From: Maritimibacter harenae
GTDB lineage: Bacteria > Pseudomonadota > Alphaproteobacteria > Rhodobacterales > Rhodobacteraceae
Assembly: GCF_009882975.1 (NCBI RefSeq)
Contig: NZ_WTUX01000010.1
Span: forward strand, 356,367 to 420,366
Direction: 5' to 3'
Length of the DNA stretch: 64,000 nucleotides
The notes under the pieces were generated by a model, which worked only from the letters and a program-made list of their open reading frames with translations, searched no databases and was not told the DNA's origin. Shown one piece after another: positions 1 to 64,000 of this stretch. The stretch's first letter is position 1, and every line of letters begins with the position of its first letter. Position numbers and translations under genes: made by a program.

Positions 1-708
1 GGCGGTGGTCAGGATGAAGTAGAGCGCGAGCACGGCGACCAGCGCCGGGGTGGCGAGCGCGCCCACGGCGAAACCCGCGATGAGCAGCGTGGCCATCATG
101 GGGCCGCCGTAGCGTACCGGCAGGCGGCCCGACGCGAAGGGGCGATTGCGCTTGGTGCGGTGGCGCCGGTCCGCGTCGAGGTCCGACAGGTCGTTCAGCG
201 TGTAGACCGACGAGGCGACGAGCCCGAAAGCGAGAAACGCGAGCAGCGCCTGGAGGATCGTCAGGGGCGTGAAGGCGTGGGCGGCGAAGACCGGCAGGAA
301 CACCAGCACGTTCTTCACCCATTGATGTGGGCGCATCTGGCGCAGGATCTCGCGCGGGCCACCTTGGGACCGTGTGGCCGGGAGGTCGGCGGGGCGCGCA
401 GTGCCCGCTTCGGTCGCGTCGAAACAGCCCAGGTGCCGTATGACGGCCGCGCCGAGCTCGGGGTGGTCGCCGTATGTGAGCACGGTGCGCTTGCCCGCCG
501 CCCGGGCCGCCTTGCAGGCCGCCACCACCTCGGGGTCGAATGGAAACCGGGCCGGGTTCGGCACCCGGCGGCGGCGCGGGTCGCGCAGGCTGCGCAGGTC
601 GCGCGACAGGTTCCACCAGAAAAGCTCGGCCGCAAGGTTGCCGTGGAGCAGGTCCCGGTCGAGGTCGACGGTCAGGGTGTCGGCGTTTGCGGGACGTGTC
701 TGGTTCAC
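1..708 (-). CDS. UbiA-family prenyltransferase with N-terminal HAD remnant (partial, cut by left edge)
   Basis: The visible 236 residues are the N-terminal part of a UbiA-superfamily membrane prenyltransferase, which moves a polyprenyl chain onto an aromatic or sugar-phosphate acceptor. The entry motif RPHQWVKN, a hydrophobic segment and the Asp-rich loop NDLSDLDADR (about residue 172) are clear. Residues about 10-100 resemble a shortened HAD phosphatase fold: DLDRDLL stands where DxDGTL is usual, and the later HAD motifs are absent. The GTG at 708 is chosen because an in-frame stop lies eight codons upstream with no ATG between. The gene leaves the window at position 1, so length and acceptor cannot be judged. 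HAD-UbiA fusions are known in relatives of decaprenyl-phosphate phosphoribosyltransferase, but I cannot assign the substrate. No promoter or RNA is obvious between this gene and the divergent one at 869. Confidence 0.85.
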   Translation of the reverse strand, partial: MNQTRPANADTLTVDLDRDLLHGNLAAELFWWNLSRDLRSLRDPRRRRVPNPARFPFDPEVVAACKAARAAGKRTVLTYGDHPELGAAVIRHLGCFDATEAGTARPADLPATRSQGGPREILRQMRPHQWVKNVLVFLPVFAAHAFTPLTILQALLAFLAFGLVASSVYTLNDLSDLDADRRHRTKRNRPFASGRLPVRYGGPMMATLLIAGFAVGALATPALVAVLALYFILTTA

Positions 709-868
709 GGGAATCCGGCGGTCTTGCGGTTATCGGGGCCACACTGCCCCGCCCGGGCCTGTTGACACAACTGCACAAAAGTGGGGCGCTGCGCGAAGCC
801 CGGCGCTGTAGACTCGCGGTCACGGTCACGCTAGCAATTTCCTGAATTGGTTAAAAAGGAAGTATGCC

Positions 869-2335
869 GTGAAAGGGATTGGCCTCGTCGCTGCATTGAT
901 GTTTCCCGTCGCCGCTTTCGGCCAGGACGCGGGGGGCGGGGCCGATCCGATGACCGACACGGCACAGGCGCCCGCCGAGGCGCGGAGTCCGCTTGGCACG
1001 GTTGCTCGCAAGCCCGACGGCCATGCCGAGGGTGAGGATCCGCTGGGTGTCGCGCGGGCGATCAAGCCGCTTCAGGCCAAGGGCGACGTGTTCGAACGCC
1101 AGGACGTGGTCACGGCGCAGGCGGAGGTCGAGGCGCCCGAAGAGACCGCCGCAGGCGGCGAGGTCATTTCATCGGGCGGCGGGGAAGACATGGCCGCCGA
1201 AACGGGGGCCGATGCGGCGGAGGCCGGGACGGACCAGCCCGTTGTCGTGGCACAGGCCGAGGACCCGGCCCCGGAGGTCGGGCAAGAGGAACCCTCGCCG
1301 GACGTGGAAGCGGCCGAGGAGACCGCCGCTGCCGAACCGGCACCCGACCCGCTCGAGCTTGCCGCCGAAGAATGCCTCGACATTGCCGGACCCGCGAACG
1401 CCGGTGTGCCCGCCGCCGCGGTCGATGCGGACACGCAGCGGCGTACGCTCACGCGCGCGGCCGAGGCCTGCACCGAGGCGGCGACGGCCGAGAAAGCCGA
1501 CCCGGAAGTGCTTTTCCATGCCGCCACCATCGCGCGCGCACGCGGCGATGCGCAGGCGACCTTCGACCTGCTCACCCGCGCGGCCGAGGCCGGGCTCGGT
1601 GCCGCCGAGACGCGGCTGGGCGACTACTTCCTCTTCGGCGTCGGCCCCGAGGGTCAGGACATCGCCCGCGCCGTCGACCACTACCGCGCGGCGGTCGAGC
1701 TCGAAGACGCGGCCGGGATGACCACGCTCGCGCTTCTCTACCAGGTGGCGCGCGGCGTGCCCCGCGATCCGGAGCGGATGGTGGAGCTCATGACCCGGGC
1801 GGCCGAGCAAGGCTATCACTTCGCGCAGTATCGCCTCGCGCAGACCTACCTGAACGGGGACGGAATCCCCGGCCGGGCGAGCGAGGACCTGGGCATCCCC
1901 GATGCGGCCAAGGCGGTGACCTACTACACCCGCGCGGCCGACAACGGGAACCTGTCGGCGGCGCTGGAGCTGTCGAACCTCTACGCCGACCCGTCGTCGG
2001 GCCTGCCCGACAACCCCGAGGAACAGGTGCGGCTCACGCGCATGGTGTCGCGCACCGGCCATGCCCCGGCGATCGCGCGCATGGGCGTGTTCTACGAGAC
2101 CGGGCGCGGCGTGGACTACGATCCGGCCGTCGCGGCAGGGCTCTACGTGCGTGCGCTGGAAACCGGTGAGCTGAGCTTCGCCGACCTGCGGCGCGGCGCG
2201 GCGGGGGAATGGGACCGTGACACGGCGCTCGAGTTCCAGAAGATCCTGCAGGAGCGGGGCCTCTACCGCGGCGCGCTCGACGCCATCGTGGGGCCGGGAA
2301 CCGCCGCGGCGGCGCGTGGCCTGGCCGACGGCTGA
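869..2335 (+). CDS. Secreted SEL1/TPR-repeat protein
   Basis: This is a 488-residue exported repeat protein of unknown role. The start is a GTG preceded by an AAGGA-like ribosome site at about 857-861. Residues 1-18 form a signal peptide (MKGIGLVAALMFPVAAFG) followed by a long acidic, Ala/Glu-rich low-complexity stretch to about residue 165. Residues about 195-430 hold SEL1-type repeats, seen as recurring A..G...A...L...Y..G.G motifs such as RLGDYFLFGVGPEG, YRLAQTYLNGDGI and RMGVFYETGRGV. The C-terminal 35 residues (LQERGLYRGALDAIVGPGT) resemble a peptidoglycan-binding-like helical motif. SEL1 proteins usually scaffold envelope or signalling complexes, so a periplasmic scaffold is the safest guess. 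It stands alone and is followed by a strong terminator. Confidence 0.85.
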   Translation: MKGIGLVAALMFPVAAFGQDAGGGADPMTDTAQAPAEARSPLGTVARKPDGHAEGEDPLGVARAIKPLQAKGDVFERQDVVTAQAEVEAPEETAAGGEVISSGGGEDMAAETGADAAEAGTDQPVVVAQAEDPAPEVGQEEPSPDVEAAEETAAAEPAPDPLELAAEECLDIAGPANAGVPAAAVDADTQRRTLTRAAEACTEAATAEKADPEVLFHAATIARARGDAQATFDLLTRAAEAGLGAAETRLGDYFLFGVGPEGQDIARAVDHYRAAVELEDAAGMTTLALLYQVARGVPRDPERMVELMTRAAEQGYHFAQYRLAQTYLNGDGIPGRASEDLGIPDAAKAVTYYTRAADNGNLSAALELSNLYADPSSGLPDNPEEQVRLTRMVSRTGHAPAIARMGVFYETGRGVDYDPAVAAGLYVRALETGELSFADLRRGAAGEWDRDTALEFQKILQERGLYRGALDAIVGPGTAAAARGLADG

Positions 2336-2353
2336 CGGGTACCGGCCGGGCAT

Positions 2354-2384
2354 GAAAAAGGGGGCCGCGCGGCCCCCTTTCGTT
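2354..2384. terminator. Bidirectional rho-independent terminator
   Basis: A GC-rich inverted repeat (GGGGGCC / GGCCCCC around a CGCG centre) has a run of A on its left and TTTCGTTTT on its right. It lies between the convergent SEL1-repeat gene and scoB and can serve both strands. Confidence 0.8.
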
Positions 2385-2404
2385 TTGCCAGCTCCGATTG
2401 CCGA

Positions 2405-3028
2405 TCAGACGATGGTCGCCTCGGTCTTCTCGCGGATCTCATCCTCGGTCACGCCGGGTGCGGTCTCGACGATCTTGAGACCGCCCTCAACCACGTCGAG
2501 CACGCCCAGATCGGTGATGATCCGGTCGACGACGCCGGTGCCGGTGAGCGGCAGGGTGCATTCCTTGAGCAGCTTGGGCTCACCCGCCTTGTTGGTGTGG
2601 TCCATCACGACCACGACCTTCTCGACGCCGGCCACGAGGTCCATCGCGCCGCCCATGCCCTTCACGAGCTTGCCGGGGATCATCCAGTTCGCGAGGTCGC
2701 CGTTCTCGGCCACTTCCATCGCGCCCAGGATCGCTGCGGCGATCTTGCCGCCCCGGATCATCGCGAAGCTCATGGCGCTGTCGAAATAGGACGTGCGGTT
2801 GAGTTCCGTGATCGTCTGCTTGCCGGCGTTGATGAGGTCCGGATCCTCCTCGCCCTCGAAGGGGAAGGGGCCCATGCCCAGCATGCCGTTCTCCGACTGA
2901 AGCGTGATGTCCTTGTCGCCCACGTAGTTGGCGACCAGCGTCGGGATGCCGATCCCGAGGTTCACGTACATGCCGTCTTCGAGTTCCTGTGCGGCCCGTT
3001 CGGCCATCTGGTTACGATCCCAAGGCAT
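2405..3028 (-). CDS. scoB: 3-oxoacid CoA-transferase subunit B
   Basis: This is the beta subunit (207 residues, normal for the family) of a heteromeric succinyl-CoA:3-oxoacid CoA-transferase. The enzyme moves CoA from succinyl-CoA to acetoacetate or a related 3-oxoacid in the cytoplasm. The SENGMLGMG motif contains the glutamate that forms the covalent CoA thioester in this family. The glycine-rich segment GIGIPTLVANYV near the start and KGMGGAMDLVAG near residue 135 are also typical. The ATG at 3028 overlaps the scoA stop by one base, so the two subunits are translationally coupled. A longer upstream reading frame is only antisense or out-of-frame sequence within scoA. Because the aromatic pathway in this window is 4,5-cleavage, this pair more likely serves ketone-body or polyhydroxybutyrate metabolism than beta-ketoadipate. 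Confidence 0.93.
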   Translation of the reverse strand: MPWDRNQMAERAAQELEDGMYVNLGIGIPTLVANYVGDKDITLQSENGMLGMGPFPFEGEEDPDLINAGKQTITELNRTSYFDSAMSFAMIRGGKIAAAILGAMEVAENGDLANWMIPGKLVKGMGGAMDLVAGVEKVVVVMDHTNKAGEPKLLKECTLPLTGTGVVDRIITDLGVLDVVEGGLKIVETAPGVTEDEIREKTEATIV

Positions 3029-3750
3029 CAGGCTTCCTCCCGCTTGCGCGTCGTGACTTTTTCGATCCGCTTCTCGTGCTCGCCCTGGATGATGCGGTGC
3101 ACGTAGATGCCGGGCAGATGGATGTGATCGGGGTCGAGCGAGCCGCGCGGGACGATCTCTTCCACCTCGACGACGCAGACCTTGCCGCACATCGCCGCCG
3201 GCGGGTTGAAGTTGCGGGCGGTCTTGCGGAACACGAGATTGCCGGTGTCGTCGGCCTTCCACGCCTTCACGATGGACAGGTCGGCGAAGATGCCTTCCTC
3301 GAGGATGTAGTGCTCTTCCTGGCCATCGGGGCCCGTCGGGAAGGTCTTGACCTCCTTGCCCTCGCCGATCTGCGTGCCGTAGCCGGTCTTCGTATAGAAG
3401 CCCGCGATCCCGGCGCCGCCCGCGCGCATGCGCTCGGCCAGCGTGCCCTGCGGGTTGAATTCGAGCTCAAGCTCGCCCGAGAGGTACTGGCGCATGAATT
3501 CCGCGTTCTCGCCCACGTAGGACGACATCATCTTCTTGATCTGGCGGGTGTCGAGCAGCTTGCCGAGCCCGAACCCGTCGACGCCCGCGTTGTTCGAGGC
3601 CACGGTCAGGTTCTTCACGCCGCTGTCGACCACGGCGTCGATCAAGAGCTCCGGGATGCCGCACAGGCCGAAGCCCCCCGCGGCGATGAGCATGTCGTCG
3701 CGCAACAGGCCATCCAAAGCGGCCGTGGCGGACTCGTAGACTTTTTGCAT
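3028..3750 (-). CDS. scoA: 3-oxoacid CoA-transferase subunit A
   Basis: This is the alpha subunit (240 residues) that pairs with the scoB product. The N-terminal [15 protein letters not shown] motif and the following [15 protein letters not shown] stretch are characteristic of CoA-transferase family I alpha subunits. The start at 3750 ([12 protein letters not shown]) is preferred over an upstream ATG at 3783 because it matches family N-termini and has an AGGA-type ribosome site just ahead. It is the first gene of a two-gene operon and is transcribed away from the antiporter operon. Confidence 0.92.
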
Positions 3751-4041
3751 CTGTCCTACTTTCCCTTGGTGACTGGGTGGCACGCCGCGCGTCGGCGCGC
3801 CAACATTCCTCCCCGCCGATCACGCGGGATGCGGCGTGACCTTAGCCCCCGCCGGATGGCCGTTCAAGCGACGGCCCCTAGGTAAGATTACGCATGGAGC
3901 GGCGCACGGCACGCGCCGCGGCGTGTGGTCCACAGGCGCGAAAAACTCGTAGAGTTCACAGGAATGCGATTGGTTTCCGGCGCTGAAACCATTAATCAGG
4001 CCGCCAAGCAAGAAAACGGACAGCCGACGTGGGGACGATCG
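3751..4041. promoter_or_regulatory. Divergent promoter region between scoAB and the pha operon
   Basis: About 290 bases lie between the start codons of scoA and phaA. I see an inverted repeat GGTTTC-N7-GAAACC at about 3971-3989 that could be an operator or leader hairpin for the pha side. I cannot place convincing -35/-10 boxes. No small gene is supported. Confidence 0.4.
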
Positions 4042-6903
4042 ATGGGTGACGGGAGCAACCTGCTGGTTATCATTGCGCTTTTGCCCTTCGTGGGCGCGCT
4101 GGTGCCGGGGTGGATGATCCGCGCGGGACGCAATGCCTGTGCCACGTTCACCGCCGTTCCCACGATCCTCGCGCTCGTCATGCTCGGCATCCTCGCGCCC
4201 CGCGTGATGGGGGGCGAGGTGATCCAGGCGCAGTTCGAGTGGCTGCCGCAACTGGGGCTGTCGGCCTCCTTCTTCCTCGACGGGCTGGGCCTGCTGTTCG
4301 CGGGCATGATCCTGGGCGTCGGCCTTCTGATCATCCTCTATGCCCGCTTCTACCTCTCGGGCGACGACCCGATGGGGCAGTTCTACACCTATCTGCTGCT
4401 GTTCCAGGGCGCGATGCTGGGCATCGTGCTGTCCGACAACATCCTGCTTTTGCTGGTGTTCTGGGAGCTCACGTCGCTCTCGTCCTTCCTGCTCATCGGC
4501 TACTGGAAGCACCTGCCGGAAGGACGGCAGGGCGCGCGCATGGCGTTGGCGGTCACCGGGTCCGGCGGGCTCGCCATGATCGGGGGCATGCTGATCCTGG
4601 GCAACATCGTGGGCAGCTACGAGCTCACCGACATCCTGTCCTCGGGCGAGATGATCAAGGAGTCGGAGTGGTACCTGCCGGCGCTGATCCTGATCCTGCT
4701 GGGCGCCTTCACCAAGTCGGCGCAGTTCCCGTTCCACTTCTGGCTTCCCCACGCGATGGCCGCGCCGACGCCGGTGTCGGCCTACCTGCACTCGGCCACG
4801 ATGGTGAAGGCGGGCGTCTTCCTGATGGCCCGCATGTGGCCCGCCCTCGCGGGCACGCCCGAGTGGTTCTACATCGTCGCGACGGTGGGGCTGATCACGA
4901 TGGTGCTGGGCGCGCTGATCGCGCTCTTCAAGGACGACCTGAAGGCGCTTCTCGCCTTCTCGACGGTGTCGCACCTCGGCCTTCTGACCATGCTTCTGGG
5001 CTTTGGGACCACCGCCGCCGCGGTGGCCGCCGTGTTCCACATCATCAACCACCTGACCTTCAAGGCGGCGCTCTTCATGACCGCCGGGATCGTGGACCAC
5101 GAGGCGCATACCCGCGACATCAAGAAGCTGGGCGGGCTTGCCCGGCTGATGCCGATCACCGCGACCATCGGGACGGTCGCGGCGCTGTCGATGGCCGGTA
5201 TCCCGCTCTTCAACGGGTTCCTGTCGAAGGAGATGATGCTCGAGGAGGCCTCGCACACCTACTGGTTCGAGAACCCGTGGATCGTCCCGGCGCTCGCCAC
5301 CATCGGCGCGCTCTTCTCGGTCGCCTACAGCCTGCGTTTCATCTTCCACACGTTCGGCGGCCCGGTGCGCGACGATTACCCGCACAAGCCGCACGACCCG
5401 CCCTTCGGCATGTACGTGGCCCCCGCGCTGCTCGCCATCCTGGTCATTCTGATCGGTGTGATGCCTTTCCTCGCCGAGCCGCTGGTCGAGGTCGCCGCGT
5501 CGGCCGTGACGGGCGAGGCGCTGCATCCGCACCTGAAGATCTGGCACGGCGTCACGCCCGCGCTCTTCATGTCGATCGCCGCGATCGTCGGGGGGATCGT
5601 GCTTCTCCTGCTCCACCGCCCGCTGGACCGCGCCTGGATCGCCGCGCCCCGGCCCGAGGCCAAGGTCATCTTCGACTGGCTCATCGAGCGCCTCGCCACG
5701 GCCGCGCGCTGGTTCAGCGACCTGACGCACAACGGGTCGATCAGCCGCTACCTGGCCATCTTCACCGCGACGGCCGTCGTGCTGGGCTACGTCGCCTATA
5801 CCGGCGGAGGCCTGGCCGCACCGAGCCGCGAGATCCTGCCGGTGCCGCCGATCGCCGCGGTGGGCTTCGTCCTCCTGGTGGTGGCCACGGCCTCGGTCGT
5901 CGGTATGCACCGGAACCGCTTCCGCGCGCTGGTGCTGATCGGGATCATCGGGCTGATGGTGTCGGCGGGCTTCGTCTATCTCTCGGCGCCCGACCTCGCG
6001 CTCACGCAGATCTCGGTCGAGACGGTGACGATCATGCTCCTGCTGCTCGCGCTGCACTTCATCCCGAAGACGACGCCGAAGGATTCGTCGATGCTCATCA
6101 AGGCCCGCGACGCGGTGATCGCGCTGGGCGCGGGCGGCGGCGTGGCGGCGTTGACATATGCCTTCCTGATCCGCGACATCGACACGATCTCGGGCTTCCA
6201 TCTCGACAATTCCTATGCCGGGGGCGGCGGCAACAACGTGGTCAACGTGATCCTCGTGGACTTCCGGGGCTACGATACCTACGGCGAGATCATCGTGCTG
6301 GGGATCGCGGGCCTGATCATCTATGCGTTGATGACGGCGCTTCTGAACGGGCCGGCCAGCCGCAAACTGCGCAATACCGACTTCGCGCGCGACCTGTCGC
6401 GCGACCGTCACCCGCTGATGATGGTCGTCGCGACCCGGGTGATGATGCCCATCGCGGTGATGGTCGGCGTCTACATCTTCCTGCGCGGCCACAACTACCC
6501 GGGCGGCGGCTTCGTCGCGGGGCTGGTGATCGCGATCGCGCTTCTCATGCAGTACATGGCCTCCGGCTTTGCCTGGACGCAATCGCGCCAGCGCATCCAG
6601 TACCATGCCATGATCGGATGGGGCGTGGTGATCGCCGGGCTGACCGGGGCAGGGGCCTGGCTGGCCGGCAAGCCGTTCCTGACATCGGCCTTCGGCTACG
6701 TGCACCTGCCCCCGATCGAGGAGTTCGAGCTGGCCACCGCCGCGCTCTTCGACCTCGGGGTCTTCCTGACCGTGCTCGGCGCGGTGATGCTGATGCTCTA
6801 CAGTCTCAGCCGGATCGCGCGCTATGCCGGCCAGTCGGTGAACCTCGAACCCATGGATTACGACCCCGCTGACCGGGTCAAGCAGCGGGAAGGGAGCGAA
6901 TAA
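4042..6903 (+). CDS. phaA: Pha/Mrp Na+(K+)/H+ antiporter, fused subunits A and B
   Basis: This 953-residue membrane protein is the large subunit of a multisubunit cation/proton antiporter related to complex I. Residues up to about 520 are the NuoL-like proton-translocation core, including the HAMAAPTPVSAYLHSATMVKAG stretch with its conserved His and Lys and the GGLARLMPIT region. Residues about 590-760 match the DUF4040/MrpA C-terminal helices. The last 150 residues are an MrpB domain (TRVMMPIAVMVGVYIFLRGH, NYPGGGFVAGL), so A and B are fused as in the Sinorhizobium pha system. The ATG at 4042 is chosen because the membrane domain begins directly after it. An upstream in-frame ATG at 3925 would add a polar 39-residue leader. 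It heads a tightly packed operon. Confidence 0.93.
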   Translation: MGDGSNLLVIIALLPFVGALVPGWMIRAGRNACATFTAVPTILALVMLGILAPRVMGGEVIQAQFEWLPQLGLSASFFLDGLGLLFAGMILGVGLLIILYARFYLSGDDPMGQFYTYLLLFQGAMLGIVLSDNILLLLVFWELTSLSSFLLIGYWKHLPEGRQGARMALAVTGSGGLAMIGGMLILGNIVGSYELTDILSSGEMIKESEWYLPALILILLGAFTKSAQFPFHFWLPHAMAAPTPVSAYLHSATMVKAGVFLMARMWPALAGTPEWFYIVATVGLITMVLGALIALFKDDLKALLAFSTVSHLGLLTMLLGFGTTAAAVAAVFHIINHLTFKAALFMTAGIVDHEAHTRDIKKLGGLARLMPITATIGTVAALSMAGIPLFNGFLSKEMMLEEASHTYWFENPWIVPALATIGALFSVAYSLRFIFHTFGGPVRDDYPHKPHDPPFGMYVAPALLAILVILIGVMPFLAEPLVEVAASAVTGEALHPHLKIWHGVTPALFMSIAAIVGGIVLLLLHRPLDRAWIAAPRPEAKVIFDWLIERLATAARWFSDLTHNGSISRYLAIFTATAVVLGYVAYTGGGLAAPSREILPVPPIAAVGFVLLVVATASVVGMHRNRFRALVLIGIIGLMVSAGFVYLSAPDLALTQISVETVTIMLLLLALHFIPKTTPKDSSMLIKARDAVIALGAGGGVAALTYAFLIRDIDTISGFHLDNSYAGGGGNNVVNVILVDFRGYDTYGEIIVLGIAGLIIYALMTALLNGPASRKLRNTDFARDLSRDRHPLMMVVATRVMMPIAVMVGVYIFLRGHNYPGGGFVAGLVIAIALLMQYMASGFAWTQSRQRIQYHAMIGWGVVIAGLTGAGAWLAGKPFLTSAFGYVHLPPIEEFELATAALFDLGVFLTVLGAVMLMLYSLSRIARYAGQSVNLEPMDYDPADRVKQREGSE

Positions 6904-6904
6904 C

Positions 6905-7258
6905 GTGGAACTGATCGTCGCCAGCGCCGTGGGCGTGCTGACCGCGGGGGGCATCTATCTCATGCTCCGGCTGAGGGCCTTTCCGGTGATCCTCGGGCTC
7001 GCGCTGCTGTCCTATGCCGTGAACATCTTCATCTTCGCCTCCGGCCGGCTCGCCGTGAACATGGCGCCCGTCCTGAAGTACGGGGAGGCGAGCTATACCG
7101 ATCCGCTGCCGCAGGCGCTGGTCCTGACGGCGATCGTGATCTCCTTCGGCATGACCGCCGTGCTGGTCATGATCGCCATCGGCGCGTTCCTCGACAGCGG
7201 GACCGACAAGGTGAACATCGCCGACAGCGACGCGGATGTGGAGGACCCGGTGAAATGA
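6905..7258 (+). CDS. phaC: Pha/Mrp antiporter subunit C
   Basis: This 117-residue membrane protein is the NuoK-like small subunit of the antiporter. Three hydrophobic helices are visible, with the family segment AFPVILGLALLSYAVNIFIF. It starts with GTG one base after the phaA stop. Its own stop overlaps the phaD start in an ATGA arrangement, so translation is coupled on both sides. Confidence 0.92.
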   Translation: MELIVASAVGVLTAGGIYLMLRLRAFPVILGLALLSYAVNIFIFASGRLAVNMAPVLKYGEASYTDPLPQALVLTAIVISFGMTAVLVMIAIGAFLDSGTDKVNIADSDADVEDPVK

Positions 7259-8919
7259 ACCACTGGATCATCGCCCCTGTCATCCTGCCCGCCCTGATCG
7301 CGCCCATCGTGGGCTACGTGATGCGCCACGACATCTCGCTGGCGCGGATCGGGTCGACCATCGGCACGGTCCTTCTCGTGGCGATCGCCGCGGGGCTGTT
7401 CTGGACCGCCTCGGACGGGCAGATCCACGTCTACCGCCTGGGCGACTGGCCCGCGCCCTTCGGGATCGTGCTGGTGCTCGACCAGCTGTCGGCGCTGATG
7501 GTGCTGCTCACCTCGGTCCTCGCGCTGCTCGTGCTGATCCACGCCATATCGACCAACTGGGACCAGAGAGGCGTGCATTTCCATGCGCTCTTCCAGTTCC
7601 AGCTCATGGGGATCTGCGGGGCCTTCCTCACCGGCGACGTCTTCAACCTGTTCGTCTTCTTCGAGGTGCTGCTGATCGCCTCCTACGGCCTGATGATCCA
7701 TTCGGGCGGCAAGATGCGGATGCGCGCGGGCCTGCAATACGTGATCATGAACCTTGCGGGCTCGACCCTGTTCCTGTTCGCGCTGGGCACGCTCTATGCT
7801 TCCGCCGGCACACTCAACATCGCCGACCTCGCGGTGCGCCTGGCCGAGATCCCGGAGAGCGAGGCGGGGATCGTGCGCGTCGCCGCGATGCTCCTGATGA
7901 TCGTCTTCGCGGTGAAGGCCGCGCTCTTCCCGGTGCAGTTCTGGCTGCCGGGCGCCTATTCCAACGCGCCCGCTCCGGTTGCCGCGCTCTTCGCCATCAT
8001 GACCAAGGTGGGCGCCTACGCGATCCTGCGGGTCCACACCATCGTCTTCGGGCCCGAGATCGCGGCGACCGAGCACATGGCGGGCCTGTGGCTTTTCCCG
8101 GCCGCGATCGTGACCATTGCGGTGGGCGCGATCGGCGTGCTGGGCGCGCGGCGGCTTCTGCCCCTGATCGCCTTCTCGGTGCTGGGGTCGATGGGCACGC
8201 TGATGATCGCGATCTCGGACTTCTCGCCGGGGGCCACCACGGCGGCGCTCTATTACCTCGTGCATTCGACCTTCGCGGCCGCGGCCCTGTTCCTGGTGGC
8301 CGACCTCGTGGTCACGCGCCGCCCCGGCGACACGCTGGGCACCCTGCCGGCCACGGTGCAGAACGGCCTCTTCGCGGCGCTCTTCTTCGCGGCGGCCATC
8401 GGCATGGCCGGGATGCCGCCCCTGTCGGGCTTCCTGGGCAAGCTCTTCGTTCTCGACAACCTGCGGGTGCCCGAGGAAATGCCCTGGGCCTGGAGCGCGG
8501 TGCTGGTCGGGTCGCTCGTGACCATCGTCGGCTTCGCGCGCGCGGGCAGTGCGCTGTTCTGGAAATCCACCTCCTTCGTCCTGCCCGAGAACGTCGTCTC
8601 CGAGGACGAGGAAGAGGAAGAGACGCATATCACGCACGAACCGGCCCGCGCCTGGGAAGTCGCCCCGACGATGATGGCGATCGGCGCGCTGGCCGCGCTG
8701 TCGATCTTCGCCGGCCCCGCCGCGCGGTACTTCGAGGCGACCTCGGCCCAGCTCTTCGAGCGGTCGCTCTACGTCGGCGCGGTGCTGGAGAACCCCGAAG
8801 GGCTGAAACCCTATCCCGACGCCCACGGCGAAGATGACGGCGAGGCGGAGAGCCACGGGACGGAAGAAGCCGAAAGTCACGGCACGGCCGCCGCCGACGG
8901 TGAAAAGGAGGCGCACTGA
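7255..8919 (+). CDS. phaD: Pha/Mrp antiporter subunit D
   Basis: This 554-residue, NuoN/M-like subunit forms the second proton channel of the antiporter. The core of about 14 helices contains VKAALFPVQFWLPGAYSNAPAP and a KVGAYAILR stretch with the conserved lysines. Two features are unusual for the family. One is an internal cytoplasmic acidic patch (SEDEEEEETHITHEP, about residue 445). The other is a roughly 40-residue C-terminal tail rich in Asp, Glu, His and Ser with a repeated ESHGTEEAESHGT. The tail could bind cations or simply be a disordered extension. The start overlaps the phaC stop by four bases. Confidence 0.93.
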   Translation: MNHWIIAPVILPALIAPIVGYVMRHDISLARIGSTIGTVLLVAIAAGLFWTASDGQIHVYRLGDWPAPFGIVLVLDQLSALMVLLTSVLALLVLIHAISTNWDQRGVHFHALFQFQLMGICGAFLTGDVFNLFVFFEVLLIASYGLMIHSGGKMRMRAGLQYVIMNLAGSTLFLFALGTLYASAGTLNIADLAVRLAEIPESEAGIVRVAAMLLMIVFAVKAALFPVQFWLPGAYSNAPAPVAALFAIMTKVGAYAILRVHTIVFGPEIAATEHMAGLWLFPAAIVTIAVGAIGVLGARRLLPLIAFSVLGSMGTLMIAISDFSPGATTAALYYLVHSTFAAAALFLVADLVVTRRPGDTLGTLPATVQNGLFAALFFAAAIGMAGMPPLSGFLGKLFVLDNLRVPEEMPWAWSAVLVGSLVTIVGFARAGSALFWKSTSFVLPENVVSEDEEEEETHITHEPARAWEVAPTMMAIGALAALSIFAGPAARYFEATSAQLFERSLYVGAVLENPEGLKPYPDAHGEDDGEAESHGTEEAESHGTAAADGEKEAH

Positions 8920-8922
8920 GCC

Positions 8923-9417
8923 ATGCTGTTACGACGTCTCGTTCCCCACCCGCTGCTGTCGCTTCTGCTGCTGGTCGTCTGGATCCTGCTGGTGAACAAG
9001 ATCACCGTGGGCAACCTGCTCCTGGGCGGGGTGCTGGGGCTGCTGGTGCCGATCTTCACCGCGCCTTACTGGCCGGACCGCCCGGTGGTGCATCGGCCGC
9101 TCAAGGTCGCCGAATACATCCTCGTGGTCCTGTGGGACATTCTCGTGGCCAACGTGCAGGTCGCGTTCATCGTGCTGTTCAAGCCGAACGCGAAGATCGA
9201 AAGCCACTGGATCAACGTGCCGCTCGAGCTCACCTCGGCCGAGGCGATCACGGTCCTCGCAGGGACGATCACCATGACGCCGGGCACGGTGTCCGCCGTG
9301 CTGTCGGCGGACGCGGGCAACATCCTGGTCCACTGCCTTCACACGGACGACCCGGACGCGGTCCGCGACGACATTAAGTCGCGCTATGAACGTCGATTGA
9401 AGGAGATCTTCCAATGA
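8923..9417 (+). CDS. phaE: Pha/Mrp antiporter subunit E
   Basis: This 164-residue protein is the MrpE-type subunit. It has N-terminal hydrophobic helices (HPLLSLLLLVVWILLVNKITVG), the conserved IKSHW-like segment (here KIESHWINVPLELTSAEAITVLAGTI, in shortened form) and a soluble C-terminus. It begins three bases after the phaD stop and overlaps phaF by four bases. Confidence 0.9.
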   Translation: MLLRRLVPHPLLSLLLLVVWILLVNKITVGNLLLGGVLGLLVPIFTAPYWPDRPVVHRPLKVAEYILVVLWDILVANVQVAFIVLFKPNAKIESHWINVPLELTSAEAITVLAGTITMTPGTVSAVLSADAGNILVHCLHTDDPDAVRDDIKSRYERRLKEIFQ

Positions 9418-9683
9418 TCGAATACGCCCTTCTCTTCGCAATGGGCTGCTTCGGGCTGGGGCTGCTGTTCAACCTGTGGCGCATCGCCGTGGGGCCGGAC
9501 GCGGCCGACCGGATCCTGGCGCTCGACACGATGGTGATCAATGTCATCGCGCTGCTGATCCTCTACGGGATCCAAGCCAGGACCGCGACCTACTACGAGG
9601 CGTCGATGCTGGTGGCGATGGTCGGCTTCGTCTCCACCGTCGCCTATTGCCGCTACATCCTGCGCGGCGACATCATCGAGTGA
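9414..9683 (+). CDS. phaF: Pha/Mrp antiporter subunit F
   Basis: This 89-residue, three-helix protein matches the MrpF/PhaF subunit. It has the typical RIAVGPDAADRILALDTM motif after the first helix and an FVSTVAYCRY end. Its ATG overlaps the phaE stop (ATGA). Confidence 0.9.
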   Translation: MIEYALLFAMGCFGLGLLFNLWRIAVGPDAADRILALDTMVINVIALLILYGIQARTATYYEASMLVAMVGFVSTVAYCRYILRGDIIE

Positions 9684-9690
9684 GGGGCTG

Positions 9691-10080
9691 ATGGAACAGA
9701 TCGTCGAATACATCATCGCCGCCTTCCTGGTGCTCGCCGGGATCTTCGGGCTGACCGGCTCCTTCGGGCTCGTGAAGCTGCGCGACACGATGCAGCGCCT
9801 CCACGCGCCGACCAAGGCGACCACACTCGGCGTCGGCGGGGTCCTGATCGCCTCGATGCTCTATTACGGCCTGATCGAAGACACGCTGTCGTTCCACGAA
9901 CTCCTCATCACGGTGTTCCTGTTCCTCACCGCGCCGATCACCGCGAATTTCATCGCCAAGACCTACATGGCGCAGAACATGAAGGCCGAGGACGTGCCGG
10001 ATACCGGGCGCGAGCACGGCTGGTCCGTCTACGACGATCCGCCGAACCCGCCGGTGATCTCGGACACCGCCGAGGAATAA
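9691..10080 (+). CDS. phaG: Pha/Mrp antiporter subunit G
   Basis: This 129-residue protein is the last subunit of the antiporter. It shows the MrpG signature GSFGLVKLRDTMQRLHAPTK followed by two hydrophobic helices and a polar C-terminal tail. The operon therefore encodes all Mrp subunits (AB, C, D, E, F, G). In a marine bacterium this complex would export Na+ and support pH homeostasis. Confidence 0.9.
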   Translation: MEQIVEYIIAAFLVLAGIFGLTGSFGLVKLRDTMQRLHAPTKATTLGVGGVLIASMLYYGLIEDTLSFHELLITVFLFLTAPITANFIAKTYMAQNMKAEDVPDTGREHGWSVYDDPPNPPVISDTAEE

Positions 10081-10137
10081 CGCCCCGTTGCGCGTTCGCG
10101 GTTTCTGCGGGGACCGAAAGTTTCCTGTCCGAAACAA

Positions 10138-10240
10138 ATGTATACGCGCATTGGCGCCCACGCCCGGATTTGCCTGAAATCCGGGTCAAAATTGCTTGAC
10201 TTGCAGCACCCGGGCAGGTCTTTTCGCCGCGATGTATACA
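10138..10240. promoter_or_regulatory. purU control region with two ATGTATAC operator-like sites and a hairpin
   Basis: ATGTATAC occurs at 10138-10145 and again at 10232-10240, where it forms the palindrome TGTATACA. Between them lies a perfect hairpin CCCGGATTT-GCCTG-AAATCCGGG (10163-10185). The palindrome resembles operators of GntR-family regulators and is nearly identical to sites at the aromatic genes at 38005 and at 43006 and 43182. The second copy lies only 17 bases before the purU start, a position suited to repression. Confidence 0.55.
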
Positions 10241-10257
10241 AATGAAAGGGTGACACC

Positions 10258-11142
10258 ATGAACACCTACGTGTTGACCGTCCGCTGCGCATCGCGCCGGG
10301 GCCTGGTTGCGGCGATTTCCGGCTACTTGGCCGAAAAGGGCTGCAACATCATCGATTCCGCCCAGTTCGACGACCAGGAAACCGGCCGCTTCTTTGCGCG
10401 CATCTCCTGCCAGCCGGAAACCGGCATCTCGCTCGAGGATCTGCGCGAGGGCTTCCAGCCGGTGGCCGAGGAATTCGACATGGACTGGGGCCTGCACGAC
10501 AGCTCGGAGCGGATGAAGGTCCTGATCATGGTGTCCAACTTCGGTCACTGCCTGAACGACCTGCTCTATCGCTGGCGCATCGGCGCGTTGCCGATCGACA
10601 TCGTGGGCGTGGTGTCGAACCACCTGACCTACCAGAAGCTGGTGGTGAACCACGACATCCCGTTCCACCACATCAAGGTGACGAAGGAAAACAAGCCCGA
10701 AGCCGAGGCGAAGCTCATGGACGTGGTGCGCGATTCCGGGGCCGAGCTGGTGGTGCTGGCGCGCTACATGCAGATCCTGTCGGACACGCTGTGCAAGGAA
10801 ATGTCGGGCCGGATCATCAACATCCACCACTCGTTCCTGCCGTCCTTCAAGGGGGCGAACCCCTACAAGCAGGCCTATGAGCGCGGCGTGAAACTGATCG
10901 GGGCCACGGCGCACTACGTGACCGCCGACCTCGACGAGGGCCCGATCATCGAGCAGGACATCGTGCGCGTGACGCACGCGCAGTCGCCGGCGGACTACGT
11001 CACGCTGGGCCGAGACGTGGAGAGCCAGGTGCTGGCCCGCGCCGTGCACGCCCACATCCACCGCCGCGCGTTCCTCAACGACGACAAGACGGTGGTCTTC
11101 CCGGCAAGTCCCGACAGCTACCGTTCGGAGCGCATGGGCTGA
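10258..11142 (+). CDS. purU: Formyltetrahydrofolate deformylase
   Basis: This 294-residue cytoplasmic enzyme hydrolyses 10-formyl-tetrahydrofolate to formate and tetrahydrofolate, balancing the one-carbon pool. Residues 1-80 form an ACT domain (VLTVRCASRRGLVAAISGYL). The rest is a formyltransferase fold with the NIHHSFLPSFKG active-site stretch and the HYVTADLDEGPIIEQD motif. Length is normal. In bacteria that demethylate methoxylated compounds, PurU helps dispose of excess C1 units. The operator-like sites shared with the aromatic genes here fit that idea but do not prove it. Confidence 0.93.
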   Translation: MNTYVLTVRCASRRGLVAAISGYLAEKGCNIIDSAQFDDQETGRFFARISCQPETGISLEDLREGFQPVAEEFDMDWGLHDSSERMKVLIMVSNFGHCLNDLLYRWRIGALPIDIVGVVSNHLTYQKLVVNHDIPFHHIKVTKENKPEAEAKLMDVVRDSGAELVVLARYMQILSDTLCKEMSGRIINIHHSFLPSFKGANPYKQAYERGVKLIGATAHYVTADLDEGPIIEQDIVRVTHAQSPADYVTLGRDVESQVLARAVHAHIHRRAFLNDDKTVVFPASPDSYRSERMG

Positions 11143-11165
11143 GCCCGGTCGAACCCGAAAGAACG

Positions 11166-11194
11166 AAGGCCCGGTCGATGCGACCGGGCCTTTT
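11166..11194. terminator. Bidirectional terminator between purU and kpsE
   Basis: An 11-base perfect stem (AAGGCCCGGTC / GACCGGGCCTT) with a five-base loop ends in TTTT on the plus strand and starts with AA. It serves the convergent genes on both sides. Confidence 0.85.
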
Positions 11195-11218
11195 CATGTC
11201 TGGCGATATCTGCTGGCG

Positions 11219-12499
11219 TCAGGTGGCGTGTTCGCGGACCACGTAGAAGACCATCAGCACGATCCCCCAGAGCATCGTCGCGAAGGCGATGAACACCAGG
11301 ATGTTGCGCACCGGCTTGGGGTAAGTGGGGTCCTGGGGCAGGGTGGGACGCACGAAGGAAGCGATGTAGCGCTGCTGGCGATCGGCCTCGAGCCGGGCGG
11401 CTTCGCGAGACGCCAGCGCCGAGACATAGGCCTGCTGAAGGAATTCCAGGTCGACGGCCAGCCCTTCGTACACGCCGAGCCGTTCGGACATCGTGAGGTT
11501 CTCTTCGCCGCTGCCATCTTCGGACACCACGCGCCCGCCGTTGTCGCCCGTGCCCAGCCGTTCGCGCTGGTCGGAAAGCTGACGCTCCAGCGACTGGATC
11601 TCGTTCTTCAGGACGCGGACCGTGGGAGCGTCCTCGCTCAGGTAGTTCAGAAGCGAATTGAGCCGCGTGCGCGCGGTGGCCAGCTGGGTTTCGAGCTGGC
11701 CCAGAAGCTGCACCTGTGCGCCCGCCGAGGCTTCGGGGTTGATGTCCTGGCGCTCGTCGCGGAAGGACACCATCGCGCGCCGGTGCTCTTCGAGCTGCTG
11801 CTCGACGCGCGCGACCTCGCGTTCCGCGCTCTCCATGCTGTCGAAGCGGGCCTGCTCCGAGACCTCGTTCACCAGGTCGCTGGAGATTTCGAGGATCGCG
11901 GCCGACAGCGCCCGCGCGTTCTCCGGCGAAAACGCCTGCACTTCGAGCGTGAGGATCTGGGACGACGTGTCGAAGTAGATCGACACCCAGCGGTCGAGGT
12001 AGCTGCGCAGCTCCTCGGGGCTCGCGTCGTCCTTGAGGCGGGTGAGGAAGTCGGCCTGTTCGGTGTTGTAGATCTCGCGCAGGTCGACCTTGTCCTGCAA
12101 ACGCTCGATCAGGTCGCGGCTCTCCACGAATTCCACCAGCATGTAGCTGTCCGACATGGTCGAACCGGCCGACGACATTGTGGTCATCATGCTCAGCAGA
12201 TCGCCCGAGGGGACCGAGTTGGTGGGTGAGCGGACCGCGAACTTGGTCTCGACCGCGTACCGGTCCGCGGCGAAGGCGAACCAGTAGACGGACGCGAGGA
12301 TCGCGGGGATCACGACGAGCATCACGAAGCTGGCGATCGTGATGATGCGCCGGCGCCGCTGCGCCTTGTAGGTCCGCTTCGCCGCCTCGTTCGCGTTCAC
12401 CACATGCAGCTGCTGCGGCTTCTTCGCGGCGGGTTTCGCGTCCCCCTCCGGCTGTTCGGCCTTCTTTTCCGGTGTTTGCCCGTCAGGCGCCATTGCCAT
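11219..12499 (-). CDS. kpsE: Capsule polysaccharide export inner-membrane protein (KpsE/CtrB type)
   Basis: This 426-residue protein belongs to the polysaccharide co-polymerase/export family that links the capsule ABC transporter to the outer-membrane channel. After a basic, Lys/Ala-rich cytoplasmic N-terminus there is a membrane helix at about residues 52-74. A large periplasmic domain follows, with coiled-coil stretches (about 210-330: SAEREVARVEQQLEEHRRAM, KNEIQSLERQLSDQRERL). A PxxP-like YPKPVR motif leads into a second membrane helix at about 398-420. It is the last gene of a kpsM-kpsT-kpsE operon and ends at a shared terminator. Confidence 0.9.
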   Translation of the reverse strand: MAMAPDGQTPEKKAEQPEGDAKPAAKKPQQLHVVNANEAAKRTYKAQRRRRIITIASFVMLVVIPAILASVYWFAFAADRYAVETKFAVRSPTNSVPSGDLLSMMTTMSSAGSTMSDSYMLVEFVESRDLIERLQDKVDLREIYNTEQADFLTRLKDDASPEELRSYLDRWVSIYFDTSSQILTLEVQAFSPENARALSAAILEISSDLVNEVSEQARFDSMESAEREVARVEQQLEEHRRAMVSFRDERQDINPEASAGAQVQLLGQLETQLATARTRLNSLLNYLSEDAPTVRVLKNEIQSLERQLSDQRERLGTGDNGGRVVSEDGSGEENLTMSERLGVYEGLAVDLEFLQQAYVSALASREAARLEADRQQRYIASFVRPTLPQDPTYPKPVRNILVFIAFATMLWGIVLMVFYVVREHAT

Positions 12500-12572
12500 G
12501 GTCCTTGTTCGAAATCGCCGTCAGTCCGGCGCTATCATGAAGCCCATCAATATTTCGTCTATGCGGTGGACG

Positions 12573-13223
12573 TCATTCGTTGAGCTTGTTGTACCTGTCG
12601 ATGGCTTCTTCCAAGTCCTCGTAATACGTCATTATTCCATTGTGAACAACAAGACCGGTTTGGCAGTACTCACGCAGGTTGCTCATCGAGTGGGATACCA
12701 TGACCAGCCGGGAATGCGGCAAGCGGTCGTGAAACGCCTGCTTGGACTTGGCGCGAAACCGCGCATCCCCAACCGCCATGATTTCGTCGATCAGGTAGAC
12801 TTCGAAATCCACCGCCATCGACACGCCGAAGGCCAGCCGGGCGCCCATGCCCGATGAATAGGTGCGGAAGGGTTCGTAGAAGAACTTCCCCAACTCCGCG
12901 AAATCCTGCACTTTTTGGACCATTTCCTCGGTGTTCTGGCCGTAGATGCGCGCCACGAAACGCACGTTTTCCATGCCCGACAATTCGCGGTGGAAACTGC
13001 CGCGAAAGCCCAGCGGCCAGGACAGGGTCTTGTGACGCCGGATGATGCCGCCATCGGGCTCCTCGATGCCCGCGAGCAGGCGCAGGATGGTGGATTTGCC
13101 CGCGCCATTGCGCCCCAGCACGCCCACGTTCTGCCACGGAAGCTTGATCGTGGCGCCGTTGAGGATCTGCTGCCGACCGCCTCGAAGCGTGTAGGACTTC
13201 GAGACGTTCAGCATCTCGATCAT
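12573..13223 (-). CDS. kpsT: Capsule ABC transporter ATP-binding protein
   Basis: This 216-residue ATPase energises export of a lipid-linked polysaccharide through KpsM. Walker A is GRNGAGKST, the signature is TYSSGMGARLAF and Walker B is VYLIDEIMAVGD; the short C-terminus is typical of KpsT. The ATG at 13223 is preferred because it overlaps the kpsM stop by four bases (ATGA). An ATG at 13247 would lie deeper in kpsM. Confidence 0.92.
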   Translation of the reverse strand: MIEMLNVSKSYTLRGGRQQILNGATIKLPWQNVGVLGRNGAGKSTILRLLAGIEEPDGGIIRRHKTLSWPLGFRGSFHRELSGMENVRFVARIYGQNTEEMVQKVQDFAELGKFFYEPFRTYSSGMGARLAFGVSMAVDFEVYLIDEIMAVGDARFRAKSKQAFHDRLPHSRLVMVSHSMSNLREYCQTGLVVHNGIMTYYEDLEEAIDRYNKLNE

Positions 13224-13981
13224 ATCGCTTTGAACCTGGTCAGCCATTCACCCACGAACCCGAAGCAATTGAGCACGACCACCCATGTGAAAAGGTAGAA
13301 AAGGCTCACGTCCGGCGCTGCATACTCCGCAAAATACCCGATGCGAAACCCCTCGACCCCGTGCACCAGCGGATTCCACCACAGGATGTCACGATATTGT
13401 GTGGGGATCGACGAGAGCGAGAAGAACACGCAGGAGACGAAAAAGGCCGGTCCCATGATGATGTGATAGAGGTTCTGGACCGAGGGCAGGAACCGCTTGA
13501 TCACCGCGAGCGACAGGCCCGCGCCGTTTGCCATGAGGAACATCAAAAGGATCGGGAGGGCCGCCAACGGCAGGTTCTTGGGCGGCTCGGCGTCCATCAC
13601 GATGACCTGGAAGGACAGGACCAGGAGCATCACCACGAGGTTCGTCATGGTGTCCAGAACCAACCGTCCCAGAACCGCGTCGAGTGGCTTGACCATCGGG
13701 TAGTTGAACAGGGGCCTGTTCGCCTCGAACGAGTGCATGATGTAGGCGGCCGAGTTGCGAAACGCGTTGAAGGACAACACGCCGGTGGCGAAGAACAGGG
13801 CGAAGTCGGTCGTCCCGTCTCCGGCCCTGAATTCCCGAAACAGCATCGTGAGGATCGTGACCTGGAGCACGGGCTCCACGATCGCCCAGGTGTAGCCCGC
13901 CTTGGACCGTCCGTGGCGCACGCGCGCCTCGCGCAGCACGAGTGCAAGGATCACGCGGATATGTGTGCGCAGAGCCTTCAT
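13220..13981 (-). CDS. kpsM: Capsule ABC transporter permease
   Basis: This 253-residue ABC-2 type permease has six predicted membrane segments and the family N-terminus ILALVLREARVRHG...GYTWAIVEPVLQ. It forms the membrane channel of a capsule-type polysaccharide exporter with KpsT. It is the first gene of the operon and diverges from the polyketide synthase gene 243 bases away, which places the exporter with the biosynthetic genes on the other side. Confidence 0.92.
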   Translation of the reverse strand: MKALRTHIRVILALVLREARVRHGRSKAGYTWAIVEPVLQVTILTMLFREFRAGDGTTDFALFFATGVLSFNAFRNSAAYIMHSFEANRPLFNYPMVKPLDAVLGRLVLDTMTNLVVMLLVLSFQVIVMDAEPPKNLPLAALPILLMFLMANGAGLSLAVIKRFLPSVQNLYHIIMGPAFFVSCVFFSLSSIPTQYRDILWWNPLVHGVEGFRIGYFAEYAAPDVSLFYLFTWVVVLNCFGFVGEWLTRFKAI

Positions 13982-14224
13982 TCCATCCTCGTCGAAGGGG
14001 CGGGATTACCGCCGAGTCACGCTTCGTTAACCATAGTCGTGTTGACTCGTATGGGTGAAACACGGTCAGTTTGATAGACAGATCGGCAGATTTCGTCAAA
14101 ACCAGATGGTCTTGGCTTCGTTGCTGGAAGTTGTCCGAAAGGCGAGGTAGGACGGACAAGTCTGAACGGAGAAGACGAATCCGGACGCGTCAGAACGTGC
14201 AATAAAGGCCTGGGAACCCGCCAG
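13982..14224. promoter_or_regulatory. Divergent control region kpsM / polyketide synthase
   Basis: The 243-base spacer is less GC-rich than the flanking genes. It contains an inverted repeat TTGTCCG-N15-CGGACAA at 14131-14159, about 65 bases before the synthase start, which could be an operator or a leader hairpin. I could not place a confident promoter. Confidence 0.4.
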
Positions 14225-17200
14225 ATGGATGCCATTTACGTAATCGGACAGGCCTGCAGATTACCGGGGGCGCCCGACGTCGCCGGATTCCGCAGCCTTT
14301 TGCAGGACGGCCGGTGCGCCGTGAGCGAAATTCCGCAGGATCGCTGGTCGCACAGCCTCTACCTGAACCCCAAGCAGGGTGTGCCGGGCAAATCCTACAC
14401 CTTCCGTGCGGGCGTTCTGGACGACATCTGGGGCTTCGATCTCTCCGTCTTCAAGTTCTCGCCGCGCGAAGCGATCCAGATGGATCCGCAGCAGCGGCTT
14501 CTCCTTCAGGTGGTGTGGGAAGCGCTGGAAGATGCGCGCCTCGACGCCACCAAGCTCGCGGGCAAGCGGGTGGGCGTCTACGTGGGCGCCTCCAGCATGG
14601 ACCACGGCACGATCCTCGGGCGCGACGCCTCGCTCGTGGACAGTTACCTGATGACCGGCAACACCCTGTCGCTGGTCGCCAACCGCATCTCGCACGGCTT
14701 CGACCTGCGCGGCCCGTCCTTCGTGGTCGACACCGCCTGTTCGTCGTCCCTCGTCGCGCTCGACCAGGCGCGCCAGGCGCTGGCGAGCGGTGACATCGAC
14801 ACCGCCGTCGTGGCCGGGGTGAGCCTTCTCATGACGCCGCAGAGCTTCGCGGGCTTCTCCGCCGCGCGGATGCTGTCGCCCACGGGGCTGTGCCAGTCCT
14901 TCTCGGACAAGGCCGACGGCTACGTCCGGGCCGAGGGCTGCGTCGCTCTGGTGCTGCACAGTTCCTCAGACGTGCCCGCGACCGCGACGGCGCGGCTTGT
15001 GGATTCCGAGACGAACGCCGACGGCTATACCATGAACGTGGCGCTGCCCGCTGAAGAGGGGCAGTACGAGCTTCTGTCGCGCCTCTACGACCGGCAATCG
15101 CTGTCGCCCGACGACCTGTCCTTCGTCGAGGCGCACGGGACCGGCACCCTCGTCGGCGACCCGATCGAGGCGCATGCGCTGGGGCGGGCCGTGTCGAAAC
15201 ACCGCAAATCGGCGTTGCCCATCGGGTCGGCCAAGTCGAACGTGGGCCACCTGGAACCCGCATCGGGCCTGGTCGGCACGCTCAAGGCGCTGATCGCGAT
15301 GCAGGACCGGCGCCTGCCGCCGTCGCTGCACGCCGAGAACCTGAACCCGCATATCGACTTCGACGAGCAGAAGTTGGTGCTGGCGCGCGAGCCGGTGGAC
15401 CTGGGCGACGGGCCGCTGATGGCCGGCGTCAGCTCTTTCGGCTTCGGCGGCGTCAATGCGCACGCGATCCTCGAGGGCGTGAACGCCCCGGCGCAAGAGG
15501 CGCCGGCGACGGCGACCAGCCCGGACCGGGTCTTCGTGACCTCCGCCTTCAGCGACGGTGCGCTCAAGGACCTCGCCACGGCCTACGCCGACCGGCTGGA
15601 GGCCCCCGCCGCGCTGACGCCCGGCGGGCTCGTCGATCAGGCCTGGCACAGCCGTGGGCTGCACCACAAGCGCCTGGGCGTGTTGGCCCGTGATGGCGCC
15701 GACGCGGCCGAAGCGCTGCGTGCCTTCGCTCACGGGCAGAAGGACCCGCGCGTCGTGTCCGTCGAGGGGCGCCAGCGCGAGGAGGCGCCGGTCTTCGTCT
15801 ATTCCGGGAACGGCTCGCAATATCTCGGCATGGGCCGGCTGCCCTACCGCAAGGACGAGGCATACCGCGCGGCCTACGATGAATTCGATGCCATCTTCAC
15901 CGAGATGATGGGATGGTCGGTCATCGACAAGATGAATTCCGAGACGCTGTCGCAGGAATGGGGCGATTGCCGCGTCATCCAGGCGCTCGTCATTGCCGAC
16001 CAGATCGCCCAGACGGCCGCGCTCGCGAAGCGGGGGATCGTCCCGGCGGCGACCATCGGCCATTCCGGTGGCGAGGTCGCGGCGGCCTGGGCCGCGGGCG
16101 CCCTGACACTCGAACAGGCGACCCATCTGGCCGTCAGCCGCAGCCGCACGCAGCTCCAGTTCGCAGGCACCGGCACGATGGCCGCGCTCCAGACGAGCGC
16201 CGAGCAGACGCGTGCCCTGCTGGACGAGTTCGGCGATCCGCAGATCGAGCTCGCCGCGATCAACTCGCCGCGCAGCGTCACGCTGGCCGGCCCCACGGAC
16301 CCGCTCAAGGCATTCGCGAAATGGGCCAAGCGCACTCACCGGCAGGCCTGCGTGATGCTCGATGTCAATTACCCGTTCCACAGCGCGATCCTGCAAAGCT
16401 CGGAGGACGAGCTGAAAGAAGGGCTGTCGGACATCGTGCCGTCGGAGGCGCGGGTTCCGATGTTCTCGACCACCACCGGCACGCTGGTGGCGGGCACCGA
16501 CCTCGACAGTGAATACTGGTGGGCGAACGTGCGCCAGCCGGTGCAGTTCAAGTCCGCGGTCGAGGCGGCCCGCGAGGCGGGCTTCTCGGCCTTCCTCGAA
16601 GTGGGCGCCCAGCCGGTCCTCCCGAACTACGTCACGGACTCGCTCGGCGATGATGCGCGCCACTGCGCGGTCGTCTCGACGCTCGCCAAGAACGACCCGG
16701 AGGGTGAGAACCCCATCGCGCGCGGGGCGCTGCGCGCCGTGCTCGCCGGGATCCGGACGGAGGCGAACAGCGTCTTCACCGCCACCACCGGTGCGCCGGT
16801 CGACCTGCCGACCTATCCGTTCCAGAACGAGGAACTGCGCGCGACCAACAGCCCGGAGCTTCAGAAGATCCTGGGCACCGATGACGAGCATCACCCGCTC
16901 CTCGGTGCGCCGCTGGCCGGTGAATCCGGCGTGTGGCGCCGCGACCTGGACGACGCGCTCTTCCCCGCACTGGCCGATCACAAGGTGGGCGACAGCGTTC
17001 TGTTGCCCGCGACCGCCTTCGCGGAAATGGCCTATGCCGCCGCGACGATCGAAGCGGGGGGGCAATCGGTCGAGATCTACGACCTCGATCTCTTCGCCCC
17101 CATCGTGCTGTCGTCCTCCGCCGGCGTCGAAATCCAGATCGAGGCGGACGTGGCCTCCGGCACGGTGCGTATCCTGTCGCGCGCACGCTTGTCGCATGAC

Positions 17201-20200
17201 GACTTCCGCGAGAACATGCGCGCGCGCTTCGCGGTGCATTCCAAATCGCCGGTGGCCCCGGCCGACACGGCGCCGGGCGACATCGCCAGTGACGAGGACG
17301 TGGCGCGCTGGGTCTACGATGACGCCGACCGGATCGGTCTGCGCTATGGTCCCGCTTTCCGTGGCCTGAAGGCCGCGCGCCGGTCCGGCGACGACATCGA
17401 CGTGATCCTCGAAGAGGGTCTGACCATCGGGTCGCATCCCGCAACGCACGGCTTCGATCCGGTGCAGGCGGATTGCCTGCTCCACGGGCTCATCGCGATC
17501 TCGACGGACACGACGGCCGCCGACATGCGCCAGGCCCTTCTTCCGATCCGGATCGGGCGGATGCAGGTCTATGCCCCGGGGACCGAGCTCGTGTCGGGTC
17601 GTCTTCACCTGCGCCGCTGGGGCGACCAGTCCGCCCATGCCGACCTGACCGCATTCGGCCCGTCGGGCGAAGTCGTGATGGTGATCGAGGGGCTGCGCCT
17701 GCGTGCCACGCAGGTCATCCCGCAGATCGAGTTCGACCGCCATGCCTTCCACGTCGAAGCGCACCCGGTGCTGGGCGCACCCGGTGCCGTCGCGGCCGAG
17801 GCGATTGCCGCCGCGCTCGACGCCGCGCTGCCCGCCGACGAGGCCGAGGATGACGCGCTTCTCCTGCTCGACGCCGCCGCGCAACAGGCGGTCTGGCAGG
17901 CGCTGCGCAAGGTTTGCGACAAGGATGGCGTCTACCGCATGCACCGCCCGGAAGACGGGCTGGAGGCGACCCTGATCGACATGCTGGCCCGGCTGGAGCT
18001 CGCCCAAGAGGGCGCGACGCTGGGCGAATGGCGCATCGCGGAAAGCTGCGACCTGCCGGATGCCGACGTGATCGGCCAGGCGCTGTTCGACGAGCGGCCC
18101 GACCTGATCGGACTGATCGCGCTGGTCCTCAGGCTCCCCGGCGCGCTGGACGAGGTGCTCGCGCGCGTGACCGACGACGAGGCCGCGCCGGAGCCCGCCG
18201 CGCTCTTCGGCCGCGAAGCCGTGCAGGCGATCGACACCGGGCCGCATGCGAAAGCCCGCAAGCGCCTGGTGGCCGCCGCGCTCGACACGATGATCGCGGC
18301 CGTGCCGAGGCATGCCGCCGCGCGGGTCGGCGCGCTCTCCGGTTTCGATATCGCCGACGGCGCGCTCGACACGTCGCACCCCGGCCTCGAGATCGCGCAG
18401 GTCATGTCGGCGGACGGCGAAGAGGGTCCGGTGTCCTCGCGTATCCGCACGATCAAGTGGGGGGAGGCCGACCGGCTCGACCTCGCGCTCGTCACCGACA
18501 CGCTGCAATTGTTCGAAGACGGCATGGATGAACGCTTCGCCGGCATCCTCGACCCCGACGGGCGCCTCGTGGTGGTCGTCCCGGCGATGTCCGCGTTCAA
18601 GCGCGCGGTGCTCATGTCGACCTCGAACCTGTCGCGCAGCGCCGACCTCGACCGCGTGCTCAAACGAATGGACGAACTGGGCTTCGCCATCGACCTGCAA
18701 CACGACCTGCCGGACGGGGCGGGCGGGGGCACGCTCCTCGTCGCGTCGCTCAAGGATGCGGGCGACGCGGACACGCCGACGGTCGGCCCCGACGAGGCCG
18801 GGCTTGCCGGCCGCGACCTCTGGGCCAAGGCGCTGACCCAGCTGCACGGCACGCTGTCGCTGCGCGAAGGCGCGCTCGACGTTCTGGTGCCGGAAACGAC
18901 CGCCGCGCCGATCATCGCCTATGGCAACGCCGGGGCGGACGAAGCGGAGCTTTCCGCGCGCGTGCTCGCGATCCGTGACCTCGTGGCCGAAGCGGCCGAG
19001 ACCGGGCGCGGGCTGCTGGCGATCCTGCCGCAGGGCGCGCAATACGCGGGCGGTCCCGCCGCCGACCCGGTGCAGCACGCGATCTGGTCCGTGCTGCGCA
19101 CCGCCGCCAACGAAAACCCCGGCCTGGCCATCAACGCGATCGACCCTGCGGGCGCCGACGTCACCGGCCCGGCCGGTCTGGCCGCGCTCCTCACCCGGAT
19201 CGAGGCCGAGCTGCCGCGCGAAAGCGAACTGGTCCTGTCGGGCCGCGCCGTGCTGGGCCTTCGGGTCGAGACCGGCCTGCCGCTCCGGCCGACCGAGGAC
19301 GATGGCGCGCTAACCGGCTCGCGGCTGAAGAAATCCGTGACCGGCCGCCTCGACGCCCTGCGCTGGGAAGCCGTGGAACGCGGACCGCTCGCCGATGGCG
19401 AGGTCGAGGTCGAGATCGCCGCGACCGGGCTCAACTACCGCGACGTGATGTGGTCCATGGGACTTCTGCCCGAGGAAGCGCTCGAGACCGGTTTCGCGGG
19501 TCCGACCCTGGGGCTGGAATGCGCCGGCCGCGTGTCGCGCGTCGGCGACGGCGTGACCGAGTTCAAGGTGGGCGATCCGGTCGTCGCCTTCGGCCCGTCC
19601 TGCTTCTCCTCGCATCTCGTCAGCCACGAGAAGTGGCTCGCCCGGCTGCCCGACGGCGTGTCGCTGTCGCAGGCCGCGACCCTGCCGGTGGCCTATTTCA
19701 CCGCCTACTTCTCGCTCGTCACGCTGGGCAACCTCCAGCCGGGCGAACGGGTTCTGATCCACGGCGGTGCCGGGGGCGTGGGCCTTGCGGCCATCCAGAT
19801 CGCCCGCGATATCGGGGCCGAGATCATCGCGACCGCCGGCAGCCCGGTGAAGCAGCAGCTCCTGCGGTCCATGGGTGTGGAGCACATCGTCTCTTCCCGC
19901 GACTCGGGTTTCGCCCACGCGGTGCGCGAGATCACCGGGGGCGAGGGTGTGGACGTGGTCCTCAACTCTCTCGCCGGTCAGGCGATGGAGCAGTCGCTTT
20001 CACTTCTGAAACCTTATGGCCGGTTCCTGGAGCTCGGGAAGCAGGATTACTATGCAAATACCGGCATTGGCCTGCGTCCGCTGAAGAACAACATCGCCTA
20101 CCACGGGATCGACGTGGACAGCCTGCTGGCCGACCGGCCGGACATCGCCAGCCGCGATTTCCGCCGCGTGATGGAGGGGATCGGCGAAGGCCGGTACGCC

Positions 20201-21481
20201 CCGCTTCCCTACACCGAGTTCGCCGGCGAAGACGTGGTCGAAGCGTTCCGCTTCATGCAGCGCTCCGGCCATATCGGCAAGATCGTCGTGCGGCCCAAGG
20301 CGCAGGCGGCGGCGATGCAGACCTTCTACAAGCCCCACACCGGCAAGTGGTGCGTGCTGGCCGGTGGCCTGGGTGGCATGGGGATGGAGACTGCCAAGTG
20401 GCTCGCCTCCGGCAAGGCGACCCACATCGCGCTCCTTGGCCGTCGCACGTCGGTCGATGACGAGACACGGGCGGTGCTCGACAAGATCGAGGCCTCGGTC
20501 GACGAGCTTCGCGTCGTGTCCTGCGACATCACCGACCGTGCCGCGCTCGACGCGGTGCTCGACGATCTGCGCGCCACGGCACCGATCGGCAACGTCTTCC
20601 ACACCGCCATGGTGCTCGAGGACCGGGCGATGCCGGAGATCGACCAGGACCAGCTCGACAAGGTGCTGCCGGTGAAGACCCGGGGGCTCGCCAACCTCGA
20701 TGCCGCGACGCGCGACGACAACCTGCAGGCTTTCGTGGCCTATACCTCGGTCGCCAATCTCATCGGCAACCACGGGCAGGCCGCCTACGTCGCCGCGAAC
20801 GCCTTCCAGGAAGCCGTCATCGCGGCACGCGCGGCCACCGGGCGGCGCGCCCAGGCGCTGGGTTGGGGTGCGATCACGGACGTGGGCTACCTGCGGCGCG
20901 ACACCCAGAAGCTGAACATGCTGCTCCAGATGTCGGGCAACGTGGCCTTCACCGCCGACCAGGCGCTGCGCTCGTCCGAGCTGGTGCTCGAGATGCCCGT
21001 GGAGACGCCCGCGCTGACCGTGACCCCGATGGGCTGGGGCCCGTCGATCGGCACGCTGGGCAACCTGCGGCGCCCGACCTTCGGGCTTCTGCGCCGGATG
21101 GGCGAGGCGGGGGGCACGTCCCAGAGCCTGGGGACCCTGCGCGCCGACCTGGAATCGCTGCCCTTCGACAAGGCCGTGAAACGCGCCACCGCCTATCTCA
21201 AGACCGAGATCGCGGCGATCCTGCGGGTGCCGGAGAACACGCTGTCGCCGACCCGGCCGCTGGCCGAGTACGGCATGGACAGCCTGATGGGGGTCGAACT
21301 GACCCTCGCCGCGCAGAAGGTGCTGGGCGACGACCTGCCGGTCCCGGCACTGGGCGACGACCTGTCGATCACCAAGATCGCCGGGATCTTCGTGACGCAT
21401 ATCCAGTCCGGCGCGGCGGCCGACGACGGGGGCGCGACCCCGCAGGCACAGGCAACGGCACGAAGCGAGGCTGCTGAATGA
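14225..21481 (+). CDS. Highly reducing type I polyketide synthase (KS-AT-DH-pseudoMT-ER-KR-ACP)
   Basis: This 2,418-residue single-module synthase should build a long, fully or largely reduced acyl chain. The ketosynthase (1-420) has Cys172 in DTACSSS, His304 in EAHGTGT and His342 in NVGHLEP. The acyltransferase has Ser614 in GHSGGEV and a YPFH motif, which suggests malonyl-CoA. The dehydratase has His919 (DHKVGDSVLLP) and a probable Asp1083. Residues about 1180-1520 resemble a methyltransferase fold without its SAM-binding glycine motif. The enoylreductase has GGAGGVGLAAIQIA from about 1847. The ketoreductase has GGLGGMGMETA from about 2046 and Tyr2188. The acyl carrier domain has Ser2353 in YGMDSLMG. 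There is no thioesterase. The stop overlaps the next start (ATGA), implying joint action with the alpha-oxoamine synthase. This looks like an iterative synthase of the fungal or mycobacterial reducing type; the product is unknown. Confidence 0.93.
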   Translation: MDAIYVIGQACRLPGAPDVAGFRSLLQDGRCAVSEIPQDRWSHSLYLNPKQGVPGKSYTFRAGVLDDIWGFDLSVFKFSPREAIQMDPQQRLLLQVVWEALEDARLDATKLAGKRVGVYVGASSMDHGTILGRDASLVDSYLMTGNTLSLVANRISHGFDLRGPSFVVDTACSSSLVALDQARQALASGDIDTAVVAGVSLLMTPQSFAGFSAARMLSPTGLCQSFSDKADGYVRAEGCVALVLHSSSDVPATATARLVDSETNADGYTMNVALPAEEGQYELLSRLYDRQSLSPDDLSFVEAHGTGTLVGDPIEAHALGRAVSKHRKSALPIGSAKSNVGHLEPASGLVGTLKALIAMQDRRLPPSLHAENLNPHIDFDEQKLVLAREPVDLGDGPLMAGVSSFGFGGVNAHAILEGVNAPAQEAPATATSPDRVFVTSAFSDGALKDLATAYADRLEAPAALTPGGLVDQAWHSRGLHHKRLGVLARDGADAAEALRAFAHGQKDPRVVSVEGRQREEAPVFVYSGNGSQYLGMGRLPYRKDEAYRAAYDEFDAIFTEMMGWSVIDKMNSETLSQEWGDCRVIQALVIADQIAQTAALAKRGIVPAATIGHSGGEVAAAWAAGALTLEQATHLAVSRSRTQLQFAGTGTMAALQTSAEQTRALLDEFGDPQIELAAINSPRSVTLAGPTDPLKAFAKWAKRTHRQACVMLDVNYPFHSAILQSSEDELKEGLSDIVPSEARVPMFSTTTGTLVAGTDLDSEYWWANVRQPVQFKSAVEAAREAGFSAFLEVGAQPVLPNYVTDSLGDDARHCAVVSTLAKNDPEGENPIARGALRAVLAGIRTEANSVFTATTGAPVDLPTYPFQNEELRATNSPELQKILGTDDEHHPLLGAPLAGESGVWRRDLDDALFPALADHKVGDSVLLPATAFAEMAYAAATIEAGGQSVEIYDLDLFAPIVLSSSAGVEIQIEADVASGTVRILSRARLSHDDFRENMRARFAVHSKSPVAPADTAPGDIASDEDVARWVYDDADRIGLRYGPAFRGLKAARRSGDDIDVILEEGLTIGSHPATHGFDPVQADCLLHGLIAISTDTTAADMRQALLPIRIGRMQVYAPGTELVSGRLHLRRWGDQSAHADLTAFGPSGEVVMVIEGLRLRATQVIPQIEFDRHAFHVEAHPVLGAPGAVAAEAIAAALDAALPADEAEDDALLLLDAAAQQAVWQALRKVCDKDGVYRMHRPEDGLEATLIDMLARLELAQEGATLGEWRIAESCDLPDADVIGQALFDERPDLIGLIALVLRLPGALDEVLARVTDDEAAPEPAALFGREAVQAIDTGPHAKARKRLVAAALDTMIAAVPRHAAARVGALSGFDIADGALDTSHPGLEIAQVMSADGEEGPVSSRIRTIKWGEADRLDLALVTDTLQLFEDGMDERFAGILDPDGRLVVVVPAMSAFKRAVLMSTSNLSRSADLDRVLKRMDELGFAIDLQHDLPDGAGGGTLLVASLKDAGDADTPTVGPDEAGLAGRDLWAKALTQLHGTLSLREGALDVLVPETTAAPIIAYGNAGADEAELSARVLAIRDLVAEAAETGRGLLAILPQGAQYAGGPAADPVQHAIWSVLRTAANENPGLAINAIDPAGADVTGPAGLAALLTRIEAELPRESELVLSGRAVLGLRVETGLPLRPTEDDGALTGSRLKKSVTGRLDALRWEAVERGPLADGEVEVEIAATGLNYRDVMWSMGLLPEEALETGFAGPTLGLECAGRVSRVGDGVTEFKVGDPVVAFGPSCFSSHLVSHEKWLARLPDGVSLSQAATLPVAYFTAYFSLVTLGNLQPGERVLIHGGAGGVGLAAIQIARDIGAEIIATAGSPVKQQLLRSMGVEHIVSSRDSGFAHAVREITGGEGVDVVLNSLAGQAMEQSLSLLKPYGRFLELGKQDYYANTGIGLRPLKNNIAYHGIDVDSLLADRPDIASRDFRRVMEGIGEGRYAPLPYTEFAGEDVVEAFRFMQRSGHIGKIVVRPKAQAAAMQTFYKPHTGKWCVLAGGLGGMGMETAKWLASGKATHIALLGRRTSVDDETRAVLDKIEASVDELRVVSCDITDRAALDAVLDDLRATAPIGNVFHTAMVLEDRAMPEIDQDQLDKVLPVKTRGLANLDAATRDDNLQAFVAYTSVANLIGNHGQAAYVAANAFQEAVIAARAATGRRAQALGWGAITDVGYLRRDTQKLNMLLQMSGNVAFTADQALRSSELVLEMPVETPALTVTPMGWGPSIGTLGNLRRPTFGLLRRMGEAGGTSQSLGTLRADLESLPFDKAVKRATAYLKTEIAAILRVPENTLSPTRPLAEYGMDSLMGVELTLAAQKVLGDDLPVPALGDDLSITKIAGIFVTHIQSGAAADDGGATPQAQATARSEAAE

Positions 21482-22839
21482 GTAACGGATCCCGCGGATT
21501 GTCGGGAGACGCACGCGCCCGCGCGTTGAACGCGGCGCGCGCGGCGCAGAAGAAATCCAACCGCTCCGGCGGGCCGATCGTGGACCACAAGCCCAACCCG
21601 CGGTTCGACGAACTGCCGGGCTACAAGGAACGCGCCCAGATGCGGCAGGTGTCCAAGCTGCACGACCTGGGCGACCCGACCTTCCGCCAGCACGAGGCGC
21701 ATCCGCGCGCGATGTCGCGCATCGATGGGCGCGACGTGATCAACTTTGGCTCCTACGACTACATCGGGCTCAACGCCGACCCGCGCCCCGGTGAAGCGGC
21801 CAAGGCCGCGATCGACACCTATGGCGTGTCGGCCTCGGCCAGCCGCCTGACGGCCGGGGAGCGCCCGATCCACCGCGAGCTCGAGGAACGGCTGGCTGCG
21901 CATTACCAAGTCGAGGATGCGCTGACCTTCGTCTCGGGCCACGCCACCAACGTCTCGGCCGTGGCGACGCTGGTCGGCAAGGACGACATCGTCATCTACG
22001 ACAGCTACATCCACAATTCCGCCTCGGTGGGCGCGACCCTGTCCGGCGCCACCCGCCGGTCGTTCCCGCACAACGACATCGACGCGCTCGAAACCATTCT
22101 CGCCGAGGGGGCGGGGCGCTACCGCTACACGCTGGTGATCGTCGAGGGCCATTACTCGATGGACGGCGACATCCCGGACCTGCCGCGCATCCTCGAGCTG
22201 AAGCAGCGTTACGGTTTCTGGCTCATGGTGGACGAGGCGCACGGGCTGGGCTGCATCGGCAAGACCGGCTGCGGGATGCGCGAGTACTACGACTTCCCCG
22301 GTTCCGAGGTCGACATCTGGATGGGCACGCTGTCGAAGACGCTGGGCTCCACCGGCGGCTATCTCGCGGGTTCCGCCGCGATGATCGACGCGATGAAATA
22401 CGAGGCGCCCGGATCGGTCTATTCCGTGGCGCTCGCCCCGGCGCTGGCGGCGGCAGCGAACGAGTCGCTTCAGATCATGCATGCCGAGCCCGAGCGCGTC
22501 ACGCGCCTCCATGAACGCGGCGCCTTCTTCCTCGACGTCGCGCGGTCGCTGGGGCTGGACACCGGCGCCTCGGTCGGCTCGTCGATCACGCCGATCATGG
22601 TCGGCGCCTCCCCCATCGCCGCGGCGGCGTCGAAGGAACTGCTGGAGGAGGGCGTCAACGCGCTGCCCATCGTGTTCCCGGGCGTGCCCATGAACCAGGC
22701 GCGGCTGCGGTTCTTCGTCACCTCGGAGCATACCGAGGACCAGATCCGTCACGCGCTCACCACCACCGCGGACATCCTGGCCAGGCTGCGCGAGGGCCCG
22801 TTGCAGGATCTCGCCAAGGCGTTGTCGAACACGGTTTGA
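21478..22839 (+). CDS. PLP-dependent alpha-oxoamine synthase (serine palmitoyltransferase/AONS family)
   Basis: This 453-residue enzyme belongs to the family of serine palmitoyltransferase, 8-amino-7-oxononanoate synthase and 5-aminolevulinate synthase. The family condenses an amino acid with an acyl thioester, losing CO2, to give an alpha-amino ketone. Lys287 in GTLSKTLGSTGG is the predicted PLP lysine. SGHATNVSAV, DEAHGLGCIG and SVALAPALAAA are family segments. An extra basic, Ser/Arg-rich extension of about 50 residues precedes the core. The four-base overlap with the synthase gene and the missing thioesterase suggest it takes the chain from the synthase's carrier domain, as FUM8 does for FUM1 in fumonisin synthesis. 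Amino acid choice (serine, alanine, glycine) cannot be read from sequence by eye. Confidence 0.9.
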   Translation: MSNGSRGLSGDARARALNAARAAQKKSNRSGGPIVDHKPNPRFDELPGYKERAQMRQVSKLHDLGDPTFRQHEAHPRAMSRIDGRDVINFGSYDYIGLNADPRPGEAAKAAIDTYGVSASASRLTAGERPIHRELEERLAAHYQVEDALTFVSGHATNVSAVATLVGKDDIVIYDSYIHNSASVGATLSGATRRSFPHNDIDALETILAEGAGRYRYTLVIVEGHYSMDGDIPDLPRILELKQRYGFWLMVDEAHGLGCIGKTGCGMREYYDFPGSEVDIWMGTLSKTLGSTGGYLAGSAAMIDAMKYEAPGSVYSVALAPALAAAANESLQIMHAEPERVTRLHERGAFFLDVARSLGLDTGASVGSSITPIMVGASPIAAAASKELLEEGVNALPIVFPGVPMNQARLRFFVTSEHTEDQIRHALTTTADILARLREGPLQDLAKALSNTV

Positions 22840-22879
22840 GACGGGCCACCGGACACGAACCGGCGATCGAGGGGCAGGC

Positions 22880-24655
22880 ATGACGGTGCACAGGATACAG
22901 GACGTGATCGGGCCCGACTTCGGCCGGCCCGCGCGCCTCTACGTCGCCCGCGGCCGGGCCGCGCAGGGTCCGCTGCCCTGGTCGCTCGCCCCGGGCGACG
23001 CGGTCGATCTCAATACCTACTTCAACGCCTTCTTCCCGGATGCCTGGGCGCGGCACACCGCGATCGGGCAGGTGGGCGTGCAGGTCGAGACCGAGGGCGC
23101 GGTCCGGGTCGAGATCGGCACCATCGACAACGCGGGCGACTGGCACACCCGGCTCGCCCGCGAGGTCGACGGGTCCGAGACGCTCTGGGTCGACACCCCC
23201 GGGATCGGACGCCTGGCAATGCGCCTGAGCGCATCCGAGGCGGCGACCGTGCGCGACCTGGCCTGGGTGACCGAGGCCGCGCCGGTCCAGGCCCCCACGC
23301 TCACCATCGGGCTGTGCACCTTCAACCGCGAGGATCAGCTGGCGATGACGCTGGACGCGCTTGCACGATTGCAGGATCGGCTGCCCGCAATCGCCCATAT
23401 CTACGTGGTGAACCAGGGCGCGACTTTCACGAATCCCGCAATCCGCGACATCGCGGAACGTGACGGTGTGAGCGTGATCGAGCAGACCAACCTGGGTGGC
23501 TGCGGCGGCTTCACCCGCACGATGATCGAGGCGACGGAGCGCACCGTTCCGGCGACCTATCACCTGTTGATGGACGACGATATCATCCTCGATCCGCGGG
23601 TCGTGGACCGCGCGCTCAGGTTCCTGGCCTACGCCACCGACGAGATCGCGCTGGGCGGTCAGATGATCGACCTCGACGCGCCCACCCGGCTGCGGGAATT
23701 CGGCGCGAAGCTGAACCCCACGCGCTACGTGGAACCGATCGGCGAGAACCTCGACCTCACCGACGATGTCCAACTGTCGCTGTTCCACGCCATGCCGCGC
23801 ATCGACTACAACGCGTGGTGGTTCTGCGTCATCCCGACGACGACGATCCGGCGCATCGGCCCGCCGGTCCCGATCTTCATCCGCGGCGACGACATCGAGT
23901 ACGGCTGCCGCATGGCGCGCGCAGGGGTCGAGACGATATCGCTGCCCGGCGTGGCGGTCTGGCACGAGAGCTTCCAGCACAAGACGAGCGACTGGCTGGA
24001 ATACTACAACATGCGCAACCGGCTGTTCGTGGCGACGCTCTACCCGGAACTGGTGTGGCGGCCGGCGGCCTATTACCTCTTCGGTTACATCCTCGTCTTC
24101 CTGTTCCAGCACCGCTTCCGCACCGCCGAGATGGTGATCCTGGCGATGCAGGACGTGCTCTCTGGCGTCGACACGGCGCTGGGCGAGGACGCGGAGGCGC
24201 GGCACGTGGCGCTGATGGCGCGCCAGAAGGACTACCCGGATTACATCGAGCTCGCGCCCGGGGACCTTCCGGAGACGATCCCGGGCGACCCCGAACCGCT
24301 CGATACCTCGGTCCCCGCGATGGTGGTGCTTTCGGTCTGGTCGGTGATCGGGGTGCACTGGAACGCGATCGCGCGGCTGTGGCGCAAGCCGTTGCAGTTT
24401 CCCTACGTGCCGATGCCCAACAACATCGGGGCGCGTGATTACGTGGCGCCGAAGACGCCGGAGGCAGACCGCTACGTGTACTATCGCACGCGGATCTGGC
24501 CGGTCTGGTCGATCATGGCGCGGGGGCTGTGGGTGTCGCTGCGCTACGGGCTGACCCCGAAGGCGCGGTTCCGCAAGACCGCCGAAACGCTGGAGGCGCG
24601 GCGCGACCCGGCGCTCTGGCGTCGCATGTTCGCCCTGCCGCGCGGGCGGTTCTGA
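22880..24655 (+). CDS. GlfT2-like family 2 glycosyltransferase
   Basis: This 591-residue protein resembles polymerising galactofuranosyltransferases (GlfT2 type). An N-terminal beta-rich domain (about 1-145, starting with SLAPGDAVDLNTYFNAFF) precedes a GT-A domain. That domain has Asp232-Asp234 (MDDDI) for metal and nucleotide sugar binding, the base motif FIRGDDIEYG (Asp337/Asp338) and His362 in WHESF. C-terminal helices follow and may be membrane-associated. Gene order after the lipid-forming enzymes suggests it adds sugar, possibly galactofuranose, to the lipid or to a capsule primer. The sugar is inferred from fold similarity only. Confidence 0.85.
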   Translation: MTVHRIQDVIGPDFGRPARLYVARGRAAQGPLPWSLAPGDAVDLNTYFNAFFPDAWARHTAIGQVGVQVETEGAVRVEIGTIDNAGDWHTRLAREVDGSETLWVDTPGIGRLAMRLSASEAATVRDLAWVTEAAPVQAPTLTIGLCTFNREDQLAMTLDALARLQDRLPAIAHIYVVNQGATFTNPAIRDIAERDGVSVIEQTNLGGCGGFTRTMIEATERTVPATYHLLMDDDIILDPRVVDRALRFLAYATDEIALGGQMIDLDAPTRLREFGAKLNPTRYVEPIGENLDLTDDVQLSLFHAMPRIDYNAWWFCVIPTTTIRRIGPPVPIFIRGDDIEYGCRMARAGVETISLPGVAVWHESFQHKTSDWLEYYNMRNRLFVATLYPELVWRPAAYYLFGYILVFLFQHRFRTAEMVILAMQDVLSGVDTALGEDAEARHVALMARQKDYPDYIELAPGDLPETIPGDPEPLDTSVPAMVVLSVWSVIGVHWNAIARLWRKPLQFPYVPMPNNIGARDYVAPKTPEADRYVYYRTRIWPVWSIMARGLWVSLRYGLTPKARFRKTAETLEARRDPALWRRMFALPRGRF

Positions 24656-24726
24656 GCCACGGCGTCACCGTCTCCTCGGGCTGCGCAGTACATGCAGCCC
24701 CGCCGAAACCTGGCCACCCGCGAAAA

Positions 24727-24757
24727 CCACTTTTCCGGAAAACCGGTTTTCCGGTGG
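24727..24757. terminator. Convergent-gene terminator palindrome
   Basis: A perfect 20-base palindrome (CCGGAAAACC / GGTTTTCCGG, 24735-24754) with flanking CCAC/GTGG sits between the convergent glycosyltransferase and methyltransferase genes and contains T-rich arms on both strands. Confidence 0.65.
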
Positions 24758-24819
24758 CCGCAACCACCTGGTTCATTGGGGTTTCCCGGCCGAAAACGTG
24801 AACGCGGCGTTCACCCGGG

Positions 24820-25656
24820 TCAGGAAGGTTTGCGCAGCACGGCCGCGAAATCGGCGCGCAGCCCGTGCTCGTATTCCTCGTATTCCGGGCTGCCCGGCAT
24901 GTCCGCCCAGCGATAGGCATAGAGGCTGAAGGGCCATGGCACGCGCTTCAACGCGGCCTCGCGGCGCGGGATGTCCGCCTTGAGCGAGGCGAAGGTATGC
25001 GGAGTGATGTCGCGGTAGGCGAGCACCTCGAGCCCCTCGCGCGCGGCGGCCTCGCGGATTTCGGCCTCGACCTTGGCGTGGTCGCCCTGCCGGTACCCGC
25101 CGGAGAAGCTGATCAGCCCGCCCGGCGTCACCACCCGGCCGGCCTCCTCGATGAAGAGCGTCAGGCCGAAATAGGTCGGCGCCCCCACGCTCACCACCAT
25201 GTCGAAGCTTTCGTCGCCGAAGGCCAGCCCGCCGGAGTGTCCGCGGGTGATCGTCGCCTCGATCAGCCCCTTCGTGCGTCGCTTGGCAAGCCGGACGGCG
25301 GCGGCCGAGCGTTCGGTCCCGGTCATGTCCGCCTCCGGGTAGAGCCGCGACAGGTAGACCATCCCGCCGCCTTGGCCGCAGCCCACGTCGAGGATGTGCC
25401 GAGGCGCCGGCGCCTGGTCCTTGACCATCGTGTGCCCGGCCTGGTGGTACATCATGGCCGAGTGATCCTCGCCCGCGAACTCCGGGTGCGACACGAAATC
25501 CGGATCGACCGGCAGGTATCCGCCGTTGAAGAACCACATCCGGCGTGCCGGCGAGAGCCGGTAGAGCACGTCATAGGCCACCAGGTCGAACAGGTGGAAG
25601 GCGAAGCCGAACACCCGCTTGCCCAGCGTGTCCTGTGCGCGAAGTAGGTCTGGCAT
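24820..25656 (-). CDS. SAM-dependent methyltransferase, polyketide-associated type
   Basis: This 278-residue class I methyltransferase has the SAM-binding motif DVGCGQGGG at residues 90-98, followed by TGTERSAAAV and the post-motif VVTPGGLISFSGGY. The N-terminal helical part with YDVLYRLSPARRMWFFNGGY resembles methyltransferases that act on lipid polyketides such as phthiotriol. It is the only biosynthetic gene of this block on the minus strand and shares a promoter region of under 100 bases with the KpsS-like gene. It could methylate a hydroxyl or amino group of the synthase product or a sugar. Confidence 0.8.
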   Translation of the reverse strand: MPDLLRAQDTLGKRVFGFAFHLFDLVAYDVLYRLSPARRMWFFNGGYLPVDPDFVSHPEFAGEDHSAMMYHQAGHTMVKDQAPAPRHILDVGCGQGGGMVYLSRLYPEADMTGTERSAAAVRLAKRRTKGLIEATITRGHSGGLAFGDESFDMVVSVGAPTYFGLTLFIEEAGRVVTPGGLISFSGGYRQGDHAKVEAEIREAAAREGLEVLAYRDITPHTFASLKADIPRREAALKRVPWPFSLYAYRWADMPGSPEYEEYEHGLRADFAAVLRKPS

Positions 25657-25752
25657 CCTGCCTCCGGATCGTGATTAAACAGCCGCAGCCTTAATGCGAT
25701 ACGACAGCCGAAAATGGAACAGCCGATGAGCGGGGCGCCGAACGGGGCGGAA

Positions 25753-27054
25753 ATGCGCAGTTTCCTGTTTCTGCAGGGCCCGACCTCGCGGGCATTCCGC
25801 GACCTTGGCCAGGCGCTGGCGGCGCGCGGCCACAAGGTGCTGAAGGTGAATTTCTGCCCGGGCGACTGGCTGTTCTGGCATGGTCGCGACACGACGATGT
25901 ATCTCGGCGCGCGCGACCGCTGGCCCGACCGCCTGCGCGCGCTCATCCGCGAGCGCGGCGTGACGGACATCATCTATTTCGCCGACCGCTTTCCCTACCA
26001 CAAGGCCGCCCAGAGCGTCGCGCAGGAAGAGGGCGTGCGTTGCGTGTCGATGGAATACGGCTACCTGCGCCCCGACTGGCTGATCCTCGAAGAAGGGGGG
26101 CAGTCGACCTATTCCCACGTTCCGGCCGACCCCGCGGCGTTCCGAAAGGCCGCCGCCGCGCTCGACCCGGTGGACGAACACGTCCTCTATTCCGGCACGC
26201 GCTTCGAGGAGGAATTCTCCGAGGCGAGCTTTCACCTGTCCAACGGCTTTCTCGGCTGGCTCACCCCGCGCTACCGGCCGAACCGCTACTACCCGGTTCT
26301 GATCGAGTTCCCGGCCTACATCCCGCGCTTCATCCGCCGCGCGCGCAACGAGAAAGAGGCCGAGGCACGGGTCCGCGCCTTCCAGGCCGAGCCGAAGACC
26401 CGTTTCCTCGTGCCGATGCAGATGCAGAGCGACTACCAGCTGCGCGACAACGCCCCGGCAGGGTTCCAGGAGGGGTTCATCCGGCAGGTCATGACCTCGT
26501 TCCGCGATCATGCACCGGCGGATGCCGAGTTGATCTTCAAGCTCCACCCGATGGATCAGGGGCTGGAGCGGTGGGAGCGGCGGGTGCCGCGCATGGCGCG
26601 CGAAATCGGGATCGCGGACCGGTGCCACTTTCTCGACGGGGGCGACCTGGGTGCGCTTTTCGGGCTGGCGGCGGGCTGCGTCGTGATCAACTCGACAATG
26701 GGGCTCATCTCGCTGCGCCGGGGCGTGCCGACCAAGGCGATGGGCATCGCGATCTACGACATCGAGGGGATGACGCATGGCGGCCCGCTCGACAGTTTCT
26801 GGACCGCGCCGCAGGCCCCGGACAGGTCGCTCGTGCGCGCCTTCGTGCGCGCGATCGCCCACGGCATCCACGTGCGCGGCACCATCTACGGCGACGAGGG
26901 ACGGGCGGCCTTCGTGCAGAACGCGATCGAGCGGCTGGAGAGCGACCGGCTGAACCGTCACGGCCTTTACGACCCGCGCCCCCCGCGGCTCGACAAGGCC
27001 GAGGCGATCGGGGTGCGCGTCGATTGGCCCATGCGCCGGAAGAAAGCGTCGTGA
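25753..27054 (+). CDS. KpsS-like capsule polysaccharide biosynthesis/export protein
   Basis: This protein of about 433 residues matches the KpsS family, Kdo transferases that build the poly-Kdo linker on the lipid anchor of group 2 type capsules. The family start RSFLFLQGPTSRAFRDLGQALAARGH, given here in two parts, and the later FKLHPMDQG and VINSTMGLISLRRGVP motifs are typical. I place the start at the ATG at 25753, which directly precedes the conserved N-terminus and has a GGGGCGG ribosome site. In-frame ATGs at 25714 and 25726 are possible. No KpsC partner lies in the window. The dehydrogenase gene overlaps its stop by GTGA. Confidence 0.82.
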   Translation: MRSFLFLQGPTSRAFRDLGQALAARGHKVLKVNFCPGDWLFWHGRDTTMYLGARDRWPDRLRALIRERGVTDIIYFADRFPYHKAAQSVAQEEGVRCVSMEYGYLRPDWLILEEGGQSTYSHVPADPAAFRKAAAALDPVDEHVLYSGTRFEEEFSEASFHLSNGFLGWLTPRYRPNRYYPVLIEFPAYIPRFIRRARNEKEAEARVRAFQAEPKTRFLVPMQMQSDYQLRDNAPAGFQEGFIRQVMTSFRDHAPADAELIFKLHPMDQGLERWERRVPRMAREIGIADRCHFLDGGDLGALFGLAAGCVVINSTMGLISLRRGVPTKAMGIAIYDIEGMTHGGPLDSFWTAPQAPDRSLVRAFVRAIAHGIHVRGTIYGDEGRAAFVQNAIERLESDRLNRHGLYDPRPPRLDKAEAIGVRVDWPMRRKKAS

Positions 27055-27839
27055 GCGGCCCGCGCCGCATCCTGATTACCGGCGCCGGTTCCGGGCTGGG
27101 TCTTGAATTGGCCCGGCAACTGGCCACCCCCGGCGTGACCTTCATCATCTGCGGGCGGCGCCTCTCCGCGCTCGACGCTGCCGCCGCAGAGCTCCGGGCG
27201 CTCGGCGCCGAGGTTGAGACCAGCGCGGTGGACCTGACCGACCCGGCGGCGCGCGATGCCTGGGTCGCCACGGCGAGCGCCGGGACCATCGACCTCGCGA
27301 TCCTGAACGCGGCGCAGTTCGGTGGACGCGGGCGCGACGGGATGCTCGAGCGTCCCGACGTGGCCGCGCGGATGATCGACACGAACCTGGCCGCGCCGGT
27401 GGCGCTGGCGCTGCGCCTGTCCGACCAGATGCGCGCGGCGGGGCAGGGGACGCTGCTTTTCATCTCGTCGCTCGGGGCTTTCGCCGTGCAGGCGGACGCG
27501 CCGACCTATTCGGCCACCAAGGCCGGGCTCACCGCCTTCGCGCGCTCCCTGCGCGAGGACCTGGGACCGGACGGCGTGCGCGTCGTGATCGCGCACCCGG
27601 GCCACATGGAGACCGCGCAGACCGAGGTACATCGCGGCCCGTTGCCGGGCCTGATGCCGGTGAAGGACGCCGCGCGGGTGATCCTGGCAGGGCTCGAGGC
27701 CGGGCGCAGCGAGATCGATTTCCCCCGTCACCTGCGCCTGGGGCTGCGACTCCAGGCGCTCCTGCCGTGGAAGGTGCAGGCGCGGATCAATCGCGGTCTG
27801 CGCTTCTGGGTCGATGACGGGGAGGATGACCGAACGTAA
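27051..27839 (+). CDS. Short-chain dehydrogenase/reductase (candidate 3-ketosphinganine-type reductase)
   Basis: This 262-residue classical SDR has the cofactor motif TGAGSGLG at residues 10-17, a catalytic serine in FISSLG, and Tyr153 and Lys157 in YSATK. The GTG start overlaps the preceding stop by four bases, so it is coupled to the KpsS-like gene. In a block with an alpha-oxoamine synthase, an obvious role is reduction of the alpha-amino ketone to an amino alcohol. That is the step that follows serine palmitoyltransferase in sphingolipid synthesis. The family is broad, so this role is inference from context. Confidence 0.85.
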   Translation: MSGPRRILITGAGSGLGLELARQLATPGVTFIICGRRLSALDAAAAELRALGAEVETSAVDLTDPAARDAWVATASAGTIDLAILNAAQFGGRGRDGMLERPDVAARMIDTNLAAPVALALRLSDQMRAAGQGTLLFISSLGAFAVQADAPTYSATKAGLTAFARSLREDLGPDGVRVVIAHPGHMETAQTEVHRGPLPGLMPVKDAARVILAGLEAGRSEIDFPRHLRLGLRLQALLPWKVQARINRGLRFWVDDGEDDRT

Positions 27840-27863
27840 GCTTTCGCACCCGTCGGACAAGGC

Positions 27864-27884
27864 CCTGCCTCATCCGGAGGCAGG
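27864..27884. terminator. Hairpin after the dehydrogenase gene
   Basis: CCTGCCTC-ATCCG-GAGGCAGG forms a perfect eight-base stem 25 bases after the stop. A T-run appears only about 25 bases later (27912-27919). The rest of the 264-base spacer up to the next gene is relatively AT-rich and must carry the promoter of the BMP transporter operon, but I could not fix its boxes. Confidence 0.5.
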
Positions 27885-28103
27885 ACGCATCGAAAGCGCC
27901 AGAAAACACGCGGATTTTTTTTGAACGTCGGGTCAAATCCTGCGAAAAAGCCAAAAACTATCAACCACCTTGAAAAAACACGTGCTAGGCTTTCGCATGG
28001 CTTCAGGGGGAATCGCTGCCGTCCGGTTCGCGTTGCCTGCCAACAAATAATATGCAACCTGCCGCGCCATCACGTCTGGGCGCGGTGCGACATGGAGGTT
28101 TCA

Positions 28104-29135
28104 ATGACGTTTCTCAGCAAGATTTCGACACGGACCGGGCTTGCCGCCGCGCTGCTCGCCGGGTCGGTGATGTCGGCTTCGGCCTTCACCGCCTGCCAGG
28201 TGACCGACACCGGCGGCATCGACGACGCGGGCTTCAACCAGACCGCGTGGAAGGGCGTCCAGGACGCCATGGAGATGGACAGCGAAATCGAGGGCCGTTT
28301 CCTCGAGAGCCAGGCCGAAAGCGACTACGAGGCGAACCTCAACTCGCTGATCGAAGGCGGCTGCGACATCATCATCACCGTGGGCTTCCTCATGGGTGAC
28401 GCGACCGCGTCGGCGGCCGAGGCCAACCCCGATCAGCATTTCTCGATCGTGGACTTCGCCTACGACCCGACCATCCCGAACGTGCTGGGCCAGGTCTACG
28501 CGACCGAGCAGGGCGCGTTCCTTGCCGGCTACCTCGCCGCGGGCATGACCGAGACGGGCGTCGTCGGCACCTTCGGCGGCATCAACATTCCGCCGGTCAC
28601 CGCGTTCATGGACGGGTTCTACTACGGCGTGAACTACTACAACGAACAGAAAGACGCCGACGTGTCGGTCCTGGGCTGGAACCCCGAGACCGAGGAAGGT
28701 CTCTTCACGGGCAACTTCGAGAGCCTCGATGACGGCCGCGCCTTCGCCGAGAACCTCTACCAGGAAGGTGCCGACATCGTGATGCCGGTCGCCGGTCCCG
28801 TGGGCCTGGGCTCCGCGCAGCTCGCTGACGAGCTGGGCACGGATCAGCTGAAGATCATCGGCGTCGACGCCGACCAGACGCAGACCGACCCGGAGAAGGC
28901 CGACGTCTACCTCACCTCGGTTCTCAAGCGCATGGATTCCACCGTGACGCAGGTGATCCAGATGGAGAAGGCTGGTGAATTCGAAGGCGGCCTGATCGTG
29001 GGTACGCTCGAGAACGAAGGCGTGAGCCTCGCCCCCTACCACTCGTTCGACGACGCCGTGCCGGAAGAGCTGAAGGCCGAGATCGAAGCCGTGAAGGCGG
29101 GCATCATCGACGGGTCCATCGAAGTCGGCATGTAA
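28104..29135 (+). CDS. BMP-family ABC transporter substrate-binding protein
   Basis: This 343-residue periplasmic protein is the binding component of a BMP/PnrA-type importer, a family that mostly binds nucleosides and related purines. Residues 1-25 are a signal peptide ending in SASA. It is followed by the hallmark TDTGGIDDAGFNQTAWKG near the N-terminus and VVGTFGGINIPPVTAFMDGF. There is no lipobox, so it is soluble. The ATG at 28104 has a GGAGG ribosome site at 28094-28098. A longer reading frame from 27921 has no signal peptide and is rejected. The transporter genes follow directly. Confidence 0.9.
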   Translation: MTFLSKISTRTGLAAALLAGSVMSASAFTACQVTDTGGIDDAGFNQTAWKGVQDAMEMDSEIEGRFLESQAESDYEANLNSLIEGGCDIIITVGFLMGDATASAAEANPDQHFSIVDFAYDPTIPNVLGQVYATEQGAFLAGYLAAGMTETGVVGTFGGINIPPVTAFMDGFYYGVNYYNEQKDADVSVLGWNPETEEGLFTGNFESLDDGRAFAENLYQEGADIVMPVAGPVGLGSAQLADELGTDQLKIIGVDADQTQTDPEKADVYLTSVLKRMDSTVTQVIQMEKAGEFEGGLIVGTLENEGVSLAPYHSFDDAVPEELKAEIEAVKAGIIDGSIEVGM

Positions 29136-29147
29136 GCCGAACCATTG

Positions 29148-29177
29148 CCGCCGCCGGTGACCCCCGGCGGCGGTTTT
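29148..29177 (+). terminator. Intra-operon attenuator hairpin
   Basis: A perfect 10-base stem (CCGCCGCCGG / CCGGCGGCGG) followed by TTTT lies between the binding-protein gene and the ATPase gene. Partial termination or 3' end protection here would give more binding protein than transporter, a common arrangement in ABC importer operons. Confidence 0.7.
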
Positions 29178-29213
29178 CCATCTGAAATTCCTGTCCGTCG
29201 GGAGGGGCAGCCC

Positions 29214-30733
<1,520 letters not shown>

Positions 30734-30737
<4 letters not shown>

Positions 30738-31885
30738 CGGACAAGCGACCCGATCTGAAGGACGTGAACGAACGGATGCGCGGGCTCCTGGCCCGCACCA
30801 CGCATGGCCGCGACGATTTCGAAGACCTGGTGATCGTGCCCGTCTTCGCCGTCATCGTGGCGCTGATCTTCGGCGCGCTGATCATGCTGGCCACCGCCGT
30901 CGACCTGCCCACCATCGGGCGCAGCTTCGTTGCGCTCGCCGTGGGCTCGGTCGGTTCGCTTTCGGCCTGGTCCGAAACGCTCACCGCTTCGATTCCGCTG
31001 GTGCTGGCGGGGCTGGGCCTCGGGCTCGGGTTCCGGGCCGGCCTGTTCAACATCGGCGCCGAGGGGCAGCTCCTCATGGGCGGGCTCGCCGCCGTCGTGG
31101 CGGGCTTCTCGCTCGATTTCCTGCCGATGGTGCTGCACCTGCCGCTGACGCTCCTGGTCGGCGCGCTGGTGGGTGCGCTCTACGCGGCCATCGCGGGGTT
31201 CCTGAAGGCCACGACCGGCGCGCACGAGGTCATCTCGACCATCATGCTCAACCTGATCTCGTTCCGGCTGCTCGACTGGTTCCTGCGCCAACCCTTCATC
31301 CAGCGCGAGGGGCGCTCGGACCCGATCTCCAAGGACGTGCCGCCAAGCGCGGAACTGCCGCGCATCCTCGATTTCATCGACGTTAACCTGCGTCTCCACG
31401 CGGGCATCTTCGTGATGCTGGCCGCGGTCGCGCTGGTCTACTGGATGCTGTTTCGCTCCAAGATCGGCTTCGCCTTCCGCGCCTCCGGCGAGAACCCGGA
31501 CGCGGCGAACTACGCCGGCATGAAAGCCGCCTTCATCATCGTGCTCGCGATGGGCACCGCGGGTGCGCTCGCCGGTCTTGCCGGTGCGACGCAGGTGCAG
31601 GGCGTCCTCGGCCGCGCCTCGCCGGGCTTCTCCGCCGGGATCGGCTTCGACGCCATCGCGGTCGCGCTCCTCGGGCGTTCGCATCCCGTGGGCATCCTGT
31701 TCGCCGGTATCCTCTTCGGCGCGCTCGAAGCGGGCGGCCGCCAGATGCAGGTGGACGCCGGCGTGTCGATCGACCTGATCGGCATCATCCAGGCATTGAT
31801 CATCATCTTCATCGCCGCGCCGCTCCTGGTGCGGTCGATCTTCCCGTGGGGCTTTCGCAAGCGGCGCAAAGGGGGCGAGGCATGA
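30734..31885 (+). CDS. BMP-type ABC transporter permease 1
   Basis: This 383-residue inner-membrane permease of the BPD_transp_2 family has the segment GLGLGFRAGLFNIGAEGQLL and TTGAHEVISTIMLN, both typical of nucleoside or branched-chain type permeases. It is coupled to the ATPase gene upstream and to the second permease downstream by four-base overlaps. Confidence 0.92.
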
Positions 31886-33156
31886 CTGACGCGACGACGA
31901 CCGGGGCCACCGCCCGCGAAGAGAAACTCGCAAGCGCCAATTCCCGCCGCGCGCGCATCATGGGCGGGGTGCTGATCGCGCTGGCGCTGCTGGTGCTGTT
32001 CACGCTCGACGTGGCGCCCGGTGAAAGCGCCACCTTCCGCCTGACGACGCCGCGCGACGCGGTGCAGATCGGGGACCTCGTGGTGCCGGGCGGGCCGTTC
32101 AACATGATCGCCGCCGCGCTGCTCGCCTTCCTCGGCGTGCGCCAGTTCCTGCGGGGTGGCGCGCGCTGGACCAACATCTCGCTCGGCATCGGGCTCGCCA
32201 TCCTCGTCATGGCCTTCCTCGTCTGGGCGACCGCGGGCAAGTCCTTCTCTCTCACCGGCATGCTGCAGGCCACGATGGTGCGCGCCGTGCCCATCGCGCT
32301 GGGCGGTCTCGCGGGTGTGCTGTCCGAGCGCGTCGCGGTCGTGAACATCGCGATCGAGGGGATGCTGCTCGCCGGCGCCTTCACCGGCGCGCTGGTCGGC
32401 TCACTGCTCGGCGGCTGGGTCGGCATGTTCGCTGCCATCGCCGTGGGCGGCTGCTTCGGCCTGCTCCTGGCCGCGCTCGTCGTGACCTACCGCATGGACC
32501 AGATCATCGCGGGGGTGGTGATCAACCTATTCGTGCTGGGCGTGACATCCTATGTCTCGTCGCAGGTGTTCGCCGAGTACCGCCACCTCAACAACGCGCC
32601 CACCTTCCGGTCGTTCAAGATCCCGATCCTGGGCGACATCCCGGTGATCGGCCCGATGCTGTTCAATCAGAACCTGTTCGTCTACGGGGCGCTGATCCTG
32701 GTGGCGGTCTCGACCTACTACCTGTTCCACACCAAGAACGGGCTGCGCGCCCGCGCCGTGGGCGAACACCCGCGCGCGGCCGACACGCTGGGCATCGACG
32801 TCTACAAGACGCGCTACTTCCACGTGACGCTGGCGGGCATGGTCGCGGGCTTCGGCGGCGCCTGGTTCACGCTGGGTTCGGTCGGCCGCTTCGACGAGAA
32901 CATGACCAACGGGCGCGGCTACATCGGCCTCGCGGCGATGATCTTCGGCCGCTGGCACCCGGTGGGCGCGCTCTCGGCCGCGCTGGTGTTTGGCTTCGCG
33001 GATTCGATCCAGCAGAAGCTCGCGCTGCTCAACACGCCGATCCCGTCGGAGTTCCTGTCGATGGCCCCCTACATTGCCACGATCATCGTCGTGGCCGGCC
33101 TGATCGGGCGCTCCAAGCCGCCGGCGGCCAACGGCACGCCCTACACGAAGGAATGA
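31882..33156 (+). CDS. BMP-type ABC transporter permease 2
   Basis: This second permease (424 residues) completes the importer. It shows AGVLSERVAVVNIAIEGMLL and the final LLNTPIPSEFLSMAPYIATI region of the family. The start at 31882 overlaps the previous stop (ATGA); an upstream ATG at 31846 lies inside the first permease. With the ATPase and binding protein this makes a full nucleoside-type importer; substrate is inferred from family only. Confidence 0.92.
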   Translation: MTDATTTGATAREEKLASANSRRARIMGGVLIALALLVLFTLDVAPGESATFRLTTPRDAVQIGDLVVPGGPFNMIAAALLAFLGVRQFLRGGARWTNISLGIGLAILVMAFLVWATAGKSFSLTGMLQATMVRAVPIALGGLAGVLSERVAVVNIAIEGMLLAGAFTGALVGSLLGGWVGMFAAIAVGGCFGLLLAALVVTYRMDQIIAGVVINLFVLGVTSYVSSQVFAEYRHLNNAPTFRSFKIPILGDIPVIGPMLFNQNLFVYGALILVAVSTYYLFHTKNGLRARAVGEHPRAADTLGIDVYKTRYFHVTLAGMVAGFGGAWFTLGSVGRFDENMTNGRGYIGLAAMIFGRWHPVGALSAALVFGFADSIQQKLALLNTPIPSEFLSMAPYIATIIVVAGLIGRSKPPAANGTPYTKE

Positions 33157-33159
33157 GGG

Positions 33160-33187
33160 GCCGGGACGCGCGGGAAAGCGTCCCGGC
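33160..33187 (+). terminator. Hairpin after the BMP transporter operon
   Basis: A perfect 10-base stem (GCCGGGACGC / GCGTCCCGGC) with an eight-base loop begins four bases after the operon's last stop. It lacks a T-run, so termination may be rho-assisted. Confidence 0.5.
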
Positions 33188-33349
33188 GCTGACAGTGACA
33201 ACTGAAGTAAGGTGTTGCGTGACCGTGGATCAGAAGACTCGTGAGCCGGCACCGGGACGTCCCCGCGTCGCGATCGCACGGGTGAACCACTCGATGCCGC
33301 GCGACACGCGATACCCTGCTATCATAGGTTGTGGCGAAACGGGAGTGAA

Positions 33350-33409
33350 ATGGTGGAAAACCACCATGCTTCCGGTTTTATTATTATATTTCAGATACAT
33401 ATTTAATGT
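33350..33409 (+). promoter_or_regulatory. Hairpin and AT-rich tract upstream of the glycerate kinase gene
   Basis: ATGGTGG-AAAA-CCACCAT (33350-33367) is a perfect stem-loop. It is followed by a strikingly AT-rich stretch (about 33374-33409, including TTTTATTATTATATTT), unlike the surrounding high-GC DNA. It could contain the promoter of the next gene, with TATATT-like sequence at a suitable distance from its ATG at 33428, or end a short transcript. The rest of the 33188-33427 spacer shows nothing I can name. Confidence 0.4.
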
Positions 33410-33427
33410 GCGCCCGGGAGAGCCCGC

Positions 33428-34693
33428 ATGACCACGGACGACCGCGCACTCCTCGCCGACCTGTTCGATGCCGCCATCCGGGCTGCCGATCCGGCCCGCG
33501 CGCTGGCCCCGCACTTGCCGTCCGTGCCCCACGGGCGGACGGTGGTGATCGGGGCCGGGAAGGGCGCCGCGCAGCTTGCGCGCGCCTTCGAGGACGCCTG
33601 GCCCGCGCCCTGCGAGGGCGTCGTGGTCACCCGCTACGGCTACGGCGCGCGGACGCGCCAGATCCGCGTTCTCGAGGCCGCCCACCCGGTTCCCGATGCG
33701 GCCGGGGCGGAAGGTTGCCGCGCCCTGTTCGACGCGGTCGCGGACCTGACGGAGGACGATCTCGTCGTGGCGCTGATCACCGGCGGCGGCTCCGCCCTGC
33801 TGCCCGCCCCGCCCGAGGGTTTCACGCTCGAGGACGAACAGGCGCTGAACGCCGCGCTCCTGTCCTCCGGTGCACCGATCTCGGCGATGAACGCGATCCG
33901 CAAGCACTTCTCCGGCTCCAAGGGCGGGCGCCTGGCGGCCGCGGCCCATCCCGCGCGCGTCGTGTCGCTCATCGTCTCCGACGTGCCCGGCGACGACCCG
34001 GCGCAGGTCGCCTCGGGCCCGACGGTGCCCGACCGCACCAACGCGGAGGCCGCACGCGCGGCCATCCGCACCTACGGGATCGAACTCCCCGAACGGCTCA
34101 CCGACCATATCGCCACCTGCCGCGCCCCCGATCCGGACGACCCGGTGTTCGCACGCAACGAGGTCCGCGTGATCGCCTCCGCGGCCAAGTCGTTGGAAGC
34201 CGCCGCCCGGCTCGCTGCGCAACGGGGCCTCAAGGCGCATATCCTGTCCGACGCGATCGAGGGCGAGGCGCGCGAGGTCGCCCGGGTCCACGCCGCCATT
34301 GCCCGCGAATGCGCCGCCCGCGGCCGCCCCTTCGCTCCGCCCGCGCTGATCCTGTCGGGGGGCGAGACCACGGTCACGCTGAAAGGGCAGGGGCGCGGCG
34401 GGCGCAACACCGAGTTCCTGCTCGCGCTCGCCCAGGATATCGACGGGACCCGGGGGATCACCGCGCTCGCCGCCGACACCGACGGGATCGACGGGAGCGA
34501 AGACAACGCGGGCGCCTTCGCCGACGGCACGACCGTCGGCCGCCTGCGCGCGGCGGGCCACGATCCCGCGGCGCTGCTCCAGAACAACGACGCCTACACG
34601 GCCTTCGAAGCGACGGGTGATCTTTTCAGCCCGGGACCCACGGGCACGAACGTGAACGACTTCCGCGCCATCCTCGTGCGTCCCGCGTCCTGA
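33428..34693 (+). CDS. Glycerate 2-kinase (MOFRL family)
   Basis: This 421-residue cytoplasmic enzyme belongs to the DUF4147/MOFRL family, which phosphorylates D-glycerate to 2-phosphoglycerate; older records call it hydroxypyruvate reductase TtuD. Visible family motifs are [53 protein letters not shown] and the C-terminal [12 protein letters not shown] with [14 protein letters not shown]. The ATG follows a GGGAGAG ribosome site. It is monocistronic. It would feed glycerate from glyoxylate or serine metabolism into glycolysis. Confidence 0.9.
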
Positions 34694-34724
34694 CTTTCAT
34701 CTTTCCATAAATACGCAAGCCGCG
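34694..34724 (-). repeat. Diverged copy of a 3'-gene repeat element tail (copy D)
   Basis: Read on the minus strand this stretch contains GTATTTATGGAAAGATGAA. It resembles the tail of the element copies at 40978, 44511 and 58193 (GAAGTATTTCCGGAACGAT). It lies downstream of ligC in the sense direction, as do the other copies relative to their genes. The match is weaker than for the others. Confidence 0.4.
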
Positions 34725-34804
34725 ACCGCGCCACGCGCGCGGACCGCCCGTCCGTGGGCCCCGGCACCGCCAAGGCCGGCCAACCGCCGCGAGGCACCCC
34801 GAAA

Positions 34805-34835
34805 GAAAAAAGGGGCCGCGCGTCAGCGCGGCCCC
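34805..34835 (-). terminator. Terminator of the ligC operon
   Basis: On the minus strand a perfect 10-base stem (GGGGCCGCGC / GCGCGGCCCC, four-base loop) is followed by a run of T. It ends transcription about 30 bases after the ligC stop. Confidence 0.85.
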
Positions 34836-34863
34836 CGGTCGTCCCGCGAAGCGGGGCGAAACC

Positions 34864-35808
34864 TCAGTCGAAGCTCTTCTCGATCGCGTCGAGCGTCTCC
34901 ATCGCCGGCAGGACCTGGCCCACGGCGCCGTTGGGCTCGCGGCCTTCCTGGATCGCCGAGACGAACTCGCGGTCGATGAGCTCGATGCCGTTGTTCGACA
35001 CGGCCACGCCCGACAGGTCGACCGGGTTCTCGTTCCCGTCGAACAGGTCGTCGTAGCGGGCGATGTAGGTGCCGTTGTCGCAGATGTAGCGGAAGAACGT
35101 CCCGAACGGCCCGTCGTTGTTGAACGACAGCGACAGGGTGCAGATCGCGCCCGAGGGCGTTTTCATGCCGATTGCCATGTCCATCGCGATGTCGAGATCC
35201 GGGTGCTTCGGACCCTGGAGACCGAAGCTCTTCGAGACGCTCTCACCGGTCTGGTACTGGAACAGGTCGACCGTGTGGCAGGCGTGGTGCCACAGCAGGT
35301 GATCGGTCCAGCTCCGGGGCTCGCCCTTGGCGTTGGTGTTGGTGCGGCGGAAGAAGTAGGTCTGAACGTCCATCTGCTGGACCTTCAGTTCGCCCGCATC
35401 GATCTTGTTCTTGATCCACTGGTGCGAGGGGTTGAAGCGGCGCACCTGGCCGGCCATCGCGACCAGCCCGGTTTCCTTCTGCTTCTCCACCACCGCGATC
35501 GAATCCTCGAGGCTGTCTGCCATCGGGATTTCGACCAGCACGTGCTTGCCCGCGTCCATGCAGGCGATCGCCTGCTCGGCGTGCATCTGGGTCGGCGTGG
35601 ACAGGATGACCGCGTCCACGTCGTCGCGCGCCAGGCATTCGTCGAGCGAGGTGGCGTAGTGCCCCACGCCCCGCTCTTCGGCGAAGGCCTTGATCTTCTC
35701 TTCCGTCGGCCCCATCACCGAGGTCACTTCGACCTCGGGAATGTTGGCCAGCGCGTCCATATGCTTGATCCCGAAGGCGCCATAGGCGCCGGCGACACAA
35801 ATGCGCAT
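34864..35808 (-). CDS. ligC: 4-carboxy-2-hydroxymuconate-6-semialdehyde dehydrogenase
   Basis: This 314-residue Gfo/Idh/MocA-type NAD(P) oxidoreductase matches LigC, which oxidises the ring-cleavage product of protocatechuate (as its hemiacetal) to 2-pyrone-4,6-dicarboxylate. The N-terminal Rossmann motif is VAGAYGAFGIKH, with VEIPMADS in place of the common EKP motif and HHACHTVDLFQYQTGE in the substrate domain. The length matches Sphingobium LigC. It is the last gene of a four-gene operon and begins ten bases after ligB. LigC is needed for protocatechuate but not for gallate, so it ties this operon to protocatechuate. Confidence 0.92.
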   Translation of the reverse strand: MRICVAGAYGAFGIKHMDALANIPEVEVTSVMGPTEEKIKAFAEERGVGHYATSLDECLARDDVDAVILSTPTQMHAEQAIACMDAGKHVLVEIPMADSLEDSIAVVEKQKETGLVAMAGQVRRFNPSHQWIKNKIDAGELKVQQMDVQTYFFRRTNTNAKGEPRSWTDHLLWHHACHTVDLFQYQTGESVSKSFGLQGPKHPDLDIAMDMAIGMKTPSGAICTLSLSFNNDGPFGTFFRYICDNGTYIARYDDLFDGNENPVDLSGVAVSNNGIELIDREFVSAIQEGREPNGAVGQVLPAMETLDAIEKSFD

Positions 35809-35818
35809 GATGTCCCCC

Positions 35819-37064
<1,246 letters not shown>

Positions 37065-37068
<4 letters not shown>

Positions 37069-38006
37069 GTGCTTTCCTCCAGTTTCGCGTTGCGCAGGGC
37101 TGCGATGATCGCGTCCGCCCTGTCATGATAAGTCTCCGGTCCCGGGGGAAGCCCCAGGGATCCCAACTCGTGTTGCCACTCCGTGGTCGCCGCCGCCATG
37201 CGCGCGGGCACTCCAAGGTCGGACACCGTGCGGGCCACTTCGCGCATCTCGGCGGCGCGCCGGAGCCCGTGGGTGGTCGTGCGTTCCATATTATAGGCCG
37301 CCTTCGCGCCCCAGTCCCAGCCCGGCATCGAGGCGTCGAGCGAGGCGATGACCTCGTCGTCGACACCGGCCTGCCGTGCGGCGAGCAGACATTCCAGCGT
37401 CAGCGCCTCGATCCCCTTGATCATCACGCTGCGCAGCATCTTGATCGACGAGGCGCGGCCGACCTCTCCCGCGACAACGCGCGCGTCCATCCCGAGAGTT
37501 CCCATAAGCTCGGCGGCCGCGGCCGCGTGCGGGCCGGAGAGAAGCATCGGCGCGCGGTGCAGCTTGGGGCGGATCGGCGACATGATCGCCGTGTCGACGT
37601 AGCGCAGGCCCGCCGCCTCGATCACCTGGGCCGAGGCGCGCTTGGTCTCCGGCGCGCAGGAATTGGCGTCGAGGTAGAGCGTGCCCGGCGCCATGACGGT
37701 CGCGGCCGCGCGGGCCGCGTCGTGGGCGCGGTCGGCGGTGACGACCGAGAAGACCGCGCGCGCCTCCGCGAGCGCAGCGCCGATCGTTTCGGCCCCGCGC
37801 ACGTCGGCCGCGTCGTAGCGGTCCCACATCGCCGCGGCATCGGACGTGTCCGGGTTCGCGGTCTTGATGTCGTAGGCGGTGAGGATCAGCGTCGGATCGA
37901 CGCTGCGCCAGCCCTCGGCCAGCGCATAGCCAGCCTCGCCGAAACCCAGAAGGGCCACGGCCGAGAGCGCCTCGGGGCGCGCGGAGGGGTTTTGATCCGT
38001 TCGCAT
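37065..38006 (-). CDS. NAD(P)-binding beta-hydroxyacid dehydrogenase-like protein with DUF1932 domain
   Basis: This protein of about 313 residues has an N-terminal Rossmann fold (VALLGFGEAGYALAEGW) of the 3-hydroxyisobutyrate/6-phosphogluconate dehydrogenase kind and a C-terminal DUF1932 domain (SSIKMLRSVMIKGIEALTLE). It is the first gene of the lig operon and is coupled to ligA, so it probably acts on a protocatechuate-pathway intermediate, but I know of no proven role. The start is uncertain. ATG at 38006 and ATG at 38018 both lie within a palindromic operator and lack a ribosome site. A GTG at 37958 directly before the Rossmann strand, with a GAGG upstream, may be the true start and would leave the operator in the promoter. 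Confidence 0.82.
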
Positions 38007-38016
38007 GTATACATGC
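38003..38016. promoter_or_regulatory. Perfect palindromic operator GCATGTATACATGC
   Basis: This 14-base perfect palindrome lies at the 5' end of the lig operon, between the LysR-type gene and the DUF1932 gene. Its core ATGTATACAT is almost the same as ATGTATGCAT at 43006 and 43182 and ATGTATACA at 10232. The form is typical of GntR-family operators, and no GntR gene is present in the window. Confidence 0.6.
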
Positions 38017-38062
38017 ATCTAGGAATGACGTGGCGCGAAGGGAAATTCATTGCCCAGAAATG

Positions 38063-39301
38063 TTATTCAATTTGGGCATAGGGCTGTGTCGCGTCGCCGG
38101 TCGCGGCCTGCTCCAGCAACGTGATGAACCGCTCCTGTGTCGGGGTCGGAACCCAGCCCGCGCGCGTGGTCAGGCCGATCACCCGCGTGCTGTCGGGCAA
38201 GTCCACGTCGAGCAGGACCATGTCGCCGTGATGGATTTCGACGGCTGCCTGGTGGGGTGACAGGATCGTCAGGTAATCGCCACGCGCCAGCAGGCCGCGC
38301 ACCAGCACCATCGACGAGGACACGATGCGCACCGGCGTCTGGTCGAGATCGCCGATGCCCAGCGCCCGGAACAGGTACGAGCCGCCCGGCGTCTCTTTCG
38401 GCGGCGCGATCCACGGGTAGTCCAGCGTGTCGGCCACGCTGAGCCCGCGCCGCCCCGCAAGCGGATGGTTGGGCCCGGCCACCACCGCGAGCCGGTCCTC
38501 GAAGAGCGGTGCCTGTTCCACGTCGTCCACGGGCAGCGGGTCGCGCAGCGCGCCGATCAGCACGTCGATCTCGCCGTAGCGCAGGCCGCGCAGAAGCTCG
38601 GCATAGGGCGCGTCGATGGTGCGGATCTGCACGCCCGAGGAGCCCGCCAGCAGCGCGTCGATCGCCTGCGGCAGGATGCGGGTGCGCGACAGCGGCATGG
38701 TGCCCACGGTGATGCGCGTGCTGTCGCGGCCGGCAAGGCGGGTGAGATCGTCGAGCCCCTGTTTGAGCTCTGCCTCGGCGAGCTTCACGGCGCGCGCGAA
38801 GGCTTCGGCCTGCGGCGTGAGCTCGATCCCGCGCCGGCCGGCCGAAAAGAGCGTCATGCCCGCCAGCCGCTCGAGGTCACGCGCGGCGCGGTGGATGGAT
38901 GGCTGCGAAATGCCCAGCGTGCGCGCGGCGAGCGAGAAGTTCCCGGCCTCGCGGATCGCGATCAGCGCGCGCAGCTGGGCCGCCGTCACGCGCAGGTGGA
39001 AATCCGCGACCGGCTTGCCTTCGCGCCGGGCGATGCGCACCGCGATGGCCGCGCCGTGGGCGAGGTGGTCGAACATCCGGCGCACGCGGGTCAGGAGCGC
39101 GGCGCCTTCCTCGGTCGCGAACATGCCCTCGGGCCGGCGGTCGAGCAGCTTCACCCCGAGGCGCTTCTCGAGGCCGGAGATCGCCTGCGTCACGGCCGGC
39201 TGGCTCAGGTGAACCTTGTGCGCCGCGGCGGATATGCCGTGGGCATCGGCAACTTCCATGAAGGCACGCAGATGCCGAAGATTCGGGAATTCAACCGTCA
39301 T
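38063..39301 (-). CDS. LysR-type regulator with two tandem helix-turn-helix domains
   Basis: This 412-residue regulator is about 110 residues longer than ordinary LysR proteins because the DNA-binding domain is duplicated. Domain one (residues 7-66) has AAAHKVHLSQPAVTQAISGL and domain two (104-163) has LAARTLGISQPSIHRAARDL. A normal effector-binding domain (about 190-400) follows. It lies between the lig operon, which it precedes on the same strand, and the divergent galB operon, so it is the likely controller of both. The 178-base spacer to galB contains a 14-base palindrome. The effector is probably an aromatic pathway intermediate; that is inference. Confidence 0.88.
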   Translation of the reverse strand: MTVEFPNLRHLRAFMEVADAHGISAAAHKVHLSQPAVTQAISGLEKRLGVKLLDRRPEGMFATEEGAALLTRVRRMFDHLAHGAAIAVRIARREGKPVADFHLRVTAAQLRALIAIREAGNFSLAARTLGISQPSIHRAARDLERLAGMTLFSAGRRGIELTPQAEAFARAVKLAEAELKQGLDDLTRLAGRDSTRITVGTMPLSRTRILPQAIDALLAGSSGVQIRTIDAPYAELLRGLRYGEIDVLIGALRDPLPVDDVEQAPLFEDRLAVVAGPNHPLAGRRGLSVADTLDYPWIAPPKETPGGSYLFRALGIGDLDQTPVRIVSSSMVLVRGLLARGDYLTILSPHQAAVEIHHGDMVLLDVDLPDSTRVIGLTTRAGWVPTPTQERFITLLEQAATGDATQPYAQIE

Positions 39302-39332
39302 TCCAGTGGTTTGCCCCTTTCTTCGAGCCGAT

Positions 39333-39346
39333 GTCGTATATACGAC
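39333..39346. promoter_or_regulatory. Palindrome GTCGTATATACGAC in the LysR-galB spacer
   Basis: A perfect 14-base palindrome lies 32 bases upstream of the LysR-type start and about 130 bases before galB, followed by AT-rich ATAGCAAATATTTAT. It is a good candidate binding site for the double-HTH LysR protein in divergent control. Confidence 0.55.
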
Positions 39347-39478
39347 TATAGCAAATATTTATGAAGTGAACGCGGGATTCAAATGGCGCTGGCCCCGGGC
39401 TTTGCACTACTCCGTGCGCGATGGCCCCCGGCATGCCGGGGCATGACACGCGACAGGATCCCTGGGAGAGAGCACGAC

Positions 39479-40216
39479 ATGACCGACAAGAAAACCGCCC
39501 TCGTCATTTCCGCCCACAGCGCGGACTTCGTCTGGCGCGCCGGCGGCGCGATCGCGAAACATGCCAAGCTGGGCTACGACGTCACCGTCGTCTGCCTGTC
39601 CTTCGGCGAGCGCGGCGAGTCCGCGAAGCTGTGGAAGCAGGACGGCATGACGATGGAGAAGGTCAAGACCGAGCGCCGCAAGGAGGCCGAGAACGCCGCC
39701 AGCGCGCTGGGCGTCTACGACATTCAATTCTTCGATATGGGCGACTATCCCCTCGAGTTCACCCGCGAGTACAAGGACCAGATGGTCGACGTGATCCGCA
39801 AGGTGCAGCCGAAGTTCATGTTCTCGCACTCCAAGTGGGACCCCTACAACACCGACCACATGAACACGACGCAGTTCGCGCTCGAGACGCGCATGATGGC
39901 GCAGGCCTGGGGTCACAACCCGGGCGAGAAGGTGCTGGGCGCGCCTCAGCTCTACCTCTTCGAGCCGCACCAGACCGAGCAGATGAACTGGAAGCCGAAC
40001 ATCTTCCTCGACATCTCGGACGTGTGGGACAAGAAATGGGCCGCGATCCAGTGCATGCAGGGCCAGGAGCACCTGTGGCACTTCTACGAGAACGTGGCCG
40101 AGAACCGCGGCAACCACTTCCGCCGCAACTCCGGCGGGCAGGCCGGCGGCAAGGCCGCGACCCACGCGGAAGGCTTCGAGGCCATCTTCCCGCGCACCGT
40201 CGACGAGCTGGACTGA
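39479..40216 (+). CDS. galB: 4-oxalomesaconate hydratase, PIG-L family
   Basis: This 245-residue protein has the fold of zinc-dependent PIG-L deacetylases, with AHSAD (His13, Asp16) in place of AHPDD and [14 protein letters not shown] carrying the second metal-binding part. In Pseudomonas putida the 4-oxalomesaconate hydratase GalB belongs to this family and converts 4-oxalomesaconate to 4-carboxy-4-hydroxy-2-oxoadipate. The context of ligK, galD and ligI makes this role far more likely than sugar deacetylation. No LigJ-type hydratase is present, which agrees. The start at 39479 has a GGGAGAG ribosome site and removes an unrelated 32-residue leader. Confidence 0.88.
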
Positions 40217-40227
40217 GGGGAGGACGC

Positions 40228-40920
40228 ATGACCTATCAACCCGGAACCACCGGCGTCGTCGTCCAGAACATCGAGCGCGCCGACCAGGCCGTGATCGACG
40301 GGCTCGCCGAATGCGGCGTGGCCACGGTGCACGAGGCGCAGGGCCGCAAGGGGCTCCTGAACAGCTACATGCGCCCGATCTATCCCGGCGCGCGTATCGC
40401 AGGCTCGGCGACCACGATCCTCGCGCCCCCGATGGACAACTGGATGATCCACGTGGCGATCGAGCAGCTGCAGCCCGGCGACGTGCTGCTCCTGGGCACG
40501 ATCAGCCCGTCGGACGCGGGCTACTTCGGCGACCTCCTGGCGACGTCGGCGCAGGCGCGCGGTTGCCGGGGGCTGATCATCGACGCCGGCGTGCGCGACG
40601 TGAAGGACCTGACCGAGATGAACTTCCCGGTCTGGTCCAAGGCCATCGGCGCCCAGGGCACGATCAAGGAGACGCTGGGATCGGTGAACGTGCCGGTCGT
40701 CTGCGCCGACGAGCTGGTCAATCCCGGCGACGTGATCGTGGCCGACGACGACGGCGTGGTCTGCGTGCGGCGCGAGGAGGCCGCGGAGGTGCTCAGGAAG
40801 GCGCAGGACCGCGAGGCGAACGAGGCCGCCAAGCGCGCGAAGTTCGAGGCGGGCGAGCTGGGGCTCGACATCTACGGGATGCGGCCGCGGCTCGAGGAAA
40901 AGGGCCTGAAATACGTCTGA
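40228..40920 (+). CDS. ligK: 4-carboxy-4-hydroxy-2-oxoadipate aldolase
   Basis: This 230-residue class II aldolase of the RraA-like HMG/CHA family splits 4-carboxy-4-hydroxy-2-oxoadipate into pyruvate and oxaloacetate, the last step of the pathway. The divalent metal site is in [14 protein letters not shown], and [19 protein letters not shown] is the conserved phosphate or carboxylate-binding loop. It follows galB by 11 bases with a GGGGAGGA ribosome site. GalC is the equivalent name in the gallate pathway. Confidence 0.92.
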
Positions 40921-40926
40921 GGAATG

Positions 40927-41008
40927 TCGCCCCGGCTGCGCCGGGGCGACCCGCTGGAGGGGCGCTGCCCCTCCAGACCTCCCCGAAGTATTTCCGGAAC
41001 GATGAAGG
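40927..41008 (+). repeat. 3'-gene repeat element, copy A (two hairpins plus conserved tail)
   Basis: After ligK comes a 10-base stem TCGCCCCGGC-TGC-GCCGGGGCGA, then a second 10-base stem CTGGAGGGGC-GCT-GCCCCTCCAG. The tail CCGAAGTATTTCCGGAACG ends in ATGAAGGAGG, which also serves as the galD ribosome site. The same layout recurs at 44474-44540 and, on the minus strand, at 58193-58272. There is no T-run, so it is not an ordinary terminator. Confidence 0.65.
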
Positions 41009-41017
41009 AGGATCGCC

Positions 41018-42076
41018 GTGAGTGACGGTGTACGCTGCATGTGGATGCGGGGCGGGACCTCGAAGGGCGGGTTTTTCCTGGCCGAGGATCTGCCCGATGA
41101 CGAGGCGGCGCGGGATGCGTTTCTCCTGCGCGTGATGGGCAGCCCGGATGTCCGCCAGATCGACGGTATGGGCGGGACCGATCCGCTGACCTCGAAGGTG
41201 GCGGTCGTGAGGAAATCCGAGCGCGAGGGCGTGGACGTGGATTACCTCTTCTTGCAGGTCTTCGTCGATCAGCCCATCGTCACGGACAAGCAGAACTGCG
41301 GCAACATGCTGGCCGGTGTCGGCCCCTTCGCGATCGAGCGCGGGCTGATCCCCGCCACCGGCGACGAGACCAAGGTGTCGATCTACATGGAGAACACCGG
41401 GCAGGTGGCCGTGGCGGACGTGAAGACGCCGGGCGGTGTGGTGAGCTACGCCGGTGCGGCGGCCATCGACGGGGTGCCGGGGACGGCCGCGCCGATCCCG
41501 CTCGAGTTCAAGGACACCGCCGGGTCCTCCTGCGGCGCGCTGCTGCCCACCGGGAACGTGGTCGACACGGTCGAGGGCGTCGAGGTCACGATGATCGACA
41601 ACGGGATGCCCGTGGTCGTGATGCGGGGCGCCGATCTTGGCATCACCGGGGACGAGACGCCGGAAGCGCTCGAAGCCGACGAGACGCTGCGCGCCAAGCT
41701 GGAGGCGATCCGGCTGGCCTGCGGGCCGATGATGAACCTGGGCGACGTGACCGAGAAATCGGTGCCCAAGATGACGATGGTCACGGCGCCCAAGGCGGGC
41801 GGTGCGGTGAACACGCGCACCTTCATCCCGCATCGCTGCCACAAGACGATCGGCGTGCTGGGCGCGGTGAGCGTGGCGACGGCCTGCCTGCTCGAAGGAA
41901 GCCCCGCGAACGCGCTGGCCGAGACCGGGGAGGGCGCCGAGAGGAGCCTTTCCATCGAACATCCCACGGGCGAGATGACCGTGATCGCGAAACTGGACGA
42001 GGCGGGGACCCCCGTTTCGGCCGCCATCCTGCGCACCGCGCGCAAGCTGATGGACGGCGAAGTGTTTGGAGATTGA
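41018..42076 (+). CDS. galD: 4-oxalomesaconate tautomerase (PrpF family)
   Basis: This 352-residue enzyme interconverts keto and enol forms of 4-oxalomesaconate, supplying the form that GalB hydrates. It has the PrpF-like start CMWMRGGTSKGGFFLAEDLP and DKQNCGNMLAGVGPFAIERG, and matches GalD in size. The GTG start is preceded by AAGGAGG that belongs to the tail of repeat element A. It is followed two bases later by ligI. Confidence 0.92.
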   Translation: MSDGVRCMWMRGGTSKGGFFLAEDLPDDEAARDAFLLRVMGSPDVRQIDGMGGTDPLTSKVAVVRKSEREGVDVDYLFLQVFVDQPIVTDKQNCGNMLAGVGPFAIERGLIPATGDETKVSIYMENTGQVAVADVKTPGGVVSYAGAAAIDGVPGTAAPIPLEFKDTAGSSCGALLPTGNVVDTVEGVEVTMIDNGMPVVVMRGADLGITGDETPEALEADETLRAKLEAIRLACGPMMNLGDVTEKSVPKMTMVTAPKAGGAVNTRTFIPHRCHKTIGVLGAVSVATACLLEGSPANALAETGEGAERSLSIEHPTGEMTVIAKLDEAGTPVSAAILRTARKLMDGEVFGD

Positions 42077-42077
42077 G

Positions 42078-42974
42078 ATGACCGACGACGTGCAAGTGAA
42101 AGACCCCGACTGGCTGGATTTCCACCCGAACCCGAAGAAGCCGGACTTCACGCTTCCCGAGGGCGCGGTGGACGCGCATTGCCACGTGTTCGGGCCGAGC
42201 CCCGAGTTTCCCTTCGCGCCCGAGCGCAAGTACACGCCCTGCAACGCGGGCAAGGACAAGCTGTTCGAGCTGCGCGATTACCTGGGCTTCACGCGCAACG
42301 TGATCGTGCAGGCGACCTGCCACGGCAAGGACAACCGGGCGATGGCCGATGCCTGCCGGGCGGCCGGGGACCTGGCGCGGGGCGTGGCGAGCGTGCGCCA
42401 CGACATCACGCGCGAGGAGCTTGCCGAACTCGACGCGGCCGGGGTGCGCGGGGTGCGTTTCAACTTCGTCAAACGCCTGGTCGACGCGACGCCGCGCGAG
42501 CATTTCATGGAAGTGGCCGAGCGCATCCAGGAATTCGGCTGGTCGATCGTGGTCTATTTCGAGGCGGCCGACCTGGAAGAGCTGGAGCCCTTCCTCGAAA
42601 GCCTGCCGGGGATCATCGTGGTCGACCACATGGGGCGCCCCGACGTGGAGAAGGGCGTGGATCACCCCGACTTCCAGCGTTTCCTCGACCTGATGGCGCG
42701 CAACGACAACATCTGGTCGAAAGTGACCTGCCCCGAACGGCTGTCCGTGCAGGGGCCGCCGGTTTACGACGACGTGGTGCCCTTCGCGCGCGCCGTCGTG
42801 GAGCGGTTCCCCGACCGGGTGCTCTGGGGCACGGACTGGCCGCACCCGAACATGAAAAGCCACATGCCCGACGACGGCAACCTGGTGGATTTCATTCCCC
42901 GGATCGCGCCGACCGAGGAGGCGCAGCGCAAGCTCCTTGTCGACAACCCGATGCGGCTCTACTGGGCGCGCTGA
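42078..42974 (+). CDS. ligI: 2-pyrone-4,6-dicarboxylate lactonase
   Basis: This 298-residue amidohydrolase opens the lactone made by LigC to give 4-oxalomesaconate. The metal-binding start is GAVDAHCHVFGPSPEFPF, with VVDHMGRPDV in the middle and WGTDWPHPNM near the end supplying the catalytic Asp. The ATG at 42078 has GGAG ahead; a start at 42066 would overlap galD. Its presence together with LigC shows that protocatechuate carbon goes through the pyrone. Confidence 0.93.
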   Translation: MTDDVQVKDPDWLDFHPNPKKPDFTLPEGAVDAHCHVFGPSPEFPFAPERKYTPCNAGKDKLFELRDYLGFTRNVIVQATCHGKDNRAMADACRAAGDLARGVASVRHDITREELAELDAAGVRGVRFNFVKRLVDATPREHFMEVAERIQEFGWSIVVYFEAADLEELEPFLESLPGIIVVDHMGRPDVEKGVDHPDFQRFLDLMARNDNIWSKVTCPERLSVQGPPVYDDVVPFARAVVERFPDRVLWGTDWPHPNMKSHMPDDGNLVDFIPRIAPTEEAQRKLLVDNPMRLYWAR

Positions 42975-43005
42975 GCGGGGGCGCGCGCGCGGCCAAGTCG
43001 CCGCC

Positions 43006-43191
43006 ATGTATGCATTTAGCGGTAGGATGTTGGCCGGGCACCGGAAGCGGTGACCCGGCCAAATCTTGTCTCGCGGGGTCGCGGCGCCCGTTTGGGTCAG
43101 GCCATGAAGGCTATGGCCCATAAGATTTTCGTTTTTTCCATTCAATGACCGTCTTTGGCGCCGTGACTTGATTCAGGTCAAATGTATGCAT
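43006..43191. promoter_or_regulatory. Control region of the second dioxygenase: two ATGTATGCAT sites, hairpin and FNR-like box
   Basis: Identical ATGTATGCAT sequences occur at 43006-43015 and 43182-43191. Between them, GGCCAT-N7-ATGGCC (43100-43118) followed by TTTTCGTTTTTT looks like the terminator of the galB-ligI operon. TTGATTCAGGTCAA at 43168-43181 matches an FNR/FnrL box except for one base. The gene-free spacer runs from 42975 to 43238, and I see nothing else in it. Confidence 0.55.
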
Positions 43192-43238
43192 CCGGCGACG
43201 TGGCACACAGGCTCAGATCATACGAAGGAGGAACGGCC

Positions 43239-43598
43239 ATGCATGATATGCCGGGCTACGACTATCACATCGACATTCCGGGCACGACGATCTTCGACGG
43301 CAAGATGGCCATGAAGGGCTATGCGCTGAACAAGATGTGCTACGGCTTCAACAAGGCCGAGAACCGCGAAGCCTTCAAGGCGGACGAGGAAGGCTGGATG
43401 GAGAAATACGGTCTGACCGAGGCGCAGAAGGAAGCGATCCGCAAGCGCGACGTGCTGGGCCTGATCGCAGAAGGCGGCAACATCTATTACCTCGCGAAGT
43501 TCGCCGGGATCTTCGGGCTTTCGGTGCAGGACGTGGGCGGCCTGCAGACCGGCAAGACCACCGAGGAATTCAAGGCATACCTGGCGAGCCAGGCGTAA
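43239..43598 (+). CDS. Second LigA-type extradiol dioxygenase small subunit
   Basis: This 119-residue protein is a paralogue of the ligA product at 36670-37068. Shared features are YALNKMCYGF, EKYGLTEAQKEAIRKRDVLG and IAEGGNIYYLAKFAGIFG. The ATG at 43239 is supported by an AAGGAGGA ribosome site; the longer frame from 43182 is rejected. It forms a two-gene operon with the following catalytic subunit. The partner ring substrate may be gallate, 3-O-methylgallate or protocatechuate. Confidence 0.88.
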   Translation: MHDMPGYDYHIDIPGTTIFDGKMAMKGYALNKMCYGFNKAENREAFKADEEGWMEKYGLTEAQKEAIRKRDVLGLIAEGGNIYYLAKFAGIFGLSVQDVGGLQTGKTTEEFKAYLASQA

Positions 43599-43612
43599 GG
43601 GAGGACATCCAC

Positions 43613-44461
43613 ATGGCAACAATTCTTGGCGGGATCACCACGTCCCACATTCCGGCGGTCGGCAACGCGATCCAGAAGGAACTCTACGACGATCCCTACT
43701 GGAAGCCCTTCTTCGACGGCTATCCGAAGGTTCACGAGTGGATCCGGGAGCACAAGCCGGACTACTGCATCAACATCTACAACGACCACGGGCTCGGTTT
43801 CTTCCTCGACCGGATGCCGACCTTCGCGATCGGTTGCGCGAACGAGTATCGCAACGAGGACGAGGGCTGGGGCCTGCCCGCGCTCGATCCGTTCCCCGGC
43901 GCGCCGGAGCTGAGCTGGCACATCGCCGAGTCGATGGTCGCGGATCATTTCGACCTGACAACCTGCCAGGAGCTGGCGGTGGATCACGGCTTCGTCGTGC
44001 CCATGCAGCTCTTCTGGCCCGGTGCGCCGCACCACCCGGACATGCCGAAGACGGTTCCGATTTCGGCCAACACCGTGCAGCACCCGATCCCGACGCTGGC
44101 GCGGGCGCTGGACTTCGGCAAGGCGTTGGGCCGCGCGCTGCGCTCCTTCCCGGAAGATGCGAAGATCGTGATCCTGGGGACCGGCGGGCTAAGCCACCAG
44201 CTCGACGGGGAGCGCGCGGGCTTCATCAACAAGGAGTTCGACCAGTACTGCCTCGAGAACATCGTCTCCAATCCGGAAGAGCTGACCAAGATCTCCCGGA
44301 TGGAGCTGGTCGAGAAGGCGGGCGCGCAGGGCACCGAGTTCCTGATGTGGATGATGATGCGCGGTGCGCTGGGCGACGACGTGACCGAGATCACGCGCAA
44401 CTACCATATCCCGATCTCGAACACGGCCGCGGGCACGCTGCTGCTGGAATGCGCGGCGTGA
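43613..44461 (+). CDS. Second LigB-type extradiol dioxygenase catalytic subunit
   Basis: This 282-residue subunit keeps the iron ligands at the same places as LigB: His12 in TTSHIPA and His59 in YNDH. GTGGLSHQL supplies the base histidine and GTEFLMWMMMRGAL the probable third-ligand Glu. It differs clearly from the first LigB, for example NIYNDHGLGFFLDRMP and QLFWPGAPHHPDMPK instead of the LigB loops, so a different substrate is likely. Since GalB and GalD are present, gallate or 3-O-methylgallate are the best candidates. Known gallate dioxygenases are single fused chains, so a split enzyme would be unusual. Confidence 0.88.
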   Translation: MATILGGITTSHIPAVGNAIQKELYDDPYWKPFFDGYPKVHEWIREHKPDYCINIYNDHGLGFFLDRMPTFAIGCANEYRNEDEGWGLPALDPFPGAPELSWHIAESMVADHFDLTTCQELAVDHGFVVPMQLFWPGAPHHPDMPKTVPISANTVQHPIPTLARALDFGKALGRALRSFPEDAKIVILGTGGLSHQLDGERAGFINKEFDQYCLENIVSNPEELTKISRMELVEKAGAQGTEFLMWMMMRGALGDDVTEITRNYHIPISNTAAGTLLLECAA

Positions 44462-44473
44462 CGAGAAGGGGGA

Positions 44474-44540
44474 AGGCGGCTGCGCCGCCTCCGGAGGGCC
44501 GGCCCTCCGGACCTCCCGAGGTATTTACGAAACAGAGAAG
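44474..44540 (+). repeat. 3'-gene repeat element, copy B
   Basis: AGGCGGC-TGC-GCCGCCT is followed by a perfect 20-base palindrome at 44491-44510 (CCGGAGGGCC / GGCCCTCCGG). The tail ACCTCCCGAGGTATTTACG then AAACAGAGAAG follows. The layout and tail match copies A and C. It lies directly after the second dioxygenase operon in the sense direction and may end or protect that transcript. Confidence 0.6.
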
Positions 44541-44570
44541 GGGACGCGGGGAAAACTCGCGTCCCTTCTT

Positions 44571-45995
44571 TCATGCCGCGGCGTGGGGGCGCAGCCGGCG
44601 CAGGTCGTCGATGAAGCGGGCCTCTTCCTCGGCTTTGCGGACCGGGTCGGGCAGGCGCAGGATGAAGCTCGGGTGGATCGTGACGAAGAGCGGTGCGCCG
44701 TCGCAGGTTTCCTCGAACCGGCCGCGGCGACCGAGAAGGTTGCGGCGGTCGCCCGTGAGGCTTTCGAGCGCGGTGGCGCCAAGGGCCACCACGACGTCCG
44801 GGCGCACCCGTTCGCGTTCGAGGTCGAGCCACCAGCGACAATGGGCGATCTCCCCGGCGTTCGGCGCCTGGCGAAGCCGGCGCTTGCCGCGCGGGGTGAA
44901 TTTGAAATGTTTCACAGCATTGGTGACATAGGCCGTGTCGCGCGCGATCCCCGCGGTGGCGAGCGCGCGGTCGAAAAGTTGGCCTGCCGGTCCCACGAAG
45001 GGGCGGCCTTCGAGGTCTTCGCGGTCGCCCGGCTGTCCGCCCACGAACATGAGGGGCGCGCCCACCGGCCCCTCGCCGGGGACGGCCTGGGTGGCGTTGG
45101 CGTGGAGCGGGCAGTGGGTGCAGGCGTCGAGGGCGGCATGGATGCGATCCTGCGAGGCGGTGAGCGCCTCCTGCGCCCGGGCCACGCGGGCGGCCACCTT
45201 GCCGGCGCGGGGCGGGGCGAGGGTTGGCGCGGCCTCCGCCATCTCGCGGGCGCGGGACTGGGCGGTGGCGATGAGGTCGGGGATCAGCGCCGCCTCCGGC
45301 ATGTTGTGCCAGTATTTGCGGGGCATTTCCGCCTGCATGGCCTTGGGCTTCAGTCGCGCCGGGTTGAAGATCGAGCGGAAATAGGTGCGCCAGAGGTCTT
45401 CGGCGGCGTCCTCGGGCAGATCGGGGCGCGGGGCCGGGTCGGTGTAGGTGAGGTCTCCGTCCTCGAAATGCGCCGTCATGTCGGGCGTGAAGATCGACCA
45501 GTCCATGTCGCCGAAACGCTTGGCGAAAAAGGGGGCGGCCAGTTCCAGGATCGGGTGCGAGGGTTCGAACCAGGCGGCGAAACGGCAGCGCGGCCCTTCG
45601 GCGCCCAGGTCGCGGAAGCGCACGAAGGCATGCATCTTGTGGCGGTCGCGCCCGACCTCTTTCGCGAGCCGGTTCAGCTGCGCCACGCGCGTGTCGCCCC
45701 GGTCGTCCAGCAGGCGGCGGTCGGTGTCCACCGCACAGAGAAGCGCGTAGAGCCGGGTGAAGCGTTCCGGGTCGCCATGATGGATGGCAAGGCGCGCGAG
45801 GGCGACGAAATCCTTCGGGACCGTGATGCGCGGGACGGTGCGCGGGGGCGGGGCGGCCTGGGCGAAAAGGTCATCTTCGGACCCGCCGCGATGCCACAGG
45901 ATGTTCTCCGGCCGCATGCCCTCGGCCAGGAAGGCGCGGGCATGGTCGCGCCAGGCTTCGTACGTGCCGATCCGGGGGAGCGTCACACGCAGCAT
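44571..45995 (-). CDS. UdgX-family uracil-DNA binding protein fused to a DUF4130 domain
   Basis: This 474-residue protein combines an N-terminal DUF4130 domain (residues about 1-245, with MHAFVRFRDL and FIRSIFNPAR-like DLWRTYFRSIFNPARL) with a C-terminal family 4/UdgX uracil-DNA glycosylase fold. The latter has four-cysteine-type start CTHCPLH, GEGPVGAPLMFVGGQPGD, NAVKHFKF and IHPSFILR. In mycobacterial UdgX a KRRIH loop carries the histidine that bonds covalently to DNA. Here the loop reads KRRLRQ with Arg375 at that place. The ATG at 45995 overlaps the radical SAM gene stop by one base, so the two form an operon that is standard for this pair. It acts in DNA repair. Confidence 0.87.
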   Translation of the reverse strand: MLRVTLPRIGTYEAWRDHARAFLAEGMRPENILWHRGGSEDDLFAQAAPPPRTVPRITVPKDFVALARLAIHHGDPERFTRLYALLCAVDTDRRLLDDRGDTRVAQLNRLAKEVGRDRHKMHAFVRFRDLGAEGPRCRFAAWFEPSHPILELAAPFFAKRFGDMDWSIFTPDMTAHFEDGDLTYTDPAPRPDLPEDAAEDLWRTYFRSIFNPARLKPKAMQAEMPRKYWHNMPEAALIPDLIATAQSRAREMAEAAPTLAPPRAGKVAARVARAQEALTASQDRIHAALDACTHCPLHANATQAVPGEGPVGAPLMFVGGQPGDREDLEGRPFVGPAGQLFDRALATAGIARDTAYVTNAVKHFKFTPRGKRRLRQAPNAGEIAHCRWWLDLERERVRPDVVVALGATALESLTGDRRNLLGRRGRFEETCDGAPLFVTIHPSFILRLPDPVRKAEEEARFIDDLRRLRPHAAA

Positions 45996-47227
45996 CAGAA
46001 GAGCGACAGCTGCTCTGGCTGCGGCGCGAAGCGGGCCTCGAGGTCGGCCGCGTCGAGGTTCCGGGGCCGCCAGTCCAGCGCGGTGAGGAAGGGGCGCGCG
46101 TTCTTCAGGTTCGCGCCCATGCGCACGAGATCCTCGTAGCGCAGCGTGCGATGGCGGCGCGCCTTCAGGATGCGTCCCACCGTCCGGGTCCCGATGCCGG
46201 GCACACGCAGCAGCGTTTCGCGGTCGGCCCGGTTGATATCGACCGGAAAGAGGTGGCGGTTGGCGAGCGCCCAGGCGAGCTTCGGGTCCTTGCCCAGATC
46301 GAGGTTGCCGTCCGGGCGGTTCGCGGTGATCTCGCCCACGTCGAAGCCGTAGAAACGCATCAGCCAGTCGGCCTGGTAGAGCCGGTGTTCGCGCAGGAGC
46401 GGCGGCTGCACCAGCGGCAGGGCGGCCGAGCTGTCGGGGATCGGCGAGAAGGCGGAGTAGTAGACGCGCTTGAGCTTGTAGCTGGAATAGAGCCGGGTGG
46501 AGCTTTTCAGGATCGTGGCGTCGTTGGCCCCGTCCGCGCCCACGATCATCTGCGTCGACTGCCCGGCTGGGGCGAAGCGCGGCGCGCGGCGGCCGGTGTG
46601 TGTCTTGTCGCCTGCCGCCTCCTTGCGCAGGCGCACGTCGGCCATCGCCTTGCGGATGCGGGCGGGGGATTTCTCGGGCGCGTAGGACCTGACCGCGGCG
46701 TCGGTGGGCAGTTCCACGTTGATCGACAGCCGATCGGCGTAACGCCCCGCCTCGTCGAGAAGCTCGGGGGAGGCGTCGGGGATGGTCTTGAGGTGGATGT
46801 AGCCGCGGAAGCCGTGTTCCTCCCGCAGCATGCGGGCGATCCGGACCATGTCGGCCATCGTGTCGTCCGGCGTGCGGATGATGCCGGAGGAGAGGAACAG
46901 CCCCTCGATGTAGTTGCGGCGATAGAATTCGAGCGTGAGGGTCACGACCTCTTCCGGCGTGAAGCGCGCGCGGGTGACGTTCGAGGACACCCGGTTCACG
47001 CAATAGGCGCAGTCGTAGATGCAGAAGTTCGTCATCAGGATCTTGAGCAGGCTGATGCAGCGCCCGTCCGGGGCGTAGGCGTGGCAGATGCCCGAGCCGG
47101 TGGTCGACCCAATCCCGGTGCCGTCGCGGGAGTCGCGTCTCTGCCCGCCGCTCGAAGCGCAGGAGGCGTCGTATTTCGCGGCGTCCGAGAGGATCGCGAG
47201 CTTCTGGTCGAGGGTGAGCCGTGCCAT
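45995..47227 (-). CDS. Putative DNA modification/repair radical SAM protein
   Basis: This 410-residue radical SAM protein has the cluster motif CIYDCAYC (CX3CX2C) at about residue 68, followed by YIEGLFLSSGI and a C-terminal helix-hairpin-helix DNA-binding segment (LLRVPGIGTRTVGRIL). The family is always found next to a DUF4130 or UdgX-type gene and is thought to act in DNA repair or base modification, but its reaction is not known to me. It is the first gene of the pair. The pair sits inside the aromatic island without obvious functional link. Confidence 0.87.
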   Translation of the reverse strand: MARLTLDQKLAILSDAAKYDASCASSGGQRRDSRDGTGIGSTTGSGICHAYAPDGRCISLLKILMTNFCIYDCAYCVNRVSSNVTRARFTPEEVVTLTLEFYRRNYIEGLFLSSGIIRTPDDTMADMVRIARMLREEHGFRGYIHLKTIPDASPELLDEAGRYADRLSINVELPTDAAVRSYAPEKSPARIRKAMADVRLRKEAAGDKTHTGRRAPRFAPAGQSTQMIVGADGANDATILKSSTRLYSSYKLKRVYYSAFSPIPDSSAALPLVQPPLLREHRLYQADWLMRFYGFDVGEITANRPDGNLDLGKDPKLAWALANRHLFPVDINRADRETLLRVPGIGTRTVGRILKARRHRTLRYEDLVRMGANLKNARPFLTALDWRPRNLDAADLEARFAPQPEQLSLF

Positions 47228-47291
47228 CTGTTCACCCTATGTTCGCGTCTTGAGGGCGGCAATCCTGACGTGGCTGACATTTCGGTGAGGC

Positions 47292-49409
<2,118 letters not shown>

Positions 49410-49436
49410 CGGCATTGCCGATCCCCGGATGATCCG

Positions 49437-49463
49437 ACCGCCCGTGGCCCCGCCGCGGGCGGT
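49437..49463 (+). terminator. pobA terminator
   Basis: ACCGCCCG and CGGGCGGT form an eight-base stem 28 bases after the pobA stop and are followed by CTTCGTTTTC. Confidence 0.7.
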
Positions 49464-49522
49464 CTTCGTTTTCGGAGGCGAAAAAATCACGGAAATCTGG
49501 TAGGATACCGACCTGCGGCAGT

Positions 49523-49536
49523 TTGACCTATGTCAT
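49523..49536 (+). promoter_or_regulatory. FNR/FnrL-like box upstream of the universal stress gene
   Basis: TTGACCTATGTCAT lies 58 bases before the usp start. It matches TTGAY-N4-RTCAA except for the last base. Universal stress genes in Rhodobacteraceae are often under FnrL control, so the site is plausible. Confidence 0.45.
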
Positions 49537-49593
49537 GGCCGCGCGCCCGCGCGCGGCCCTATTCAGGATCAACGACAATTGGAGCGCTGACCC

Positions 49594-50001
49594 ATGTACA
49601 AGAATATTCTCGTCCCCATCGCCTTCGACGAAGCCCGGGATTCAAAGACCGCGCTGGAAATCGCGCACGCTATCTCGGAAGAGGGCGCCAAGATCACGGC
49701 GCTGCACGTGGTCGAGGAAATCCCGTCCTACGTGGCGCAGTACCTGCCGGAAGGCCAGATGGCCAAGAACCTGCACGAGATCGAAGACTCGCTCACCGAC
49801 AAGATCAAGGACGAGATCGGCGTGGACGTGAAGGTGGTCGAGGGCCACGCGGCCCAGTCGATCGTCGACTACGCGGCCAGCAACGGTATCGACTGCATCG
49901 TGGTCGCCTCCCACCGCCCGGGCGTGCAGGATTACTTCCTGGGCAGCACGGCCGCGCGCGTCGTGCGCCACGCCTCCTGCTCGGTCCACGTGGTGCGCTG
50001 A
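49594..50001 (+). CDS. Universal stress protein, UspA family
   Basis: This 135-residue single-domain protein has the UspA start YKNILVPIAFD and the ATP-binding end ASHRPGVQDYFLGSTAARVV, which fits the G-2X-G-9X-G(S/T) pattern in relaxed form. The family supports survival under starvation, redox or low-oxygen stress; the client is unknown. It stands alone behind an FNR-like box. Confidence 0.88.
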   Translation: MYKNILVPIAFDEARDSKTALEIAHAISEEGAKITALHVVEEIPSYVAQYLPEGQMAKNLHEIEDSLTDKIKDEIGVDVKVVEGHAAQSIVDYAASNGIDCIVVASHRPGVQDYFLGSTAARVVRHASCSVHVVR

Positions 50002-50090
50002 CGCTTCCACGCGACAGACCGTCAATGCTGCGGCGGGCCCATTGCGGCCCGCCGTTTTCGTGCGCATATCCAAGGGCGGAGGTATGCCTG

Positions 50091-50429
50091 ATGATCTGTC
50101 CCAACTGCGCCCGAGAGATGGAACACGTCGCCCGCCATGGCATCGTGCTGGACCGCTGCGAGGTCTGCGGCGGCGTCTGGCTCGATCGGGGTGAACTCGA
50201 GCATCTGATGGAGGCGGTGCGCGCGCCCGTCATCCAGCCGGAGCCGGACCCCGCGCCCCGACGGATGCCCACGGCCCGCCGTGCCGCGCCCGCGCCGCGC
50301 CATGCCGCACCGCGCCAGTGGGACGACGATCACCCCCGCAAGTCCGGCAAGAAGAAAGCGAAGCGCTACAAGCAGAAGTATTCCACCTCGGCGCGGATCA
50401 AGTACCTGCTCAAAGAGCTGCTCGACTGA
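50091..50429 (+). CDS. Small zinc-ribbon protein (zf-TFIIB type)
   Basis: This 112-residue protein begins with a two-knuckle zinc ribbon CPNC-N22-CEVC followed by GGVWLDRGELE, the zf-TFIIB signature. Then comes a Pro/Ala/Arg-rich linker and a very basic tail (KSGKKKAKRYKQKY). The start has GGAGG eight bases ahead. No function is known for this bacterial family; nucleic acid binding is suggested by charge. Confidence 0.82.
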   Translation: MICPNCAREMEHVARHGIVLDRCEVCGGVWLDRGELEHLMEAVRAPVIQPEPDPAPRRMPTARRAAPAPRHAAPRQWDDDHPRKSGKKKAKRYKQKYSTSARIKYLLKELLD

Positions 50430-50482
50430 GCTTGCGGTGTGACCGCGCGGTGCTAGGCTTGTCCTGACTGCAGGAGGAGCCA

Positions 50483-50800
50483 ATGTCCACACACGAGACG
50501 CAAAGCGACCGCCAGACGGTCCTGACCACCTTCGAGACGACGCCGGGCACCTGCCAGGATCTGCTCGATCTGCTGACCGATGCCTACGACACGTACATCT
50601 CGAAACAGCCGGGGTTCATCTCGGCGCGCCTGCACGTGAACGACGCCCAGACGCGGATCGCGAACTACTCGCAATGGACGCGGCGCGAGGATTTCCAGGC
50701 GATGCTGCGCTCGGACGAGATGCGCAAGCGCAACCGCGTGATCAACGACCTGTGCCGCAGCTTCGAACCGGTGATGTACGACGTGGTCGCGACGTTCTGA
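50483..50800 (+). CDS. Antibiotic biosynthesis monooxygenase (ABM) domain protein
   Basis: This 105-residue protein has the ferredoxin-like ABM fold with FISARLHVNDAQTRIANYSQW in the middle (given here only to that point). Family members are small dimeric oxygenases or heme-degrading relatives, but many have no known substrate. A GGAGGAG ribosome site precedes the ATG. It converges with the next gene four bases later. Confidence 0.8.
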   Translation: MSTHETQSDRQTVLTTFETTPGTCQDLLDLLTDAYDTYISKQPGFISARLHVNDAQTRIANYSQWTRREDFQAMLRSDEMRKRNRVINDLCRSFEPVMYDVVATF

Positions 50801-50803
50801 GGG

Positions 50804-51778
50804 TCAGCTTGCGCGCCGGCGCGGTTGGGCCCGCTTGGCGGGGCTCGGCGCGGGCTGGGCGCGGCCGTCGCGGCGGGTGCGCTGCCCGGCGCGGATCGTC
50901 GGCGGCGTCGGGACCTGGCGGGCGAAGCTCGGGGTGCCGCCGGCGGGGGCCGGGGACCACTGGCGGGCTGCACGGCCTCCTCGCAGCCAGCGCGCCATCT
51001 TGTCGAGCGTGGTGGGACGCGGGCCGACGGGTGCACCGCCCTCGGCGCGGGCCGGGTGGCCCTGGCCCAGGTTGCGGCGGCGCAGCGCGGCCAGGCGGGC
51101 CACTTCGCGGCGGTTCTCCAGCACGGCCTTGAGAATCCAGGAGCCGGAGAACGCCCAGACGCCCAGGCTTTCGTCCCAGTAGACGATGTTGTGGTTCTGG
51201 ATGAACATGGCGAGCGCGCCGTCGCCGGAATTCTTGATGGTCGACAGGATCATCACGTTCCATCCGGTGGTCCAGATGACGGCGCCCGCGACGAGGTAGA
51301 CCTTGCGCTCCCACCCCCGCGCATCCGGCGCGTAGACGAGGAAGCAGGTCAGCGACATCATCAGGTAGAGCATGCAGGCCGAGGCGTAGTGGAACGCCGG
51401 CGAAACCTCGAGCCCGAGGGCGCGCTGGCTGAAGGTCGCGACCGTGTCGCTCTCGTTCGGGAAGAAGGCCACGCCGATCGCCGCGAGGCCCGCGAGAAGC
51501 GCCAGCAGGTCGGGCGAAATCCAGCGGCCCGGGTAGGGGCGGATGCCCCGGTGGACGGCCAGGAACACGCCGATCGCCACAAGCCCGCCGACAAGGATAT
51601 CGCGTTGCGTCGTGTGGAAGAAATCCGATATCGTCGGCTGAACCTCACCGTCGGCCACGAGCCCCGCGACGGCCAGAACGATCGGTAGCGCGAGGCCGAT
51701 CACGCCGAAGGCAATCCGCAGCCTGAAAAAGGCTCGGGCGTCGCGTTGGGCATGGTCTGCGGGGCGAATATCGGTCAT
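50804..51778 (-). CDS. Membrane protein with basic Pro/Ala/Arg-rich tail
   Basis: I do not recognise this 324-residue protein. Residues about 18-215 contain six or seven hydrophobic segments (for example IAFGVIGLALPIVLAVAGLV and LLALLAGLAAIGVAF), with FFHTTQRDILVGGLVAIGV and YWDESLGVWAFSGSW between them. Residues about 235-324 form a disordered, strongly basic tail rich in Arg, Ala and Pro. It is likely an inner-membrane protein with a cytoplasmic tail. Confidence 0.7.
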   Translation of the reverse strand: MTDIRPADHAQRDARAFFRLRIAFGVIGLALPIVLAVAGLVADGEVQPTISDFFHTTQRDILVGGLVAIGVFLAVHRGIRPYPGRWISPDLLALLAGLAAIGVAFFPNESDTVATFSQRALGLEVSPAFHYASACMLYLMMSLTCFLVYAPDARGWERKVYLVAGAVIWTTGWNVMILSTIKNSGDGALAMFIQNHNIVYWDESLGVWAFSGSWILKAVLENRREVARLAALRRRNLGQGHPARAEGGAPVGPRPTTLDKMARWLRGGRAARQWSPAPAGGTPSFARQVPTPPTIRAGQRTRRDGRAQPAPSPAKRAQPRRRAS

Positions 51779-51868
51779 GGTCTAACGTGTGAATGGACAG
51801 CCCCATCAGTCTACGCTGGCCATGTAACCGCGCAAGGCGCGCGCCCGCGCGAAACGGTAAGGAAAACC

Positions 51869-52396
51869 TTACCTTTTGCCGCAATTTTGGCGGCGAATTG
51901 CCCCAGCAGTGCCCGGAAAAGGTCTGATTGCGTACCAGAGGAGGGCCGGAAGCTCCCTCAGAACGGCCCGAGTGATTCGGCCTGGGTGGCTACCGCGCAG
52001 GCTTGGCGCCGCGCCCGTCGCGACCAGCCCGAGACGGCGCGCGACGAGCTTCGCACGGGGCAGGTGCCAGCGGTCGGTCACGATCACGACGGGGGCGCCG
52101 TCCGCCAGAAATGCCCGGGAATGAACGAGATTTTCCATTGTGGAGTGGGACCGGTCCTCGCACCGGATGGCGCTCTCGGGCACGCCCAGGTCGGTCAGAA
52201 CACGGGCGGTGACGGCGGCTTCGCTGGGCGGGTGATCCCCGACACCCCCGGTGGTTATGATTACCTTGACAAGCCCATCGCAATAAAGTTGCGCGGCGAC
52301 CTCGGCCCGGCGCCTGAGCGCGGGCGAGGGCGTGGCGCCCGGCCAGACGGCCGCGCCCAGCACGATGGCGGTCACTCCGGGTAGAGTTGTGCGCAT
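51869..52396 (-). CDS. YdcF/DUF218 family protein
   Basis: This protein of about 175 residues has the DUF218 pattern: IVLGAAVWPGATPSPALRRR, then VKVIITTGGVGDHPPSEA, then EDRSHSTMENLVHSRAFL and VTDRWHLPRA. The fold is Rossmann-like and the family includes ElyC/SanA proteins linked to envelope function, though this one lacks a clear membrane anchor. The start is either the ATG at 52396, overlapping the lipoprotein gene, or the GTG at 52375 that overlaps its stop as GTGA. Confidence 0.8.
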   Translation of the reverse strand: MRTTLPGVTAIVLGAAVWPGATPSPALRRRAEVAAQLYCDGLVKVIITTGGVGDHPPSEAAVTARVLTDLGVPESAIRCEDRSHSTMENLVHSRAFLADGAPVVIVTDRWHLPRAKLVARRLGLVATGAAPSLRGSHPGRITRAVLRELPALLWYAIRPFPGTAGAIRRQNCGKR

Positions 52397-52746
52397 TGCG
52401 CCCGTGCGGCGGCCGCTTCGCGCTCGAGCTCGGGAAGCTTCACCTTGAGCGCCCGAAGCTGGCGGCGCTGGTCGGCCACGTCGATGGCGACCGGGCGCTC
52501 GACCTCGCGGAACTCGGTGCGGGTACATTCGAACGGCTTGCCGTCCTTGTCCCGGCACACGCCCGTGAAGGTGTATGGCTCGGTCGTGCGGTGGATCGCG
52601 TAGCCGCGGGCGATGTTGCCCTCGAGCTCATTGATCCGGCTTTCGGTCGCGCGCAACTCGGCCGTATTGCGATAGACGCACATGTCCTGCTCGGTGCAGG
52701 CGGTGAGAAGCAGCGCGGCGGCGACGAGGGCGAGAAGTGGTTTCAT
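52372..52746 (-). CDS. Small lipoprotein with coiled-coil segments
   Basis: This 124-residue protein starts with a lipoprotein signal (LALVAAALLLTAC, cysteine at residue 17). Two Glu/Arg-rich helical stretches (ATESRINELEGNIARGY and QRRQLRALKVKLPELERE) flank a short Cys-containing loop. It is membrane-anchored in the periplasm; the function is unknown. It is probably co-transcribed with the DUF218 gene. Confidence 0.75.
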   Translation of the reverse strand: MKPLLALVAAALLLTACTEQDMCVYRNTAELRATESRINELEGNIARGYAIHRTTEPYTFTGVCRDKDGKPFECTRTEFREVERPVAIDVADQRRQLRALKVKLPELEREAAAARAQCAQLYPE

Positions 52747-52842
52747 GCCCCGATCATGCGGCGCGCCCGGGATGCTGTCCAGTGGGCGCGTGCCGCGTGG
52801 TCGCGTTGCGGGCCGGGCCGGCGAAACGACGCCGGCCTGTGG

Positions 52843-53175
52843 TCAGCTGCACGAGGTGATCGCGGTTTCGTGCTTCTGGCCGACGGCGTTGAGGTTCATC
52901 ATAAGGTCTTCCGCCGTGGTCCCGGACTGCCCGGCGACCTGCGTGAAGGCGGTTTCCCAGGACTCCGCGATCGTCGCCCCGGTGGCCCGGGCGGCGAGGA
53001 AGGCGTCGCTGATCTCGGTGTAGGTGCCGCGTTCGTCCAGCGTGATGTTGCTGTTGAGCTCGGTCGTCGCGCATTCGCACTGCGCGGCGGTGTTGCCCAT
53101 GTCGAGGCACAGCTCGGTCGGGTCCGCATAGGCCGCGAGTGGCAGGAGAACGAGAAGGGCGGTGAAACGTAGCAT
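52843..53175 (-). CDS. Small secreted cysteine-containing protein
   Basis: This 110-residue protein has a signal peptide (LRFTALLVLLPLAAYA) followed by a mature part with five cysteines (LCLDMGNTAAQCECATTEL and a C-terminal SCS), so disulfides are likely. The start at 53175 gives the best signal peptide; the ATG at 53211 would add a polar stretch. I do not recognise a family with known function. Confidence 0.65.
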   Translation of the reverse strand: MLRFTALLVLLPLAAYADPTELCLDMGNTAAQCECATTELNSNITLDERGTYTEISDAFLAARATGATIAESWETAFTQVAGQSGTTAEDLMMNLNAVGQKHETAITSCS

Positions 53176-53325
53176 GGTTGCAAGTCCGTCATCGTTAACA
53201 ATTCCGGACAATGTGCACGCGAATGCGGTGTTTTTAAGGCCGGTCGGGGGCGTCCCTGCACCGCAGCAGTGGCGCGCGAGCCCGCCGCGTGGCGCCGGAG
53301 TGGTGGGTTGGCACCCACTCGACGA

Positions 53326-55491
53326 TCACCGTCCCTTCCTGCGTCCAGCCCGCTGCCCCGGCTTGCCCGCCGTCGACCGGCCCTTCGTCGCCTCGGCGCT
53401 GACCTTCTCGACCGCCTGCTGGCGGGCCATCGGGTCGTCGGCCACGGCCAGGTCGACCGCTTCGAGGCGCTTGATCTCGTCGCGCAGGCGCGCGGCTTCC
53501 TCGAACTCGAGGTTCTCGGCGGCCTTGCGCATGTCCTCCTTCAGCCCCTCGAGGTGGGCCTGGAGGTTCTGGCCGACGCCGACCTTGTCGACCGTGGCCG
53601 TGACGCGGTTCATGTCCACGTCGCCCGCGTAGAGCCCGGCCAGCACGTCCTCGACGTTCTTGCGCACCGTCGCCGGCGTGATGCCGTGTTCCTCGTTGTA
53701 GGCGATCTGCTTCTCGCGCCGCCGCTCGGTCTCGTCCAGCGCGCGCTGCATCGAGCCGGTGATGCGGTCGGCGTACATGATGACGCGGCCATCGGCGTTG
53801 CGCGCGGCGCGTCCGATGGTCTGGATGAGCGAGGTTTCCGAGCGCAGGAAGCCCTCCTTGTCGGCATCGAGGATCGCCACCAGCCCGCATTCGGGGATGT
53901 CGAGCCCCTCGCGCAGAAGGTTGATGCCGATCAGCACGTCGAATGCTCCGAGCCGCAGGTCGCGCAGGATCTCGATCCGCTCGATCGTGTCGATGTCGGA
54001 GTGCATGTAGCGCACGCGGATGCCCTGTTCGTGCATGTACTCGGTCAGGTCCTCGGCCATCCGTTTGGTCAGCGTCGTGACCAGGGTGCGGTAGCCCGCG
54101 TCGGCCACCCGGCGCACCTCGTCGAGCAGGTCGTCGACCTGCATCTCCACCGGCCGGATCTCGACCTGCGGATCGAGAAGCCCGGTGGGGCGGATGACCT
54201 GTTCGGTGAAGACGCCGCCGGTCCGCTCCAGTTCCCAGTTGCCCGGGGTGGCCGAGACGAAGACGGATTGCGGGCGCATCGCGTCCCATTCCTCGAACTT
54301 GAGCGGGCGGTTGTCCATGCACGACGGCAGGCGGAACCCGTGCTCGGCGAGCGTGAACTTGCGCCGGTAGTCGCCGCGATACATGCCGCCGATCTGGGGG
54401 ACGGAGACGTGGCTTTCGTCCGCGAAGACGATGGCGTTGTCGGGGATGTATTCGAAGAGGGTGGGGGGCGGCTCGCCCGGGTTGCGGCCCGTGAGGTAGC
54501 GCGAGTAGTTTTCGATCCCGTTGCAGAAGCCCGAGGCCTCCAGCATCTCCAGGTCGAAGCGCGTGCGCTGCTCGAGCCGCTGGGCCTCCAGCAGCTTGCC
54601 CTCCTTCTCGAACTCGGCCAGCCGCAGGCCCAGTTCCTTCTTGATCCCCTCGATCGCCTGCCGGAGCGTTGGCGTGGGCGTCACGTAGTGCGAATTGGCA
54701 TAGACCCGGACCTTCTCCAGCGTATCGGTCTTGGCCCCGGTGAGCGTGTCGAACTCGGTGATGCTTTCCAGCTCCTCGCCGAAGAACGACAGCCGCCAGC
54801 CGCGATCCTCGAGGTGCGAGGGCCAGATCTCGAGTGAATCGCCCCGCACCCGGAAACTGCCGCGCGCGAAGGCATTGTCGTTGCGCCGGTATTGCTGGGC
54901 CACGAGATCCTTCATGATCGCGCGCTGGTCGTATTCCTCGCCCACGGTGATGTCCTGCGTCATCGCCGTGTAGGTCTCGGGCGACCCGATACCGTAGATG
55001 CACGAAACAGAGGCGACGATGATCACGTCGTCGCGCTCCAAGAGCGCCCGGGTGGCCGAGTGGCGCATCCGGTCGATCTGTTCGTTGATCTGGCTTTCCT
55101 TCTCGATGAAGGTGTCCGTGCGCGGGACGTAGGCCTCCGGCTGGTAGTAATCGTAGTAGGAGACGAAGTACTCGACCGCGTTGTCGGGGAAGAAGCCCTT
55201 GAACTCGCCGTAGAGCTGCGCCGCCAGCGTCTTGTTCGGGGCGAGGATGATGGCGGGGCGCTGCGTCTCCTCGATGATCTTGGCCATCGTGTAGGTCTTG
55301 CCGGTCCCCGTCGCGCCCAGAAGCACCTGGTCCTGCTCGCCGTCGTTCACGCCCTGGGCAAGCTCCGCGATCGCCTTTGGCTGGTCGCCCGCCGGGTCGA
55401 ACTCGGTGTTCATCCGAAAGCGGATGCCACCCTCGAGCTTGGGCTTCGCGGTGGGGGCGGTGGTCGGCGAGGTGAGCGGGCTGTCGGGCAT
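53326..55491 (-). CDS. uvrB: UvrABC excinuclease subunit B
   Basis: This 721-residue protein is the damage-verifying helicase-like subunit of nucleotide excision repair. Walker A is GATGTGKT, the beta-hairpin region is [17 protein letters not shown], the helicase motifs are [19 protein letters not shown] and [15 protein letters not shown]. The C-terminal UVR motif is [20 protein letters not shown]. Length and N-terminus are normal. A LexA-like box lies 26-40 bases upstream of the start, which would place it in the SOS regulon. Confidence 0.96.
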
Positions 55492-55516
55492 GGGGGACTC
55501 CTTCGCGCTCTACCTT

Positions 55517-55531
55517 GTTCGCTTTTTGGTC
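55517..55531. promoter_or_regulatory. LexA box-like direct repeat upstream of uvrB
   Basis: GTTC-GCTTTTT-GGTC differs by one base from the alphaproteobacterial SOS operator GTTC-N7-GTTC. It lies just upstream of the uvrB start, where LexA would block transcription. Confidence 0.45.
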
Positions 55532-55871
55532 CATTTCAAGGGGCAACGATCCGCGGCGATGCGTCCCCGGCTGCCGGTGACGAGAGGGGCGGGGCCGATA
55601 CCGGCGAATGGTTAACAAAGGGTTTCTACTTAAACGAGAGTATCCTAAAGAAACTATCGCATAACGTGCAATTTGTTCTTGCCGCCTCCCGGTGCCTGCG
55701 GCTAGCGTGACAGGGCAAGCAGCAGACCGGCTGCCGGCCCCGGCGATCACCCACCCACCCCTCGCTCCCTCGCCGGGGCCGGCAGTCACCTCTCCCCCCG
55801 CCTCACTTGCTTTTCACTTGCGAAAGCCCCGGTTTTTCCCGATAAACCACGCGATCAACTGGAGGTTCGCC
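55532..55871. other. Intergenic stretch between uvrB and the NDUFS4-like gene
   Basis: About 340 bases have no supported gene. The part at about 55608-55680 is AT-rich for this genome and probably holds the promoters. The last bases before the next gene carry GGAGG. I see no RNA gene or repeat here. Confidence 0.4.
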
Positions 55872-56183
55872 ATGCGTGCTCGCATCTACAAACCGGCTCG
55901 CAACGCCATGACCTCGGGTCAGGCGAAGACCAAGCAATGGATCCTGGACTTCGCGCCCGACGAAAAGCGTGAGATCGACCCGCTGATGGGCTGGACCAGC
56001 TCGTCGGACACCCAGAGCCAGGTGCGCATCCGCTTCGCCACGAAAGAGGCCGCGCTCGCCTATGCCGAGGAGCACGGGATCGACGCCGTGGTGATGGAGC
56101 CGCACAAGCGCAAGCCCAACATCCGCCCCGGCGGTTACGGCGACAACTTCGCCACCAACCGTCGGCAGGTCTGGACCCACTGA
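55872..56183 (+). CDS. ETC complex I subunit, NDUFS4-like accessory protein
   Basis: This 103-residue protein matches the NDUFS4/18-kDa accessory subunit of complex I, present in alphaproteobacteria and mitochondria. It has the start [37 protein letters not shown] and the end [17 protein letters not shown]. It binds the peripheral arm of NADH:ubiquinone oxidoreductase. The ATG has GGAGG ahead. A hairpin CGCGCGGCAG / CTGCCGCGCG (about 56191-56216) after the stop may end its transcript. Confidence 0.9.
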
Positions 56184-56269
56184 CGGGACCCGCGCGGCAG
56201 TGAACCCTGCCGCGCGTCCGGGCGTTGAGTGGGCCCAAGCCCCGCGACGCGCCTGAGCCGAGCCATCCA

Positions 56270-56992
56270 ATGCCACGACATCTCCGCACCCTCACCGCTC
56301 TCCTGCGCCGCGCGGAGACGGTGACGCTGCTCGCCGTGCTCTGCGTCGCCGGCGGCCTCTGGGCCTTCGCGGCGCTGGCCGCGGAAATGCTGGAAGGCGA
56401 CCTCCATGTCTTCGACGAAACCCTCCTCATGGCGCTGCGCCGCGCGGGCGATCCGGCGCGCCCGATCGGCGGCCCGCACCTGGAAATCGTGATGCGCGAC
56501 ATCACGGCGCTGGGCGGGATCACGGTGCTCACCCTCGTGACGATCAGCGCGATGGTCTACCTGGTGCTGCGCCGCCAGCGGGCCTCGGCCCTGTTTCTCG
56601 CTGTCGCGGTGCTGGGCGGGCAGGTGCTGTCACGCATCGCCAAGGCCGGCTTCGCGCGCCCGCGCCCCGATCTCGTCCCGCACGGGGTGGACGTGACGAG
56701 CGCGTCGTTTCCCTCGGGCCATTCGATGATGGCGGCGGTCACCTACCTCACGCTCGCGGTGATGCTGGCGCGCCAGGAACCCGCCTGGCCGATCCGGGCG
56801 TTCTTCGTCGTGGTGGCCGCGCTGCTGGCCATATCGGTGGGACTGAGCCGCGTCTATCTTGGCGTCCACTGGCCCTCGGACGTGCTGGCCGGCTGGGCGT
56901 TGGGCGCCGCCTGGGCGCTCCTCGTCTGGCTGGTGGCGCGCTGGATGGGGCGGCGCGGCGGGATCGAACCGGACCGCGCCCGGCCCGAGTGA
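56270..56992 (+). CDS. PAP2-family membrane phosphatase
   Basis: This 240-residue inner-membrane phosphatase has the three PAP2 motifs: KAGFARPRP, SFPSGHSMM and SRVYLGVHWPSDVLAG. It has about five hydrophobic helices. Members remove phosphate from undecaprenyl pyrophosphate, phosphatidate or lipid A. The exact substrate is open. A GTG at 56225 could extend the N-terminus by 15 residues, but the region after 56270 fits better. Confidence 0.88.
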   Translation: MPRHLRTLTALLRRAETVTLLAVLCVAGGLWAFAALAAEMLEGDLHVFDETLLMALRRAGDPARPIGGPHLEIVMRDITALGGITVLTLVTISAMVYLVLRRQRASALFLAVAVLGGQVLSRIAKAGFARPRPDLVPHGVDVTSASFPSGHSMMAAVTYLTLAVMLARQEPAWPIRAFFVVVAALLAISVGLSRVYLGVHWPSDVLAGWALGAAWALLVWLVARWMGRRGGIEPDRARPE

Positions 56993-56995
56993 GCC

Positions 56996-57754
56996 TCACG
57001 CCTCGAGGAACGCGCGCGCGGCCGCCTCGAACTCCCGGGGCTTCTCGGCGTGAAGCCAATGGCCCGCCCCGGGGATCTTGGCCTGCTGTGCATTGGGAAA
57101 CAGCGCCTTGATGCGCGACCGGTGCCCGGGCTGGACGTAGTCGCTCTCTGCGCCGGCAAGGAAGAGCGTGGGACCCTCGAACGTCCCCTCGACCTCGGGA
57201 AAACCCGTGACCTTTTCCATGTCCCGCGCCAGCACGTCGAGGTTCAGCTTCCAGCGTTTCTCACGGACGTCGAGCGACTGAAGAAGGAACGCGCGCACCG
57301 GCGTCTCCGGGATCGCCGCGGCCAGGGCCTGGTCCGCGTCGCTCCGCGTCTCGACCCCGGACAGGTCCAGCCCCTGCATCGCCTCGATCAGCGGCAGCTG
57401 GCTGTGTCCGTAGTCCACAGGCGCGATATCGGCCACAATCAGGCGGTTGACCAGCGCCGGGCGGTCGAGCGCCAGCACCATCGCGGCCTTGCCGCCCATC
57501 GAGTGCCCGATCACGTCGGCGGGCCCGCCGATCTCTTCGATGACCTCGGCCAGGTCCTCGGCCATCGCCGCGTAGGATTGGTCGTCTGCGCGTGGGCTGT
57601 CGCCGTGGTTGCGCATGTCCACCGTGACCACACGCCGGCTGTCCGACAGGCGCTTGGCGATCACGCCCCAGTTGCGCCCGGACCCGAAAAGGCCGTGGAC
57701 GATCAGGATCGGCGGGCGGGCGGTGTCGTCACCGAATGTCTGCATCGCAAGCAT
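56996..57754 (-). CDS. Alpha/beta hydrolase, YbfF-like esterase
   Basis: This 252-residue hydrolase has the nucleophile elbow GHSMGG (catalytic Ser about residue 92), an oxyanion stretch HGLFGSGRNWG, an acid in GAESDYV and the catalytic His in GAGHWLHAEKP. It resembles the YbfF family of short acyl-thioester esterases. It converges with the PAP2 gene and appears monocistronic. Confidence 0.87.
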   Translation of the reverse strand: MLAMQTFGDDTARPPILIVHGLFGSGRNWGVIAKRLSDSRRVVTVDMRNHGDSPRADDQSYAAMAEDLAEVIEEIGGPADVIGHSMGGKAAMVLALDRPALVNRLIVADIAPVDYGHSQLPLIEAMQGLDLSGVETRSDADQALAAAIPETPVRAFLLQSLDVREKRWKLNLDVLARDMEKVTGFPEVEGTFEGPTLFLAGAESDYVQPGHRSRIKALFPNAQQAKIPGAGHWLHAEKPREFEAAARAFLEA

Positions 57755-57826
57755 GGCTCACCCATAGCGCCAAGGCGTTGAGGCGGAAAGACCTTTCCCG
57801 TATCCTGCGCGTCGGAAGGGGAACCC

Positions 57827-58189
57827 ATGGACCTGCAGGACCGGGCCGAGACATTGGCCAGGCTGATGGAAGAGCGGCTGGACATCCGCGGACCGGACCT
57901 GGCCGCGAAGACGCGCCGGGCCAGGCGCCGCGTCCCGCGCTGGCTCCGGCGCGAGCTGATGGCGCTTGTCCAGGCGCTGGAATATTCCCGCCATCCGAAG
58001 TTCGCCGCGCGCATAGACCACGCCCGGATCGAGACCGGGGCCAGGCGCGCGCAGAACTGGCTGGAGCAGGTGGACGCGACGGACCGGCGCAAGTCGCTGG
58101 TGATCCACTGGCTCGCCGGCAACGCCTTCAACGTTCTCGTGGTGATAGGGCTCGCGGTGGGCGTGATGGCCTGGCGCGGGCTGATCTGA
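57827..58189 (+). CDS. Small conserved protein with C-terminal membrane segment
   Basis: This 120-residue protein starts with a helical, charged region (ETLARLMEERLDIRG, then KTRRARRRVPRWLRREL) and ends in a single hydrophobic helix (FNVLVVIGLAVGVMAWRG). It looks like a tail-anchored inner-membrane protein. I do not know its function. Confidence 0.72.
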   Translation: MDLQDRAETLARLMEERLDIRGPDLAAKTRRARRRVPRWLRRELMALVQALEYSRHPKFAARIDHARIETGARRAQNWLEQVDATDRRKSLVIHWLAGNAFNVLVVIGLAVGVMAWRGLI

Positions 58190-58192
58190 TCC

Positions 58193-58272
58193 CCTTCATC
58201 GTTCCGCAAATACTTCGGGGGAGCGCGAGGGGACCGGTCCCCTCGTGACCGCGGCGTCCCGCCGAAGGCGGG
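58193..58272 (-). repeat. 3'-gene repeat element, copy C
   Basis: Read on the minus strand: a CCCGCC/GGCGGG hairpin, then the perfect 20-base palindrome at 58226-58245 (CGAGGGGACC / GGTCCCCTCG), then the tail CCGAAGTATTTGCGGAACG ending in ATGAAGG. It lies downstream of glyA in the sense direction and matches copies A and B closely. Confidence 0.65.
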
Positions 58273-58288
58273 GCGGCGCAAATCCTGC

Positions 58289-58312
58289 GCGGGCGGCCCT
58301 CGGGCCGCCCGC
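58289..58312 (-). terminator. Hairpin after glyA
   Basis: An 11-base perfect stem (GCGGGCGGCCC / GGGCCGCCCGC) with a two-base loop starts ten bases after the glyA stop. It has no clear T-run. Confidence 0.55.
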
Positions 58313-58321
58313 ACCATCGGA

Positions 58322-59614
58322 TCAGAGGTTGGGGTAGATCGGGAAGGCCTCGCAGAGCGCAGCGACCTTGGCCTTCACGGCCTCTTCCACGGCCCCGTTG
58401 CCGTCCTCGCCGTTGGCGGCGAGCCCGTCGACCACTTCCACGATCAGGTCGGCGATCTGGCGGAACTCTTCCTCACCGAAGCCGCGGGTGGTGCCCGCCG
58501 GGGTGCCGAGGCGCACGCCGCTGGTCACCATCGGCTTTTCCGGGTCGAACGGGATGCCGTTCTTGTTGCAGGTGATGTGGGCGCGCCCCAGCGCCTTCTC
58601 GGTGGCGTTGCCCTTCACGCCCTTGGGGCGCAGGTCGACGAGCATCACGTGGGTGTCCGTGCCGCCGGTGACGATGTCGAGCCCGCCCTTCATCAGCTGG
58701 TCGGCAAGCGCCACGGCGTTCGCGCGCACCTGCTGCTGGTAGGACTTGAACTCGGGACGCAGGGCTTCGCCGAAGGCCACCGCCTTGGCCGCGATCACGT
58801 GCATCAGCGGCCCGCCCTGGATGCCGGGGAAGATCGCTGAGTTCACCTTCTTGGCGATCTCGGGGTCGTTCGTCAGGATCATGCCGCCGCGCGGGCCGCG
58901 CAGCGTCTTGTGCGTCGTGGTGGTGGCCACGTCGGCATGCGGGAATGGCGAGGGGTGCTCGCCCGCGGCCACGAGGCCCGCGAAGTGCGCCATGTCCACC
59001 ATCAGGTAGGCGCCCACCATGTCGGCGATCTCGCGGAAACGGGCGAAGTCGATCTGGCGCGGGATGGCCGAGCCGCCCGCGATGATCAGCTTGGGCTGGT
59101 GCTCCTTGGCCAGCGCCTCGACCTGGTCGTAGTCGATCAGGTTGTCGTCGCGGCGCACACCGTACTGCACGGCGTTGAACCATTTGCCGGACTGGTTCGG
59201 CGGCGCGCCGTGGGTCAGGTGCCCGCCGGAGGCGAGGTCCATGCCCAGGATCGTGTCGCCCGGTTTGATCAGAGCGGTGAAGGCGCCCTGGTTGGCCTGG
59301 GAGCCGGAATTGGGCTGGACGTTGGCGAACTGGCAGCCGAACAGCTCGGTCGCGCGTTCGATGGCCAGCGTCTCGGCCACGTCGACGTACTGGCAGCCGC
59401 CGTAGTAGCGCTTGCCGGGATACCCTTCGGCATACTTGTTCGTCATGATGGAGCCCTGCGCCTCCATCACGGCGGCGGAGACGATGTTCTCCGAGGCGAT
59501 CAGCTCGATCTCGTCGCGCTGCCGACCGAGCTCGCCGGTGATCGAGGCCCAGAGCTCCGGGTCGCGGGAAGAAAGCGGTTCGGTGAAGAAGCCGTTGTCT
59601 CGGATGTCCTTCAT
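58322..59614 (-). CDS. glyA: Serine hydroxymethyltransferase
   Basis: This 430-residue PLP enzyme interconverts serine and glycine while charging tetrahydrofolate with a methylene group. [35 protein letters not shown] and the PLP-lysine motif [16 protein letters not shown] are all present. Length and N-terminus are normal. It is transcribed divergently from the NAD kinase gene and feeds the same one-carbon pool as purU. Confidence 0.96.
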
Positions 59615-59782
59615 GGCGCGTCTCCTTGGACTGTCATCTGCGGCTCACATAGGCCATATCGGCCGTCATCGGAAGGCCAAGGGCGACCTCGACGGCCAAA
59701 ATAACGGCAAATCTGGCGCTCACCCGAAACTTGTGTTTCTTTCGGAAACCAAACGGGCGTCCCAGGAAACAGAGGGCCGATC

Positions 59783-60544
59783 ATGGCACCCAAGCTTGCC
59801 TTCATGGCATCCGACGCGACCAGCGCACAGAAGGCGCTGGTCGATTTGTCTGAGCGTTACGGGAACGTGCCGCCGGAAAACGCGGACGTGATCGTGGCGC
59901 TCGGCGGCGACGGATTCATGCTCAACACGCTGCACGGGACGCAGGAACTGGACGTGCCGGTCTACGGCATGAACCGGGGCACCGTCGGCTTCCTGATGAA
60001 CGAGTTCTCCATCGAGCATCTCGAGGAGCGGTTGGGCGACGCCGAGCTCGAGGTGATCAACCCCCTGCGCATGCGCGCCACCACCACCGGCGGCGAGGTG
60101 ATCGAGAAGCTCGCGATCAACGAGGTCTCGATGCTGCGGGCCGGGCCCCAGGCGGCCAAGATCGCGATTTCCGTCGACGGGCGGCGCCGGTTGGCCGAGC
60201 TCGTCTGCGACGGTGCGCTGATCGCGACGCCGGCGGGCTCGACCGCCTACAACTACTCCGCCCATGGCCCGATCCTGCCGATCGGCGCGGACGTGCTGGC
60301 GCTCACGGCCATTGCAGCCTTCCGCCCCCGGCGCTGGCGCGGCGCGCTGTTGCCGAAGGCGGCGCAGGTGCGTTTCGACGTGCTGGAGCCCGACAAGCGT
60401 CCGGTGATGGCCGATGCCGACAGCCGGTCGGCGGGCGTGGTCACCTCGGTCGAGGTGACGAGCGCCAAGGACATCCGGCACAAGGTGCTGTTCGACCCCG
60501 GCCACGGGCTCGAGGAGCGGCTGATCCGCGAACAATTCGTCTGA
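59783..60544 (+). CDS. nadK: NAD kinase
   Basis: This 253-residue cytoplasmic enzyme makes NADP from NAD. The family motif GGDGFML (usually GGDGTLL) is at about residue 41, followed by GMNRGTVGFL, INEVSMLR and DGALIATPAGSTAYNYSAHGPIL. The size is that of short alphaproteobacterial NAD kinases. It converges with the regulator gene 10 bases downstream. Confidence 0.93.
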   Translation: MAPKLAFMASDATSAQKALVDLSERYGNVPPENADVIVALGGDGFMLNTLHGTQELDVPVYGMNRGTVGFLMNEFSIEHLEERLGDAELEVINPLRMRATTTGGEVIEKLAINEVSMLRAGPQAAKIAISVDGRRRLAELVCDGALIATPAGSTAYNYSAHGPILPIGADVLALTAIAAFRPRRWRGALLPKAAQVRFDVLEPDKRPVMADADSRSAGVVTSVEVTSAKDIRHKVLFDPGHGLEERLIREQFV

Positions 60545-60554
60545 AGCACGGGCC

Positions 60555-61994
60555 TCAGCCCGACGATTCGCGGCTCCAGCCGTCGCGCTTTCGGTAGATC
60601 GTGGAGGGCGACACGTCGAGCACCCGGGCCGCCCGGGGCACCGACCCGCCCTCGGCCTGGATCGTCGCCTCGATCACCGCGCGTTCGATGTCGGCCAGCC
60701 TCTGGCCCACCAGCGAGGCGAAGCTCGCGTCCTGCGGGGGCTCGGAGCCATCGCGCACCAGCGTCGCCCCGGCGCGGTACATGTGGAGTTCCGGGGGCAG
60801 GTCGTGCGGGCCGATCCGGTCGCCGCAGGTGATCAGCGCCCCGCGCAGCCAGCCCACCAGTTCGCTCAGGTTGCCGGGCCAGTGGTAGCCGGTGAGCAGG
60901 GTCAGCGCCTCGCTGTCGATCGTCGGGGGGGCGCGGTCGAGCCGCCTTGAGATCTCGGCGATCTTCGCGGACAGGATCCGGCCCACGTCACCCTCGCGCA
61001 GGCGCAATGGGGGCAGGGCGAAGGTGATCACGTTGAGCAGGTAGTAGACATCCCGGCGCAGCCGCTTCGCCGCCAGCGCCTGCGACGGCGCGCCGGCCAG
61101 CGTGGCGATGATGCGAATGTCGGGGACCGAGGCGTCGCGCTCGTCGCAGGGCTTGAGCAGCGGAAGCAGGCGACCCTGCAGGTCGAGCGGCATCTCGTCG
61201 ATCCGGTCGAGCACCAGCGTGCCGCCCACCGCGGCCACCCGTGCGCTGCCGGGCGCGTCGTCGAAGATCAGCCGTTCCAGCCCGCTCTGGTCGGTGCCCG
61301 CGCAATCGACGGTCACCAGTGGCCCTTCGGCGCGGCGCGAGCGGGCATGGATGGCACGTGCGAAGGCGGATTTGCCGGTGCCGACCTCGCCGTGGATCAG
61401 CACCGGTTCGTGGGCATCCGCGATCGTCGCGACCCTTGCGACGAGCCGGCGCATCTCGGGGCATTGCGCGATGAGCCCGTCAGGGGAGGCACCTGTCTCC
61501 GTCCCGGCGTCGCCGTCGAGCGTCGTCCACCGCTCCGGCGTCGCGGGCTGCGTGTCGCGGGGTTCGAGCGGCAGGTGGTGGACCAGCTCGCCCGACAGAA
61601 CCGCCTTGAGAGCCCGGGTGAGCCGCGCGGTCGAGAACGGCAGGAAGAGGCAGTCGTCCGCCCCTTCGCGCATCGCCTCGGCGGCCTCGTCGATCTGGTG
61701 GTTGTCGGCGATGACGAGCACCGCGGTCCCGACCATATCCTTGCAGCGTTTCATGTAGGGGATCATCGACTGCCCGGCGAGCCGGAGGGGCATGACCACG
61801 ACGCTGGGGCTGTGCGCGTCGCAGAGCGTCCTGGCGTCCTCGGGCGTGCTGGCCAGGTGCATGTCGAAGCCCGCCGCCGCGAAGGCCTCGGCCGGGTAGA
61901 GGTCCTGCGCGCCGGGGTTGCTCAGGACGATGGCCGTCCCGCGCGTGGCCGCGGGGCGGATGCCGTGATGCGCTTCCGTCAAATCAGGATCCAA
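60555..61994 (-). CDS. Degenerate NtrC-like regulator (receiver, AAA+, Fis-type HTH)
   Basis: This protein of about 479 residues has the layout of sigma-54 activators. The receiver-like domain (about 20-130) has Pro where the phosphorylated Asp should be (SVVVMPLRL). The AAA+ domain has Walker A GEVGTGKS, but Walker B reads LVLDRIDE instead of LDEIGE and the GAFTGA loop is missing. The C-terminus is a Fis-type HTH (AARVLDVSPSTIYRKRDGW). It therefore probably does not drive sigma-54 promoters. Rhodobacter capsulatus NtrC, which lacks GAFTGA and works with sigma-70, is a precedent. The start is uncertain: a TTG at 61994 with GAGGG ahead is preferred over a GTG at 62060. It lies downstream of prpE on the same strand. 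Confidence 0.8.
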   Translation of the reverse strand: MDPDLTEAHHGIRPAATRGTAIVLSNPGAQDLYPAEAFAAAGFDMHLASTPEDARTLCDAHSPSVVVMPLRLAGQSMIPYMKRCKDMVGTAVLVIADNHQIDEAAEAMREGADDCLFLPFSTARLTRALKAVLSGELVHHLPLEPRDTQPATPERWTTLDGDAGTETGASPDGLIAQCPEMRRLVARVATIADAHEPVLIHGEVGTGKSAFARAIHARSRRAEGPLVTVDCAGTDQSGLERLIFDDAPGSARVAAVGGTLVLDRIDEMPLDLQGRLLPLLKPCDERDASVPDIRIIATLAGAPSQALAAKRLRRDVYYLLNVITFALPPLRLREGDVGRILSAKIAEISRRLDRAPPTIDSEALTLLTGYHWPGNLSELVGWLRGALITCGDRIGPHDLPPELHMYRAGATLVRDGSEPPQDASFASLVGQRLADIERAVIEATIQAEGGSVPRAARVLDVSPSTIYRKRDGWSRESSG

Positions 61995-62122
61995 GAGATG
62001 CCCTCGGTGCAATGCGGATAATGAACAAAACGCTGTGTCTCGAACTTCGATCCTGCACACTCAGCACGGGGAATCCACCCCGGAGAAGGGCCCGGGGCGG
62101 ATTTTGCGGCCTGACCTATCCG

Positions 62123-64000
62123 TCAGGCGTAGCCCAGGCTCTCGAGCGCCTCGCGGATTTCGTCGAGGATCGCCGGATCGTCGATGGTGGCCGGCATCTT
62201 GAACTGCTTGCCGTCCGCGATCGACACCATCGTGGCGCGCAGGATCTTGCCCGACCGCGTCTTGGGCAGCCGGTCAACGACCACGGCCGACTTGAAGGCG
62301 GCCACCGGGCCGATCTTGTCGCGCACCAGCTTGACGCATTCCGCGACCACTTCCTTCTCGTCGCGCTCGGCCCCGGCGTTGAGGCAGAGGAAGCCCAGCG
62401 GAAGCTGGCCCTTGAGCTCGTCCGTGACCCCGATCACCGCGCATTCGGCCACGTCGGGGTGGGAGGCGAGGACCTCTTCCATCGCCCCGGTGGACAGGCG
62501 GTGGCCCGCCACGTTGATGACGTCATCGGTGCGCGCCATGATGTAGAGGTAGCCGTCCTCGTCCATGTAGCCCGCATCCCCCGTCTCGTAGTAGCCGGGG
62601 AAGGTGTTGAGGTAAGCCTTGCGGAACCGCTCCTCCGCGTTCCAGAGCGTGGGCAGCGTGCCCGGGGGCAGGGGCAGCTTGGCGACGATCGCGCCCAGTT
62701 CTCCCGGCGGCAGCTCGTTGCCGCCCTCGTCGAGGATCTTCATGTCGTAGCCCGGCATCGGCACGGCCGGCGAGCCGAGCTTCGTCTCCAGCAGCTCGAT
62801 CCCCACGGGGTTGGCGACGGCCGGGAAACCCAGCTCGGTCTGCCACCAGTGGTCGATCACCGGCACGCCCAACTGGTCCTGCGTCCAGACGATCGTGTCG
62901 GGGTCCGCGCGCTCGCCCGCGAGGTAGACGGTCTTGAGGCACGACAGGTCGTATTTCTTGACGAACTCACCCTTCGGATCCTCGCGCTTCACCGCGCGGA
63001 AGGCCGTGGGGGCGGTGAAGAAGGATTTCACCCCGTGCTCGGAGATCACCCGCCAGAAGGTGCCGGCATCGGGCGTGCCCACCGGCTTGCCCTCGAACAC
63101 GATGGTGGTGTTGCCGTGGATGAGCGGGGCGTAGCAGATGTAGCTGTGACCCACGACCCAGCCCACGTCGGAGGCCGCCCAGAACACGTCGCCCGGGTCG
63201 ACGTTGTAGACGTTCTTCATCGTCCAGTTCAGCGCCACCAGGTGGCCCGCGGTATCGCGGATCACGCCCTTGGGCTGACCGGTGGTCCCGGAGGTGTAGA
63301 GCACGTAGCACGGGTGGTTGCCCTCGACCGGCACGCAGTCCGCCGGCGCGGCATCGGACACATCGGTCCAGTCGAAATCGTAGCCTTCCTTCATCTCGGC
63401 CGCGAGCGCGTCGCGCTGCAGGATGACGGTGAACTCCGGCTTGTGCTTGGCGATGTCGATGGCGCCGTCGAGGAGCGGCTTGTAGGGCACGACACGTCCC
63501 GGTTCGAGTCCGCAGGACCCAGCGATGATCGCCTTGGGCTTGGCATCGTCGATCCGTGTGGCGAGCTCGGTCGAGGCGAAGCCGCCGAACACCACGGAAT
63601 GGATCGCGCCGATACGCACGGTGGCGAGCATCGCGACGAGCGCCTCGGGCACCATCGGCATGTAGATGATCACCCGGTCGCCCTTGGTCACGCCCTTGGC
63701 GGCGAGGCCCCCGGCGAGACGCGCGACCCGGTCCTGCATTTCGGCGTAGGTGATCTTGTCCTTCGCGCCCGTGATCGGGCTGTCATAGATGATCGCGACC
63801 TGGTCGCCCTTGCCTGCCGCCACGTGCCGGTCCACGGCGTTGTAGCAGGTGTTCACCATGCCATCGGAGAACCATTCGTAGAGCGGGGCGTTTTCGTCGA
63901 ACAGGGCCTTCGACGGTTTGCGGTCCCAGTCGATCGCCTCGGCGGCTTCCATCCAGAACCCTTCCGGGTCGGCCTGCCAGCGATTGTAGACGTCCTTGTA
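62123..64000 (-). CDS. prpE: Propionyl-CoA synthetase (5' end cut by right edge)
   Basis: This acyl-CoA synthetase activates propionate with ATP and CoA. Visible motifs are the N-terminal YKDVYNRWQADPEGFWMEAA, the AMP-binding YTSGTTGQPKG, GERADPDT (distinct from acetyl-CoA synthetase), and the C-terminal PKTRSGKILRATM with the acetylation-target lysine. The reading frame is open to position 64000 and the family start (MSYKDVY) suggests only two or so residues are missing. PrpE rather than AcsA is supported by VAGHRLSTGAMEEVLASHP and the length. Confidence 0.92.
   Translation of the reverse strand, partial: YKDVYNRWQADPEGFWMEAAEAIDWDRKPSKALFDENAPLYEWFSDGMVNTCYNAVDRHVAAGKGDQVAIIYDSPITGAKDKITYAEMQDRVARLAGGLAAKGVTKGDRVIIYMPMVPEALVAMLATVRIGAIHSVVFGGFASTELATRIDDAKPKAIIAGSCGLEPGRVVPYKPLLDGAIDIAKHKPEFTVILQRDALAAEMKEGYDFDWTDVSDAAPADCVPVEGNHPCYVLYTSGTTGQPKGVIRDTAGHLVALNWTMKNVYNVDPGDVFWAASDVGWVVGHSYICYAPLIHGNTTIVFEGKPVGTPDAGTFWRVISEHGVKSFFTAPTAFRAVKREDPKGEFVKKYDLSCLKTVYLAGERADPDTIVWTQDQLGVPVIDHWWQTELGFPAVANPVGIELLETKLGSPAVPMPGYDMKILDEGGNELPPGELGAIVAKLPLPPGTLPTLWNAEERFRKAYLNTFPGYYETGDAGYMDEDGYLYIMARTDDVINVAGHRLSTGAMEEVLASHPDVAECAVIGVTDELKGQLPLGFLCLNAGAERDEKEVVAECVKLVRDKIGPVAAFKSAVVVDRLPKTRSGKILRATMVSIADGKQFKMPATIDDPAILDEIREALESLGYA

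Follow-up and report, generated by a model that had tools for sequence, protein, structure and literature searches.

The locus at positions 11219 to 27839 of the window (the 64,000-nucleotide stretch of Maritimibacter harenae DNA that we analyzed) is probably a pathway to an unusual long-chain amino lipid that serves a surface polysaccharide destined for export. On balance, we favor the view that it represents a Rhodobacteraceae version of the capsule lipid module known from rkp-1 and wcb-type loci, and we infer that a reducing polyketide synthase (PKS), an alpha-oxoamine synthase (AOS), and an SDR would make an amino-alcohol lipid on which a capsule containing galactofuranose is primed or carried.

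Gene content and export functions

Open-frame analysis of the window recovered all nine frames listed in an earlier note on this DNA (Table 1), and Pfam and NCBIfam backed the names given there, with the quoted NCBIfam matches lying under their curated cutoffs. Third-position G+C was 0.79 to 0.91 in eight of the nine genes; this count leaves aside the SDR, which occupies only the 3′ portion of a longer open frame. The coordinates agree with the described divergence of kpsM-kpsT-kpsE from the PKS gene by 243 bases. Four-base overlaps, said to be several, occur only between PKS and AOS (ATGA) and between KpsS and SDR (GTGA); kpsM and kpsT overlap by 28 bases, and a gap of 40 bases separates the AOS and transferase genes. 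The downstream genes lie where they had been placed, but the methyltransferase gene runs on the minus strand, toward the transferase gene and away from the KpsS-like gene, and the block therefore does not form a single operon. This strand arrangement and the split block of a same-genus genome (G229), in which two halves are distant and unlinked, rule out a co-linear eight-gene operon.

Table 1 Features of the locus, with positions in the window
Feature	Position	Strand	Length	Assignment or basis
kpsE	11219..12499	-	426 aa	BexC/CtrB/KpsE-type inner-membrane export protein
kpsT	12573..13247	-	224 aa	ABC transporter ATPase, PF00005
kpsM	13220..13981	-	253 aa	ABC-2 permease, PF01061
Divergent intergenic region kpsM/PKS	13982..14224		243 bases	Coordinates
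RkpA-type iterative reducing PKS	14225..21481	+	2418 aa	Pfam, motifs, tree
RkpG-type AOS, PLP enzyme	21478..22839	+	453 aa	PF00155
GlfT2-like glycosyltransferase, probable galactofuranosyltransferase	22880..24655	+	591 aa	phmmer, motifs
Class I SAM methyltransferase	24820..25656	-	278 aa	PF13649
KpsS/RkpJ-like protein, probable Kdo transferase	25714..27054	+	446 aa	PF05159, 211 bits
SDR, probable keto reductase	27051..27839	+	262 aa	PF00106

KpsE had no Pfam match; it matched TIGR01010 at 245 bits (under the cutoff of 437.5) and the capsular protein of the solved complex 8tsh at 2.6e-48 (phmmer). KpsM matched NF050053 at 123 bits (under the cutoff of 300) and the permease of 8tsh at 1e-28, and it is the only KpsM found in its own genome (single tblastn match, E 0.001). 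A separate KpsS-KpsD-KpsC set, including a KpsD-like export protein, lies on another contig (C57), and the group-2 exporter parts are complete across the genome, with KpsM, KpsT, and KpsE in the window and KpsD on C57. The C57 set could by itself supply a Kdo-phosphatidylglycerol anchor, a point against the reading that we favor.

Predicted route to a glycosylated amino lipid

Pfam assigned the PKS the domain order KS-AT-DH-(unassigned, 1163 to 1723)-ER-KR-ACP. Motifs CSSSL172, HGTGT304, GHSGG612, GGAGGVG1847, and GGLGGMG2047 are present; the ACP call rests on Pfam, and a separate ACP motif pattern gave no match. Pfam recognized neither a thioesterase or other release domain after the ACP nor a methyltransferase domain within the PKS. 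The KS-AT portion is 41% identical to its Sinorhizobium meliloti counterpart, and in the PKS tree 40 of the 41 rows that we had labeled AOS-linked (a label of our own) split from other PKSs at 100/99. The AOS carries SKT286 and DEAH252. It is closer to the S. meliloti AOS, RkpG (52% identity, 414 bits), than to any solved AOS structure (best, 212 bits by phmmer), which argues against its being serine palmitoyltransferase (SPT) itself; the sole other match in its own genome at 1e-5 was ALAS-like. The larger of two AOS trees placed Rhizobiaceae as the nearest group (95/81); three of its five SPT rows (L245 to L247) were read on the wrong strand and only L244 and L248 were valid, and we drew no SPT conclusion from it. 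The smaller tree, in which one wrong-strand SPT row (L245) was kept and the other two were left out, did not settle the nearest group of the window AOS.

The reactions, the choice of amino acid, and the anchor or carrier role that we infer would run as follows. The iterative PKS would assemble a long, reduced acyl chain on its ACP. The AOS would then condense this chain with an amino acid, with decarboxylation, and so release it as an alpha-amino ketone, which the SDR would reduce to give a sphingoid-like amino alcohol. The KpsS/RkpJ-like protein may then place Kdo or a related acidic sugar on the lipid, and the GlfT2-like enzyme may attach galactofuranose from UDP-galactofuranose, either a single residue or many. 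The methyltransferase would cap either the lipid or the sugar at a hydroxyl or an amine, and KpsM, KpsT, and KpsE would export the product with KpsD from the other contig. The combination of PKS, AOS, and SDR proposed in the earlier note is favored by the lack of a recognized release domain, by a Cognatishimia locus (L093) in which KpsS and SDR form one fused protein, and by a fused PKS and AOS in Planktothrix; the support from the latter is weak, because its PKS groups with other PKSs, outside the AOS-linked group.

The enzymes assigned to the later steps differ in how closely they resemble known proteins. The KpsS-like protein matched S. meliloti RkpJ at 40% identity (310 bits) and the second KpsS of its own genome at 31% (166 bits), and its family membership makes it a probable Kdo transferase; among solved structures, a profile built from 15 KpsS/RkpJ proteins matched nine chains at E 0.5 to 1, none of them a convincing relative. 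Identity of the SDR to RkpH is only 25%, and the loci of two other genomes (G012 and G104) hold better RkpH-like SDRs (37 to 39%). The best NCBIfam match of the methyltransferase was phthiotriol methyltransferase, at 71 bits far under the cutoff of 300, and no solved relative was found at 1e-6.

The transferase matched the solved galactofuranosyltransferase 9dtp at 2.2e-50 (phmmer) and GlfT2 (4fix) at 1.8e-45; its match to the GlfT2 N-terminal domain PF17994 scored 25.8 bits, with a cutoff of 26.1. Motifs DDD (232 to 234) and DDIEY337 (DD at 337 and 338) are invariant in all four aligned relatives, and both a DXD and a downstream DD motif are reported to be essential in PamC (PMC12269835). A UDP-galactopyranose mutase gene sits between the AOS and transferase genes in G012 and L127, and for this reason UDP-galactofuranose is the likely donor; in the M. 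harenae genome the mutase gene is on contig C63, unlinked to the locus. By sequence, the enzyme is thus probably a galactofuranosyltransferase, and it may act on a polymer rather than on a lipid. Of the 25 transferase places in the family sample, 13 have a listed KpsM no more than 20 kb away, as do 9 of the 21 left once the four PKS-AOS loci are removed. We regard as doubtful the more specific idea that cytosolic GlfT2-like polymerization on the PKS/AOS sphingoid-like amino alcohol yields a KpsMTE-exported galactan capsule whose sphingoid anchor replaces phosphatidylglycerol.

Linkage of lipid and capsule genes in relatives

Layouts in relatives rest on tblastn; the codon-composition gene caller miscalled or missed genes in G036, L093, and others. 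All nine genes recur in Maritimibacter (L092) and in Cognatishimia (L093), and most of them recur in L127, G012, and G104, so the grouping is not due to chance. The recurrence of the full set, which the earlier note had suggested checking, holds in L092 and L093 but breaks down in the split block of G229. The AOS occurred at ≥45% identity in 11 of 248 family genomes, with kpsM, kpsT, and kpsE within about 20 kb in 7 of the 11 (M. harenae included in both counts) and KpsS-type genes within that distance in 2 more. Among 80 loci found through the AOS in the genome-contig set, a PKS was present in all 80, an SDR in 75, and KpsS/RkpJ in 55; the transferase or methyltransferase was present in only 3, none of them rhizobial. 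The proposed conservation of PKS-AOS together with kps genes is repeated in alpha-, beta-, and gammaproteobacteria but is not general: in G083 no kps gene lies closer to PKS-AOS than about 20 kb, 19 of 69 full genome-contig loci lack KpsS/RkpJ, KpsM, and KpsE alike over a distance of 10 kb, and 6 of 13 class-level PKS-AOS loci (some truncated by contig ends) lack a kps gene.

Such kps-free loci would fit a secondary-metabolite cluster in which PKS and AOS make a diffusible amino ketone, for example a signal, beside capsule genes that are adjacent by chance; AOS-type enzymes also make signals, and an autoinducer synthase (PRK07179) was among the matches listed. Set against the recurrent kps linkage in three proteobacterial classes and the KpsS-SDR fusion, this explanation is very improbable.

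Two separate products are a more substantial, though still unlikely, alternative: the C57 KpsSDC set and the window KpsMTE would make a group-2 capsule on phosphatidylglycerol-Kdo, and the PKS, AOS, SDR, methyltransferase, and transferase would make a galactofuranosylated membrane amino lipid that is not an anchor. The KpsS-KpsD-KpsC set elsewhere in the genome is consistent with this, as are the presence of KpsM in 171 of 248 family genomes compared with at most 11 for this AOS, the phospholipid anchor that S. meliloti poly-Kdo is reported to harbor (title of Fraysse 2005), and the statement in the consulted portion of a 2025 review that Kdo-phosphatidylglycerol is the conserved terminus (PMC12220298). 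However, 55 of the 80 loci have a KpsS/RkpJ-type gene next to PKS-AOS, which ties a capsule-kind sugar transferase to the lipid genes, the KpsS-SDR fusion couples the same kind of transferase to them, and the rkp-1 region is reported to be necessary for poly-Kdo secretion (PMC4881576).

Given the S. meliloti phospholipid anchor, the rkp lipid may act solely as a carrier, and the PKS-AOS lipid might likewise serve as a carrier or chaperone during export only and then be removed, so that the finished polysaccharide bears a phospholipid instead. The rkp-1 literature, as covered here, does call the product a lipid carrier or anchor; Pfam recognized no hydrolase or exchange enzyme among the nine proteins, and we judge this version improbable.

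Our preferred reading, in which a PKS-derived amino alcohol is passed to a KpsS-type transferase, as suggested by the KpsS-SDR fusion and by the coupling of PKS and AOS, is testable by lipidomics. If it is true, a further class of lipid anchor would join Kdo-phosphatidylglycerol and the Vi glycolipid among ABC-exported capsules, the latter two being the classes named in the part of the review consulted (PMC12220298), and the Rhodobacteraceae version would couple that new class to galactofuranose.

Comparison with known systems

Contrary to the earlier note, bacterial systems with this combination of parts have been described. Sinorhizobium and Rhizobium carry one in their rkp-1 region, whose genes were published in 1993 to 1997, and the wcb clusters are another (PMC3557214, PMC4881576, PMC7902896, and PMC3908369, each in the portion consulted); this literature and the annotated S. 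meliloti locus rule out a wholly new system. A search for a PKS-AOS capsule anchor returned nothing in the result listings, and settled chemistry for the rkp-1 lipid was not found in the part of the rkp-1 literature covered.

In the S. meliloti locus (Ak57), the PKS gene and the AOS gene, which overlaps it by four bases, are followed by genes for an SDR and a capsule protein, and an export gene is transcribed divergently from the PKS gene. The window thus shares with rkp-1 (rkpU and rkpA, -G, -H, -I, and -J) the PKS type, the AOS with its four-base overlap, the presence of an SDR, the KpsS/RkpJ-like protein, and the divergent export gene. It differs in having kpsMTE next to the PKS where rkp-1 has rkpU, in having an SDR only 25% identical to RkpH and placed after KpsS, and in adding the GlfT2-like transferase and the methyltransferase; RkpI (sulfatase/LTA-synthase type) had no match in the window at E 1 (tblastn with Rhizobium tropici RkpI). 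The low SDR identity and the absence of RkpI weigh against the reading that we favor. Three plasmid loci that we label wcb-type (Paraburkholderia, Caballeronia, and Pseudomonas) all have PKS, AOS, and SDR; a KpsS-type protein is present in Paraburkholderia and Pseudomonas, and exporter genes are present in Caballeronia. They differ from the window in an LTA-synthase-like gene (3 of 3) and a deacetylase (2 of 3), and none had a GlfT2-like match.

The group-2 capsule systems of Escherichia coli and Neisseria resemble the M. harenae genes in kpsMTE and in the KpsS-KpsD-KpsC set on the other contig; their anchor is Kdo-phosphatidylglycerol, and the classical system is not known to include a PKS or an AOS. 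Fumonisin biosynthesis (FUM1/FUM8/FUM13), the comparison originally offered, is fungal and is not known to involve capsule genes. Its logic of reducing PKS, AOS, and reductase is shared, but the window PKS has no recognized methyltransferase domain, and fumonisin is not the closest comparison because rkp-1 and wcb combine these parts. The transferase resembles mycobacterial GlfT2 in its sequence match, has the DXD and DD motifs reported for the Kingella galactan synthase PamC, has a mutase partner in relatives, and differs from both enzymes in its linkage to PKS-AOS lipid genes and an ABC exporter. As judged from gene content, then, the rkp-1 kind itself is known, and what is new is the Rhodobacteraceae form, with kpsMTE divergent to the PKS, no RkpI, and an added GlfT2-like transferase and methyltransferase.

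Layout and parts of the locus

All of the parts named in the earlier note were found in the window (G000:C50:356367-420366): kpsE, kpsT and kpsM lie on the minus strand, 243 bases from the divergent PKS gene, which is followed by genes for the alpha-oxoamine synthase (AOS), the GlfT2-like transferase, the KpsS-like protein and the SDR. The methyltransferase gene, on the minus strand, sits between the transferase gene and kpsS. PKS and AOS, and likewise KpsS and SDR, overlap by four bases, and kpsM and kpsT overlap by 28 bases. The window's KpsE and KpsM matched the solved complex 8tsh. Motifs for KS, AT, ER and KR were identifiable in the PKS; the ACP motif pattern gave no match, so the ACP is assigned from Pfam only. 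Residues 1163-1723 have no assigned domain, and none was found downstream of the ACP, an arrangement in which the chain would probably be set free by a separate enzyme. Among named loci, the closest by AOS comparison belongs to a Maritimibacter metagenome-assembled genome (88%).

Gene fusions were seen in two other loci. A single open frame of Cognatishimia activa encodes both KpsS and SDR, a classical sign of joint function of the two proteins. In Planktothrix agardhii, AOS forms the C-terminal end of one annotated type I PKS frame, with two annotated glycosyltransferase genes nearby.

The window KpsS is closer to RkpJ, the KpsS-like protein of the rkp-1 region of Sinorhizobium/Rhizobium, than to the second KpsS of its own genome, which belongs to a KpsS-KpsD-KpsC trio on contig C57. 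No kpsMTE was recognised beside this trio. As one KpsM was detected in the genome, one exporter probably serves the products of both the window and the C57 sets, whatever these make. Apart from the window's AOS, this genome gave one AOS match at 1e-5, an ALAS-like gene (34%; named by eye).

Features with coordinates or domain assignments
Feature	Location	Description
PKS	window	type I, 2418 aa; KS, AT, DH, ER, KR, ACP
KpsS-KpsD-KpsC trio (L179, L180)	G000:C57:268142-272727	own genome; among riboflavin and other housekeeping genes, by eye
KpsS-SDR fusion	L093:14947-17073	Cognatishimia activa, 709 aa
PKS-AOS fusion	L224:1548-9146	Planktothrix agardhii plasmid p3
Second GlfT2-like gene (30%)	G000:C50:18651-19862	own genome; KpsM of the window lies some 350 kb away
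Putative aromatic degradation cluster	window 35819-49409	LigA/LigB-type and PobA-type, named by eye

Conservation and distribution of the genes

The joint conservation that the earlier note proposed as a check held in part. The layout of kpsETM opposite PKS-AOS-transferase-methyltransferase (minus)-KpsS is repeated in Maritimibacter (L092), C. activa (L093) and two further relatives (G012 and G104), with the SDR gene downstream of KpsS in L092 and L093; in another relative, L127, the contig ends inside the methyltransferase gene. In the same-genus genome G229, however, a break separates the transferase gene from the methyltransferase gene, and the two halves of the locus lie ~2.5 Mb apart along the contig (L057, L058 and L240). 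One half holds exporter, PKS, AOS and transferase genes beside purU; the other holds methyltransferase, KpsS and SDR genes beside ABC transporter genes that, judged by eye, resemble those on the right flank of the window. Each half retains its own flank and has 62-86% identity to the window. In loci L094 and L108, SDR directly follows AOS, without the transferase, and in G012 and G104 the neighbours of kpsE include an RkpU-like export gene and the gene of an RkpH-like SDR.

Named loci were recruited by AOS (the best 80 of 142) and their genes scored with tblastn (E 1e-10, 60 bits). Among these 80, PKS was found in all 80, SDR in 75, RkpU-like genes in 56, KpsS/RkpJ-like genes in 55 and RkpI-like genes in 54; kpsT (14), kpsE (12), kpsM (9), transferase (3), methyltransferase (3) and mutase (1) were scored in fewer. 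Sixty-nine of the loci exceed 20 kb in length; in 19 of them KpsS/RkpJ, KpsM and KpsE were all missing up to 10 kb away, and 5 of the 19 also had neither RkpU nor RkpI.

AOS matched at 1e-70 in 17 of 248 family genomes, 11 of them at ≥45% identity, own genome counted. PKS adjoins AOS in 10 of the 11; the exception, G095, has broken contigs, and kps linkage was read in the other ten. Genes kpsM, kpsT and kpsE lie within ~20 kb in seven (G000, the own genome, G229, G012, G104, G101, G036 and G061), and only KpsS-type genes lie near PKS-AOS in two (G162 and G168). G083 has no kps gene within ~20 kb, and its KpsS pair is on another contig. Of the six weaker matches, G210 was the one inspected, and it has no PKS within ~10 kb. 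The PKS query matched 114 of 248 family genomes at 1e-60, mostly at ~28-37% and confined to the KS-AT part; KpsM is widespread, with matches in 171 of 248 at 1e-8. At class level, AOS was found in 17 of 385 genomes, own counted; 17 loci from the 16 others included PKS in 13, with a kps gene in 7 of the 13, although some loci end at contig ends.

Among 7 of 16 AOS-matching plasmid records, those of Shinella, Caballeronia, Paraburkholderia and Pseudomonas bring PKS and AOS together with capsule or exporter genes. Plasmid pL21564-1 of Pseudomonas sp. TMW 2.1634 (L236), from poultry meat, carries genes for PKS, AOS, a KpsS-type and an LTA-synthase-like protein, KpsF and kdsB; it is typed as mobilizable, and thus the module may be mobile. 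Shinella plasmid pgSHIWSC3 (L238) carries PKS, AOS, SDR, two KpsE-like genes, exporter genes and a SAM methyltransferase with no match above 45 bits to that of the window.

Galactofuranose and the transferase

Matches of the transferase include a solved galactofuranosyltransferase (2.2e-50) and GlfT2 (1.8e-45), and its DDD and DD motifs are unbroken. In G012 and L127 the AOS and transferase genes are separated by one for UDP-galactopyranose mutase; in L093 this interval holds a different, weakly capsule-synthesis-like gene. In G040 and G221, a mutase-like gene (named by eye from its first residues) lies near transferase homologues, and the genome of the window carries a single mutase gene, on a different contig. 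Of the 25 places with the transferase in the family sample, at least 13 have a listed KpsM within 20 kb; with the four PKS-AOS loci set aside, the count is at least 9 of 21. KpsM rows outside the listing were scored as misses, and chance is crudely put at ~1% per place. Kingella PamC, GlfT2-like by its authors' comparison, is a galactan synthase (PMC12269835). Taken together, these comparisons suggest that the window transferase may build a polymer rather than decorate a lipid.

Relation to rkp-1 and wcb

On S. meliloti pSymB, the annotated order is export protein (minus), PKS, AOS, SDR, gap, capsule protein and KpsF; PKS and AOS overlap by four bases, the PKS is annotated "SDR-family protein", and RkpI, of sulfatase/LTA-synthase type, is located in the gap. 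Identities between window and S. meliloti are 41% for KS-AT, 52% for AOS, 40% for KpsS/RkpJ and 25% for SDR/RkpH. No RkpI was found in the window, and by sequence its SDR is not clearly RkpH. Both points count against the proposed rkp-1-type amino-lipid reading. Against its anchor part stand the title of Fraysse 2005, by which S. meliloti poly-Kdo bears a phospholipid anchor, and a 2025 review (PMC12220298), which gives Kdo-PG as the conserved terminus of this export class, Vi excepted, and lacks the words Sinorhizobium and Rhizob-. Among the literature matches listed, mostly non-subscription, no paper described a PKS-AOS sphingoid-type capsule anchor or placed a galactofuranosyl transferase at a locus of rkp type, which is weak evidence.

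The KS-AT tree comprised 51 sequences: 41 labelled AOS-linked, the Planktothrix PKS, unlabelled, and nine other PKSs entered regardless of AOS neighbourhood. Support of 100/99 separates 40 of the 41 AOS-linked rows from the other sequences; the one that falls outside is G095, with its broken contig. The AOS-fused Planktothrix PKS groups with the rest, outside the RkpA-type set. Nearest to the window's nine-row Rhodobacteraceae PKS group is the Rhizobiaceae group (81/88). A larger AOS tree, which held three wrong SPT rows, likewise placed Rhizobiaceae nearest (95/81); a smaller one did not resolve the nearest neighbour. In S. meliloti 1021, rkp-1 is reported to participate in lipid carrier synthesis and to be required for the secretion of poly-Kdo (PMC4881576), and wcb and rkp genes are mostly homologues, combining a type I PKS with capsule genes (PMC3908369). 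The earlier note's statement that no described bacterial system combines these parts therefore fails: the published regions, the S. meliloti locus, the identities and the trees point to kinship of the window locus with rkp-1 and wcb.
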